Assembly (NCBI RefSeq): GCF_032118995.1
Contig: NC_092665.1
Span: forward strand, 15,954,012-16,018,011
DNA from: Asterias amurensis
Taxonomy: Eukaryota; Echinodermata; Asteroidea; Forcipulatida; Asteriidae
Length of the DNA: 64,000 nucleotides
Direction: 5' to 3'
Part shown: positions 1-64,000 of the stretch, in pieces
How positions within the stretch are numbered: the first letter of the stretch is position 1
Layout of the letters: every line of letters starts with the position of its first letter
Program-made: the position numbers and the translations under genes
The notes under the pieces: generated by a model
Told to the model about the DNA's origin: nothing
The model's database searches: none
The model's input: the letters and a program-made list of their open reading frames with translations, nothing else

Positions 1-53
1 CCTCCCATACGAAGAATGAAACAATTATGGTTATTGCTGATAAGAATACAGTT

Positions 54-128
54 GTCAAGACTGGGACTCGAACCTACACTCTGCAGATCAGAAACTCCAC
101 AACTCGAGTCGGGTTTGCTTGACCCCTC
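54..128 (-). repeat. SINE-A, tRNA-derived head fragment
   Basis: Read on the minus strand this contains a pol III B-box (GGTTCGAGTCC) preceded by TTTCTGATCTGCAGAGTGTA. A closely similar string occurs on the plus strand at about 17560-17597, so the two are copies of one dispersed family. Only the head is preserved here. Confidence 0.6.
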
Positions 129-1682
129 GCCAACACCAAAAATATCCCTTATTTTTGAAATATTTGTTGTTAACATCACAATAAATATGCTTACTTTCGT
201 TTGAGTGGAATATGTTTCCGGAAAAAAACGAGGTTGCAAGCCTGAACGTCTTAACAATAAGCACTGTACTGATAACGAGGATAGAATCTGGTTTCACAAA
301 GTAATCTTGCATGTAACCAGCTCATGAGTTATCATAGATTTGACACATAGATTTTGCAACCCACCCTCTCCAGGAGAACAGCAATGCTTATAGAAAGTTA
401 AAACAATTCAAGATAGATTCAATATCAAATTCAAAACTGTGCAGTGGAGGCAAAATCAGCAAATATTGAGGCTATCACAAACATAAGTTACCATCAATGC
501 CTGGTACAGAGTGAGAAAATCACCCCTTCCCCCGGCCCCCTAAATAGACGCTTCAGTAAGTGTGAAGATCAATGAGTCACCATTGCACCCCCTCTCCCTA
601 TCCCATCATCAGCAATCTAGTCCCCAAATGCTCCACCAAAATGTCCTTGATACTATACCATTACTTTAAGACCTAAATCTCAAGTACTCAGATAATGTTT
701 GGCTAGTCACCTAAAGTGGTAATTGAATTACTCTGATTGGGGTTTAAGACACAAGTTTAGAATCGTTTTCCATTACAGCAGACATATACTCCCCCTCATC
801 ATCAAGATGTGCAATTAACGAACATGTGTTACTCTGCTAGCTGCCAATGAGATCTTGAACATGTGATTCATTTAAAAGGTTCGTCTTGGGCTAGGATGGC
901 AACCATTTCACTCAAGATCGGCGAGTGTGAATTAAATCATCACAGTTTCTTTTGAGACTTTCTTGTAAAAAGAATGAAATAAGAGTACAACGAAGGAGAT
1001 CGAAGTGGTTTAGACTGCGGGACTTGGTGCCAATTTCACATGTCAGTATTTAGTAATTTGTATCGTGACATCACAGTTTGGTTCGCAATTAGTGATTCCA
1101 AGTTTAGATTGATCTTAGCTCACTGTGAAATCGAGCCAAGGAATGGCAATGTTGTGTGTTCGAATCCTACCAAGCCAACTGCTGAATTCACAGTGACTGT
1201 CCTCAATCACTGAATCACTGTTTATACGGGATTGTGCCACTCATAATCGATTCATAGGCGTTAAACCATGTATACATGTGAGAGATTGTCAGCTTAGTGT
1301 TTAATATCCAATACATTACCCCTTTGAGATTGCCTGTAACTGTTTGCCTGAAATTTCCTCGTGTGACATGGCCCTTACCGTCCCCAGTGAAAGCAACAGC
1401 CCTCCCAAAATGACTATGTTTATCCTTAAGCATGCATTGTAGGCGGAAGTTCTTCCTGTTTTTCGTACATTTTGCTGTATCATCCCATGTGTGACACCAT
1501 AGCTTTAGACTCACTAAAAGCCCTTCTTAACAAGAACTTATCTGCTTTTGTGTTTCAGCTGTTTCCAGTAAGCTAGTACATCAATGGATTTAGAACCATT
1601 GGTTACTCACGCTTTCTGTTGGTTTAATATCAATAAAGGGTTGAATAGGGGACAATCAAATTCCTCAAAGCAACATTTTCTC

Positions 1683-1716
1683 CTGAAGATTAGCAGATTA
1701 TACTGTTCGAAACGTA
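1683..1716 (+). repeat. Hammerhead-like motif in dispersed repeat
   Basis: CTGAAGA (1683-1689) is followed by a small stem (AGCAG with CTGTT) and then CGAAACGT (GAAAC at 1709-1713). This matches the order CUGANGA, stem II, GAAA of a hammerhead ribozyme core. The same string, TATACTGTTCGAAACGT, recurs at about 33450, so it is part of a repeat. Such motifs are known in the ends of Penelope-like retroelements and retrozymes; that link is inference. Confidence 0.35.
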
Positions 1717-2141
1717 GAGAACACAGCGGTTCTTCTCAGAACCAACACTTCTCACATAGTTGCAAACAAGAATGTACCCGAAAATGTGCTTTTAATCAGC
1801 TAGGTTTAAGAACTTTCTCTTGAAACAAAACAAAGAAGCTTGAAGTTCTGCAAACAGCAACAATGCATTACAAACTTAAATTTAATGTGTGCAGTATAAG
1901 CATTTAATTTTTACTTTGAAAGTAAAAAGAATATGATGTAAATGTTTTTGTCAAACAGGCAAAACAACTTTCCAAAAGAAGCATCGTACTAAGTATACAG
2001 CAACAATGCAAAACAAACTAACACTGAAAAGAAAGCATGATTTACTTTTCACTTTGGAAGCATATAGATAATGATGATGTAATTGTCCTCGTCAAGTATA
2101 GGCAAACTTTGGGCGATGACTCAACATTCAAGCTGAAATTC

Positions 2142-3143
2142 AAGATGGCGCCACCGGGTTGAGACTGAGACTATACACAATGTCATGCATCGGAGAAGCT
2201 GTAACCTAAGATGGCGCCCGGTAGCAAATTAACAGCAAGGAGCCAATGAATCAAAATCATGAAATATAAACCTCAAACCCTGGGATTTCAAGATGGCGTC
2301 AAGTAAATTAAAGCCACGTGGAGCGTGATTCAGTTGTTGAAAAAAAAATGCAAACCACGACATTAGCCAGTGGCAAACTACAGGCCCCTTCGAAACTATG
2401 GATTCGTCTTGAGCTCTGGCTTTTGCTCTGTCTGCATGTTAGGAGTCTCGTACCAAAAGCGCACGTTTTCATAATAACTGACGGAGCCATAGCCGGAGAC
2501 TACATGTGTAAAAGCTGTGGTTTCGAAAATCTCTTTTTAAAGTAAAGACAATGTGAAACCCTTGGCAAATTGAGGGCTCGGTGACTCTCGCGTCCACAGC
2601 CGAAAAATGGCTGCAATCTTTTTAAGTATGAGACAGTGACAATGAATCAACATAAGGGCTGTCAACCAAGATGGCGGCCAGTAACAGCATTCAAAGAGCT
2701 CAAATGAATTCATTACAGAAAGCTGCAATACAAAATGGCGTTCTGTAACATGGTTACAAGTTAGAAGGATTGGATACTCTAAAGTTCACGGCCGAAAACT
2801 GGCTGCAATCTTTAAAGTATGACACAGGGACAATACGTCAACATTAGAACTGTCAACCAAGATGGCGGCCAGTTACAACATGCTGAGAGCTCCAATGAAT
2901 AAATCACAGAAAAGCTGCGATACAAGATGGCCTCTTGTAATTAAGTTACACGTTTGAAGGATCGGAGACTCTCAAGTTCAAAGCCGAAAACTGGCTGCAA
3001 TCTTCTAAGTAAGACACAAGGACAATTAATCACCATTAAAACTGTCAACAAGATGGCGGCCAGTAACAACTACAGACCAAGAGCTTTATCACATCAGAAA
3101 GCTGCGATACAATATGGCGTCATGTAAGATGGTTACACATTAG
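2142..3143 (+). repeat. 191-bp tandem array rich in YY1-type motifs
   Basis: Three units of about 190 bp (from about 2580, 2772 and 2964) each carry CCGAAAA(A/C)TGGCTGCAATC, then AAGATGGCGGCCAGT, then AAAGCTGCRATACAA with a second ATGGC core. The AAGATGGCGGC cores start at 2668, 2859 and 3050, exactly 191 bp apart. Upstream single cores AAGATGGCGCC (2142, 2208) and AAGATGGCGTC (2290) extend the cluster. The core equals the textbook YY1 binding consensus. It could be a regulatory array, a decayed satellite, or the 5' end of a transposon. Confidence 0.75.
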
Positions 3144-3571
3144 TGTGTTAATTCAAATACACTCCTGATAAGTAAGGAGTCATTTCAAATATGTCTTGTT
3201 GAGCCAAGACGTCTATACAAAAACAAAATGTCAAGAGGAAAAATAAGGTTTTTTTTCATGTGCATTTTGATAGCACCACTACCAGCGTTTTAGCATGATC
3301 CATTGGGGATCAGACATTTGGCGATTTCCTTTCCGATCTAGGAAACCCTCTTCGTTTATTTGAGTCATGTTGGTTCTTAGGACTGATTAGCACGGGCCAG
3401 CTGCAGCTTGTGTCATCATCACAATCCTGACTAAAGGGAGGCCCTTTCTCTTTGGTTATAGTCAATCGGGTTGTCGTTTCGACAGAAAGACTCATTGTTG
3501 TATTCTTTTTAAATTATTTTCAACTTTCTTTTGCCTTGTACAAGGTCTACAAGCTTTTGCTTTTATCGGGG

Positions 3572-3700
3572 CCCAATTTCATGGCTCTGCTTACCGTAAG
3601 CACATAATCGGCGCTTACGGAAGCAGGGAACGGCAAGCGTATTTCACGGGTTAGCGGCGAATGTTGGCTTCTGCGCGTGCGTACTCCAAAGATGATAAAA
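3572..3700. repeat. Decayed copy of AGCTGCTTA palindromic element
   Basis: GCCCAATTTCATGGCTCTGC followed by TTACCGTAAGCAC resembles the end of the short element seen whole at 20453-20648. The remainder is diverged. Confidence 0.4.
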
Positions 3701-3820
3701 GCCTTCCTATAACAGGCTGTGAGAGTTTAGGAAAGTTAAAGGAGCAATCGTTTAAATGATCGATAAATCAAATAGATTTGTATATCCTCATCGATTAAGT
3801 CTGATAATAAAAATCCTTCT

Positions 3821-3990
3821 GCAACTATCACGTAGCACACGTACTTCTACTTAAAAGTTTCCAGAAAACACTGATTTATGACAATTTTGCACGTTCGTGT
3901 TTTTTTGTGCAACTAATACGCAGCACATGTACTTCTACTTGAAAATTTCCAGAAAACACTGATTTATGACAATTTTGCACTCGTGCAATT
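3821..3990. repeat. 88-bp tandem duplication
   Basis: The unit beginning GCAACTA at 3821 is repeated from 3909. Both copies contain GTACTTCTACTT and the 20-mer AACACTGATTTATGACAATT, with a few differences between copies. The period is 88 bp. Confidence 0.8.
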
Positions 3991-4529
3991 TGTGCAACGA
4001 CAATGTTGGAGTTTTATATCTTCACAAATGCATCTTTAAATGACCCGTATCCTGTCTCGAAATCCGAAAACTAAACCAAGCCAAGTCCGGTCGATGCCGG
4101 CATGTTTTGCCCCGGCAAGAGAGCAGGGAAACGTTTCAATTTAACCGTACGGTTTCTCTCTGCCCCCCCCCCCCTCTCTCTACAATTAGCGTGAGCCCCG
4201 AGGATGTTTGATTTCATGACTAGGGGATATGTCCCATAAAGCAAACTTGATTGCCTATGAATCCAAAGGAAATGTACGCTCAGGGGCTCTCTTGTTGGAT
4301 TTGCAGCAAGTTGGAGTCATTATAATCTTGGCAAGTTATGGTATTTATTACCCCGTTGCCTTGGAAATTAATAGCCTGTTGCACTTTACTGTGTTTCCTT
4401 GTATAAAACCAACTTCCTTTGTATGAACGGTTAACATTGGTGTCGCAAGGACTGACAGGCCGCAGACATGGAAAAATATAGGCCCTATATATGCATATTA
4501 GGAACAGTTTTAATCTTGGTTTACCCTTG

Positions 4530-4660
4530 CACCGAAGGGTGAAAGCACTGAAAATTCAATACTTTCCCAAGTTCTGTGAAAATAAATCACCAGGCATACT
4601 CGGGTTGGATTAGAACCCACGACCTTTGCAATTCTAGAAAAGCGTCATACCAAGACATCA
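4530..4660 (-). repeat. SINE-B, minus-strand copy
   Basis: Read on the minus strand, GCAAAGGTCGTGGGTTCTAA followed by TCCAACCCGAGT corresponds to the tRNA-like head of the SINE at 28656-28815. A tail containing TGGGAAAGTATT and AGTGCTTTCACC follows, in the same order as that copy. Confidence 0.6.
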
Positions 4661-5657
4661 ATGATTGCCCGGTAACCATAGGGACAGTTTTAACAGTAGC
4701 TTGCAGATTGCTATTAGCAAATTTGCTCATAGCTGAAACAAGCGATGGACCAAGTCAACGTTACCAGGTTGTGTTTCGACACATCGTTAACATATTATGT
4801 GTCTCTGTAACACAGTTTTCGCTTAGCAAGAGGCCAAGAAAACTTAGCTGAAATAAGCGGGAACCAGTCGCGGCCAGAATGTGATAACACCAGTATATTT
4901 GGAGGTAACCATGGGTGTGCCTAACTTTATTGCTCTTAGAAGGCATGTTCCTGCTGAGCAGTTCTAGAGCCGCAACGGTCAAATCTTTGGAGTTGGATCA
5001 TCGAAACAATTACCTTTTAAAAGAACAAATACATTCCAAAAGCACATTTCACACTTTTGTTTGTGAAAGTATTATTTTTAGAGTAAAGATAGAAACTCAA
5101 CTCTGTACGTGCAGACGATTTATTTTTAAAACGTGATCAAGGATTTTTAAATCAACGGAACTTGCCAAGCAGAAAGATAATCTTCACTTTCAACAACAAT
5201 GTCTTCAACAGTGAAAGACAGCAAGAAAGAGTAAGAAGGAAAGGCGTCAGGGAAACAAAACAATTAATCTAATTAACAACTTAGTTGGCATTTGGAACGT
5301 TATGATAACATTAAGAGCTTTGTAACGTCAACAGTTATCATTTTTCTGATCTACCGGCTCCGAGGCCAATGCCCTCCACACAAAGGCCAAAAGAGTGATG
5401 GGGGAAATGGCTCACAGACCCCGGGGCGTGTATCGTCTGTCGATGGGAAGTTTAGATCACTCGTGAAATGAAACCCACATCCAAATCTACCCCCATTATG
5501 TGCCCCACACCTGCGGTATCGGAAACACAATGGGCTACTTGAGAGGAGGAGGGGGTGGGGGGGGTGTAGGTAGCTGAGGAAGAGTCGTCACTAACACATC
5601 ATCACATCTCCCACCTGAGAGAGGTCACCTCACACACCTGCAGGTCAGATTTGAAAA

Positions 5658-5691
5658 CTGATGAAGACGACCAAAGACCGTCGATCGAAAC
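5658..5691 (+). repeat. Hammerhead-like core CTGATGA...GAAAC
   Basis: CTGATGA (5658-5664) is followed by GACG...CGTC, able to form a 4-bp stem, and GAAAC (5687-5691). The boxes match the two conserved parts of a hammerhead core. However, four extra bases sit between the stem and GAAA, and no convincing stem III with a cleavage triplet is seen. It is probably a decayed copy or a chance match. Confidence 0.25.
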
Positions 5692-5929
5692 TTCGGGTGC
5701 CTAAAAATAAAGTCAAGACCTTTACATGTTGCACGTTTACCTAAACCCTGTGTCATGGCCAAGCAGTCTGGTACATCGGGTTCAAGTGCTGGTTTGTTTA
5801 TAGTCATGGGATACAGAATCGAATCTCGGTGAATGTTTTACCATAATTGCTTCTCTTCACATAGATATACAAAAGGGTGCCTGTGACGGCAGAGCTTGCT
5901 ACTCTAAACTTAAATTTCCCACTTAAACA

Positions 5930-6010
5930 TACCAGCCCTAAAATCCTCTAAAGAACTCCGGAGATTCCCATAACACAATGAAGACACAAGGGCGGAGGGG
6001 GGGGGGGGTC
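5930..6010 (+). repeat. Dispersed repeat ending in poly(dG)
   Basis: The block ending GGAGATTCCCATAACACAAT, then GAAGACACAAGGGCGGA, runs into a G tract of about 12 (5997-6008). Related blocks followed by G-rich sequence occur at about 55994-56094 and 62590-62674, so the G tract belongs to the repeat rather than being random. Confidence 0.6.
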
Positions 6011-7314
6011 AAAATTGAGCACCAAATGAAGACTAGGCATGGTATTATTGTCAAACGAGTATCATCCATAATTGACTTTTCAACAGGATTGCTGTCAAAA
6101 ACGATGATTAAACTCTGACTAAAGCTCCAACAAGGTCAAGGCAAATTCAACTTGACTTGATTCCACGTGACTTAAAATGACAATCTATAACTAGATGGAC
6201 ATGGTCAGCAGGCGCTTCTAGATTAGTCAACGGGTGTATTGTTTATGAATGACAGTCACAGTTGTGTCACGGAGGGATTGTCTTCCTCCATGGATGTGTC
6301 TTATCACTGGGTAAGCAGAGGGAAGGAGACTGTAGCCCCCCCCCCCCCCCACCACCACCAACACCCCCACTTGTTAAAGATCACCACGGTCTGGTTGCTT
6401 TCCCCCGTTCTCGGCGTCACTCCTTGTACGTGCCAGTCCTTTCCTTAATAAAGACACAGCAAGTTTCGTAACGATAGGACGAACAAGTGATGTTTCTGGT
6501 CTGGGCCCAAACTCATTAGGCATGTAGGCATTAAAACATGCTAAATCCTTGTTGCAAAATGTGTGTGCTTTCATATTATTCATAAAAAGGCTTCAGGCCT
6601 GAAGTTTTTCTAATATTTGAGTGAGAAATTACCCCTTTTTTAAAAACTATGTTACTTCAGAGGGAGTCGTTTCGCACAACATTGTATAATATCAACAGCT
6701 CTCCTTTGCTTGTCACCATGTCAGTTTTTATGCTAAGGGCAATATTGATAAGATTTGAATAAATGTTCACTGATATTTACACACAACTTATGACACGGAG
6801 ATCGTCATGATAAACTTCAGGTGGAGGTCACTGACCTAGGTGTCAATCAAAAGAGATATGAATTTGAAAATTTGATATAGATCTTCCTAAGTCGAGAAAA
6901 AGAAGCAGATTTATAATCAAAATTGTCATTGATGTCCCATAAATCTTTTGATTCGTTAGGGTAGTATGTGATTAAAATGTAGTTTCGCAACCTGTCCTGC
7001 TTCATCAAGGAGCAAAGAGTTTTGCCCAACACATTGAGATGATTCAAAGTACAGTAATTTGCTAAGGTCAAGGGGAACTTATGAAAGATCTGTGAAATGT
7101 AAGTAGAAGGGCCAAAGGAAAGGAATTGACCGAATTTGAATTGTGAGAACCGGAACGAGAACTCGCTGATTTCCTCGTGTTTACTTTTTTTTATGCTTCA
7201 TTTCCGCGCGAGTGTGTGAGAAAATTAATTTGGCAGAAATAGTTGTCATAAATCACGGGCTGTAACCACCTTACGCACGTAGGCCTGTGAAGTGCCAACC
7301 ATACAGCACACTTG

Positions 7315-7440
7315 ACCCAATTTCACAGAGCTGCTCAGGCTCAACAAGTATAGCTAAGCACAACAAAACTATGCTTACCAGAATAAGGTTACCAACCAAA
7401 CTACAAAGTCACGTGTACAATTTAGTGACTGGTTTCCTGC
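7315..7440. repeat. Truncated AGCTGCTTA element
   Basis: ACCCAATTTCACAGAGCTGC, then ACTATGCTTACCAGAATAAG and GTTACC, match the reverse complement of the element at 20453-20648 in order. Only one arm is present. Confidence 0.6.
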
Positions 7441-9556
7441 TCATTTTCGCTAGCTGAAAGTTGTTTAGCATTATTTTCTGTAGCAGCTCTACGAAATTAT
7501 GAATTATTTGGTGTGTGTGTGGGGGGGGGGGGGTGGCTTGGTGGGCTGGACCCCCTTGACAAAATGAGCTTTTAAGAGAAAGTATTCGCCCGGTGTTCTC
7601 GGTTATGATTGGCTGAAGATTGTGCCACAGCGTCTTCAAACCGTTACATGTTGCTCTACTGTAAAAGAAAAGTTTTATATCGACCATAATCCCGCATATA
7701 AAACTTATGCAAGAAACATCATAAAAGCTGTGAGAACTGCATATTGTTGTTATTAATATAATAATTATTATAAGAAGTTCACTCGCCCCAACTCACCCTT
7801 AACGCTAAAACTAAAACCCAAAATGACGGTCATTCTATTTAGAGGATCCGTTTCTTGGTAGGAATCAATCCTCACTGTGACTGCCAGCCCGGGGTGATCA
7901 TAACACATGACCACGCCCCTTCATCCCTGGTTATGACGTCATCGGCTGCCAATCAGCCGCCCGTCTCTCACTTCCTTATTAAAATACAAAGATAAAGACT
8001 TTAAGAAGTTGTCATCTTGAGGCCAATGCCCTCTTCTTACAACACGGGTACAATCGAAACTTGTATGCGTTTCCTTGTTACTTCCTCTAACAATATTTGG
8101 GTATAGTCTTTATTTGGGTTGAATAAATTAACATAAATTTACAGCCGAATGTGAATTATTCTTCTCTCCTAACATTTCATAAACTAGCGACGTTATTCAG
8201 TGGATGTAATCAAGTAAGGATAAGGAACGTATCAACCAAATTTGAGTAAATCAAAGTTGGGCAGGTCCCACTCTGACTAAAAATTTAAATGTGCAGAAAT
8301 GTTTGGACAAAGTTGGGTGTAATTAGCCGATACTGTTGGGTCATCACAATATGAGTTTTTATATGAAATACGTTTAAATAATTTATGTGCACTATGATAA
8401 AGTTAAATAATTTAATTTAAACTAAAAATAACGGCTTAAATAAGTATTTCCAATTCGTGATTTGTGCTTTGCGTAGAGTGGTTTAAAACTGCCAACTTTT
8501 AAAATAAATAATAACTGATTCTACATCGGCTAAACTCAAGCTGCGTGTGGTTTGCCCCGACGGAAATCGTTCCCATAGGAAAGTGTATAATATGAGGTGA
8601 AATTACAAGCATGTAAATACAAAATGATTACAAAACCCGACTATAAACAGTTATTTCTAGCAATGGCTGTTCTTCTAAATGATGATGGTGAAAGACAAGG
8701 AGGCAGCATCAAGACGCACATGTCTGTTCGCATTTTGTGCTATAGGTGTGCAATTTATATCTAGCGGTTGAGTAAAAGTTCACTGTACCAAGATGATGAG
8801 TCTGGCCTATATATTTGGAATAGCATGAGCAGGTGTGCGGGGGAAGAGTTTTAAGATGGGAAGGGGATTACAAAGGTGGCTACTTGGGGCACTGATAGGG
8901 GGTCAAGATTGATGGAGCCGGGTTTAAGCTACTCGTCTTACGCATAAAAATGCATGTATCGGTAATTGATATTGGTAGATTTTTTTACACAAGGCAAAAT
9001 TGTGCAAAAAAGCTATTTTGTTGTTCTGAATAAATTTCCCCCTTACCTCATCAATGTTCTTAAATAAAAAGTGTAGGTTGAAATTTTGCACGGTGTAGAT
9101 AAGATATAAAGTATTTTTGGTTTATTCCATCAGTTAACAAGTTAGTTTTTTTTATAAAATGAGACCGTACCCTAGAGTTGTTTAATACAACCGATGATTG
9201 TAGGGCCTCAGCTCAGAGAAAAATTGCATGGTACACACTCTTAAGTTTTCTCGTTGATTTTAAAGATACTGTGCCCCCCCTCCCATCGAACTTTGCTCAA
9301 CTTTTTATGCAAAACTATTTTGCCAAAAGTTTTGCCTTGCAAATACTACTTTGCCATTTGTATCTATTTCATATCTTGGATATTGACAAAATATTGCCTT
9401 GCAGTGACTAGTTCATCTTTGAAATACTAGTAGATATTACACATTTAGACCTTTTACCAAATCCCATACTTGAAAGTACTCGCTTGCCAAAGTTATACAT
9501 TTTAACTATTTCACATAATTTGTAAAGAAAACTTTACAAATATTATGCATTGGAAA

Positions 9557-11272
9557 CTATTTCATCTCTGCCAACGAAGCGTACACAGTGGGCTCCTCTT
9601 TTGAGATTGGTCTCTCATTATGTTTGGATGGATTATTAATTAAATCCAAGTCAGCGTAAACAATTCCCTCTGCCTCAACCTCGGCCCACAAGTGACCCTC
9701 ATCCCCGGGGGTCGAAGAGGCGCGTTCTGCATCCGGGACACCTCTATCCGTGTCAGTGACGTCAGCAGATTGAGATGGTTCTGAGCTTCCGGTGGTACTT
9801 TTACAAGATACCTCTTCATGTGGGATCAAGTCTTTGATGCGGTCCTTATTGACTGAGGTATATATAGCCTCCTGTTGAGGTTCGTGAGGTGTCACCAACT
9901 GCTCATTTTTACGATGAGGATCCACTGATGCATATACTACAGGGAGGTCCGGTTCTCTCGAGACCTGCCTGGTACTCATGGCGTATGGAATGGGTCTTTT
10001 CGGAGGCTTGTCCCCGGTTCCCTTCACGGTCACATCCAGTTCTTTTGAGAGCTGCCTCGTACTCATCGCATAGGGAATGGGTTTCTTTGGAGGTTTGCCC
10101 CCACCAGTACCCTTCTTCTTGCTCTCTTTGTGGACGGAGGCGTAGACAACCCCCGTAGGTTTCTCGGGTGAGGCTTCGCTACTCTCACGGCGAGGTTGTA
10201 CGGGTTCTGCGGGTGCAACCTGATCACTCCCTTGCCGCATACTGAGCGCGTAAGGCACTGGCTTCCTGGGTGGGGCGCTGGAGTTCTCCACAAGGTGCTG
10301 TTCTGGAGGTTGGTGCGAGGAGGGGATGGAACGTCCTAGGCTCCGTCGCATTTTAAATGGTGACATTCCCAGCTTCCTGCGGCAAAGAATCAGCGCAGTT
10401 ATTACACCGAGGAGGATCAGTACCAATATGACGATGACAACGGCGACAATAGTCCCGGTACTGGAGGACGCTTGCGGTGATGTCGTGGTCGTAAGTGTCG
10501 CTGCGAGGTCCTGGGTCACGGCGAGGTCCCGGGTCACGGCGAGAGTAGACGGAGTTGTCACCGAGAGAGGACCAATCTGACAGCTGAGGGTCACATCTGA
10601 GAAGTCCACAGCCACGGACGAGCAGTTAAATGTCACTCCATCCTCAGCGGAGCTTACCGGGATCGTGAGCTGTGTTCCAGTACCGTTGATCGGGACGCTG
10701 GACGGCCAGTCGAGGACGTCATAGGACTCACCTGTAGAAACGGTGACCACGGCGGCCATCGCGTCCGACTCAACGGTGCACGAGATTGGGGTACCTGCGA
10801 GTAGAGACGCCGGACCTAAGGGTGAACAGGACGGGAAGATATCCGCTGGGTAGACGGTCATGGAAGCTTGTGCCGTAGATATAACCGCAAATGTTTGATT
10901 GTAAACCGTGCAGGTGTAAGTCCCGCTGAAGTCTTGGCTAGCCGGGGTTATAGTCAGAAGATGCACTTCAGGTACCGTGTCTGGGCTCGAGGTGCTGATT
11001 ACGCTCGTGGTATAACGCGGATCAGTGATTTGAGCGAGAAGCTTCCCGTTGAATGTTATAGTGTGGGTTTGGTTCCTCCAGCTTACAAGGTGGAATCCTG
11101 CCTGGAAACGGAGGATCTCACAGCGTAGCGAGACCGCGTCTCCCTCCCGGGGCTCGGCGGTAAACTCCGGCAGGACGCTGACGGTTGCTACCGCTGTTTG
11201 CGGGAGGACGTATGGGGCAATGAAGATGATACAACACAACACCCCGAAACGTACTTCAGATAAAAGGGCCAT
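9557..11272 (-). CDS. Intronless Ig-superfamily receptor with ITIM-rich tail (IgR-1)
   Basis: Single-exon type I membrane receptor of 571 residues. The ATG at 11272 is the first in frame and begins a good signal peptide (about 1-29); codons upstream in frame have no ATG. Ig1 has Cys51, Trp65 and Cys121 (FSGTYTC). A second Ig-like domain has four cysteines (149, 165, 217, 231). A Thr/Ser stalk and one membrane span (about 275-297, ending CRRK) follow. The tail of about 270 residues has eight tyrosines. VVYASV (Tyr377, Tyr447) and IVYADL (Tyr539) fit the ITIM consensus, TVYASL (Tyr564) is ITSM-like, and AIYTSV (Tyr471) is near-ITIM. A module KPPKxPIPYAMSTRQ occurs twice with a third related copy, giving PxxP SH3-type sites next to Tyr341, 401 and 430. 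Known family logic suggests recruitment of SH2 phosphatases; that and any ligand are inference. It is paralogous to the frames at 21602 and 29253. A tiny upstream frame (MKTTIE) precedes the start. Confidence 0.88.
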   Translation of the reverse strand: MALLSEVRFGVLCCIIFIAPYVLPQTAVATVSVLPEFTAEPREGDAVSLRCEILRFQAGFHLVSWRNQTHTITFNGKLLAQITDPRYTTSVISTSSPDTVPEVHLLTITPASQDFSGTYTCTVYNQTFAVISTAQASMTVYPADIFPSCSPLGPASLLAGTPISCTVESDAMAAVVTVSTGESYDVLDWPSSVPINGTGTQLTIPVSSAEDGVTFNCSSVAVDFSDVTLSCQIGPLSVTTPSTLAVTRDLAVTQDLAATLTTTTSPQASSSTGTIVAVVIVILVLILLGVITALILCRRKLGMSPFKMRRSLGRSIPSSHQPPEQHLVENSSAPPRKPVPYALSMRQGSDQVAPAEPVQPRRESSEASPEKPTGVVYASVHKESKKKGTGGGKPPKKPIPYAMSTRQLSKELDVTVKGTGDKPPKRPIPYAMSTRQVSREPDLPVVYASVDPHRKNEQLVTPHEPQQEAIYTSVNKDRIKDLIPHEEVSCKSTTGSSEPSQSADVTDTDRGVPDAERASSTPGDEGHLWAEVEAEGIVYADLDLINNPSKHNERPISKEEPTVYASLAEMK

Positions 11273-12159
11273 GTCAACAAATGGCTCAATACAGTTAGCC
11301 TTACTCAATGGTAGTTTTCATCCAAGCAAAAACGTACGTACATTGTTCAACACATTTGTACACAGTTATCGAAGTTTTCGTTGAAGTCCTGCATTGCTGA
11401 TCGGCGTTTCGAATTGTAATAAAACAGTATTCAATACACCAACACCGATTCTCAACAAAACGTTAAAGAATATTGGGACAATAAGTATATTTCCTACACT
11501 TTGAAGATCCGAGTGAACAATTGTTAACGTCCCCAATGTTTCTAAGGGTGGTGTCGGCTGATTCTCAATTAGACAAAAAAGTCTTCAGAATGAAACAAAA
11601 TACTTCGGCTTTCCATCAGATTATCACGATGAGATGGCTTCGGTTGGCCAAACTGCAGGGCGTACCATGGAGCAATATGAACCTATACTCCCCAGAATCA
11701 ACACTCAATGTAAAGATTTCTCATGAAGCATCTCCTCACCTGTATATTTACAATCTTTATTTCCGCAATAAACAAACAATCTAAATCCATTTTCCAGTCC
11801 TCACACAGTCAGAGATTCGTGTTCAAAGCTAGTCCTGACGTCATATAAATACCAATCACCAGATCGTCTTTCCCACGGAGTGAATTGTTCCGACAAATCC
11901 CGACTGTCATAACACGGAAGAGTTGGTTTATTTCCGTCTTTTATTTCCGGGTTTTTGAAGTACGGATGGCAAGGTGTACGAAGAGCCAGTTGACCCATCC
12001 TAAAGATGATATTCTAGTTTGACCATTGTTAATACTCACTCAGCCAGAGTACTTGTACTTCTGAACAAAACGCACTGGGAACTGGATACCATTTTGTTCT
12101 CATGCAAATGAACAAACGGCTCTTTTTAGATCATCCCAACTCATTTCAGATAACTATTA

Positions 12160-12240
12160 CATGGTGTTACCGCAAAGCTTACGTATACTATATAGTATTT
12201 ACACCATGCACAGTTTCAAATCCTACTTCTCATGCAAATC
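12160..12240 (+). repeat. ATGGTGTTACCGCAAA-family fragment
   Basis: ATGGTGTTACCGCAAA at 12161 is followed about 45 bp later by ACCATGCACAGTTTCAAATC and CTAC. The same two blocks in the same order occur at 27860-27920, and a variant lies at 50813-50860, showing a dispersed element with conserved termini. Confidence 0.65.
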
Positions 12241-12794
12241 ATTTGAACAAGAGAAGATTTCAGCCAAGTCTGTTTGAATACTGGGGAAGTTGTTTTCACT
12301 TGAGCTTATAGTTTTTAAGTGTGGAGTCTCGAACCATAAAAACGGAAAAGTTGAATTCTTGCCGAGCTGGTTTATCACCCATGACTGCAATATTGAAACT
12401 AATCGACCTTCTAATAAGGTAACAATTTCATTGTGATTTCTTTCCATTCTCCCCTCTCAAAAATGTAAGACGGCAGATTATTGTACAGGTGTCTTTATAA
12501 GTCACGAACCACACAATAATAATTTACACGCCTGTACAAGTGTTTTCCACAGAACTTGGTAAAGTAGCTGAGTTTAATACATCGGTGTTTAAGGTTAAAA
12601 AAAAATTGTATCCCGATTCAATGTAAAAATACATTTAGACACTTAACATGATTTGGGGTTTAACACAGATTGATTCATATTTGATAAATAGTTCCCATGC
12701 AAACGCAATGCAGTTAAACAAAAAAAAAACATTTGGGGGGGGGGGGAGGGAGTTCCCCTTCACACAAAAATAGATCACTGTCTCAATGGAAGTT

Positions 12795-12940
12795 CAACCA
12801 AAGGTCGAGAAAATGCTCTGAAAGAAAGAGATTGTTCACTCGGGTTATTGACTTGGAATTCTTGAAACAACCAAAGGTCGAGAAAATGCTCTGAAAGAAA
12901 GAGATTGTTCACTCGGGTTATTGACTTGGAATTCTTGAAA
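12795..12940. repeat. Perfect 73-bp tandem duplication
   Basis: Bases 12795-12867 and 12868-12940 are identical over all 73 positions (beginning CAACCAAAGGTCGAG, ending ATTCTTGAAA). Identity implies a very recent duplication, an allelic length variant or an assembly artefact. Confidence 0.95.
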
Positions 12941-13797
12941 CATACTCCTAACTGGACATGACAGTAAAGACAAGCGATCTAATTGAGCGAATAGGGCATT
13001 GACGCAGGGTCTTAATCAACCTTTATTAAGAGGACATCGAGGTTGACGAGTATATTGAGGTCGCTCCCCGCGAGGTATCTACACACAGCCAGGTGATTGA
13101 GTACACTTAGCCGTTTAGGGGTTTCCAGGGGTGGCCAAGGTCTATTGGGAGGTCCGGTTCAACTCCCGGTCAGGCTTTCTCTGTTTAAAGTCCTCATCAG
13201 ATCGAGTGAGAGGTCGTTAAGAAACTTCAAAATGTTCAAGGTATGGTTTTGTAGCCACGTGTGAACTCTGCGCACACAGAGTCAGCCCACAATGTTGAAA
13301 GCTCAACTCCAATCATACTAGTACTATTATTTATAATAATGATACAAAACTTCATAAAAGGAGAGGATAAAATACAACGCAACAAAAGGTATAAGCAAAT
13401 ACTAGTCAGCAAAATACAAATCCTATAATAGCACTGACAAACAAAGACGGTCGCACAGCCTTTGCGGACTAATTTGGTGACTAATTTGGTCTCATAAAAA
13501 AAATTGAAGAAAAGATGAGTTATTGCAGAAATCAAAAAAGTTATCCTTACAGCTTGTATACTTGAGAAAATAGAATTAGCTGTTGGAAACAACTTACAAA
13601 CCAAAAAGAAAAGGACCTATGGCATAAATGCAAAAGAAAGAAACATGTAGTCATGTTTTGCCCCTCTTTATCAGGTTGTGCACCATTACTGCATCTTGAT
13701 AAACTTAACAGCTTAACATTCAAGGTTAAACTATAGTCGGGTTTAGTCCCCCCCTCTCCACAGGTGTAAATTATATGTTCCTCTTATCTCGTTGAGA

Positions 13798-13815
13798 GGG
13801 GGGGGGGGGGGGGGG
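13798..13815 (+). repeat. Poly(dG) tract, 18 G
   Basis: An uninterrupted run of 18 G followed by AGAGAGAG. It is the longest of at least a dozen G or C homopolymers of 11 bases or more in the window. Confidence 0.95.
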
Positions 13816-14323
13816 AGAGAGAGTTGGCTAATCATATTTTTGATACCCTGGATCCTTAGTGACAGATGATCTGTGATTGACAAACAGCTAGACCGCTGAT
13901 ACAAACAGGAAGACAGATAATAAGCAAAGAAGCAGGTACATTGACAGACAATAATTGCAATCGATAGAATCGAGACATCCGCCAGAAATGCAGCGTTTAG
14001 TGGCACCTGTATCAGAGGGAAATGTCTATCTGCTGTATTCAGATTAAACGGATGCGTTATTTTTCTCATTGGATGTCTCACATGTTGTTGGGTTATTTTC
14101 AAGATGAAATTCTGTCAAAAAAAAGTTGAGAAAAGTAAATAATTGAACAAACACAAATGACTATTTTGTTTTAAAGGTTTGCATGTTCGCCCACACCAAA
14201 CAAGGCCAAAAGCCACTATTGGTAAGGGGCTACAAGAAGGAATCTTCAGGTAAGCTAAAAGTTGGAATTTTATCTTAAACAGTGAAATTATGAAATATTA
14301 ATTTATATTAAAACAGCTCTGGT

Positions 14324-14515
14324 GAGCTGAAGGTATAAATTGATATTCCTCTTTAAACAGTCTAGATTGTTGGATGGAGGGAAACATGCATCAGACAAGG
14401 AGTTCTAAAGAGAGAAACTCAAGAGAGCTGAAGGCAGGAATTGATATTCCTCTTAAAACAGTCTAGATTGTAAGATGGAGGGAAACATGCACTAGGCAAG
14501 GAGTTCCGAAGAGAT
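14324..14515. repeat. Imperfect 101-bp tandem duplication
   Basis: GAGCTGAAGG starts both units (14324 and 14425). They share ATTGATATTCCTCTT, CAGTCTAGATTGT and ATGGAGGGAAACATGCA with scattered substitutions. A third more decayed unit may lie at about 14250-14323. Confidence 0.8.
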
Positions 14516-16796
14516 GTTACGTGGGTGGTTCTATGTTCCATCTCCGACAGCAAATGGAAAGTGTATAGATGAGAACAAGCAGCGAGAGCTAGGTTTCACG
14601 CTCAAACATCCTGATAGGATGATCCAGGTCGGACAATCAATAAATCGCCCAGGCACTTGTTTCTTTTGACACACCTTAATTCTGGGCCATAACGATAGCA
14701 TATTGTATGTTTGCTTATTGGTTTAAAGTTCGACCTCGCCCAAAATTATTCCAGTGTGTGGCTGCTGCTAATGATGCTGATGTACATTTAAATCATTCCC
14801 TCAGACTCCCCCCCCCTCCCCTCCCCTCGACTATCCACATGAGCAGTTACAGCAACTGTCTACCATGACGAACCCCCACATGATGTCGGCAAGGGAAACG
14901 GGGCCTTTGCGAGAAGCCGTTACTTTGACATATTCAAACCGCCAAACCGAGCATGTGCCCGTTCGCAGTAACAGGTGCTGTGGGGGATCGATCCAACGCG
15001 ACCATCCCTTCCTGGGAGCAAATTGCCCCCCGTTATTAGTCACGTCGGGACGGGTGGCAAATGTTACACTACGAGCCTAATCCAGTGATGAAAGAACATT
15101 TGAATAGTCTGTCAAAACACATGAACAAATATCCCACAAGGCCAGCCTTCCACATTATGACCTCGATATCGACATAATTACCAAAATGTATCAGAGGATA
15201 AGTATTATGAAATCTTTTTAACTGGTGATGATTAATTACAAAGTGTTTGTGACAACAGCGTTATTGAAAACCTCCGTCTGTGCCAAGTATTGTAGGTTAC
15301 AGACGAGTAAGGAGGGGACTGTCAAAAATAAACTCTTAAGCTTTACCGGGTTTTACATGTGACCCTGATCAAAAAGAGAAGATACTCGACCCTGTGCATG
15401 ACACGTTTCAGGGCCAACATTATTGGAGCCTTCGTTAGGATACAGCAATTTGAGAAACATTTCACTTAAAAGTAATGTGGTTATATAAAAACGAAGTGTT
15501 CGACCCCCCCACCCCCCAAAAAAAATATTCTGAGAAGCGTGACTGTCAGTAATGGTTCTCATATTGTGTATTCCTATTTGGGATTATTCTCTGTGTGGCG
15601 AAATCGCTCCACGTTCAGGAAAATATACATGTTTCTCTGCTATCTAAAATAGGTGTCTAGCTAGTTTTTCAACACTCAAAAGCTTCCAAAAGAGTCAATC
15701 TCCAACAACCAATAAAATTCCTTCTACCATGCCCCATATTAATCTGGACCTCCGTCCACCTTTCCCCAGTGACTACACCCGATAAATCAAGGCCAAGTCC
15801 GACCCACATCTCGTTTAGGGGATATCCACACTTGCCGTAGTTTGCATTTCCAATTTCCAGGAGGGAACTAAAGAAAAATTATATCAATATTTTGACAGGA
15901 TGTTTTGGCGCTCAGTTTCTTGTCAGTCACCCAGTGACTAATATGAAGTGACATTTTTAAACTACTTTTATGACATAATTGAAGCTATGCTTGTACAATT
16001 ATTCTGACCCATGTGTTGGGGATTGAGTTTGTCCGTCATAAATTTCCCAGCAGATTATGACATGTTCTCTTACTTGGTAAATATAACTTCATTACTTCTA
16101 ATATTTCTTTAACTGTGTTCTTCTTAATGCTTGGTTTCCGTTTGAGTTAAAAGCATTGGCAGATATTTTTTAGGCGAATATAGATATCCGGTGTTGATTG
16201 TGCGCTGGGTTTTTAAAGCAACACTTTGTTGTATTTTTCTAAGATTCTGATGACCTTGGTTTTAAAGCAAGCTCAAGATCAGCATTGACTGCGATAAGAT
16301 TTTGTTTATGAGGGCAAGGAAGGAGAAACAAGTGCAAGGAACAACGCCGACTGAATGGAAGTTCAGACTAAAAGAAATTATCGCAAAAATGAACAAACAA
16401 ACATTCTGTAAATTGTTTGATTCTCAAAAATATCCACCGGCACAGGCATCAGATTTCGTCTTTAAGGCCATTTTGTTTGAACATTTCATTTTAAAAAGAG
16501 GGTGCTTACATTTGACAATTTTAAGTCTATGCCAAACTTTTGAAGGGCTACAAATGCCAAGACCTGGGCAACAGAGACCATGGTCTCATTCCCAGACCTT
16601 TTTACATACTTTATACCAGACCTTTTGACGTTACCAGTCTAAGCTGTTGTCAATGTTTTTGTACTCTATCTTGATTCAAAGCCAGTGAATCATTATCGAC
16701 ACTTTTGCCGGCATACAATGCTGTACCTAAAGTCGATGCACCCCTCCCAGCAGTTGCATAATATTACCAACTGTACATTATCTTGATTCAAAGTTA

Positions 16797-17187
16797 TTAA
16801 ACGAACACGTTGCCTTGGATCGGTCGAGTTGGTCTTTGAAAATCGTTCTGTAACCGTTTGTTGTAAAATGTATATGGTTAGAAAGATATTGTAAAAGTAG
16901 AATAAAATGATCTACACAAATATGCCTCGAAATTGCGTGGTTTTCTTTTTACCCTGTCGACTAACACGGTCGGCCATTTATGGGAGTCAAAATTTTGACT
17001 CCCATAAATGGCCGACCGTGATAGTTCGCGACGTAAAAGGAAAACCGTGCAGTTTCGAGTGATACTTGTGTGGATCATTATATTCTACTTTAAAAACATC
17101 TTTCTAACCATATGCATTTCATAACAAACGGTTTCAAACACTTTTAATAGACCAACTCGGCCGATCCAAGGCAACGTGTTCCTTTAA
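16797..17187. mobile_element. TTAA-flanked palindromic MITE, family 2
   Basis: A non-autonomous element of about 390 bp whose two halves are reverse complements. The right end AAGGCAACGTGTTCCT is followed by TTAA, the left end ACGAACACGTTGCCTTGG follows TTAA, and at the centre GACTCCCATAAATGGCCGAC faces its complement. A second copy lies at 56154-56530. The flanking TTAA on both sides points to TTAA-targeting transposition. No transposase frame is present. Confidence 0.85.
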
Positions 17188-17518
17188 GAATAACTTGTCG
17201 CAGTAGGGCTTATTTCAAACAAGCCCAAAGCTGTTAGCTTAAAAGAAATTTTCGAAATCCTAATAATGCGTCCGCTGTCAACTGAGTCCATCCCAAACCT
17301 TTTGGATTGCTTGCGTGTGAATTGTAAATCTTTTAATTGATAGGATGAAAAATGAATAATATATATTGATTAATCTATAAGAGTAACCTAGGCTTTGGGT
17401 TCAATTAGGCTGACCGGATTTCCCCTCACGCCCCCTTAAGGGAGTTGGCAGAGGCAGCTGGGTAAGCTCTCTAGGTACTGTCTCACGGGTGTTTCAGTAA
17501 TAGTTACGTTTAGTGTCG

Positions 17519-17700
17519 TGTCGAGGCCGATCGGTCAACCGTACTGGGCTCAATCTATGGTGTTTCTGATCAGCAGAGTGTAGGTTTGAGTCCCGGTCTT
17601 GACACCTAAGTCCTTTATCCTTCGGTCGGGACGTACAGCCGTGGGTCCCGTGTGCACGTAAAACCGTGTGTAACTAGCCGCGCATCTTCTCTATCCGTTA
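17519..17700 (+). repeat. SINE-A, longer copy
   Basis: The block TTTCTGATCAGCAGAGTGTA, then a B-box GGTTTGAGTCC (about 17584), matches the minus-strand piece at 54-128. The body continues with CGGGACGTACAGCCGTGGGT and CCCGTGTGCACGTAAA. The A-box is degenerate and no poly(A) tail is clear. Confidence 0.6.
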
Positions 17701-19592
17701 AAATAATTTTAGACAATGCATCAAACCTTTTTTGCTAAGTTTTTATAACAATCAAAAGTTTAAGGAAGCAATTTTTCACGAGTCACCATGTTTTATTTGG
17801 TCTGAACAACCGTCCGTTAACACTCCAAGCCAAAACTGCAGACCTAAAAGCATAACAATTACCAACAACTATTCTAATTACAGAATTCCGTTACGGTGTC
17901 CCAATTAGAGATCTTTGCCCATCCGTAGTCTATTCTAGACATGTCTGTAATCCGCCTGCCAAAATGAGTTAGGGAATCAGAATATCTGCATAAAGACCCC
18001 GGCTTATCAAAAGTCCGGTGTATGTGTTTCAAGCCACACCTGGCCGTCGTGTTCCCAAGCCTTCCCCCATTTGTTATTGACCGTTATGGGTTCAAGGCAC
18101 CCGCGCTTCCACGAGGACGCTTGCAAACCGCTCCCCACAACCCGGAAATGTTGCAGTTTGTAAATTAGGGAGTTTCGAAAGGCAATAACAATTTCTGCAT
18201 GTAAACAAGACAATAATGTAAAAGAATTAGTGTCTGCAAGTTGTAGGAAACTGGAAGTGGTTCATTATTGTGGTTTTTGAAGTAAAACAATAGAAACTCT
18301 CATTGCGTCAACTCAACGCATTGGATACAAGATTATATCATGAAATCATTTGACGTTCGTATATTATACATATGGCTGGTAGACTCAAAAGGAAATGTGT
18401 AGGCCTAGTCTTATTTCCAATTCTGTATGTTGTTAAGTATAAGCCTTTTGAGAAATATGATTATTTAGTACATCTTTATTTGATGTTAATGTTTAGAAAG
18501 GGATAGCTTTTCAGTATTACAACTGATATCTCTTGGATCACGAAGACAATCAATAAGAACAAAGCAATAAGAAAAGCCATGAATCAACAACAGAACATCT
18601 CAAGATTTTCAGTACAGAATTTCAAACATAAAATGAACTTGTTTTGACGATTTGTCAACTCGGTTGAATCTAATAAACGCAAACATCGTCGTAGAAATGA
18701 TTATTTCCTGGAGTAAAGACAGTCATCTTGGAAGGAAGTAGTCAGTCCCGGTTTGATTGAAGGGGCAGCACCCCGACCCATCTCTCAAACGTTGCTATGC
18801 ATGGACAGCCAGTCCTTGATCGAAGTAAACACAAGGGGTTCCCCTCATATTATCCACAGAGTACCAAACAATCAAGGCACGCTGTCAGACTCATCAGCAG
18901 TGTCTTCAAAAAGGTGCTTCAAATCTTAAAATATAAAGAAACTTTCTAAGAAATGCACTGATTGAAAACTACCTGTAGGATATTTGATAATGAGTTGGTG
19001 GTGACACACCATATATTCACCGGGGGTATAATCCCGTCGTCTTGGGGGTAACGCTATCGCAAAACCTTATGCACGAGGCTGTTCCGTCTTTGATATAAAT
19101 TGGTCTGGGCATATTATATCCCTGTGCTCATTAAGATTTATTTATAACTTTCTTGGAGGGAAAGGTAAGACATTGCGATGACTTCTGATGGAGGTGTGTA
19201 TAATGTTATAGTTTATTGAGTTATTTTGTTCACTATACAGACATCTGAAAGCAATGTGTCTTTAGGCCTACTGATTGAGGTGTTCAGATGTGGTGAAACT
19301 CACCACCTCAGTCACCATGACCGCCATACGTCCCATTTGACCTTGTATTAAACCTATGTTGACAAACAAAAATAACCTTGCATGGCATTTCCTTTAAGAC
19401 TAAACTTGTCATTATAGTTATAAGAAACGTTGTACATTGAAATCATAATCGCGACAAAAATAACACCTACACGAGGGGCGAAATAAAAGTTCATAAAAAA
19501 AAAAAAAATCGTAGAGTGCGATCTCCACGGGAACGTAGATTTTACGTAGTCCTCCATTGAGCTGATTGTTTGCGTGCAGGAAGTCCAGCAGC

Positions 19593-19752
19593 CGATTTCA
19601 CGAAACGCTAGGATCAATCTTATCTCGAGTTAGGACGAGTAACCCGTCCTAACTTAGGATGGGTTCAATGCGTCCTACGTATTTGGATACGGAATTGAAC
19701 CCGTCCAAAGTTCTAAGATTAATCCTAAGTTAGGAAGAGTTTGGTGAAATCG
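19593..19752. mobile_element. Palindromic MITE, family 3
   Basis: Begins CGATTTCACGAAACGCTAGG and ends GGTGAAATCG. Internal arms repeat GTTAGGACGAGTAAC, CCTAACTTAGGA and related palindromes. A partial copy in the opposite sense is at 56541-56649, and a sister family forms the hairpin at 46146-46312. Confidence 0.7.
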
Positions 19753-20452
19753 ACGGCAGGCTATGTAGCCCTTCTCTTCTAAACATGTAATGTCACAGGT
19801 TACATCTTTATATTAAAAAAAGAAAGACATTATCCCTTTTGAGATATGGTGGCCATTTTGGTGTTGGTGTCCTTTACCCAAACCTAACAGTGCCGTAGTA
19901 TCGTGCCCACCATTATCTCAAAATGGGCTTATAGTGGTTGGTTGTTATTGACTCTTCTATGCATGGATTCACTGACAAGAATCATTCGCAAGGTGACGCA
20001 TACAGATTGAACAAAGATTGTCAAACAAAATGGTATTTTCCACCAAATTATCATTTGAACTTCCCAGACATTTAATTGCTTAATTATTTAATTAAGATGG
20101 CTGCATATTCACGCGTTATCTCTGCCCGATTATATCGCACCATTTTACACTTTATATAGATAGCATCGCGTTCGCAATTTACACCATCCAGACTGGGTTC
20201 AACCAACGGGCAACGCCCATGCGTGCTTCGTCGTCTATACATGGGGTTGAATCAAAATGGTTCCAAATGGGTTGACCTATGTTTTAAACGGGTCTACACA
20301 AGTCACTTAATTAGTGACATCTGATGCAACGGAAAAGATCAAAGGAAAGACTGGAGCCTTTCGAAAAAGAGGTAAAAGTTGATCTATTACTTAACTTGGA
20401 TTTGATATTGGTTATCTACAGGGGTAAAAGCTCGAGGGAACGAAATAGCCTT

Positions 20453-20648
20453 GGCCCAATTTCATCGAGTCCCTTAAGCGGAAACAAATGCTTAATAATT
20501 GTCTGCTAAGCAGAATTTAGCAGAATACCAGTTACAAAGTGTACACGTGATATGATAGCTTGACCGGTAACCTTATTCTGGTAAGCATAGTTTGCTGTGT
20601 ATTGAGCTACTTTCTGTGCTTAATTAAGCAGCTATATGTAACTGGGCA
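20453..20648. mobile_element. AGCTGCTTA palindromic element, full copy
   Basis: GGCCCAATTTCATCGAG at the left end is mirrored by TATGTAACTGGGC at the right end. Internal blocks (GTAACCTTATTCTGGTAAGC, CACGTGATATGATAG) recur at 7315-7440 and 60711-60878. The length of about 195 bp with no coding capacity fits a MITE. Confidence 0.65.
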
Positions 20649-21601
20649 CATGGAAATAGAACTGTGTCAGTATGCAGCCATCTTTGCTAGGTTCCCTGTC
20701 TCAATATAAACACACATTCTCATTATATGAAAAAGCACCAGAGTATTTAGTCATTTCAGCCTCGATTTGATGACAATGATTTGAATGCGAGAAAAACATA
20801 AGAATACAAAACACACGCCATTCTTGTTCTTTGTTTAACTTCAGATATATTATATATTTCTTACTCCATTAATCGTCATTTTGTTGATAACACATTCAGT
20901 CAAGTTGTGAACACTAACCGTATGGAAATTTACATTTCAAGTAAACTGTATACAAAGAAAAAATATAAATTAAATTCGAATAAATAATTACATTCTCGTT
21001 TCTAGTCTTGGAAAAGAAAAGTCTTTATACATCAATTACAATCATTCCTGACTTGCAGGAGACAGTTCAGATGGGATTTTAAATATTAACACTTTGAGAA
21101 AATCAAAAAGGATTTAACTGACAATAATTTCATACATCACATTTCAGTATTGGTATTCGATAAGCTTATTAGCGGAAACTTTGTGCCGCATAAATAATGA
21201 ACTCTTTAAACAATAATTAGAGCGCTAAATCTCAGATGCGTATCTCCCCTTCTTCCTGACCTTAAACAAAGTTAAAGTTTAGACTTAAGTTACACCAATT
21301 GTTCGTCGAAACCATCGAAGAGTGCACTTTTAAAGGGAACACCAGCCTTTAGTAAGTTTTGCTATTTGTCAGGTTTCTTTTTTGGTATTTTACAACGAAA
21401 GTCAATCGATTTGCAATAAAAATTGCTGCATAAATATAAATTATCGCCAAACACACCCTAACTTTATGAAACACAGAACGACAACACTCAGCAACAATCA
21501 ATAACAACAACAGCAACGAGCGTCATTTGTAAACGATGTCATAATTGTGTTTGGTATCACTGTCCTTGTGTTCTTCAATAATTAATGACTGCCCATTGTT
21601 T

Positions 21602-23449
21602 TTATGGGTCCAGAAGTGTCTCGTACGGATTTGTGGTTTCAGAATGTACATCGCTATAGATCACAAAGTTATTTGGCAATGTCACATATCGGGCACAGTC
21701 TTCAAAACTGCTACTGATGTGGCCGTATTTCTTCCGACTTTTCGAGGAGGGTCTAACTCTCCGACACGGCATCGTTCTGCTTCGATCCGAGTCCGCCAAA
21801 TCAGCCTCGTAGAGACTGTTGACGACCGTCTCAGCGTAAACGACTAGGGGTAGGCCGCTTGCGCGATCCACGGTAGAGTCGACTCTGGGTTTGTCCGTTA
21901 AGATCCCGGCTTCGTGATAAATATGCATGGATGTTATGACATTGTTTCGTGTGGTCGAATCGGCGGGTAAGGTGGGGTATTTTGTGCTCCATACATTCTG
22001 ATACCGCGGACTGTGAAACTTCATAGAGGTCCTTTTCCGTTTTTGCCTCTGGGGGAACCGTTTTACATAAGCAATGCCGATGATGCCTAACAGGACGAAG
22101 AGGAACAATGCAATGAGGACGATAAAGGCGATACCTGTGGGTCGAGAGAACCAGGCCTGTAAAGGGACAGCCGGTAGGCTTGGTTCGGAAGGCATCGGCC
22201 TGGTCGGTGTAGAGGTAGATTTGGGTAAGTTTTGATCTTTTGACCCGGTTGTCGTATCCGGGTCATCTCGTCCTGACGAACCCCGTCCCGTAACAAGGCT
22301 TATTGTGAGTGATTTCAGAGTTGTTGTTTTGGTAGGTTCGGTTGTTGTCGGTGCAACCCTGCGAGTCGTGACCGTAGTTGGAGGGGGAACGGTGGCCGGA
22401 ACCACCCGGAGTCTCGAGCTTGCCGTCCGGATTACACCAGCTATAACTGTCTTGCATGTTACGATCATGCCATCATCGTCCAGGTCTACGGCTTTGAGCC
22501 ACATTGAGTCTGCATAACCTCTGTTAGGTACCATAATCCTGTCCGGATCGACGAACGGAACTGTCGTCCATGTTTTTTGTACCTTCGCTTTGGGCACGTG
22601 CGGCGTTACGGTCAGGACGCAGTTTAGTTTAGCCGGGGAACCGACATACACCGTCAAGACTGGTTCCATGGTAAGAGCAATCATTGAACTGTGTGGTACT
22701 GGAACGGTAACAATCGGCCCAATGGTACAGGATGCCGCTCTTGGCTTGGGGCTACTTGCACTTATACGACACGGATAACTACTTGCAGCGTACTTTGCAG
22801 ACATAATCACCGTTAACTCACGGGTAATTATGTCATCGTTTTCGTAGTACGACCAGTTTGCCGGCCGGATCCCGCCGGCCGTGAGGAGCGGGACGGACCC
22901 CGCGACCTCCCGCGTGATCCTCATGTCGACGGTAGGGTTCCCGGACTCTGAGAGGCACGCCATTGTCATACGACTGTTTTCGATCACGTAGAACTCACCG
23001 GACGGGTAACACGTCGGAGGACTGGGGAAGTATAACACAGAGATGCTGGTAATCCCATACGCCACGGCAATGTTTTTAAATCTATCCATAATCTGGCACT
23101 GGTAAGTTCCATCATCTTCCTTGCGTAGCATTGTGACGACGAGGCGGTAACGCGTCCGTCTCGCCCTCGACTCCTCAGACACGAAGAACCTCTCCCTATA
23201 GTGGGCCTGGACGACGCTCCCCACGCTGACCAGTGTATTCCGGACACTCTCAGCGTCCATAAACACCCATGTTAGATACTGTGTTGCTTTGCTTAAGTTT
23301 TGAACATTGCACTCGATTGAGGCTCGCGTGCCGAGTTTCTGCTCTACCGGGGTGCCAACATCCACCCTCAGTACGGCACCCACTCCGGAGAAACTGCAAA
23401 TCCACATCATAGCGAATGAAGTGACCCATCGGATGGTTAAGGTAAACAT
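21602..23449 (-). CDS. Intronless Ig-superfamily receptor with ITAM-like tail (IgR-2)
   Basis: Single-exon frame of 615 codons starting at the ATG at 23449. Signal peptide about 1-26. Ig1: Cys47, Trp61, Cys118 in EDDGTYQC. Ig2: four cysteines (147, 165, 227, 241). Ig3: Cys277, Trp294, Cys332. A mucin-like Thr/Pro stalk (about 351-430), one span (about 438-461) and a basic stop follow. The tail carries nine tyrosines. YGHI (Tyr575), nine residues, then YVTL (Tyr588) meets the ITAM spacing rule; YSDV (Tyr598, also a VIYSDV ITIM) and YETL (Tyr609) follow at six and seven residues. YQNV (Tyr483) is a Grb2-type YxN site, and YPTL lies at Tyr491. HIYHEA (Tyr511) and YAETVVNSLY (Tyr538, 547) match the tail of the gene at 29253, proving kinship. 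An ITAM would normally engage Syk-type kinases; activation is inferred only. The uninterrupted length argues against a pseudogene. Confidence 0.9.
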   Translation of the reverse strand: MFTLTIRWVTSFAMMWICSFSGVGAVLRVDVGTPVEQKLGTRASIECNVQNLSKATQYLTWVFMDAESVRNTLVSVGSVVQAHYRERFFVSEESRARRTRYRLVVTMLRKEDDGTYQCQIMDRFKNIAVAYGITSISVLYFPSPPTCYPSGEFYVIENSRMTMACLSESGNPTVDMRITREVAGSVPLLTAGGIRPANWSYYENDDIITRELTVIMSAKYAASSYPCRISASSPKPRAASCTIGPIVTVPVPHSSMIALTMEPVLTVYVGSPAKLNCVLTVTPHVPKAKVQKTWTTVPFVDPDRIMVPNRGYADSMWLKAVDLDDDGMIVTCKTVIAGVIRTASSRLRVVPATVPPPTTVTTRRVAPTTTEPTKTTTLKSLTISLVTGRGSSGRDDPDTTTGSKDQNLPKSTSTPTRPMPSEPSLPAVPLQAWFSRPTGIAFIVLIALFLFVLLGIIGIAYVKRFPQRQKRKRTSMKFHSPRYQNVWSTKYPTLPADSTTRNNVITSMHIYHEAGILTDKPRVDSTVDRASGLPLVVYAETVVNSLYEADLADSDRSRTMPCRRVRPSSKSRKKYGHISSSFEDCARYVTLPNNFVIYSDVHSETTNPYETLLDP

Positions 23450-25053
23450 ACTTAGTCCAGTTTCACCTCTTAGAGGTCTCCAGAGATAAATAAATCCCCA
23501 AGGATGCTTGTCCCACTTGTTGATTTAGCTTAGTAAATCTGGCACAACGAAGCTCACCGTTGCCACCATATCGACGCACCGAGCAGGTACAACATTCCAA
23601 AAGGGGCTGAGCTGACTGAGCTACATAAACCATCCCAGTCAGACCTCCATGACAGTGTTCTTCAAAATGTGGAAGTAGCAAAAAGTTGGGTCCCACAAAT
23701 ACCTCAGCTCCCCGTTAGTCAGACAGCTCTCTCTCCACGTAGAAACGCACCACTCCACGTAGAAACGCACCACCGCTGTCAAGTGCGAACCGTGTCTCAG
23801 CAGAGCGCAACATACACACAAATTACGGGCATAAACATCGTGTACTAAAATACCGCATTAAGTCACTCGCAGGAGATCCTAGTGAGATGGTGTGTGGCAT
23901 GCAGCTGTTGTCAGTGTCGGCTACCATCATCATGTAGACACACTGATGGATGGGCGACTGGGTGTTACAAATTGTATTGCACTCCTGAGCAAGTGTTGGT
24001 TCGGTGCCAGTGAGTACCGTCCGCATCGCTACAGAGAGAGGAATGGCTTTAAGTGCTTTGCTAAGATAAAGAATGTAGATGCGTCAATGAGTGTGAACAG
24101 TGATGTTTCTTTACTACTTCTGCTATCCAGTAAATGAAGATGCATTATTAAACCACGCCCACTTCAGTAACATCCCCAGCAACGGTCCCTATAGTGACTT
24201 GGTCACGTGCGCATACGCCCTCAATAATCTTGCCAGAAGATTACTTCATAATCACAAAGTACATGTACAACGCAGCGATTCCATGTGACGGCAGCTTAAA
24301 TTTCTGTTGTGTTTTAACGCGTCTAGTTTTGGTTGTTTTAAAAGTCTTTTAGAAACTTTTGGGCGCACCTTCAAGGGGGTTAGTCAGCAGAGCGCTTTAA
24401 GGGGCGGAGCTTAATGCTGCGGTTCATGATTAAATCGACATGAACATGTTTTGCGCTAACATAAGTTGTGTCTGAGCAGTTCCAGAACATTCACTTTTAA
24501 TCTCACAGGGATCTCTGAAAAATCCCGGGTGAGAATTTACCCATTTTGGGGGAACCCTAGGTCCCCATATTCCCCCAATGGACCGTCCGCATAAGGTATT
24601 GTTGCCTTGTCTCAGGTCATTGCATTCTATTGTCTAACTAAATGAACATGTTTTTGCATGAACTAACTCTTTAACTCTTTGCAATCTTCGAATCGCGGAA
24701 CAATGACGTCTGGGTCGGAGACTAGTCTGCGTGAAGGACGTCTACACATGTTGCTATAAGTTCTCTGACACAGGATGTGTTTAATGACGCATAGGAAAAG
24801 ATGGAACCGATCTGTCCTATGGTGTGATACTACTTGTCGAAATGTTATGCAAACAATATGCAGAATACGAGCTTACTGGTGACAGAGGTAAAATGTGTTT
24901 CAAATCACGAAGCGTGGGCCTGAGAACAATCACTCTATTTTGTGCATCCCTGTGGAGATATCTTTTGTTCTTTCCTTTGTCCCTGTAGTTAAATACCTCC
25001 CTTAGACTTTGTACAACAGATTTCTTGTGGAGCGCTCCAGTCACTAATATTCC

Positions 25054-25205
25054 TTAAAGGCAGTGGACACTATTGGTAGTTGTCAAAGACTAGCCTTCAA
25101 AGTTAGTGTATCTCAACATAAACATCAAATAACAAACCTGTGAAAATTTGAGCTCAATCGGTCATCGAACTTGCGAGATAATAAAGAAAGAAAAAACATG
25201 TAATT
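25054..25205 (+). mobile_element. MITE family 1, left half only
   Basis: Starts TTAA then AGGCAGTGGACACTATTGGT and continues colinearly with the elements at 45125 and 55439 through GAGCTCAATCGGTCATCGAA. It then stops, so the right arm and right TTAA are missing. Confidence 0.8.
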
Positions 25206-27828
25206 CTTCTATTTGGAGATTAATAAAGTTTCTTATGTCTTATGTCTTACTGGAGACCTTTTGTTTTCCTTTTTCTGTTTTGTCCTCGGTCTCTTTAAGA
25301 TAGTGAATAATTAAATCAAGAGTTCCTCACAAATGCAGGGACTTGAAACACCATGTGCACAAGCTACGCCAAGGCACACACAACCTTATTAGAGTCCAGT
25401 TTGAAGGGGCCTGCTTTCGTTGTACTATTATTCCCATCAAAATACATTCTATTTATTCTGAGAGAAAAATCCCACAATCTCATTTCGTCACGCAGTGCAA
25501 ACATACATGTATGCCTCTTGGGGGAACTGTTTCTTGGTCCAGTCACTACAATTTGCAACACCGGCTCAACGAGAGTCCATTATATTCCCTCCACGCCATT
25601 CAAGAACAGGAAACAGCCAATTTCGACATACATATATGGAAGATTACTATAGCTCAACCTCTTTAACGGTGACAGATCATTGGACTCTAGCCATGTATGT
25701 AAGGGAAGGGGGGGTCGAGCGAGAGGCAGGGTGCCAATGCCCGAAGACATCTCGACTTCCTCATCTGAAGGAATCAGCCGAGGAGGAACTTAAAAACGGA
25801 AGTCTGCTAAAATAAAGGGACACTAGTCTGAAACATTCTGCGGGTCTCACAGAATACATGTATACATATTATATAAATAAACTCAAATGGCTTCAGGCCA
25901 GGCTTACACCCACTACACGCAAAGGTCAGGCAATTCTAGAAGTTGGTAACTTAAATACATTGAAACGCTTTCTAACATCTTGGACACAATATGTAGAGGA
26001 TACAAGTTCAAGAACCAGCGTCAACAGAATGTATCTAGGCTCTATTTTTGCTATTTTTAAATCTCGTACAGGTATGCATCACCAAGCGCCAAGGTTTAGT
26101 CATAACTTCTTAATGTTGATTTTAAGGAGCCAGAAATCACAGAATCATATCGTCGGATTAAGGTTCTTCGGCAAATAAATGAGAAAACTATCCAACAGAC
26201 GGAACCATAATAAGACTTTTCCCGGGTCGCAAGGTTTGCCTTTGATTACATGTCACACAGAGTTAAAACAAAGTGCAAAACCTAAACCCGCTAAGCAGGT
26301 GCTGTATTAACCATCTGACAAATCGAATAGAGTTGGGAATCATTTTTGCGGGAAGCATTTACAAACCGGGGCTTAAGGGAGTTTATAAGGTCTGTTTACC
26401 CCCTTCACATAACAATACACATCAAGTTACTACAAGGCAATTAGCTTTACAAACTGCGAGCGTTAGTGTCTTTATTTGATCAAGTGTTGGCAGTTTGGTT
26501 TGGCTAAAAGTTTCATCTTTATATGGGGTTAATATGCTCTTCTAGTTTGCTTTCCCGCATTTTTCTCTTTTTTGTGTATTAAAAGCCCAACCATAAAACG
26601 ACTCAGTGATAAGACGTCACCGTAAACTATATCTTTCAAGTCTGTCTTAATTTCAAGTTTACTGGGTTTTTAAGTCTCAGTGTTTTCATGTTTTGAAGGG
26701 TGTTGTGGCAGTATGCGATTCTCCCAACGATTTGCCTTCACTCAAAAAGTACACCAGTCTCAGAATATACAAAATGTGATCAGCTTCATTCCAATATATG
26801 ATATTGAGAAGAAAAAAAACATCACAACAAAAATCATTACTCAGACAGGCAGAAAACCAAAACAAACAATTTAAGTTTTTTTTATTTTATACATCGCCTT
26901 GAAAAAGGAAGAGCATAGCAGGTTTTTTTAAGGACAAGTGTAGACTTGGTAGAACCACCTAATCTCGAATCTGATTTAACTGGCAATGTTATGGAAGATA
27001 GGGTTGTGTTAGCTTATTTTTCCATGTAAATTATTATTACAAAAAAAGTGACCTTGAATATCCCAGGGCCTTAGCGTAAGGCAAGATCCTACATTATGGC
27101 CAATGTACTATCGGAAATTACACATTATGTCATAATTTTCTCATAAATTTAAGAGTTGTAAAAGTAACAACTGGACAAATGTGCCCCACATGTATGATTG
27201 TTATCAACTGTCAGATCAAAAATTGCTAAAAACCAGACAGTGTAATCTGCACAAAAATTATTTATTCAATTGAGCTGATGAATACAAATCTAGCCTGCAA
27301 GTCCAGGATCTGTTGCTCTTTGAGCTGTGCACAAATTGTGCCTGCATGAAGTCCATGCTCTATATGGCTCTTTTTAAAAACATGTGATGTTATGGTGATA
27401 GCCTACAAAAATTGCAATCTGTATGAGCTTCCTCCATGGTATAAACGTCATCTGAACGATGCCCGGAAATGCTGACTGGGAACGGTACAAGGTCGCTCTG
27501 CAATCAGGCATATCTAAAGTCCCTATTTAGTCAAACCACTGCGACAGTAAACGCCTTAATGGACCCGAAACATAGCAAAAGTGACAGTTGAATTATTAAT
27601 TTGCAATCCTTTCACACGCCACCCCAACCAAGGTTTGAGCCATCTGGTAAAAAGGTGTCCTAAATGGCTGGAATTTTAAAACAAGGTGTCCAAATTGGTC
27701 ACTTAAAACAAACTTGCATGTATAATGACTCATAAAAAAGAGTGTCCAAATAATTACAATCGGGTGTCCAATAGACACCCAGACACCCATTTGACGACTA
27801 ACTTTTCACAATTTTTCACATGAATAAC

Positions 27829-27920
27829 ATATAGAAGAGTTTGCGGTAACACCATGCACCATGGTGTTACCGCAAACTCTTCTATATCTTATCTCCACCA
27901 TGCAAAGTTTCAAATCCTAC
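27829..27920. repeat. Perfect 28-bp inverted repeat with 3-bp spacer
   Basis: Bases 27829-27856 and 27860-27887 are exact reverse complements around CAC; each arm contains GAGTTTGCGGTAACACCATG or its complement. The downstream block CACCATGCAAAGTTTCAAAT links it to the fragments at 12160 and 50524, suggesting two element ends joined head to head. Confidence 0.9.
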
Positions 27921-28655
27921 ACATGTATAACCTAAAACATGTTCAGATTCTTGTTTTGATTTTGAATCCTCAAAACTATGTGTGCAGGTGTCAAAATGAA
28001 AAACAAAATATAATTTAAACTCTATAAACACAGTTTTTACAGCGTAATTCTTAGCTTTAAGTCAGAGCAAAGGTCTTAACACTGACCGTCATCATTATTT
28101 TTTATTATTTTAGTTTATGCAAGTCGCCAGACACACAAGGCCTGAATGCCACTTTAAGGTGTGAGCTACAATTGATTTTTGTTTTCCAGACACCGTTGCC
28201 ACCATGTACTCCTAGGGCTGAAACAGGGTTACCCCTTGAACTGTCCATACGGGTAGGCTTGGGTATCATCATTCATGCGTTAGAATGAGCCCATATTCAT
28301 CTGAATCTTCATTAAAGCATGATTGATTGATTGTGGATGACAAACCGACAAAAAAGGATATACATAAGAAAAGTAGAACAGATTATAGAGGAATTGGTGA
28401 CGAATGGATAAAATCCGGCGTGAGAATCTTCCTCCGATCAATTGGTAACACGAAAGACAAGTGTTCTTTCCTGTTGGTTCAATAATGGCTTTCAAACCAC
28501 AGAGCAAACTATTTATTGCAACATGACAAATTGGATGTGTCCAAATACTGGAATGTGCATGTCAAGTCTAATAAAATTGCCTAATACACTAACATGCAAT
28601 CATGGCTTTATACAATTTGGGAACAAATATGACTAATGATTTCGTTTAGTTCGGG

Positions 28656-28815
28656 CTTACTCGGTGGTCTAGTGGAAAGACATCTGTACAAGCAACAAAG
28701 GTCGTGGGTTTGAATCCCAACCGAGTGATTGCCTGTTGAATTTGTTCAAATAGCTTAGGAAAGTACTAAGTATACAGCGCTCAATATCGGTGTATTAAAG
28801 TGTAAAAAAAAAAAA
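28656..28815 (+). repeat. SINE-B, near-complete tRNA-derived copy
   Basis: The tRNA-like head has a box A TGGTCTAGTGG (28665-28675) and box B GGGTTTGAATCCC (28706-28718). The ends CTCGGT and ACCGAG can pair like an acceptor stem. A body with GGAAAGTACTAAGTATACAG and an A-rich tail (about 28803-28815) follow. The intact boxes and tail suggest a young pol III-derived retroposon. The other copy is on the minus strand at 4530-4660. Confidence 0.8.
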
Positions 28816-29074
28816 TAGATTCTTTATACCTGATGCAAAACTAACATCTATTAAATTGTGTTTTATATTGATATCTATTAAATTCGTTAGTTAAACTCTT
28901 AATACAAAAACTTAATACATAAATATATAATGATCTATAGGATTCACATAATAAAGAATCACTACTAACAATCTTAGTTTATCTTGAGGCTTCATAAGAA
29001 CTTAATTAACGAAAACAAATCAGATTCAAATTCTCGTTTGTTGTGATGTTTGTTCTCTTTATATTTGTTAACTT

Positions 29075-29089
29075 TTTATTATGTTTATT
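29075..29089 (-). terminator. Candidate polyadenylation signals for IgR-3
   Basis: Two AATAAA hexamers on the minus strand (29084-29089 and 29075-29080) lie about 165-175 bases beyond the stop codon of the receptor gene at 29253. No other evidence of cleavage is available. Confidence 0.5.
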
Positions 29090-29252
29090 TTGGTATCATA
29101 GTTTAACATCTTTAGCGAAACGCATATCGTGATTTGGTTCCAGCACTGTTTTGATATTCTGTCTCACAGCTTATTAAATAAAACTCAGCATTTGGTACTT
29201 TTGTCCACCACAATTTCCTTCAATATTTGTAGCCATCATCTCAGCTGTGTCT

Positions 29253-31034
29253 CTACTCTAAGACGGTAGAGTATCCATCCTCCAAGATGACTTCTTGAGT
29301 CAGAGGAACATAAAGAGTATTCTCCACAGTTTCAGCGTACAACTCCAGCTCTGGAACGGGAGATCCACATTCAAAATGCACCTCCTCCGACTCGGAGATG
29401 AGCACATCCTCTTGGCTCTCGTTCAACGGCAGAACCACCACTTCAGCGGCCTCTTGGTAGACATTCTCCCCTTCTGTTGAGAGCGGATCCGTCGGGTCCA
29501 CTGCTTCGTGATAAATATTATTTCCAACAAATGTGGACGTCACAGTTGGGCCCACAGTCTCGTGGTAGATGTTCTCTCCGCCGAATGCATCCGGTGGTCC
29601 TGTTGTCGGATCGCTTGCTTCGTTGTAGATGTTCTCAGAAAACATCGTCAATGGTCTTGAGTTTAGGTACACCGGTGAGTAGCCTGTGTCCTGTTCAGAC
29701 CGGAATTGAGCTTCTTGAACCGTGTTGCGATTCAGTTTGCGTCTTCGGCGGTATGTCAGGCACACTACCATGAGTATAGTCAGCAATAAAAGCACCACAG
29801 CAGCACCAGATATTATTGCAATGGAACTTGGCTCGGTATACCAAGGGAGGTTTGATGTTGGGGGTAAGGTGCGCGTAGACACAGAATTGGTTGCAGCGGT
29901 GGGATACCCAGAATTGATAGCAGAGGTGGGATACACTTCAGTTGTGTCAGGAATCGATGCACTGTGCGTAACATGCAAGGTTATTTTTCCCATGTAGACT
30001 TTACCCTTGAAGATAACCGCACATTCTAAGACACTTCCACTATCCTGCACAAGGACGCCTATATAAACATTTCTTTGGATCGGATTGCCTGAACGGAATG
30101 TTCTGTTGTAACCAATCTCGGAAGGGATCTGCCAGTGACGCTGGATGTAGTCTGTTGCTGACACGGGTGGTGTAAATACAATATCACAGGTGAAGCCTGA
30201 AATGACTCCTTCCCGTAGTGGGAACTGATGCTGACGAATATTGACTGATACGTCCATTGCTCCAGGAGGCACTGGCAACACTGTGATGATACCTATTATG
30301 CAAGTTCCATAAACTAGATAGCTATCCACTTCTGTTTCAGTAGCACATACAAACTTACTGTCGTTGAACTTGCTATCAACAATTAAACTGAGCTGTTTGA
30401 CAACCGAGCCGCTACTGTCATTCACGACCTCCCAGTCAGCGTCTTGAGGTCCGGCCCAAGACGTCAAGGTGTTCCTGGGTGGTATCCATGTAAGTGTCAT
30501 ATTGCCCGGTGATGCGACCTTCTCCGATGAGCAAGAGATACCCAGCAAGCTTCCCTCCATGACGCTTACCGATCCCTCAGGGGAGCATGAAAGAGCCTTC
30601 GGGTGATCGTGTAAGGAGACGGTTGCAGTTGCTGCTGCCAACGTTCGGCGAGTCCTTATATCTACCACCACACACCTATAGTCACCGGTGTCGCCAGGCA
30701 TCAAGTCACTTATAGTCAAGTAATAGTCCAGATTTGTGAGAGTCAATTTGTATACACTGACCTCAAATCGCCCATTGCTGTACTGTCTGTCTACCGTCAG
30801 TCCAGAGCTGACGACCGTCAGTCCAGAGCTGACGACATTCTTATGAATCCAGTAAAACTCTTGATTCAGTAAGTTCACGTTCCGAATGGCACATTTGATC
30901 GTTACAATGTTCCCTTGGTATTCTCGGATGTCCATCGGAGCAACCGTAACATTGAGCTCCATAGCGGCAGACACACTTTGAATAAGAACAGCGATCATCA
31001 GTGTCCACAGTGCAGTCTTTGCTGAACCCTTCAT
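29253..31034 (-). CDS. Intronless Ig-superfamily receptor with repeated NIYxEA tail (IgR-3)
   Basis: Single-exon frame of 593 codons from the ATG at 31034. Signal peptide about 1-23 (ends VSAA). Ig1: Cys48, Trp62, Cys121 in DTGDYRC. Ig2: Cys150, 168, 230, 245 with Trp183. Ig3: Cys283, Trp301, Cys338. A Thr/Ser/Pro stalk, one span (about 405-427) and a RRRRK stop follow. In the tail, EN(I/V)Y(N/H/Q)E(A/T)-type modules occur four times at 18-20 residue steps (Tyr470, 490, 508, 526). YLN (Tyr456) is a Grb2-type site. YAETVENTLYVPL (Tyr566, 575) parallels IgR-2. YVPL, nine residues, then YSTV (Tyr588) is ITAM-spaced but ends in Val; TLYVPL is also ITSM-like. An in-frame 21-bp direct duplication (30794-30835) lies inside Ig1. 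Ligand and signalling are unknown. A possible acceptor TTTTGTTTTAAG lies in the leader, so a 5' UTR intron cannot be excluded. Confidence 0.9.
   Translation of the reverse strand: MKGSAKTALWTLMIAVLIQSVSAAMELNVTVAPMDIREYQGNIVTIKCAIRNVNLLNQEFYWIHKNVVSSGLTVVSSGLTVDRQYSNGRFEVSVYKLTLTNLDYYLTISDLMPGDTGDYRCVVVDIRTRRTLAAATATVSLHDHPKALSCSPEGSVSVMEGSLLGISCSSEKVASPGNMTLTWIPPRNTLTSWAGPQDADWEVVNDSSGSVVKQLSLIVDSKFNDSKFVCATETEVDSYLVYGTCIIGIITVLPVPPGAMDVSVNIRQHQFPLREGVISGFTCDIVFTPPVSATDYIQRHWQIPSEIGYNRTFRSGNPIQRNVYIGVLVQDSGSVLECAVIFKGKVYMGKITLHVTHSASIPDTTEVYPTSAINSGYPTAATNSVSTRTLPPTSNLPWYTEPSSIAIISGAAVVLLLLTILMVVCLTYRRRRKLNRNTVQEAQFRSEQDTGYSPVYLNSRPLTMFSENIYNEASDPTTGPPDAFGGENIYHETVGPTVTSTFVGNNIYHEAVDPTDPLSTEGENVYQEAAEVVVLPLNESQEDVLISESEEVHFECGSPVPELELYAETVENTLYVPLTQEVILEDGYSTVLE
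30794..30835 (-). repeat. In-frame 21-bp duplication inside IgR-3
   Basis: The 21-mer occupies 30794-30814 and again, identically, 30815-30835. In the protein it doubles SSGLTVV between strands of the first Ig domain without breaking the frame. Confidence 0.95.
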
Positions 31035-32035
31035 TGTTTACAAATGATACACTCAAAAAACAAGAACACAACTTAAAACAAAAGGAAATTCCTTTAAAAA
31101 TGTGCGCTCTCCAAAAGACAATGACATCCAGTAGTCAACTCAGTTTACCTTTCATGGTATTGTAACCCACTTCCTCACGTAAGAACAAACTGACTAAGCA
31201 ACACAAGACTACCGGTTGATTGGAAAAGATCTTACGTCACAAACAACCTTCTCCGACGGAAATACCAACGGTATCAAAACTTTGTATCGGTTAATGAACA
31301 TTTGGACTGTCCTGGCACATCCGATGATTCAATTGTTATTATAAACACAATGAAACTGATGCAACTTGACATTTTTTTTTAAACCTCAGGTTCAATTCAT
31401 AATTTTATTTGGTCTATTATTCAAACAAGACACGAGGTAAAGGGAAACTGATTGGGTAAATTGTGAATATTTTAGGGCTGATCTAGAAAACTTCAGTATG
31501 CTTTTATTACAAACTGGGCCACCTAAACATAACAAATGGTTGACGGTCTCCCTATATTTGTTCGGGATGCGAGTCAGAAGCCAAAAAGCATTACTCGACG
31601 TGTGTAGAAAATAGAAACACAAAAAGAAGCCTTACTCATAGAACAAACCCATAGCTTTGGCCTATAGTCTTCGTCCATTTAAAAACTTAGAGTTTCCGTA
31701 CAAGGCTTAAAAATGGCGAACGGAGCCTCAGTCGGAGCAAAAGCTAGAACCGTGATATCAAAGAGGGCGGTACACACTACAAAAAAACTAGCAACAGACT
31801 GGTGCCTTTGCGTGATTAACACTGTGGTCAACTTAGTGAATACAGGAAGCCTTACAAAGATGGCTGCCGTAAGCTTTATTTGACCGTTTTTTATTGTCAA
31901 ACAAACATGATTATCGAGTGGGACCCTATGAAGGAATATAGGCCTATGCATGTAGCTCAACCCGGGGGGAGAAAGTGTGTCATGTTGACATGCTGTTTCA
32001 ATTTCCCCTATGCCTAGTAACAGCTACGGAATCCC

Positions 32036-32440
32036 AAGACATCTCCCCCTTGATTGAAAACACAAGTCTTTTAATGGCCTAATACCAAACGAAACATTTA
32101 AAGTGATGATATACAACAGTTTACATTGTAACCTGAAAGACCGAGACAAGTCGTCCTGGATTGAAAACACAAGTATTTAATACCAAACTAAATATTTAAA
32201 GTGAGGATATACAGCAGGGTTGAAACTTTAACTCCTGATGACTGAGACATCTCGTCATACGATTGAAAGCACAAGTCTTTAACCCAAACCAATTATTTAA
32301 ATTTGGGATACACAACAGTGTGGGTTTGAACTTTAACTCCTGATGACTGAGACATCTCGTCCTACGATTGAACCAGTGCAGTCTTTGATTCCAAACAAAA
32401 TAATTAAAGTGAGATGAGAATATACAACAAGATGAGTAAT
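32036..32440. repeat. Degenerate tandem array, about 100-107 bp period, four units
   Basis: Units begin near 32036, 32143, 32243 and 32350 with GAGACATCTCGTC or a variant. Each continues with GATTGAAAxCACAAGTCTTT, CCAAAC and a TATACAACAG-like block. Units 3 and 4 share AACTTTAACTCCTGATGACT just before them and are the most alike. Confidence 0.8.
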
Positions 32441-32860
32441 AGGACCCCCGAAACCTGATCTGTAGGGCTGAGTTTAGAAGTTATATTAAAGCGTTGCATG
32501 GTCTCTATCAGAATTAAACTATAACATTGTTTTTGACTCGATCTGTTTACTAAACAGATCGAATAGACATAGTTGGGTTTAAAACAAGAAAATTTTATCA
32601 AATGCAGGAAACACTCTTTGTGAGAGTCTGGTCCCCAGAGACCCGGTACAGCTGTGAGTCAGAAGTTCATTGTATAAAGAGATTAAAGCAATGCAAGGGG
32701 GTCAGTCTGAAAAACTGCCCCAGACGTTTAGTGACAAAGGAAAGAATTATTTCATCTGTCATCAACTCGGCCTGTATATTTTTGTATTTTAGTCAATAAT
32801 TGAAATTTACCTGGTATGTCTGCTGCCACCTAGCGTTCTAAAGAATTTTCATTGTATGGG

Positions 32861-33030
32861 ACCATAAGAACAAGCATTTGCTATAAAGCACAAACAGAAC
32901 TATGCTTAGAAGAACAAGGTTGTCGGCCAAAAGGTTGTTTTGAAACTGTCTTAGACTGGTATCATACTTATTTTTGTTTAGCAGAAAACCGCTAAGCAAT
33001 GTTTGCTGCTAAAGAAGGTCTAGCTCTACA
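32861..33030. repeat. Decayed AGCTGCTTA-family element
   Basis: ACTATGCTTAGAAGAACAAG, then CGGCCAAAAGGTTG, GACTGGTATCATACT and GCTAAGCAATGTTTGCTGCT keep the order of the family seen at 20453-20648, with many differences. Confidence 0.45.
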
Positions 33031-33434
33031 AAATGATGTCTATGCACCTCTTAACATCGCTACTACGCAAGCAAAAGTTCTCAAGACACCCTTTAAGAAA
33101 ATAACGTAGATTTGTGAATAAGATTTGCTACGGGGGCCGGTATCATGCTTGCTTTTCCCAGGCACGGAGAGAGTGTGGCCGTGGGTCGCGGTTTCCAAAT
33201 AATTAATTTGCAATTTGCTGAGAAATTGAACCTTTCCGTATTGCTTGGCGTGGCTTCCGTACGTCGGCTTAAGCTGAGGAAATCGCACGTCTCTCAACTC
33301 AGGCAGGGGCTGTCAAACCTGAGAGAATGTGTGTTGACGGGAGGTGTGTGGGGGGGGGGGGGGGAGGTAGTTTCAAGGAGATCGGTGTTCTAGGAAGAAG
33401 AAGTAAAGTGGGCGTTTTCATGAATGTGAACTCT

Positions 33435-33468
33435 TCTGAAAACGAGCAGAGTATACTGTTCGAAACGT
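33435..33468 (+). repeat. Hammerhead-like motif in dispersed repeat
   Basis: CTGAAAA, then GAGCAG facing CTGTTC, then GAAACGTCGAGA. GAGCAG and CTGTTC pair with one wobble, and the block matches that at 1683-1716. The CUGANGA box is altered here, so activity is unlikely. Confidence 0.35.
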
Positions 33469-36400
33469 CGAGACCAGACCGGCTCTTTTCAGAGGATACT
33501 CAACCCAAAAGAGATTTTACTTATTTTCAAAAACATGCAAAACTTCAAACACTACTTCACTCTAATAGAATTCAAGTTATTGCATGTAGAGTGCGAAGAA
33601 GACAGGAACGTATTAAAGAACAAGGGAATTACCAAACCTCTTATCACGCAAGTAAGCCTACCAATGTCAACCTCAAAGGAACTTTTTAAGAATAACCTTA
33701 AACTTAAAGGCGTATTACAGAAAACCGTTCAGGCAAAAGTTCTCAATTTTGTGACAAAGGCTCCAAGGAGATATATAGCACGTGTTTTGCATCTTTATTT
33801 ATACTTCTATAAGTATGCATCTTACCATGACCTCATGTCATGGCACACTTTTATCTTTTCCATCGACAAAAAGTATTGAAACTTTACCTAAACTACCTGG
33901 CGCCACTAAGGGTCCGAAAAAGGGTTAGGAAACCGTGGCAATTGCGTAAAGAAGAGTCTTGAACATGTATTAGGGAACAAAAATAGACACATTGACGCAG
34001 GTCTGGTGGGCTGTTCAATGTGTTACACAGGTAGGGCTTAGTTTCATATGAATTTCATATGAATTATGATATAATAAGGTTGCAGGTCAAGACAGGCGTG
34101 ACCCCGGCAGATTTAATCACTGCTTCCTGGTACCCCTTTTTTGCAATCTGAAATGTATTTTTATTCAATTTTTCGAGAGAAAATAGAATTAGCTTTTGCA
34201 TTTTGCAATTTTTTATTTTTTTTCCAATAAGGACCTATAGTAGACCACCATTTTTCAAATTGTATTGTTGTTGTTGTTTACATGACATGCCTTAGTTTTT
34301 TATTAAAAAAACACAATTTTTTATTTTCTTTTTCTTGCTAGAAGAACATGGTGTGAACTTTGTAGCACTGACTTATCCGCGATATAGGTATCTTTCCTAG
34401 CATTGCTGCATATATGTAGCTGTTATTTTGCTATTAAATTAAATGTTGTAGAAAGGAATTATCACCAATGTCAGTGAAGCGTGCTGATATATGCAGCTCT
34501 AGAATTTCGCCTATTGTGTTTTCTGATTGTTCAATTTAAAAAAAGTAGGCCTAATCCATGACTATTTCTATCTTTCTATTCTAGCTCCCAACCTGTTGAT
34601 CAAGGTCTCCTTGTAGCTAGAAATACGGCTGTGTGTTGGCAAGTATACTGGTAAAAATAGGTTATTGTTTACTGTTGCCATGGAAATAATACAACGGGCA
34701 ACTCCGGAACTCCACCACCATACAACACGTTACCTGTATGACCTTTTAACAATACACTACACTGCACGAACAGTGTGGCGAATTCATCGCGTGCTATTTC
34801 GCAGCAAAGAGGAAAATGTCAAAGCTGCCTTGAAAACAAGCCCCCGCAGGCAAAATATAAATCCATGTTACTATTGAAACCATGCCAGACAAGCCTTTCA
34901 GTAAACAATCAATATGAACCTGACGACAAATCATTCACTGTGATAGAATAATGTACAGCACTCATTCAGCGAAATATGTAAATTTATTCAGTTTTTGATC
35001 AGAGTTCTACTAAACATGTTTTCCACATTTAACTACACAAGCAGCGGTTCAATATTTTACTGTTTAAAAACAAAGCATAACATACTCTGATACACTTACA
35101 TAATAATATAATATGTACAATTGAAATACATAATATATCCAACTAAAAACGAAGAAATTGCAGCATGAATGAAAACAGAAATGACACAAAAGCATAATCA
35201 CAATTTCAAAAGTGCCATACCAATATATACAAATAATCAAACATCTTCAATTATACAAAACAATATCACAAAAACCCTGTATCAAGTTAAAACACAAAAA
35301 CATTCTAAAAATGCAAGTTAAAAAACATATCACCGGCTCAGCCCAAAATGGTGAGGGGGTATTTCTATTTAAAAAAAAATCAACATATTTAAATTGACAT
35401 ATTGCTTAGGCTGGTGGTCCATGTTTTCCTAGAAGTGAACAAAAATATCCATTTCCATTAGATATATTTATGCTGTGCGGATACAAACTATTGCAGAGAA
35501 TGTACTGTATATTATTGCGGTTTTCCATAAATATTGCAAACAGGGAAGTTTTGTCCTTGACAAAAATAGCCATGACACAACACAAAATCGATTTTCTCAT
35601 TTCGGCTATAGGCGTATCATTTCTTGCCTGGGGTAAGGGACATTATGTCTCCGGTAGGAAGACCCACGTTTTATGCCTACAGGTTCCGCCCAGTTTAATT
35701 TACATGTTTGTTGTCTGTCGCGTTTGTGGGGCATTGTATGGGAAAGGTATAAGTGTACATAATATTCAGTTTTCAGTTCCACCCTACTCATTACATATAT
35801 TCAGTTTTTGGTATAAACACATGTGTGTAATATAAACACGCGAAAGGAATGTTGTATACATGTAAAGTTGTATTAAAACTACATGGCAATATACATGATT
35901 TTGCAGCAAGTGCCAGACCTGATACTTATGCCCCTACTTAAGCCTTGGTGCCCTTGAAATGCTTCGGTAGAAGTTTACACTATCCTCATAGGGTGCCCTT
36001 TACCAAGGAGAAAATGCCTGGATGCCCTCGCTCTTTCAAAAACGAAGCATACATGGGCCTGGCATACAATCAGTCTACCAGTGAGAAACGTTTTACGTTT
36101 TACACGCAACCAAAGTATAAATATTATTTTGAGTTACAAAAAAAGGCACCTTATTGACCATAAAATAACTGCATCACTCAATACTAGACGTATGATTCCA
36201 ATCTGCCTAAAGAAGTGTTTCCTGCTTCAAGTCAGTCCCAATACAGAATATGTCCACTCTGTAAACTGACCATTTTTGGTCACTGGTGCTTTGATAAGGA
36301 AATACTAACTTTGATTTGAGTGGACAAGCCTAGACTGCATATCTGGTGTTAATGCAATTGGTCAAAGTGTTACTAGAGATCATCAAAATCAAGACACACC

Positions 36401-37098
36401 CAGTCTGTTAATCAGACAAAGACACGCCCCTTAAAGGACACGCCCTTGATTCCACAGTTCTAAAATTAATTTTGGTAAGGAGAGATAGGAGTTCACATAC
36501 TAAATTAATAATAATCATACATCACTTTTCAACTTGCTGTCATTGACCCTTTTCTGCAAAATACAAAATTTAAAATAAATTGAAAAAATTTTGTTGTCTA
36601 ACATAATGGTTTCAAATCTTCAGTTTTTCCGCCTTGAACATTAAATAAATTTGGCTATTGTGAAGCCTACTGCACCCACAGCAATTGCTGTGATGCCCTG
36701 TGCTTCTGCTGTGGCGTCATTTGCAAAGTTCCAAATGCAAATTTACTTGTTTTCGTATTCTAGAGAAGCCCCTTACCATAAGGAAATTGCAGTGCCCCCT
36801 CAAAAGCAAAGTTCAAGGCCTGTGTATGTACCCAAGCCTAGAATTAACCTACAGCACCAACGGTCATTGCCCCACAATGTTGCTACATGGTAGACTTTTG
36901 CAAAGTCTAAAGAGAAGAGAACATTGCCACGCCCCCTGCAAGAATGAAGTTGAAGGTCTGAAATCTCAAGACCAGTTTGAGATGATCAACACTCATCAGA
37001 AAGTTGAAGCATACTGTGGCATTCCTGTTATGAATTAAGAGGAATCTGCCTCGGCTACATGAAGGTAGGCCTATGCATTGCTGAATGCTCCGAGGTGT

Positions 37099-37104
37099 TT
37101 TATT
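37099..37104 (-). terminator. Candidate polyadenylation signal of the Kelch gene
   Basis: AATAAA on the minus strand about 210 bases past the Kelch stop codon. Confidence 0.5.
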
Positions 37105-37316
37105 CATTTAATTGCACAAACCACCATGAAATCAAATATTTTGTACAAGCTTCAACTAAGACCTACTACTAAAGCTGCCCACAAACTAAAAAAACTAATA
37201 ACTTGAGCATTTAAAAAAAAAGGCAGTACAAAAGTCATTTTGTATTGCATACATTTGATCTCTATTTCCGAGTCTACATGTACATGTAGATCTCAATTGT
37301 TGAGTTGTAAGGAGTT

Positions 37317-39212
37317 TCAGTGTGAAAACTGCTGGCTAACTGAGGTGAAATTCGACAGAGACCCGGTTCCTTGGGAGGCAGTGGATTGACTATCAGACCC
37401 GGTAATGTTTATGAGGTTACTAGGGAGCGTCATTGCAAAGCATGCCATACGCAATGCAGGCGCGGGTAGCTCCCCCACGACATCCCATTCATCTTCAGCA
37501 ACTGTGTAGCAGTGAATGTCTTTTTCTCTATGTCGACTGAGTCCGTTGTAGCCACCTATGATGTAGATCCTCTGATTGTCTATGACGGCCGAGCCGGCCA
37601 TACTGAGACCGGTCAGCATTGGGGAGAGGGGTGTCCACTGGTCATTTGAGGGATTGTAACGTTCAACACTCATCACATCCACTCTGTCACCATATGAGTT
37701 CAGATGATTCCCACCCATGGCGTACATCTGATCACGGACGGCGCACAGCATGTGGAAACCTCGTTCTGCGTTCATGGAGCACCGTTGCGTCCACTCGTTC
37801 CGTTGGGGATTGTATTCAAACACAGTCTTCCTGAAATTGTGATTTGCAAACCCACCAGAGATGTAAAGGTTATCACTGATGACGCAACAAGCATGAGCAT
37901 ACATGGATTCAGGGAGATGCTGGACATAAACCCAGGTATCGTTGTTCGGATTGTAAGACTCCATCGAAGCAAGGGCTCCTTGCTCATTTTTACCTCCGAT
38001 AGCAAAGAGTTTACCATCTAGAGCAGCAAGGCCAAAGAAAGCTCTCCGTTGTTGCATTGGGCACACCTGAAGCCAGTTGTTAAATCTTGGATCGTATCGA
38101 TGGACAGTCCCAATGCTCTCCTTCCCGTTTGAGGTTAGAGTTACTTGTCCTCCTGCAACATACAAGAAGCCGTTCAAGACAGCAACGCTGTGATCCACTC
38201 GTCTCAGAGGCATCGATGTTAGATGCTTTAGCTGACAATGAGGTTCGTCCAAAATCATAATATTGTTACTTACACACTTGTTGGCTAGCTCCCCACCAAC
38301 AACTAGAATCACCTCGCTGGTGGAGCGCATTCTGGTCCGTGCCGACTGCATAAGATGTTGGCGTTGGGGTACAAGGTGATAGTTCAAGGCTTCTAGGAGA
38401 AACTCATGACACGTTGCATTCTCCATCATGAAGCTCTCCGACTGCACATGATCTACAAGCTCATTTGTTGAGATCAACGGGAATCGGATGTGCTTCATGA
38501 GACGAGGTGCAAACTGTTCCCTTGAGTTGCGAGAGTGATTTATCCACTTGGCTGCCGCTCCAAATAACTCCATCTCAGTGCCCGACATCATGCGATCCTG
38601 TCGTATGAAATACGTGATTTGTTCCGGGGTCAGAGTTGGGAAATCTCTCGTCTTCGACACTTGGACGAAATTTGCTATCATGAAATCCTGCACCGATGAG
38701 AGCAGCATTGGAAAGTCATACTTCTCAGCGAGATGAAGTAACTCTACGCAATTCTGCAAACTGATTGTTGTGATGAGGTACTGGACGCAGTACTCGGTGA
38801 CGCGCCTGAAACCAAGCTTAATAGCAGCATACAGTGTCTTGCGGACATTCTCTATGTTCAACGTCAGCTGAGACGTGTATGCAAAATGAATGAGCATCTC
38901 AAGACCGAGTCTTGGGATGCTAGTACTAATCTGGATGTCCTTGATGTTCTCATTCTCTACAAACATCTTGTGGAAGAAATCACTACAAGATGCAAGGACG
39001 ATGCGATGAATTGAGAAGTGATGCTCTCCACAAATGAGAGTTCCATCACACAACACTCGCTTCTTTAGCAATCCATCAAGTTGCTTCAGCATCTCACCTC
39101 CATGCTCTGCGCACTGGTACACCCTCGTTGGTGGGGGTGCTGTGCTATTCCAGAACGAGAAACTGCGTTCTAACGGACTGGTTGGGATTTGTGAAGAGAC
39201 TTTTGAAGCCAT
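37317..39212 (-). CDS. BTB-BACK-Kelch protein (KLHL family), single coding exon
   Basis: Predicted substrate adaptor of a Cullin-3 ubiquitin ligase, 631 residues, start at the ATG at 39212. A BTB domain (about 46-150, with LCDGTLICGEHHFSIHRIVL) is followed by a BACK domain (about 155-258, TEMELFGAAAKWI and IRFPLIS). Six Kelch repeats (about 300-595) have Gly-Gly pairs at 306, 354, 406, 453, 500 and 553. The N-terminal RVYQCAEH and the LLEALNYHLVPQRQHLMQSA linker resemble the KLHL9/13/26/36 group, but I cannot assign one orthologue. BTB dimerisation and CUL3 binding are family knowledge; the substrate is unknown. The coding region has no intron, while upstream splice signals (40150-40220, 40961 on) indicate a spliced leader. 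It is head to head with BCAS2. Confidence 0.95.
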   Translation of the reverse strand: MASKVSSQIPTSPLERSFSFWNSTAPPPTRVYQCAEHGGEMLKQLDGLLKKRVLCDGTLICGEHHFSIHRIVLASCSDFFHKMFVENENIKDIQISTSIPRLGLEMLIHFAYTSQLTLNIENVRKTLYAAIKLGFRRVTEYCVQYLITTISLQNCVELLHLAEKYDFPMLLSSVQDFMIANFVQVSKTRDFPTLTPEQITYFIRQDRMMSGTEMELFGAAAKWINHSRNSREQFAPRLMKHIRFPLISTNELVDHVQSESFMMENATCHEFLLEALNYHLVPQRQHLMQSARTRMRSTSEVILVVGGELANKCVSNNIMILDEPHCQLKHLTSMPLRRVDHSVAVLNGFLYVAGGQVTLTSNGKESIGTVHRYDPRFNNWLQVCPMQQRRAFFGLAALDGKLFAIGGKNEQGALASMESYNPNNDTWVYVQHLPESMYAHACCVISDNLYISGGFANHNFRKTVFEYNPQRNEWTQRCSMNAERGFHMLCAVRDQMYAMGGNHLNSYGDRVDVMSVERYNPSNDQWTPLSPMLTGLSMAGSAVIDNQRIYIIGGYNGLSRHREKDIHCYTVAEDEWDVVGELPAPALRMACFAMTLPSNLINITGSDSQSTASQGTGSLSNFTSVSQQFSH

Positions 39213-39471
39213 GTTTATATATTATGTTGCCAATATGAGTTGTTGAACACTTCAGTAAGACCAAGAAAATCCAACCTTTTAAAAAGAAAAATTGAATAAC
39301 GCTTTAAAAAAAATCAACAAAAACCATCACCAGGCACTTAGCTCTTCTTTATTCATTTCTTGTACTTTCTCTTGTGATTTCTCTGTCTTTTCATCTCTTT
39401 GCACTTGACTGCTTCTGTTGTGCCAGTATACCTGTTATGCGTGTTGTGTTGTCATTTAGCCTTCAACAAAG

Positions 39472-39500
39472 ACTCTGCTAAGGTCGAAACATCAGGCAAC
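39472..39500 (+). repeat. Retroelement-like GACTCTGCTAAGGTCGAAAC motif
   Basis: CAAAGACTCTGCTAAGGTCG followed by AAACATCAGGC. A close minus-strand match (GAAAGACTCTGGCATGGTCG, then ACACGTCAGGC) lies at 47762-47802. The GAAAC core again recalls hammerhead-type retroelement ends; the rest of any element is absent. Confidence 0.35.
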
Positions 39501-40149
39501 TAACTATTTTGTTTGTAAAATTTGTTTTAACAAAAATTGTACTGAAGTAGACCTACAACAATTCAGATCATTTGTTCCTAATGTTTGCATTGATTTTAAA
39601 CCTTTTTATTAATACTACTAAAGTAAATTTGATGTTGGGCAGTGTATATATAACCGGCACTGAACCTGCACAACGACTTTTAGAGGGGAACTGGAAATTT
39701 CACAGCAAAGTCTGTTTTCGCGTCGTGTTAGTCGATGTGTCTTCGTAATAACGAGATGGGATTCAGACGATTCGGACTTTATATCACTTTCAAATTTCTT
39801 CAAGAGCCACAATTTTTTAATTTTTTATTAAAGTAATTTGTACCCATTTAAATTGTTTATGTTCTTATATTTTAGAATTTTTTTGTTTTATTTATGGCGG
39901 CAAAATCACTTGCGCATAGCGCACGTTTCAGTGGATATATTAATAGGGATTCCACTTGACCATGCAGTAGTGTTCGAAAATGTGTGAAATTTAATATATA
40001 TGCAACAGTGCATAACATAGCGTCTGTAATTTTTGCAGCAAATAGCGCCCCCCAAAAAAAATAGATCTGTCAGCTTAAAAGCATTTGGTAAAATGTAGTA
40101 AATTCCTGACATTATATGTTATCTGAATCATTCAAACTTGAATACTTAC

Positions 40150-40220
40150 AAAGTTTGATGTGCTTTCAGGTAGCTTGAAGTCCACGGGGAATGTTTTTCT
40201 AAAGCATCTCGATCAAATCT
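40150..40220 (-). other. Predicted non-coding leader exon of the Kelch gene
   Basis: On the minus strand the exon is bounded by an acceptor (TTATTTTCGTTTCAG, AG at 40222-40221) and a strong donor GTAAGTATT (40149-40141). It is 71 bp with no ATG frame joining the Kelch CDS. Prediction from splice signals only. Confidence 0.5.
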
Positions 40221-40960
40221 CTGAAACGAAAATAATTTACAAGTTAGATAAAATTTTAAATTTTAAACTCAAGAACACACTAAATCAATGCCTGACCAAT
40301 GCACAATATCGTGAAACTGTGCCTCGGTAACACAGTTAAAACTATTTGTTGATGATATTGGTAGACCTTGAGTGAATAAAACAGCAATTGAATTCATAAT
40401 CTTTTCAAACAATTTTGGGAGGTATGATTAACCATGTAATGATGATTGATAATGACATCAACTGACCATGACATTGAGAATCATTGACTCAATCAATTGA
40501 CACAAGTTGAAAACGGACAACTGTCACACCATGGATGGATGTAGGATGTCACACTGACTGACACTCTGAAACTTGTATTTAATCTACTCAATTACCTCTG
40601 CCTTAAATTGATTGAAAAGGCAAACCAAGGCAGGAGTCGAGTACAGATCATTTTTCAAAACATAAATGATAAATAATTAATGTGACGGCCTCGGCATTGC
40701 TTGGATTGGCGGGCTTGGAATGTCAAATTAATTCACACTATTGAATCAAAGTCCTGCACTGCATTTGTAATTGTAGTAGGCCTAGTACGTAGACGCAAAA
40801 CACCGTTATTTTGTTAGTCATTCGAAACAACACTGAACAGTGACCTGGGCCCTTGCATAAAGTTTGCCATTACTCATCCATGACCATATGCAGTTATAAT
40901 AATTAAATTCAGTTATTTAATTTACCGCCCTAAACAAAACAAAACAGCGTGTGTACTCAC

Positions 40961-41110
40961 GTTCAGTCACGCATCTCTCAAACAAGTGATTCACAGTTTG
41001 CCTTCTTAAAACCTGTCAGTTTTCACAACAGCGAAACAGGAACGAGCAAAAAACAAAACAAAACAGATGTTCCGAAAATGTTTTAATCTTGTTGTGCCAA
41101 ACAAAACACG
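40961..41110 (-). other. Predicted first leader exon of the Kelch gene
   Basis: A donor GTGAGTACAC (40960-40951 on the minus strand) follows GCGTGACTGAAC. The upper limit is unknown; the transcription start is guessed to be near 41.1 kb because the BCAS2 gene begins just beyond on the other strand. Confidence 0.4.
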
Positions 41111-41427
41111 TCAATATATCGACGAAAATACAGTGAATGTCGAGCCATACATATGCAGGGCGTCATTGGTTGTCGAAGGAACGTCGGGTTAACACCTTGA
41201 CCTTTGACATTGTTTTCATTTTTTATTATTAACCTCGTTTTAATGGACTCAACTAGCTGCACACGGTTAACTTACACGGACGTGGTGGCGTTCAGTTGCT
41301 CATGAGGACGAGGTTGTTTACGCGTGGCTGCAGAAGTCTGGTATTTACTCTTTTGCAAGGTAAAATACTAGTTGAATGTAAAAGTGGTACCAGACTACTT
41401 GCCGGGAGAAAGAAAACAAAAATCAAA
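41110..41427. promoter_or_regulatory. Putative bidirectional promoter, Kelch gene and BCAS2
   Basis: About 320 bp separate the inferred first exon of the minus-strand Kelch gene from the BCAS2 start codon. There is no TATA box at a sensible place, and the BCAS2 start itself lies in AAAATGGCCGG, a YY1-like core common at housekeeping promoters. An in-frame ATG at 41302 would add 42 residues to BCAS2 if it were transcribed. Confidence 0.4.
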
Positions 41428-44219
41428 ATGGCCGGTGAAGTTTTAGTTGATGCTCTGCCGTATCACGATAAAGGATACGACGAACCAGGAGAAAAAGAAG
41501 CGGTAATATTTCACATATTTATAAAAGAAGTATATTATTGTACATTCTGCTCTGGATCTGTAAAGATTTATTCGTCCATTCGTTTGCTGTGTCGAAATAT
41601 AGGTTTTGAGAGTTGTGTAGTTTAGGTATACGATATCCGTGTATTTTCGACACATGTCCGTTTAAAAAAAAACACGGTGTACATTTGGCTGACACACTAT
41701 AGTGGCTTTTGGGGGCATGTAATACTTCCCTTGTTTCCCTTTATAAAAACGCCAGAAATTGGTGGCGAGGTCGTACAATTTGTCCTCAAGCCAAGGGAGG
41801 AAAAAAAGAAAGACAAATCCCTGTTGAGAATCAAACATAGTGCGCATGGTCACTGGTGTGTGTCAATTGTAAAACAACGATTAGTTTCTTCTCGGGGAGT
41901 CGGCCATCGTGACATGCAGATGGAAACCATGGTAGGGCCCTCGCTATATTATAATTTCCCTGTTTAAAACAGAAGAAAGCAGGTCATAAAAGCAAGATGT
42001 TTATTATATTAACAATGAAATCTTTAACCTGATTACAACCATGTCAAATAATTCTTTGCCTCAGGCCTATGCCCTGGTCGAGGAAGAAACAAGACGTTAC
42101 CGCCCGACAAAGAATTATCTGGAGCATTTGCCAGCGATTGATCATACACCGTTTGAAACCGACGTCCTTAAGAATGAGTTTGAGCGGATGGCATCAAGAC
42201 TTCCTATGGACGTCCTCAGCATGAAAAGGTGATTTGTCCCTGCCGATCTTGATTTTGATATTCCACCAAAGCATTTGATTTGACGGTTTAGTTTGTGTAA
42301 ATATTGGGGAAAGTTTTGTTGATAAGATTAGAGAAAGCAAATATAGGGCTAGTTAGCTGAATTTGTAGAGCGCTGGTGCGTCAATTAGGGCAGATATTTT
42401 ACTGGACCAGAGTCAAAATGAGAGAACAAAATATCTACACACTTCAGCACGTATAAAGAAAAGTTTAAAAAAAATTGTTTTAAAAGTATACCTTGATACT
42501 GGCCATGTTCATTTTTCAAAGGGCACTTCCATTAAAAACTCTTAAAGTCTATGGGACACTTTTTAAGGGCACCAAGGCTAAAATCAGGCAAAGATAACCT
42601 TCGTGGCCCCAGTTTAATTTTGTGACTGTATTAATAATCATGCTATTTGAATAATTATTGCTGCAGATATGAGCTACCCCCTCCACCTGCAGGCAGACAG
42701 AATGATGTACTCGCTTGGAATGAGTCCGTGGAGAACTCTATGGCCCAGCTAGAACATCAGTCAGAAAGGTGAGCCTCAACTAAGGGTGTTGAAGGATAGA
42801 TAAACTATGCCAACCTGTAATATAATATCATGTGGTGAGTGCATCTGGAAACGCACGGTCAACCCTTCTACTGTCTGACCATTCAATATCATCCACTGTG
42901 GTTTTGAGTTATATTTAAACTATGCCAGCCTGTAATATGATAATAGGTATCTTCTTGGTGGACTTGGTTCTTGTCTTCCAACCAGGAATGTAAAATGTGA
43001 AAGATTATGAAGCATTTAAGTTTAGGGGGAACTGTTCCAACACCTTTTAAAAAGTATAATTGTAATCATGATTAAAATTTCTGACACCATTTTCTTTTTC
43101 AGAATTGCCAATTTGGAGCTCCTTTCAAAGTACGGCAGTTCAGCCTGGAGATGTTACAATGAGTAAGTTCTTATAGTGTAGCCGAAAGTGACATAGCATC
43201 TGTCTCTGTAGTCTGAGGAATTCAAATTGAAGCGGCGGTACCTGGTGACAAAGCAAGTCATTGTACCAGACTTTATTGCAACTGGATCACTGAATGCTTG
43301 CTATGCCTTTCTTATTTGAACTTCATCAATTTTATGATTGAAACCATTTTCTATTGCATTTTTTCAGCATTCTGGGGAAGATGGTCGAGCAAGGACAGGA
43401 TCAGCTGTCCAAAATTCGCAAACACATCCAAGAGCTGAACTGGCAAAGAAAGACAAAACAGGTACGAACTAAACCTTCCTTAAAAAAGAGCACTGTATCC
43501 CTTCTGAATGACAAACCTTGCGTTTGGTTCTGTTTGTATCGTAAATGTTTTGTGTCTTTCGTTTGTTTTCAGAAAAGTGCTGGCGAAGCCTTGAGGAATC
43601 TTGAAGAAAGGTAAGTAAGAGAAACGGTTTTCTCCTGAAGACAATCCGATCGAAACCTCTCATCCAGGAGATGTACAAGGTGTACCTTACAAGTAGAGCA
43701 AAATGTTGTTTCTAAAGCCTGGTTCATACTTGAATTTTGACATCACCTTGCTTTTTTCACTGCGAATGGTTCACATGAGTTGAGTACAGCTCCACTGTTG
43801 CAAATTGTTCGTTGCAGGAAGTATGATCCAGGCTTTAAATTTGTTTTATAATAGAATACAAAACGTGATTGAAACAGAGTTTGCATCATTACAAGCTCTC
43901 TGTAATTTTTGTTTTTTACAGTTGGACAGGCCTCGTTGGCAAGAACTATGAGATAGAGCGAGCCTGCCTAGAGCTGGAGCAAGAAGTGGAGAGACTGAGA
44001 CAAGAGCAAATCATCAAACACGCCAAGGAGGAGTACAAGACGCAGCAGATGCTGCAACATCCTCCAGAAGAAGATGAGGAGGAAAGAGTCAAAGCAGAGG
44101 AGGAGGAAGAGGAAGAAGAGGGGGAGGATAGTGATGAGAGTGGGGAGGAGGGAGGGGACGATGTGGAGAGATATCGGGTTGGGAGTCACTCCTCCTCAGA
44201 AGAAGAAGGGGACAGGTAG
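41428..44219 (+). CDS. BCAS2: Pre-mRNA splicing factor SPF27 (BCAS2)
   Basis: Core subunit of the Prp19/CDC5L (NTC) complex of the spliceosome. Seven coding exons with consensus junctions: 41428-41502, 42065-42228, 42667-42768, 43103-43162, 43368-43461, 43573-43610 and 43922-44219, giving 276 residues. The spliced protein reads [17 protein letters not shown], then [69 protein letters not shown] and [16 protein letters not shown], matching animal BCAS2 throughout. The ATG at 41428 was chosen because [12 protein letters not shown] aligns with the family start. After the usual C-terminal coiled coil there is an extra tail of about 50 residues, very acidic (runs of Glu) and ending in Ser/Glu; human BCAS2 is 225 residues and lacks it. 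The tail-coding sequence is partly duplicated downstream (44311-44420). Confidence 0.96.
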
Positions 44220-44420
44220 TTGCAACATCATCTTGAAAATGGGGGTTAAGATGTGAAGTTATGGGTTTTGGGAGAGGATTCTGAATGAGGGTTCTGAATA
44301 AGGATAGAAGGATGTGGAGAGATATCGGGTTGGGAGTCACTCCTCCTCGAGATGGAGAAGGGGACAGGTAGTTGCAAGATCATCTTGAAGATGAGAGTTA
44401 AGATGTGAAATTATGGGTTT
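44160..44420 (+). repeat. 151-bp-spaced duplication across the BCAS2 stop codon
   Basis: The block from 44160 (GATGTGGAGAGATATCGGGT, then GGGAGTCACTCCTCCTC) through the stop codon and into the 3' UTR (TTAAGATGTGAA, TTATGGGTTT) is repeated from 44311 with a few changes. The second copy is untranslated. Confidence 0.9.
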
Positions 44421-44589
44421 GGGTTTTTGAATTCCTCAAAGTATTGTAAACTTTGTATGAAATGGAACCCAATGTAAAGATGGACCATGCTAAAGAAAAA
44501 AATATTTATTCACTGAAACTTTCTCCTTTGCAAACCAACACTTCTCTCACTCGGCTTTTTGTATTTCTGTTTTGTTTTTACTGGTTTTC

Positions 44590-44595
44590 AATAAA
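44590..44595 (+). terminator. Candidate polyadenylation signal of BCAS2
   Basis: AATAAA about 370 bases past the stop codon, within a T-rich context. Confidence 0.55.
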
Positions 44596-45124
44596 TGCAT
44601 TTACATTTCATGAACATGTCATTGTACATTTTGTAGCTGTTCGTTTTAACATGAAGGTTATTTTATGTAGCATCGGTAGAGGGCGCACTTCAATATTAAC
44701 GGACGGCAGTAGTGGGTCTATTCCTAAAACATATTTGCTGTTTCGAACGTCGTCACAAAGCAGTAGTCATTTGAAACTTTTGATTTCCTCCGCGTGGCTT
44801 TTGGTACGGACGTTACTGGAGCCAACCTTGAGGTTTTAGAAAAAGACACCAAAGTAATGAGTAACATTTGTACAAGTTCCTTGCCATTTACTATGCAAAA
44901 AGCTTCAGCCATGTACAATATCTTTCTCTGGTATTTTTCACGCATCCAAAAACGAGGCTTGAAGTAACTTTAATCTGGCTCCGTGTTTGTTTTGTTTGTT
45001 TTATTTTGATTCATACAATCATACGTACAGATAAATAATGAATAATGGTCATTACAAATGTATCAAATCACAATGCAGTATGAATTGGAGTGACATCCAT
45101 AGGACTAACATTTTAGAGCTGTCT

Positions 45125-45499
45125 TTAAAGCCAGTGGACACTATTGGTAATTGTCAAAGACCAGTCTTCCCACTTGGTGTATCTCAACATATACATAAAA
45201 TAACAAACCTGTGAAAGTTTGAGCTCAATTGGTCGTCGAAGTTGCGAAATATGAATGAAATAAAAAAACACCCGTGACGTCACACGAAGATGTGTGCTTT
45301 CAGATGCTTGATATCGAGACCGCAAATTCTAAACTTGAGGTCTCGAAATCAAATTCGTGGAAAATTACTCCTTTCTCGAAAACTACTCCACTTCAGAGGG
45401 AGCTGTTTCTCACCAACCTCTCCCCATCACTCATTACAAAGTAAGGTTTTATGTTAATAATTATCTTGAGTAATTACCAATAGTGTCCACTGCCTTTAA
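45125..45499. mobile_element. TTAA-flanked palindromic MITE, family 1
   Basis: About 375 bp including TTAA at both ends. The left end AAGCCAGTGGACACTATTGG is mirrored by CCAATAGTGTCCACTGCCTT. Internal blocks such as GAGCTCAATTGGTCGTCGAA and GAGGTCTCGAAATCAAATTC recur at 55439 and 56811. It sits about 70 bases beyond the SIGMAR1 stop, so it may lie in that 3' UTR. No coding capacity. Confidence 0.88.
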
Positions 45500-45569
45500 G
45501 GAACAGCCTCAATGATACCCACAACAAGAAAAGGTAAACCAGGCAAATGAAATACCCACATCGTGAAGA

Positions 45570-48011
45570 TCAACTGCCCATTTCATTAACAAAACACAGC
45601 ATTTCATTCGACAGAAATTTAATGTACATTCTGACGACTTTAACAATGCTCCATACATCCTGAGTACTTGAGATAGTGTCTGATAAAGCAAAAGGCATCG
45701 TGGATGGGATGAAACCTCGCCCGTATTCTACCATCCATGTTCCCTGGCTCCACTGCACCATCGTAACATCACCCCAGGCGTGAAGTATCGTGTCACCTGT
45801 TGAAATAGGAAACAAAATAGGTTGTTTCGGTCGCACAATTTCAAGAAATTCGACAACATTGACGAGACACAACTAAGCTCTGAATAAATGTTGCTGATTC
45901 TTTCGATATAGAAATCATACTCTATAATTATAGAAACTGTGAAAAATGCATTTCACTAGGTAGCATATTTGAGGTAATGCCGAAAAATGGCACACCTGAC
46001 TCATCAGTGCAAATATTCACGGGCTGCCCGTGGAATGGCGAAGTACTATCTCTAGACCAACAGGGTGGGACTGCTATCAGTTGTTTATCCCTCGGTACAT
46101 GAACAGCATTTTAATATAAGCATTGCCAGTTGTCAAAGGACCGGGGTGGATTTCACAAAGGTAGTCCTAACTTAGGACTAGTCCTAGGCAATGCTAGGAG
46201 ATAGGACCAGTCCTAAGTTAGTATGAGTTACTGGTCCTAACTTAGGACCAGTCCTATCTCTTAGCATTGCCTAGGACTAGTCCTAAGTTAGGACTACCTT
46301 TGTGAAATCCACCACAGGGCTTATTAACGTCATAAATGGATTCTTACACTTAAGGGTGTTAATAGGACCGAAGCTTAAACAACGATTTTGTCAGTTTTGT
46401 GCTACCCCCACCCCCCCCCCCCAAAAAAGGGTCGGCCCTAAAGACCTGAAGGGTGAAGGAAATTGAATGACATTTGTGATTGAATTTTACTTACCTGGGA
46501 TAAAGACTTGGCTTTGTGTTGTCCCTTCCGTCCATTGCCTGAAAGTGCCGGTCATGACAGTGTCGGATATGTTGGCCCAGTACCGTCCTAGTAAAAAAAC
46601 AAATGGACAAACAAATGGAATTTTAATTGATGCATGCGGTTTACACTACATCTTGAGTTCTTAGCGGACCCCCTTTCACTCCCCAGCCTACCAAGCGTGA
46701 TGTCTCATTGACTGGAATAAGTATTGGCGTCTTGTTTCTGAAACACAATGGATTTCTGCATGATTCATAATCATAGGCGTTAAACCAATGTTTGTAGGAG
46801 TGAGATTGACTGTTACTATAGCTTTGTGGAGTTCCATTGACGGGAAAATCGTCTTAACAATAAAAAACACAAGCAACTAAAAAACAAGTTAAAAAAAAAC
46901 CTAGAGACTCAACCCTTGACCCCAAATGACCCCATATCAACCCACCTGAATGTCCCACTGTATCAACAGCTGTCCCAAAGAACGTCACATACTCCGTGAC
47001 GGAGGCATGGATCATGCGCATTGCACCTTTCCATCCTCCTGCGCATACAAACATCCACTCGGTATCCTCTGGTGGTAAGATGTGACCCGGAAACATCTTC
47101 ATGAGGTCAGAGTAGACTCTGTCAAAAGCCTCCTCGTGGGGCAATCCTGTGAGAGAGAAGCAAAATATTATCACATTTGTTTTCCATTTTTTCCCCAATC
47201 TGCTGTTTTATTCTTATTTCCATTCGGGATGAATAGCTCAGCTGGTAGAGCGCCGGCACGTTAATCCGGAGGTCTTTGGTTCGAGTCCAACAGCATCTAG
47301 TCAATTTGTCATCATTCAACCCCAAATCATTTAAAATTTTAATCACTATACTAGCCAAGAATGGAGAGAAGACAAGGAAGGACGTTTTAGTTTATTAGAT
47401 GTGGGAGGAAAAACCCAGACATTATGATGAAAACCCACGTAGTCAGGTAGGGACTGACAACCAAATTCACGCAGTGCCCCTGGTGGGATTTGTACCGGGG
47501 CCCCAGAGGTTGAAGGCAAGGCAAGACACCACTACGCCAATCCGTCCGCCCCCTTTTCAGCTGCCACACCCAGACGTGTGTATTGAAAAAGTTGCGACAT
47601 GGAGGGAGCAGTTTGAACCACGTGACCAGTGCACTGGTCACGTGGTTACTGGACGTAGCAGAACCCATTTTGCAGTCTAGTCTAGCGTTATAGTTTTGCT
47701 GAAAATGACTGGGAAAACCTTTAAAATAATTTTATTTAAATGATTTATAAACAAATTTATTGGCCTGACGTGTCGACCATGCCAGAGTCTTTCTCAAAGG
47801 CTAACACTTATATACACTTTAGAACAAAAAAAATAATTATTTTAGTTAAGATAATAACAATCTTACCAACATATTTTTCAGCAATCTGTGCAACAATCTT
47901 GTCATCAAGGAGGTAGGTTTTATTGTTGAGCCAGTGATGTATAACAACTATACTAAGACCTATGACGATGGTCGAAATCACGGCAAATCGAACGACAGAT
48001 TTGAAGTTCAT
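45570..48011 (-). CDS. SIGMAR1: Sigma non-opioid intracellular receptor 1
   Basis: ER membrane chaperone at mitochondria-associated membranes, related to the ERG2 sterol isomerase. Four coding exons on the minus strand: 48011-47867, 47146-46946, 46587-46495 and 45796-45570, all with GT-AG junctions in the same phase, giving 221 residues (human 223). An N-terminal membrane segment (about 6-28) precedes [21 protein letters not shown], here split as [13 protein letters not shown] and MFVCAGGW, then [37 protein letters not shown] and [20 protein letters not shown]. Asp124 and Glu170 correspond to the human ligand-site Asp126 and Glu172. The last 25 residues form the usual amphipathic membrane-adjacent helices. 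Introns hold a long hairpin (46146) and two tRNA-derived repeats. A leader exon begins with its own ATG (MSVTECF then stop), a possible upstream frame. Confidence 0.96.
46146..46312. mobile_element. Near-perfect hairpin element in SIGMAR1 intron
   Basis: Arms of 62 bases (46146-46207 and 46251-46312) are reverse complements with one mismatch, around a loop of about 43 bases that is itself partly palindromic. The ends are GTGGATTTCACAAAGGTAGT and its complement, and the interior is built of TCCTAACTTAGGAC units. It is related in style to the elements at 19593 and 56541. Either strand of RNA would fold into a long duplex. Confidence 0.85.
47228..47302 (+). repeat. tRNA-like sequence (pseudo-tRNA or SINE head)
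   Basis: A tRNA-like order is visible: a D arm GCTC-AGCTGGTA-GAGC, an anticodon stem-loop CCGGC-ACGTTAA-TCCGG with GTT at the anticodon place, and a T arm with perfect box B GGTTCGAGTCC. Base 33 is C instead of T, and two acceptor pairs plus one pair in each of the anticodon and T stems are broken. It is therefore not called a working tRNA-Asn. It lies in the SIGMAR1 intron, antisense to it. Confidence 0.5.
47399..47540 (-). repeat. SINE-C, minus-strand copy
   Basis: Read on the minus strand: TGGCGTAGTGGTGTCTTGCC (box A-like), then CCCGGTACAAATCCCACCAG (box B-like), then a tail with GTCAGTCCCTACCTGACTAC and GGGTTTTCCTCCCACATCTA. This layout fits a tRNA-derived SINE with a conserved tail. It lies in the SIGMAR1 intron. 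Confidence 0.6.
47762..47802 (-). repeat. Retroelement-like motif, second copy
   Basis: On the minus strand GAAAGACTCTGGCATGGTCG is followed by ACACGTCAGGCC, the same arrangement as at 39472-39500. Confidence 0.35.
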
Positions 48012-48138
48012 TCTCTCAGGATGACGTCTTCCAATTCAAGCAGGGGAAGAAATAATCTTGAGAGATCCTGTCCAAGTCACTCACCGACTCAATATAATCG
48101 TGAAACAACACTTCTTAAAAACACTCCGTGACGCTCAT
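48012..48138 (-). other. SIGMAR1 5' UTR part of exon 2, with short upstream frame
   Basis: The acceptor TTCATTTCAG (AG at 48140-48139) is followed directly by ATGAGCGTC, opening a seven-codon frame that ends before the true start at 48011. Confidence 0.55.
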
Positions 48139-48829
48139 CTGAAATGAAGCAATATTATTGTGTTAGTGAGATTTTGTGTTAAATGACAATACATGGATGA
48201 TACAGCAAGTCATAGAGCATTGATTCTGTTTTTATACGACTTTGCGTTTGCACTATAGGCTGGGGGGGGGGGGGTATTACGGCACTGTATTAAGGTGCTG
48301 GTATACCCGCACTAGTTTGATGGAAAATCTCTGGGAGTGAAATCGAGTTTGTTTATCACATCGATGATTAGCATCAATTCGTGTGTTTCAAGGGATGTTG
48401 ACAAATTTTGACAATATATTATGTGGAAACTGTCATAAAATGAGACCACTTTGTATGTTTTTTTTTTTCAAACGAACTGTTCGAAACGGCCAACCCTTAT
48501 CCCTTAAAGATACTTTTAACAATAGGCCTACACCAATGTGTGAAAAGCACTGTACACTCATTCCAGTCCTTTTTACAACAATCATAGAAATTATTATATT
48601 AACTATTAAACATGATTATCATAAACAAAATGCAAAGCTTCAACTTCGTAAATTGTACTTTGATCATCAGCAACGTAAGGGGAGGGACGGTCGGACCCCC
48701 CCCCCCCCTCCGCTCATAATGCTTGCCCCCCCCCCCATCCCCCATCAACACTGACCGAATACAACTTCACTGTCAAGACCCATAATGAAGCACATAACAT
48801 AAAAAGTAACATGGATGATAAACACTTAC

Positions 48830-48930
48830 CAACAATTTGGAGTTTTCTCAATCAATGTTTCGGTTAAACCATGGAGGAACCGTTGCACCTTACCCGTTGC
48901 CGTCCCGTACGTACATGTACATACTTACAC
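48830..48930 (-). other. Predicted SIGMAR1 first (non-coding) exon
   Basis: A strong donor GTAAGTGTTT follows AAACTCCAAATTGTTG on the minus strand (donor at 48829). The upstream limit is a guess. It would splice to the acceptor at 48139. Confidence 0.45.
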
Positions 48931-50039
48931 ATGAACTCTCTTCACTGACCCTATGTATAGCGTAAAAACTGCATTCATTGCGATAGTATTGTTTGCTAGT
49001 TTTACCAATAAAACAATGTCTATTTGTAGTTTGAGCTTGGCTATTGTTAGATTGAAATTAATTACATCGGTATATACACGCTATCGGAATACCTCGTCAA
49101 ATCAAAGTGCAAAGTTTCAAGGACGGGCAACTGAAACTTTTAAGCAAATTGGCCGTGCTTTAGAAGGTCTTATTGGCAGCTTTGGGTCTTTGTTATCACG
49201 GAATAACAACGTGTAGCAGAACCTCGGGATGATCCCTGACCCCTAGACGGTGTTTGCACCAGATCAAGACGGAGAGTTTGGATGGGGCTTCAACCCCCCT
49301 AAAGCCCCGATGTAATATTGACACTATACTCGTCGAGCCAAACTCGGCTCCATACATTGTGACAAAATAGTTTTTCCAAAAGCTCGAAATCGTCTGTGGC
49401 ATCCAGACCGATCCTGTGCAGCTTCAAAAGTCTGGTGATATTAATGTCTGATATCGCTTATATAAGCAGTTCTATAACCCCTCCCCCAAAAACACAGCCC
49501 TAACAATGCCCATCATCTATGTGATGCCCCACTTTCTGAACATTGTCAGAATATTTCTAACAACCGATATTGACTATTACTGTTAAATTGATCACAAGTC
49601 GACTTACAAAACCAATGATTCGGTTCAACTTGTCAATTGGTTGGATATTTTGACAACACAAAGTCATTAGATCTACTGTCTGGGTTTACATACTAAATCT
49701 GAATTTTTCAAATGAAATTTGTCTTGCATTGGTTATTAATTTGACGACACACCTCTATGTTATAAAGTCACTGTCCATATACAAAATACATTGTACTCGT
49801 TTGCCAAAATCAACTTCTAACCTCTAAACCAGTAACTCAATAATTTGTTTACATCGTTGCCCAGTTGTTATTCAGTCACCTGACTGCTCATGGATAAATA
49901 TTAAAGCTACTGTGCAGCAAAAACGGTCGATATAAAGACCTACTATTTGCATAACAATCGGGGGAACTGGCATTGTAATGTCACAACCCCAGTGGTCCTG
50001 CAACAGTATCTATTCAAGCACTTTCCCCTTCATTGCTCA
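48931..50039. other. Gene-free stretch
   Basis: Nothing recognised between the inferred SIGMAR1 promoter and the inferred first exon at 50040. Frames at 48953 and 49196 have no features of genes. Confidence 0.5.
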
Positions 50040-50121
50040 CGTCAACCCGGAAACAAAAATGGCCGCCAAGAGAAGATGATCTCGCTGTCTCATTTTCAAG
50101 ATTTGTCTGAAAGATTTTAAG
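50040..50121 (+). other. Predicted first (non-coding) exon of FN3R-1
   Basis: AAAATGGCCGCCAAG (a YY1-like core; its ATG opens a six-codon frame ending in TGA) is followed by a donor TTTTAAG/GTAAGATTT at 50121/50122. An acceptor CATAACCCAG at about 50922 precedes the FN3R-1 start codon. Splicing is inferred. Confidence 0.45.
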
Positions 50122-50523
50122 GTAAGATTTACTTTCACCTCATAGTTTAATTTAAAATAATTGTGAGTGCTTACCGACTCCAATGATGGTGTCAAGCTTT
50201 AGAGGTGGGGGTGACGGAAGAAGGCATATGCGTTAGCCAGGGTCGCCCATCCAGTGCCGACTCGCCGCATCCACCATGTTCCAGGCTTGGGTGAGACTTG
50301 AACCACACTGGATCGGGACTCAGGGTGTCCCTCTAAATGTACCAGTGCATCTTCCTCCGTGCTTTAAAAACACAATCGTTTCTCGTGTTCAAAAGTACCC
50401 CCTAAAACCCTCTGTCTACAAATTCCTCAGATTCCTAGAGAACACAGTGAAAGTGAATACACCAAGGAGGGGGGGGGGGGGAGGGGTACAACCATTTAGG
50501 TGGAGAAATACACAGTAATATTA

Positions 50524-50860
50524 TTTGGTTTGCGGTGTGTGTATCTACTTAACATGTAGAGTTTATTCTTAGAGAACTGTCTTCTTTATTCTACATGATT
50601 CTACTACCGCGGAGTAGATTTATCGGATGTTCAGAAGACTTCTTAGTTCTGAAAAGAACTGTCCTGATTTTTAACATACTAGGGGACAGTTCTTTTCAGA
50701 ACTGAGAAGTCTCCCGAACATCCGATAAATTTACTCAGCGGTAGTAGAATAAAGAAAGACAGTTCTCTAAAGAACAAACTCTACCTGGCAAGTAGATACA
50801 CACATGGTGTTACCGCAAACCAATTTTATTGAAACCTCACCATGCAATGCCTCAAAAACA
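50524..50860. mobile_element. Long palindromic element ending in TTACCGCAAACC
   Basis: The left part (50524 to about 50665) is mirrored by the right part (about 50690-50823): TTTGCGGT, GTGTGTATCTACTT, GAGAACTGTCTTC, ATCGGATGTTC and AGTTCTGAAAAGAACTGTCC each face their complement. The left end lacks the AACACCATG block present on the right. The tail CTCACCATGCAATGCCTCAA links it to 12160 and 27829. It sits within the inferred FN3R-1 leader intron, about 110 bases before the start codon. Confidence 0.8.
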
Positions 50861-50936
50861 TCCCATTGTGCACTAAATTGTGAAACTAAACAAAATTCAT
50901 CTTTTTCGGTTACATAACCCAGGTATAATAGTAACC

Positions 50937-51557
50937 ATGGCAATTGGAAGGCTTTCACCAAACACCCGCTCCTATGGGTTGCTGATCCTGGTCTTATCAA
51001 CTGTAATCACCATGAGCTCAGCCCTGGAATATGCTTCGAATCTTACAGTGTCTTCCAAGACGGCAAACACCGCGACTCTAACCTGGACATCAGCAACCAG
51101 CGGCGGTAATGCCTCAAGCTACATCGTCTCAGTTGTCTTAGACACCAGCGTTCTCGAGAATGTGACCATCTCGACCGTAGCGACTAACACGCACACAATC
51201 ACCGGGCTGACCTACTCGACCTTCTACACCGTGCTTGTGTACACCTACGATTCGACCGGGCAGAGCACTGGGGAAGCAGCCTCTGTTTCCTTCTGGACTA
51301 AATACACCACATGGAACACGAAGTTCATCGGAGCGTTGGGTGTGATTGGCTTCATCATTGTCACTTTACTGACGATGATAATCTTGAAGAGCAAATGTCT
51401 CCCTGCCGATCCCAAGCCTATGGTTATGGATGTTGAGAAGCTTGTGGAGGATGGGGCAGGTGTAAACGATGAACAGCCCCCTAGCGAGCAGGGTAACAAA
51501 GATGACAAGGAGAAGCCGAAAAGTCCAATCAAAGACAGAGATATAGCAATATTCTAA
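50937..51557 (+). CDS. Intronless single-FN3 membrane protein (FN3R-1)
   Basis: Predicted type I membrane protein of 206 residues from the ATG at 50937 (first in-frame ATG). Signal peptide about 1-29 (ending MSSA). One fibronectin III domain about 33-120: ATLTWTS with Trp50, then YIVSVVL and HTITGLTYSTFYTVLVYTYD, the usual B, C and F strand signatures. Membrane span about 130-150, then a 55-residue hydrophilic, Lys/Glu/Pro-rich tail without tyrosine. No family member is recognised by name. The arrangement parallels the opposite-strand gene at 53111-53758, about 1.5 kb away and tail to tail. ATTAAA at about 51579 could serve polyadenylation. Adhesion or recognition is a guess. Confidence 0.8.
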   Translation: MAIGRLSPNTRSYGLLILVLSTVITMSSALEYASNLTVSSKTANTATLTWTSATSGGNASSYIVSVVLDTSVLENVTISTVATNTHTITGLTYSTFYTVLVYTYDSTGQSTGEAASVSFWTKYTTWNTKFIGALGVIGFIIVTLLTMIILKSKCLPADPKPMVMDVEKLVEDGAGVNDEQPPSEQGNKDDKEKPKSPIKDRDIAIF

Positions 51558-53110
51558 AATGAAAATCATCCATCCATGTATTAAAGTTTGTGGACTCCTT
51601 TTTTTTGCAGTGAACTGATAAAGTTTTAAGTTCGGGTGATAGTTGTTTTAAACTTTATTAAGGTCCTTTTAGAATCCATGGCTTCGGCTCCAGAGTCGGC
51701 TCAGGCTAGATTGGCCCCGCGGTTGTTTTTTGCAATTTATTGCGCGTGCTTTGCGTACGTGCTCAGGACATCAGACGAGAAGACGGAGCCCGAAGCCGAA
51801 TCCAAAGCCGAAACCGTGGTTTCGAAAAGGGGCCTTATAGAGAATGTCTCCAAATCGATTGTATATAAAGTCCATTGCAGCCTAAATTTGTATGTCTTGA
51901 GAAAACCTTGTTTGTCTTGAAGCATGATCGGAATTGCACTTCCTAAACCACTTTAAATTAACGTAGTGTGAAGTCCAATACGTCAATCTTGAGTCAAACT
52001 CCGATTGCAAAAACCAATTAGGGCACCATCTTCAATTTAATTTTATGTAACAAGCAAGCTTAATAATTTTTCTGATTTTAGTTCAAAGGGTAATAGATTG
52101 TGATTGACAAAAACTACATGGTGTACGTGTTAAATCAGTTACTGGCCTCACGCTTTGACCATACTAGTTACGTGAGAAGAACTAAAGTTATAAATCATGC
52201 ATTCAATTCAAAAAGGATAAAATTTTGTTGTCGCCACGATATTTAGCGAACTATAAATCATACACAATAATTCACAAGAAAATCTATGTTTGGAAGGTAA
52301 AAGACAGCACACAATGGAACCGAGTTTAATAGTGGCAATAGTTGAAGTTAAAATACTATATCCATGCGCTGATGATGATCAAAAGGATAAAAGGCTGTTG
52401 TCACTTCAACCACCCACTTAAACTCAACGAACCACGAAACTCTGCACAATTATAATATTCAAAAGAATATCCATACATAGATTTTGATGATGCATAAAAT
52501 GATGTCCCACCTCTTTGATTTTCGTGTGTTTTTGCTAGTTTCCTCGCCTCCCAACCAATGTGACTACATGTACACAAATTCTCTAATGGATAACAATGCG
52601 TATCAAAACAAATATAGTCTCTGTGTCATTGTTCATGAGTATGAATTTATTTTACTATAAAAAACTTTCAACTATTTTAACCTAATTGTATGATATAAAT
52701 AAATGTTTTTGTTTATGCAGCCATTAAAAGGTGTCAAGTACTGATAACATGCACTGCGTATCAGATACATTCTTGTGCGTGTATTAGTCAGCAGCTATAG
52801 CGAAATTTAGCCAACATGTATGTGACGAAAAGGTTTCAAACAGTCAGCTCTGTTAAAATATATGGGTAATGACCGTAAATCTTAAAATAACTTGTTAATG
52901 ACAAGTTCCATAGTACTTTTAAATCTCAGCTTAAAATGCATTTTGCTGTCTCAGACCTCTTCTCGTGCATTGTAATTTGATCATCTCTATCCATGTTTAT
53001 GCAACATACAGCAAGCAACTTTCTCTATTTAAGTTCTGGCTTTAGAGGTACCATTGCACAGAAGTACCAGTGTTTATGTTTACACCTTTGTTGGGCCAAT
53101 ATTTGTTTGC
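51558..53110. other. Gene-free stretch between the two FN3 genes
   Basis: Contains a repeat-like block at about 51675-51850 with reiterated GAAGCCGAATCCAAAGCCGA, a form also seen at 59235-59270. A small frame through it (51636-51920) is judged non-coding. The rest, 51950-53110, is AT-rich with nothing recognised. Confidence 0.5.
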
Positions 53111-53758
53111 TTAAATATTATTTGACAAATCTGCGTCCATTGGTTGTGGCTCCTCACCATCTGGCTCATCGTAGGGGGCGCTAGAGATGGGTCTACCAGA
53201 GGCATTCTTCTTCTTTCGGGCCTTGCCTTTCTTCTTTGAGTGTCTCTGGAAGGTCTGCCAGCCTTGCTCAAGGAGCTCCGTTCGCTTGTGGGCCAACACC
53301 CTGTTTCGACTCTTTGAGACCACGAAATCCAAAATGGCGAACGTCACCAAGCAGATAAGGAGGAATAAGCCCGCTACGATGGCAAGAGATGTGGTCGAAC
53401 CCATTGGTGTTGAGAATTTAGCACAGCCAACTTCCGGTACTTCCGGTGCAGGGACAAGGGTCGCCACACATGCGTTGTAGCCTCTCAAGTCGTCCAAATC
53501 TTGCAGGCTGTACATTCTCGATGAAACATTGTGAATGTCTTCAATCATGTTCATTGCGAAGTCACCTGAGTTGGTGAGACTAAATCCAGTCAGATTAGAG
53601 GATTGCGGGATGCCCAATTCCCATCGTATGGTGGCGCTATACGCTGTGATATTAACAACGGTCACTGTTAAGGCGGAGTGTACAGTACGGAAGCTCAGAT
53701 AGGTCATAAGTATCGTTAGCTGCACAGCATATGCACAAAAGGTCACGGCAGACGCCAT
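53111..53758 (-). CDS. Intronless FN3-like membrane protein (FN3R-2)
   Basis: Predicted type I membrane protein of 215 residues from the ATG at 53758. Signal peptide about 1-28 (hydrophobic, ends VHSA). A single FN3-like ectodomain about 30-117: SATIRWELG with Trp46, then LTGFSLTNSG and LRGYNACVATLVP. Span about 121-147, then a strongly basic juxtamembrane segment (RHSKKKGKARKKK) and an acidic, Pro-rich end with one tyrosine (PYDEP). A good acceptor (TTTTTTGTTTACAG, AG at 53831-53830) lies upstream, indicating a spliced leader. The ectodomain is weaker than that of FN3R-1, and their kinship rests on length and layout more than on residues. Confidence 0.72.
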   Translation of the reverse strand: MASAVTFCAYAVQLTILMTYLSFRTVHSALTVTVVNITAYSATIRWELGIPQSSNLTGFSLTNSGDFAMNMIEDIHNVSSRMYSLQDLDDLRGYNACVATLVPAPEVPEVGCAKFSTPMGSTTSLAIVAGLFLLICLVTFAILDFVVSKSRNRVLAHKRTELLEQGWQTFQRHSKKKGKARKKKNASGRPISSAPYDEPDGEEPQPMDADLSNNI

Positions 53759-55269
53759 GATTGCCAAGTTTGGATTGTCCGCTAATGGCCACCGTACCTA
53801 TTTACTTTCGTCTTGATTCACTTCAAGTTCTGTAAACAAAAAATAAATAAAAAATGTTGAACAAAAAATAATTATGTTTGCCAATAACTGTGAATTATGT
53901 GCTATTTTCACGATACTCTTAATTTTGTGCTTTTACACAAGATTTCTTGGAATTTAGATTTTTATATTGTATCGGTAACTTACGATTTGTTTAATCTTTT
54001 ACTTTTAGAGCTTCAGCCCAAAAGTAAAAACCCCAAACGGAACCAAAAGTTCCCTCGATGGACACTGACTATGTGGTATGTAGTGAGCACACCTAATGCA
54101 AATTCCGATTGTGCATTTTATCATTTACACGAAAAAAAAAAAGTTTACACCGTATCAGAGTGTAAAACACACTCTTTTGTTATTTCAAAATCCTTGGTTC
54201 AGAACTGCCCATGCTTCAGTGCATGCATAGTCCGGCTCAATGTCAACTTTAAATGATACATGCAGGCGTGTATGAAACACACTGTATGTGTAGGCGTGTG
54301 AGTACAATGCGAGAAGTCAACTGTGAATAACTGAATGGCAACGCATTTAATTTTGCCACAAATGTTTTGTTACTCTAGTTTTCTCTAAGTGTCAAGGTGA
54401 CATTTTAATACGGTTTCTGCATGACTAGGATTGTCATGGTGAACCGCTTTGTGTATTTTAGTTAACACTTGTTTCGTATTGTAATTTCAGTTTGACAATA
54501 ATATTGACATGAATAGTAGGCTGTTTAAACCTTTGTTTGCCATCCACATATATAGAGAAGGTCGAATTAAACTTTGGGATCATGAAGGTTCGGAGGGGGG
54601 GGGGGGACACTGTCACCTTACGTTAAACTGGTGTCAAATGCCTTTGTATATGCGAGTTTTGTCAACATCCAATAAAAATATCTAAGGATGTCACATTTTC
54701 TACGCAGGTTGTTCAGTCCTACAATTTGATGACATCTACAGGAAAGTCATTGAATTTACTTTTTGAGATGCGCAAACAAATACTTTTGTTGTTGTATTTC
54801 GTATAATGTTTCAATTTTCTCTCTGAAAGAGTATAAAATCAAAAGGCATTTTCAATCATTCAAAATGTGAGTTTCAGGCTTAACATTTTCCCTGCTTTCA
54901 CAAGTACAGCGCATCATGGGACCTCACGGTGATACGCGCGCTATATAAGAATGGTTTTATTATTAGTACAACGTTCTATTGGATAATGAGTGCATTATCA
55001 TTTTGATCATGAAGAACCTAATGTCAATGTAATTTAATGATGATATGAATATGCATGAACTGAGTGTAGTTTCCTGAAGTCCTAATGCGGACTGGATAAC
55101 GGAAACGAGTGGCCTGAAGGAAACCAACTCGAAATGGCAAACCACACTGTGTTTTTTTAGATCAGCAATTAGTTTCCCTGTTTCGATTTGGGCTGACGAA
55201 ACATATAGCTCACCAAATGAATGTTAAACACCAACCGAGACTTGAAACCCTTCAGTTTCATGTATTCTT

Positions 55270-55432
55270 ATGATTAAAATCATGACATATCGCAGAGGGT
55301 AAACAGTAGAGGGCGTGTCCGAATGTACGACCTTTATCCTTTTAAAGTATGATTAAAATCATGAAATAATATCACACAGAGGGTAAACAGTAGAGGGCGT
55401 TTCCAATTGTTAGACCTTTAGCCTTTTAAAAT
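55270..55432. repeat. 78-bp tandem duplication
   Basis: TATGATTAAAATCATGA begins both units (55270 and 55348). Both contain AGAGGGTAAACAGTAGAGGG and a GACCTTTAxCCTTTTAAA end. It abuts the MITE at 55439. Confidence 0.85.
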
Positions 55433-55438
55433 ATTAAG

Positions 55439-55824
55439 TTAAAGGCAGTGGACACTATTGGTAATTGTCAAAGACTAGCCTTCACAGTTGGTGTATCTCA
55501 ACATATGCATAAAATAACAAACCTTTGAAAATTTGAGTTCAATCGGCCATCGAACTTGCGAGATAATAATGAAAGACAAAAACACCCTTGTCACACGAAG
55601 TTGTGTGCGTTTAGATGGTTGATGTCGAGACTCAAGTTCTAAATCTGAGGTCTCGAAATCAAATTCGTGGAAAATTACTTCTTTCTCGAAAACTATGGCA
55701 CTTCAGAGGGAGCCGTTTCTAACAATGTTTTATACCATCAACCTCTCCCCATTACTCGTTACCAAGTAAGGTTTTATGCTAATTATTATTTTGAGTAATT
55801 ACCAATAGTGTCCACTGCCTTTAA
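55439..55824. mobile_element. TTAA-flanked palindromic MITE, family 1
   Basis: 386 bp with TTAA at both ends. AGGCAGTGGACACTATTGGT faces ACCAATAGTGTCCACTGCCT exactly. The interior is colinear with the copies at 45125 and, in opposite sense, 56811. Confidence 0.92.
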
Positions 55825-55993
55825 TAGTTTATGCCTAACATTTACTCTTTGACTCATATGAACAAGTCCTGCAGTACGGCATTGTCACATGAGACGTTTG
55901 TTTTACATGCAATTTAAAGTCGCATAGCCTGATTTTCATCGATTATTTTAATTCATTAAACGCATTTTAAAACTATTTTATTTTTCTTGTAGA

Positions 55994-56094
55994 AACTCTT
56001 CAGAAGATTTTAAGGGGTGTGGTACTTCTAAAGACTTCCTGAGATATCCGTAACACAACGAGGACATGATATGAGGGGAGGGGTGGGGTACGCC
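55994..56094 (+). repeat. Dispersed repeat with G-rich end
   Basis: CTTCCTGAGATATCCGTAAC, then ACAACGAGGACATGATATGA, then a G-rich segment with short interruptions. It aligns with the blocks at 5930 and 62590, but here the G tract is broken by A and T. Confidence 0.5.
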
Positions 56095-56153
56095 ATGCCG
56101 CATAAAACTACAATGATCCTTACGGTATGTTTAATCTTATGACTTTGGACGAG

Positions 56154-56530
56154 TTAAAGGAACATCGGTCCAGTTGGTCTTTGAAAATCGTTTGTAACCG
56201 TTTGTTATAAAATGCATATGGGTAGAAAGATGCTGTAAAAGTAGAATACAATAATCCACACAAACATGCCTCGAAATTGTACGGTTTTCCTTTTACCTCG
56301 TCACTAACACGGTCGGCCATTTATGGGGGTCAAATTGTTGACTCCCAAAAATGACCGACCGTGTTAGTTCGCACAGTAAAAGGAAAACCACGCCATTTCG
56401 GTGCAAATTTGTGTAGATCATTGTATTCTACTTTTAAAACATCTTTCTAACCGTATGCATTTTATAACAAACGGTTATAAACGCTTTTTAAAGACCAACT
56501 GGACCGATCCAAGGCAACGTGTTCCTTTAA
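56154..56530. mobile_element. TTAA-flanked palindromic MITE, family 2
   Basis: 377 bp with TTAA at each end. AGGAACATCGGTCCAGTTGG faces CCAACTGGACCGATCC plus AAGGCAACGTGTTCCT; the left arm has lost the middle of its terminal repeat. The centre is GACTCCCAAAAATGACCGAC and its complement. Sister copy at 16797-17187. Confidence 0.88.
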
Positions 56531-56540
56531 GTTCCGTATC

Positions 56541-56649
56541 CTTAGACGTTAGGACGCAAATTGAACCCATCCTAAGTTAGGACATGGTTATAGGACGAGT
56601 TACTCATTTTAACTCGAGATAGGATTAATCCTAGCGTTTTGTGAAATCA
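56541..56649. repeat. Partial MITE family 3
   Basis: AACCCATCCTAAGTTAGGAC, then GGACGAGTTACTC, AACTCGAGATAGGATTAATC and CTAGCGTTTTGTGAAATC match one arm of the element at 19593-19752, inverted. Confidence 0.6.
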
Positions 56650-56810
56650 GGTGCTGGTTCTTTAATTCACATAATATCTCCTCAAAGAACTTTCATTCTA
56701 AAGAAAAATTTCAATTATTTATGTTGTCAAACCTACTTGGAGAATGTTGGGCTGATCGGTGGACGCCCACTCATAACTAAGCCGCGGCACGGACAGCTTA
56801 AAGATTACTG

Positions 56811-57202
56811 TTAAAGGCAGTGGACACTATTGGTAATTACTCAAAATAATTATTAGCATAAAACCTTACTTTGTAACGAGTAATGGGGAGAGGTTGATGG
56901 TATAAAACATTGTGAGAAACGGCTCCCTCTGAAGTGACGTACGGTAGTTTTCGAGAAAGAAGTTATTTTCCACGAATTTGATTTCGAGACCTCAAGTTTC
57001 GAATGTGAGGTCTCGAAATCAAGCATCTGAAAGCACACAACTTCGTGTGACAAGGGTGTTTTTTTATTTCATTCATATTTCGCAACTTCGACTACCAATT
57101 GAGCTCAAACTTTCACAGGTTTGTTATTTTATGCATATGTTGAGATACACCAAGTGAGAAGACTGGTCTTTGACAATTACTAATAGTGTCCACGGTCGTT
57201 AA
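56811..57202. mobile_element. TTAA-flanked palindromic MITE, family 1, opposite sense
   Basis: 392 bp with TTAA at both ends. AGGCAGTGGACACTATTGGT at the left; the right end TAGTGTCCACGGTCG is diverged. The interior is the reverse complement of the copy at 55439, so the two form a larger inverted arrangement about 1 kb apart. Confidence 0.88.
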
Positions 57203-59601
57203 CGAAACCAATGAGTCTCATAAATATTTCGGTAATCCCCGTTGAGTAATCGCAAAAGTAAATGTACATTCCATTGTCATAAAACACAATCCCGCGATAG
57301 CTTTCGTTTTTATGTCAGGCCTTTATATGTTTTATAGTTGACACTTAAAGTAGAGCCTGTCGTGTACACAATAGTGCCGAACTTACATTTCTATGTTAAC
57401 AAAAATACTGCAATTGAGGTGGGGCATTCACTGCAGGTCACAGACTCTATTTCTTAATACAATGCTGAGCTTTGTGGGTTTTCTTTGGGTTTGGATCAAT
57501 GGCTTTAGTTATGTTTAGGCCTACTACAGATTGTATTTTTTACGATGTCAGAGTTTGAACACATATGCACATACGAATATATACGCAGAGAAAACTCCTA
57601 CATAAAAACATTTTAAATGGTTTTCCCCTTTGTGTTTCCCTCAATTTTATCTTGAATTTCTCTAAGTGTTTGTTTACAAACGGAAACCAAAGTCCTTGAT
57701 GTATTGTCGTTAACCGTTTCCTCGATACGCTGATGTTTCTTGTGAGTTTCCAATTTGGGTAATTTCCCGAAAATTCACCATAACTTCTTTATATATCTTT
57801 TTTTAATATTGAAGTTCACGTATGGTATAGGAAGACTCTGAAGCCATGACCATTCGCACACTTGTTAATTTTTTTGTCTGTGATTTTCATTGGCGACGAA
57901 GCAGTAAGATACATATCGTCACCTAAAACGAAAACACACAACAACAAACCATAGAGCAAGTCCTTGCCTTATATGAACAAACAAACCAACAAACAAAAAA
58001 CAACAACAAAAACAAAACAGCAGTGGTAATTTAAAACCCTACTTTCCCTAAAACAGAGAGAGCAGGCGAAGATGGATAGTGCAAAATAATAATGAAGGAT
58101 TTGTGGTAAAAAGCACTACAAATATTCACCAACATCTTACCTTTATACGTTCCAACTCACAGTAGCTCCATCCATCAAAGGAACGTGAACGTAAGTTGTC
58201 ACCAGTTGTCAAGAACACTCATGTCCACATTCATGGTTTATTTACCATAATTTATTCCTTGGTTTTCCCGTCTTTTCCTAATTATAATAATGCATGTCTC
58301 GTGATACAGTACTGGTTGTGGTGTAGTGTTGGTTTGCAGATCATCCATGTAAGAAAAAGGAAGTCACCTTCATCATCCCGACACACACCAAAAATAAAAA
58401 TGGTCTGTGGGGCGAACTCTCGGCAGTGTTGTTTCAATAAGTGTGGTCTATGTGTCAGACCTGCTGCATTCTGCTAGCGCTAACCCTCGTGGGCTGCCTT
58501 GACCTAATAAGTGAAACCAATGGCACAAATACGATCTCTATTGGTACATGCTTGGCTTATTATGCCTGGAATGTACTACGCACTATTCCACAATGATGAA
58601 GGACAGTCCTATGATCAAACTGTACACTGCCTCCTTTTTGCACACCACAATCAAATCAGACCACCATGACCTCCACGCCCCAAGGTCGGTCTCGGAGTTT
58701 TTGCTTCCGGTCCGGTTCAAGGAAGCTGTTCAAAGCAAGCCTCGTGTTTATTTGAACATTATTTGATATATTGTGATGACAGCTTATGTTCAAATCTCAA
58801 AGTCAATAATCGCAAGTGGTGAATTGTATTATTCGGATCATGCGCAGATGGTTGGTAGGGAAGGGCCTTAGATTGTGACGTCATGAAGGTCAGCGTTCGG
58901 TAGTATAGACGCAATACTATGTAGTTGGAAAACAATTTAAACGAGCAAAATTATTTTCAGAGTACAACGAGTGAGGCATAAAACATAGAAGTAAAACATT
59001 ACACAACTAGGGACTTTGACAAATAATAAAAAGTACACCCAAAGGGCGGTTCAAAAGCTACACAAATAAATCGAACAGCGCCCTCAGTTTACTGGACGTA
59101 TAATGCCCTTTTCGAATCACGGCCTTAGTCTTGAAATTAAGTCGGTAATTGATTAAGCGCGGTGTAGTTACGGGACTGTGACTGTTGCATGAACGGCATA
59201 ATGCCGTCATCAAGTCTAGCTTTGCGGACAGTCTGAAGCCGAATCCCAAGCCGAAGCCGTGGATTTGAAAATGTCCAAGGTCACATCCTCTACCCCTTAG
59301 ACTTGGGTCATCTGTACCCCCAGTCTCCTATCCTGAGGTTCCCTCTTCGTTCCTGTTACATCCATGGTTACATAAAGGATGTGCCTCATTTAAATAAATT
59401 AAGCCAATATAGGTTTCCCCAAGTCACAACCCATAGTACATTACCGTGTTATACTTTTTCAACCTGTAAACAATATTTTGTTGATATAAAATCTTCTAGG
59501 TCAAGTCAAGTCTAGTTTATTAAGACCCAAGGTCAGTTGGAATATTATAATGCATTTATTTGACACCTGAACTTTTGTAAGTGACGAGCTAAGCTTACAA
59601 C

Positions 59602-59829
59602 GGGTGCGTTCGATAAGCTTCCATGGGTCGACCCCGCAGTGCTCACTCGGGTGAGCCCCTGACAAGAGCTAATCGAATGATCACACTCGCCCTCTCGTGG
59701 TGACGGCATGCAACTCAGGTCACCCCAAGTGACCCACTCCACAAGCAGGGCACTGGGGGGCTGACCCGGGTGAGCCCCGTCAAAGCTATTCGAACGTACC
59801 GGGGCAGACTGGGGTCGACCCAGGGAAGA
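59602..59829. repeat. GC-rich composite inverted repeat
   Basis: GCTTCCATGGGTCGACCCC at the left faces GGGGTCGACCCAGGGAAG at the right. GGTGCGTTCGATAAGCTT also faces AAGCTATTCGAACGTACC internally. The core contains CTCACTCGGGTGAGCCCC and a related CTGACCCGGGTGAGCCCCG. It has no coding capacity and looks like a short palindromic transposon, possibly nested. Confidence 0.6.
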
Positions 59830-60048
59830 CGAAATTTATTATTATTTCGTGTATTGAAAATGAAATGATGAATGATGGACTTCAGTAAAGGTTAAAGACG
59901 TCGGCCCCCCATAGGATGCGTGCTGTCTGTATTTCAGGAAGCGTCTAATCGCGAGTCTGAACTTGACAACAACTTGACAGATCAGAGTAAGCTATCAAGC
60001 AGTTGAGTTTGAGAGCCCACCGACTCAAGACCTTTTTTCTCGAGCAGC

Positions 60049-63000
60049 ATGAAGATGACTGGAGAAGGTGGTGAGGCAGGCGATGGACGTGCAACCAGGA
60101 GGAAACCAGGAGACAGTGCCTGTATGATTCTACTCAAGTTCATTGTGATTGTGGGGTTCGTGGTGTTCCTGGTCGCTACAAGTAAGGCATGCCTGGCGGG
60201 CAAATTCTCTTTTTCTGTACATCAAAATAACCACTGTCGTAGTGCTTTTCAGAAGCATTCTTTTATCTAAATTGATTCAAAACGGAAATCCTTAAAAAAT
60301 ACATCAGCAATTCTGATATGTACATGGTTTGTTTTTTGCATGCCTGGAGCATTGTGCTTTTTACAAGCTCACTGACCCTGTCCTAAAGCACAGCGTTCGT
60401 ATATTGTACAATTGCATTCTCGTATATTTCATTTGATTGTACATTGTCAATCCTATCAGGACAGAAGAGGGCACAATGTGCCCTTATTCCATATTATCCT
60501 TTCTAACGCTGCATCAGATCACTACAAAACTTCTGAGTTTTCAACGTTTTTTGGTGATTTCGTTTTCTCCCAAAAGGCCCTGTTCTGATAATGTCAAAGG
60601 CATGCCGTAAACCTTAGTTGCTGAGTTCGAATTCACTAGGGTTTTGATCCAACACAATTAAGTGAAATTATTTTGTTAACTTTGTTGCTGTCATCGCGAA
60701 TGGCAAAATGTCATAGAGCTGCTTAGTATTTTTCATACTTTTTACCAGAAATGAGTAGGACATCAATTATACATGCGGCATGATGGTAGTTTGGCTGGTA
60801 ACCTTAGTATGGTAAGCATAATTTTGTTGTGCTTAGCTATACCTTTTGTGCTTAAACAGCCTTATGAAATTAGTCAGCTCTAATGAAACTTGACATAAGT
60901 CTCTCTATTGTTTTCCAGTCGTCCTGTTATTTGACAGAATTAACACCAAAGGAAGTAGTGGATATGAAGATGTCATATGTTTGTCTGAACAGTGCGTCCA
61001 GTCAGGTAAGTTACTCCACAAACTTGCTTCAAAGTGCTTAAAGTTTAGGACCCAAATGTTGATTGGAGGCCAGTGTGTGTTGTTGATGTTGATGTTCTGC
61101 CAGCATCCTTTATGTGCTCTCTTTAATGTAAAAGAGTGAAAAAGCACTCTTTGAATAGCCGTATGAAGGACAACTCTTTGTCGAGTGGTCTTCCACTCTT
61201 TTAGATTGAATTATGCATCTTTATGAGTGATTTTTCACTCTGTCCTGGAGTGAAATCCCTCTAAAAGAGAGAAATAACCACCACTCTTTTTGAAGAGCCA
61301 TATGAGGGACAGCTCGAAATGTAAAGAGTGGTGTTTTTTTACTCTTTTACATTTAGAGAAACCGACTATGTCAATTGTAGAAACTGTACATCTTAATTAA
61401 TATTGCAAACAGATAACTTCAAATGACCAATAATTTAACAGCATATTAAAAAAAGTCGCCGGAAAAACGAACAACCCCTATATATGGAAAACAATGTTGC
61501 CAGCAGGTGCTGGTAAGTTTTAACGAATATCCAAAATGACGTATTAAAGAAAGGATCGAAGAAAGAAGTGTTCATGGCAGTTCAAGTTGTTATTGCCAAA
61601 AATTTACACGTCTTTAAGTTTCGTTTTGCTTAAAGGTTTAGTTTGGTAAGGATATAACTCATTTAAGTTTGAGAGCTTACTGAATGTGACTTCTTATAGT
61701 AAAAGGTGCAGGCAATAAGTTTGGTTGTTACAACCATGAGGACAATATATTTACCTACTGAAAATGGTGCATCGTTTTTTACCTTTTTTTTCTCCAGGCA
61801 AAACAGATTAAGCCCACATTTTCACAGCTTGTTATTTCACGATTGTTGAAAGCGTGAACACTATTTGTGACTATTTTTGTCCATGAACTTAACCTGTCGT
61901 CACAACTCAGTGATCGAATGAGCGCATTTTCTTAATTTCCTTCATTTAAATGAAGTCGCATGTTTGACGTTATCTTTATCATGTTTCTCACTGTAGGCTA
62001 CTTGGCAGTATTATTAAAAACAGCGTGTGGCTGTTTTGGCGAAAATTGTTTTCGCGCGGCATACAATTCAGTAGTCTTGTTTCAAGGCGCAAGTTCAACT
62101 TTAGTTTGTTCTCGAATATTGGTGCGCAGACAACCCATATCTCATCGTGTCTTATAATTATAAGTAATTGATGTTTTGTCCTTTCAAACTGTCTCAATAT
62201 CAATGGTTTGTTTTTGTCTATATATGGAAATAATGTTGTGTGTGTTGATCCCTTTTTGTGTTTTCAAGCTGCCATGTTACAGACGAATATGGACAAATCA
62301 GCCAAGCCCTGCGATAATTTCTACGACTTTGCCTGCGGTGGCTGGGGCAAGAAGCACGTAGTAACGGGTGATCAAACCAGCTTTGGTCAGTTCGCCAAAC
62401 TTCAAGAGGCAACGAGCATGAAACTCAAAGGTGGGTATACAGGATACTAGACCTTGACTGACATTTTGGCTGGTTTCGCTTTACAATAGTTTTTTGCTGT
62501 TTGCTCAACAAGAGTGTTCCATGCCCGATATGTGGCACTCCCCAAACCAAATGCTCGAATGCTTTAACACACTCCTTTCATCTTGGCAGAAGTACCCACC
62601 CCTTCTGAAATCTTCTAAAACATTCCTGAGATTCCCAGATCACAATGAAGACGCAACGGGGGGGGGGGGGGGGGTGGGGGGACAACATGCTACACATGAT
62701 CGAACACATATAGACACCGTATTCATTCTGAAACATTCACAGGTGACTTTGATTGTATCTTTCTTGATAATGAGAGAAACAATCAATGATTCTGTCTCTA
62801 AGCATCTTCAGGTATTGTATCAAGTGCCAAGTTGTCAAGTGCTGTCTTCTAGTTGACCATGTGGTATGCGCCTTCACGAACTCGGCAAACTCTCACAAGG
62901 GGATATATTATACGCCAAAATGGCAACAACCGTTCTCTCTCAAACAAACATTGGTTCAACGTGTATGGTTGGTTATGAATATTGCACAAATCCATTATGA

Positions 63001-63695
63001 TTTAGTATAGTAGACGGGATTACTTGCTTGTCTATGCTTGTAAAATGTTCCCATGTGACAAGCCAGCTAACATTAACAATATTTTTGTTTTTACTAGGAC
63101 TGTTTGAAAGAGATCCGAAACCAAACGAGCCCGCATCTTTCAAGAAAGTCAGGGATTTCTACCATGGGTGTATGGACACAGGTATCGTTTCAGTTATTTT
63201 TAACTTTTATTTCTAAAAATTCGGTTTTTCTTTATTACCCCATAACAGCATCATAAGCGCCAATAACCCAATGGATAGTAAACGAGAACAAAGGTTAAAA
63301 TTTTAAAACATGGCAACCAGATTTACGGGTGATGTAGCACCCCACGTGCCCTCTCTTCCGCCCTCGCTACCACTCTCACCCCTTTAAACAATCTGTCCCA
63401 AGATGGAAGAGAAACATTTACTAACCATGATCTGTCTTGTTTCTCTTGAAGTAATATTGACCACTGATTTCCTTTAGAAACAATCGATAACCTGGGCAAG
63501 GCACCAATGATAGAGATGTTAACCAGTCTCGGTGGCTGGCCAGTCCTCGAAACAAACCCTGGTGGTAACTGGAACCAAAGTTCCTTCAGCTTCGAGCGAC
63601 TGTTGGCGACTCTAATTGGGCAGTACGACACTTATCCCATCATATCTGTTTTTGTTGAAACGGATGACAAGAATTCTAGTGAATATGTTTTGCAG
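60049..63695 (+). CDS. M13-family (neprilysin/ECE-like) metallopeptidase, N-terminal part
   Basis: Type II membrane zinc endopeptidase cut by the window edge. Five coding exons are visible: 60049-60181, 60919-61005, 62269-62430, 63098-63181 and 63478-63695, all with GT-AG junctions and consistent phase, giving 228 residues. A short cytoplasmic segment (1-23, basic) and a signal anchor (about 24-49) precede the family hallmark: CLSEQCVQSAAMLQ, NMDKSAKPCDNFYDFACGGW and FGQFAKLQ. Next come VRDFYHGCMDTETIDNLG, GGWPVLETN, FSFERLLATL and ISVFVETDDKNSSEYVLQ, all in the order found in neprilysin. The HExxH zinc site and the rest lie beyond 64000. It could be an orthologue of MME, MMEL1 or ECE; the visible part cannot decide. 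An element at 61126 and a poly(dG) repeat at 62590 lie in its introns. Confidence 0.94.
60711..60878. mobile_element. AGCTGCTTA palindromic element in peptidase intron
   Basis: CATAGAGCTGCTTAGTA at the left faces CTTAAACAGCCTTATGAAAT at the right. Inside, GGCTGGTAACCTTAGTATGG and TAAGCATAATTTTGTTGTGC match the copy at 20453-20648. Confidence 0.6.
61126..61354. mobile_element. Palindromic element with AATGTAAAAGAGTG ends
   Basis: The left end AATGTAAAAGAGTGAAAAAG faces TTTTTTTACTCTTTTACATT. The inner halves repeat GAATAGCCGTATGAAGGACA and GAAGAGCCATATGAGGGACA in the same sense, plus several AGAGTG/CACTCT pairs. About 229 bp, non-coding, in a peptidase intron. Confidence 0.7.
62590..62681 (+). 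repeat. Dispersed repeat ending in 17-G tract
   Basis: ATTCCTGAGATTCCCAGATC, then ACAATGAAGACGCAAC, then 17 consecutive G (62658-62674). It is the best match to the block at 5930-6010. In a peptidase intron. Confidence 0.65.
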
Positions 63696-64000
63696 GTAAT
63701 TTATTAAATGTCTGTATTAAAATACATCAAATTAAATAGTCTAAACATCTAGTTATAAATTAAATAAACTTGAATATAAGTTAAAGTTACCATGACTGGT
63801 GTTTGATACCCTTTTTTTCGGGAGAGGGGTTCATGGGGGAGTTAATTGTGTGACCGTTTTCGTATTTGTAAAAGTACTCTGTTTTTTTCGTTGAACTTGC
63901 CACGGACGTCTGTTTCACCATCACGTTCTACTACAGTAATGTGAACTTGACATTTTTCAGGAAGTTGTTATGGTAATCAGTTGCACCATCAGTTACGAGG

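Follow-up and report, generated by a model that had tools for sequence, protein, structure and literature searches.

Three clustered, far-diverged single-exon immunoglobulin receptor genes with tyrosine-rich tails in the sea star Asterias amurensis

Three intact ATG-to-stop frames, genes A, B and C (571, 615 and 593 codons), lie on the minus strand of the 64,000-nucleotide stretch of Asterias amurensis DNA analysed here, referred to as the window, and they are best read as an old, diverged cluster of tyrosine-signalling immunoglobulin (Ig) receptors. To judge from its tail motifs, A is probably inhibitory and acts via SH2 phosphatases, while the best reading of B and C is that they would use a separate phosphotyrosine code. 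We rate the explanation as a whole, a tandem asteroid Ig receptor family with an inhibitory A and a second code in B and C, at about even chances. The three genes occupy 21.5 kb:

9557..11272, minus strand: gene A, 571-aa single-exon type I receptor with signal peptide, two Ig domains, membrane span and ITIM-array tail
21602..23449, minus strand: gene B, 615-aa single-exon type I receptor with signal peptide, three Ig domains, membrane span and tail
29253..31034, minus strand: gene C, 593-aa single-exon type I receptor with signal peptide, three Ig domains, membrane span and tail

The earlier note had described three single-exon genes on one strand, and the frames indeed run from ATG to stop where it had placed them. 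An in-frame stop precedes the ATG by 48 bases in A, 78 in B and 6 in C, and the GC content of the genes (0.54, 0.52 and 0.48) compares with 0.395 in the flanks. We searched the window by tblastn with A, B and C for extra or decayed copies, and matches elsewhere had E values of at least 2.3. A retrocopy origin was also considered and showed no positive sign: the 1.5 kb downstream of each of the three genes contain no stretch of at least 10 consecutive A's.

Each protein begins with a hydrophobic N-terminal stretch, followed by Ig domains, a single strong hydrophobic segment and a tyrosine-rich tail, with signal peptides and membrane spans called by hydropathy only. The extracellular and membrane-spanning parts are as follows (all minus strand):

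10850..11188: A Ig1 (V-like), residues 29-141 with limits set by eye
10553..10849: A Ig2, cysteines C149, C165, C217 and C231, by alignment and signature search
10382..10456: A membrane span, by hydropathy, core uncharged
23030..23374: B Ig1 (V-set), Pfam E 6e-10
22700..23029: B Ig2, four cysteines, by alignment and signature search
22394..22699: B Ig3 (weak), Pfam Ig_2 row with an E of 0.003 over the entire protein, and strands where the model is of low confidence
22064..22138: B membrane span, by hydropathy
30615..30962: C Ig1 (V-like), by Pfam
30270..30614: C Ig2, four cysteines, by alignment and signature search
29967..30269: C Ig3, only by alignment with B
29751..29831: C membrane span, by hydropathy

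In Pfam, the first domain of A matches Ig_3 weakly and below the cut-off (E 4e-6), and those of B (V-set, 6e-10) and C (ig, 4.5e-6) are both above it. A profile search of PDB sequences also returned the Ig fold, with a best E of 2e-11. The four Ig2 cysteines are invariant in all six aligned sequences. Across the six frames of the window, the signature C-x-P-x-G...C...C...C-x-I-G has three matches, one in each gene and none elsewhere. No span core of A, B or C contains a charged residue. Pfam, hydropathy and the cysteine alignment thus bear out the description of type I Ig receptors with a four-cysteine Ig2, the third Ig domain being weak.

A protein search found one full-length relative per gene: P0001 for C (93%), P0002 for B (58%) and P0003 of the sea star Patiria miniata for A (40-49%), the last being the sole match of A among the candidates scored and in line with an echinoderm source. 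The search (E <= 0.01 for C, E <= 0.1 for B and for A) depended on five-residue words in common, and scoring covered the best 7993-7994 candidates; the absence of other matches therefore tells little about the size of the family. Over Ig1-Ig2, each gene is 54-97% identical to its own relative, whereas identity between the genes is 17.3% (A-B), 21.8% (A-C) and 24.6% (B-C), which does not agree with the earlier idea of close paralogues. Common descent is nevertheless upheld at the domain level by the Ig2 cysteines, by BLASTP for B-C (E 9e-22; B 12-521, C 10-480) and A-C (E 2e-4; A-B reaches only 0.03 and 0.1), and by hhalign of the profile of A and its relative against that of B, C and their relatives (probability 95%, E 2e-8). 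The shared tail pieces described earlier stand out from 2,000 shuffles per comparison in the pair B-C (P 0.019); A-B (P 0.52) and A-C (P 0.61) do not exceed them, and a tail common to A and B or C was set aside. Cytoplasmic tyrosines are retained in 6 of 8 cases in A (P0003), 8 of 9 in B (P0002) and 9 of 9 in C (P0001); retention above the rest of the tail is nominally significant for A only (P 0.014; B 0.097, C 0.84). The C-terminal tyrosine is invariant in the six-sequence alignment; this may be an end-of-alignment effect and was left aside.

The tail of A carries the following sites (all minus strand):

9560..10381: A cytoplasmic tail, eight tyrosines, six kept in Patiria
10133..10150: ITIM VVYASV (375-380), motif match
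9923..9940: ITIM VVYASV (445-450), VHYASV in P0003
9851..9868: ITIM-like AIYTSV (469-474), motif match
9647..9664: ITIM IVYADL (537-542), LIYAEL in P0003
9572..9589: ITIM TVYASL (562-567), TVYAEL in P0003

The ITIM consensus is [SIVLT]xYxx[LVI]. Enrichment was scored against 20,000 residue shuffles for seven patterns in the three tails, with P values uncorrected. Strict ITIMs number 4 in A against 0.41 expected (P 3.5e-4), while the 2 in B (0.58 expected, P 0.11) and the 2 in C (0.71 expected, P 0.15) are not above chance. The array is kept in P. miniata despite 84 positions of the A tail being gapped there, and the P0003 tail holds 3 strict ITIMs and further near-matches. In signal peptide, extracellular Ig domains, single span and cytoplasmic [SIVLT]xYxx[LVI] sites, A matches the layout of ITIM-bearing Ig-superfamily receptors. 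The multi-ITIM tail noticed earlier in one receptor is therefore non-random and kept across species, and it supports A as inhibitory-type.

The tails of B and C carry different sites (all minus strand):

21740..21937: B tail core, residues 505-570, holding IYHEA and YAETVVNSLY, 54 of 66 identical in P0002
21677..21727: B, strict pair with ITAM spacing, YGHI-x9-YVTL, lost in P0002
21614..21658: B, pair at the C-terminus, YSDV-x7-YETL (P0002: YSDF-x7-YESL)
29448..29633: C, four [NH][IV]YxE[AT] modules (29616-29633, 29556-29573, 29502-29519, 29448-29465), all four kept in P0001
29310..29339: C YAETVENTLY, common to B, motif match
29262..29282: C hemITAM-like EDGYSTV at the C-terminus, V and not L at +3

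A repeated NIYxEA-type module, as the earlier note had it, is well founded in C: four [NH][IV]YxE[AT] sites stand against 0.002 expected (P < 5e-5, 20,000 shuffles). The module YxE[AT]/YAETVxNxLY is conserved and common to B and C, with YxE[AT] repeated in C. In B, the tail core is identical to P0002 at 54 of 66 positions. The Ig domains reach 209 of 327 by comparison (P 0.004), and the part with the ITAM array, the least conserved of the tail, reaches 11 of 25 (P 7e-4). The ITAM-spaced array claimed for B is present as one strict pair (0.024 expected, P 0.023, uncorrected, 20,000 shuffles), but it is not conserved, reading YGNA...NATL in P0002; as a result, we set it aside as an activating device. 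The end of C, EDGYSTV, a feature absent from the earlier note, fits relaxed hemITAM patterns set post hoc (P 0.02 if a single acidic residue is required, 0.004 if two are), and the strict form [DE]GYxxL is absent from the tails of A, B and C.

Could these tyrosines instead be sorting signals of endocytic or scavenger receptors, with YxxV/L sites that are not SH2 docking sites? We regard this as improbable. YxxPhi is enriched over shuffles in A (5 against 1.46, P 0.005) and in B (6 against 1.94, P 0.003), but not in C (3 against 2.2, P 0.39), and a single such site would suffice. Moreover, the sorting signal YxxPhi includes neither V/I/T at -2 nor YxE[AT], so the upstream residues of A and the conserved sites of B and C fall outside it.

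A role in cell adhesion or development is a weightier alternative, though clearly behind the receptor family favoured here: V and C2 Ig domains would bind homophilically or heterophilically and the tyrosine tails would dock cytoskeletal adaptors, outside immunity. Structure models do give Ig matches, adhesion proteins among them, but both models are of low confidence (pLDDT 47; pTM 0.31 and 0.35) and antibody chains score in a similar range. Since Fab chains tie with adhesion proteins in such weak models, we took no class membership and no ligand class from them. Against adhesion also speak the ectodomains, which have drifted to 17-25% identity, and the tail of A, a classical ITIM array.

Under the favoured reading, A, B and C would descend from one already intronless gene, whose tandem family has since diverged far. 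Each receptor would bind a surface or microbial ligand through its V-like Ig1 and four-cysteine Ig2, and a Src-family kinase would phosphorylate the tail tyrosines. The V/I-x-Y-A-x-V/L sites of A may then recruit an SH2 phosphatase of the SHP or SHIP type, which would damp a co-engaged activating pathway as amphioxus BbLcLRR does in T cells. In B and C, YxE[AT] and YAETVxNxLY would dock SH2 adaptors or kinases, and the hemITAM-like C-terminus of C could engage Syk. Transcripts of Syk, Src-family kinases, Csk, Grb2, PLC-gamma and SH2 phosphatases are reported from P. miniata eggs (PMC11593052). These eggs use SFK1, SFK3 and PLC-gamma, with T-cell receptor signalling as the authors' template (PMC11593052), and one could picture egg-surface receptors that feed this calcium pathway at fertilisation; A, however, looks inhibitory, and we hold this to be very improbable.

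The likeliest site of action for the receptor family would be coelomocytes. Recognition of foreign cells and of grafts is documented in sea stars (PMC9763293, PMC2248247), and coelomocytes of Patiria pectinifera aggregate around allogeneic cells and phagocytose them (PMC9763293); the word 'receptor' is absent from the main text of that study. Among the matches listed in the open-licence literature, judged by title and start of abstract, we recognised no echinoderm family of Ig receptors whose tails carry ITIMs or ITAMs. It is conceivable, though we think it rather unlikely in this full form, that the genes belong to an asteroid-specific, germline tyrosine-signalling Ig receptor system for coelomocyte self/non-self control, in which A is balanced by the second code of B and C and the hemITAM-like end of C. 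If A does act through SH2 phosphatases to inhibit coelomocytes, the control of immune cells by ITIMs would reach back to echinoderms, where the balance of activating and inhibiting signals would become testable. The second code, conserved in B and C, would add a new docking signal that awaits decoding.

The earlier note had likened the cluster to vertebrate paired receptors with opposed signalling. By one published definition, such receptors have significantly conserved ectodomains, and their activators combine a short tail with a basic residue inside the span (PMC3533184). A true cluster of this kind, in which A inhibits, B and/or C activate and ligands are shared or overlap, would resemble SIRP, KIR, LILR/PIR and PILR in its clustered, same-strand type I Ig receptors of common descent, with the four strict ITIMs of A as the inhibitory member. 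An activator with its own ITAM is a variant form and would be conceivable here, where the B pair YSD[VF]-x7-YE[TS]L is kept in the relative and C ends in EDGYSTV. However, ectodomain identity is only 17-25%, the tails are long (151-271 residues), the span cores are uncharged, the strict ITAM pair of B is lost in P0002 and no tail has a strict hemITAM. A, B and C are too different for a matched on/off pair, and the activating label of B is doubtful because the pair of tyrosine sites behind it is lost in the relative; we consider the paired reading unlikely.

Among other systems, Lytechinus IgTM is an echinoderm protein with Ig and membrane-spanning parts, but, compared by description only, it serves skeletal branching (PMC6768484). 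Oyster CgIgIT and CgIgIT2 are invertebrate Ig-superfamily receptors of haemocytes with tyrosine immune motifs; they are molluscan, CgIgIT2 has five Ig domains, and its motif is an ITAM according to the review, whereas a cited title speaks of an inhibitory receptor (PMC11999971). Botryllus FcoR, likewise compared by description only, is a type I receptor of a non-vertebrate deuterostome, of 520-610 aa, with one V-type Ig domain and two of the C2 type; its long tail can carry an ITIM, a hemITAM or core tyrosine motifs (PMC12065747). It differs in its sushi domain, a family that Pfam matched in none of the three proteins at E up to 0.1, and in its pairing with fester genes. Amphioxus BbLcLRR has an LRR and not an Ig ectodomain, but it is an invertebrate deuterostome receptor with ITIM-like tail tyrosines. 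In T cells it inhibits signalling induced by the TCR, and it associates with SHIP1 and, to a lesser degree, with SHP1/2 (PMC8211107).

The cluster comprises three genes, A, B and C, each encoding a type I Ig receptor in a single exon:

9557–11272, minus strand, intact frame of gene A, 571 aa
21602–23449, minus strand, intact frame of gene B, 615 aa
29253–31034, minus strand, intact frame of gene C, 593 aa

An in-frame stop precedes the ATG of each frame at a short distance, GC is clearly higher in the frames than in the flanks, and each protein has a hydrophobic N-terminus and one strong membrane span. According to Pfam and PDB-sequence profile searches, the ectodomains consist of Ig domains with a V-like one first; the third Ig domains of B (Pfam, E 0.003) and C (alignment alone) are the weakest calls. 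A, B and C are real genes, and the earlier note's description of three same-strand single-exon receptor genes is borne out. Where gene C codes for Ig1, past the core tryptophan, there is also a perfect 21-base tandem duplication (30793–30836); the relative of C (P0001) is without seven residues at this place, which suggests that a loop of the V-like domain changed in length recently.

Among the matches listed, the sole protein-search match of A is LOC119745397 of the sea star Patiria miniata (P0003); B and C match proteins of 58% (P0002) and 93% (P0001) identity, respectively. The four-cysteine Ig2 signature gave three matches in the window, one per gene, its cysteines are invariant in 6/6 aligned sequences, and the profile of A and P0003 matched that of B, C and their relatives (probability 95%, E 2e-8), all of which upholds the proposed common descent. 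In direct comparison, residues 12–521 of B align with 10–480 of C (E 9e-22), A matches C with E 2e-4, and A and B match barely (E 0.03 and 0.1). The designation as close paralogues was wrong, since Ig1-Ig2 identity is 17.3% for A-B, 21.8% for A-C and 24.6% for B-C, versus 54.3%, 65.3% and 96.7% between A, B and C and their own relatives. If P0003 is the orthologue of A, the receptor family would have split before A and P0003 did.

The tail of A contains four strict ITIMs against 0.41 expected (20,000 shuffles, P 3.5e-4), and that of P0003 contains three together with further near-matches of the form xxYAxV. Moreover, 6/8 tail tyrosines of A are kept in P0003 (P 0.014 versus the rest of the tail). 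A carries a real, conserved ITIM array, where the earlier note had pointed to several ITIM-like motifs. The tail also holds three copies of the module [KR]P[IV]PYA[ML]S[TM]RQ, two of which are missing from P0003, so tail length varies while most ITIM sites stay; this suggests a lineage-specific change inside the tail.

9965–10264, A tail residues 337–436, three proline-rich PYA[ML]S modules (one in Patiria)

The tail of B has one strict ITAM pair (P 0.023), but it is broken in P0002: one site has no tyrosine there, the other lacks its hydrophobic residue, and only 11/25 residues of the segment are identical. P0002 does retain a relaxed pair, YSD[VF]-x7-YE[TS]L. Of the four tail pieces counted, the one preceding the ITAM segment, which holds IYHEA and YAETVVNSLY, shows the highest conservation (54/66 identical), above that of the ITAM segment (P 7e-4) and the Ig domains (P 0.004). 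In C, four [NH][IV]YxE[AT] modules were found, matched by none of 20,000 shuffles, and YAETVENTLY of C matches B (tail-to-tail score, P 0.019); the repeated NIYxEA-type module and, for B and C, the shared tail pieces are therefore confirmed. All 4/4 modules are kept in P0001, which at 93% is too near C for testing motif constraint. The tyrosine code of B and C is distinct from that of A, conserved in the relative of B, and common to both. By the general hemITAM consensus, the C-terminal EDGYSTV of C is hemITAM-like but carries V at +3; it does not match the strict form, and relaxed forms, set post hoc, gave P 0.02 (one acidic residue) and 0.004 (two acidic residues).

Several results go against reading the cluster as one of tyrosine-signalling Ig receptors. 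The tail tyrosines of B and C are not significantly better kept than the rest of the tail (P 0.097 and 0.84), A alone being nominally significant, and the ITIM counts of B (P 0.11) and C (P 0.15) do not exceed chance in shuffles. Ig domains and whole tails show no significant difference in conservation in A (P 0.09, with higher conservation in the Ig part), B (P 0.92) or C (P 0.09). The motif P values are uncorrected for seven patterns in three tails and, later, three further patterns; a correction would leave A's ITIM array and C's repeats standing, with the ITAM and hemITAM values no longer firm. AlphaFold models were of poor quality, and the structure-model matches of B (Rst, SYG-1, JAM and nectin) suit adhesion proteins no less than immune receptors.

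The BTB-Kelch, BCAS2, sigma-1-receptor-like and M13 neighbours of the cluster are ordinary, and the last three are possible landmarks for gene order in other asteroids; they are listed here together with two small fibronectin type III frames:

37317–39212, minus strand, single-exon BTB-BACK-Kelch frame, 631 aa, adjoining the cluster
41990–44216, plus strand, BCAS2 exon pieces
46857–47207, minus strand, sigma-1-receptor/ERG2-like exon pieces
50937–51557, plus strand, small single-exon frame, one fibronectin type III match, membrane span by eye
53111–53758, minus strand, small single-exon frame, one fibronectin type III match below the Pfam cut-off, membrane span by eye
62172–62447, plus strand, M13 peptidase exon pieces

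Both fibronectin type III frames lie to one side of the cluster, and the second weakly matches the BAMBI C-terminal model (E 0.002).

Src-family kinases would be expected to phosphorylate the three tails. A would then attract SH2 phosphatases and dampen a pathway engaged together with it. In B and C, the YxE[AT] and YAET sites would serve as docking points for other SH2 proteins, and C might also dock Syk. For the P. miniata egg transcriptome, the SH2-protein transcripts reported include those of Syk, Src-family kinases, Csk, Grb2, PLC-gamma and phosphatases (PMC11593052). An amphioxus ITIM-like LRR receptor is described as inhibiting T-cell signalling if its three tyrosines are intact (PMC8211107).

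Compared with the published definition of paired receptors, as given in PMC3533184, the cluster has an ITIM member and gene clustering but lacks ectodomain similarity and a short-tailed activating partner, so the paired-receptor reading is not supported. Judged from sequence, pairing, immune role and expression of A, B and C are putative. Among the systems compared, the Botryllus FcoR family (PMC12065747) is nearest in layout, although its sushi domain was not found in A, B or C; the same source reports such tail motifs in Hydractinia alr genes. Apparently undescribed among the open-licence literature matches listed, A, B and C seem to form an asteroid variant of the ITIM/ITAM receptors of invertebrates.
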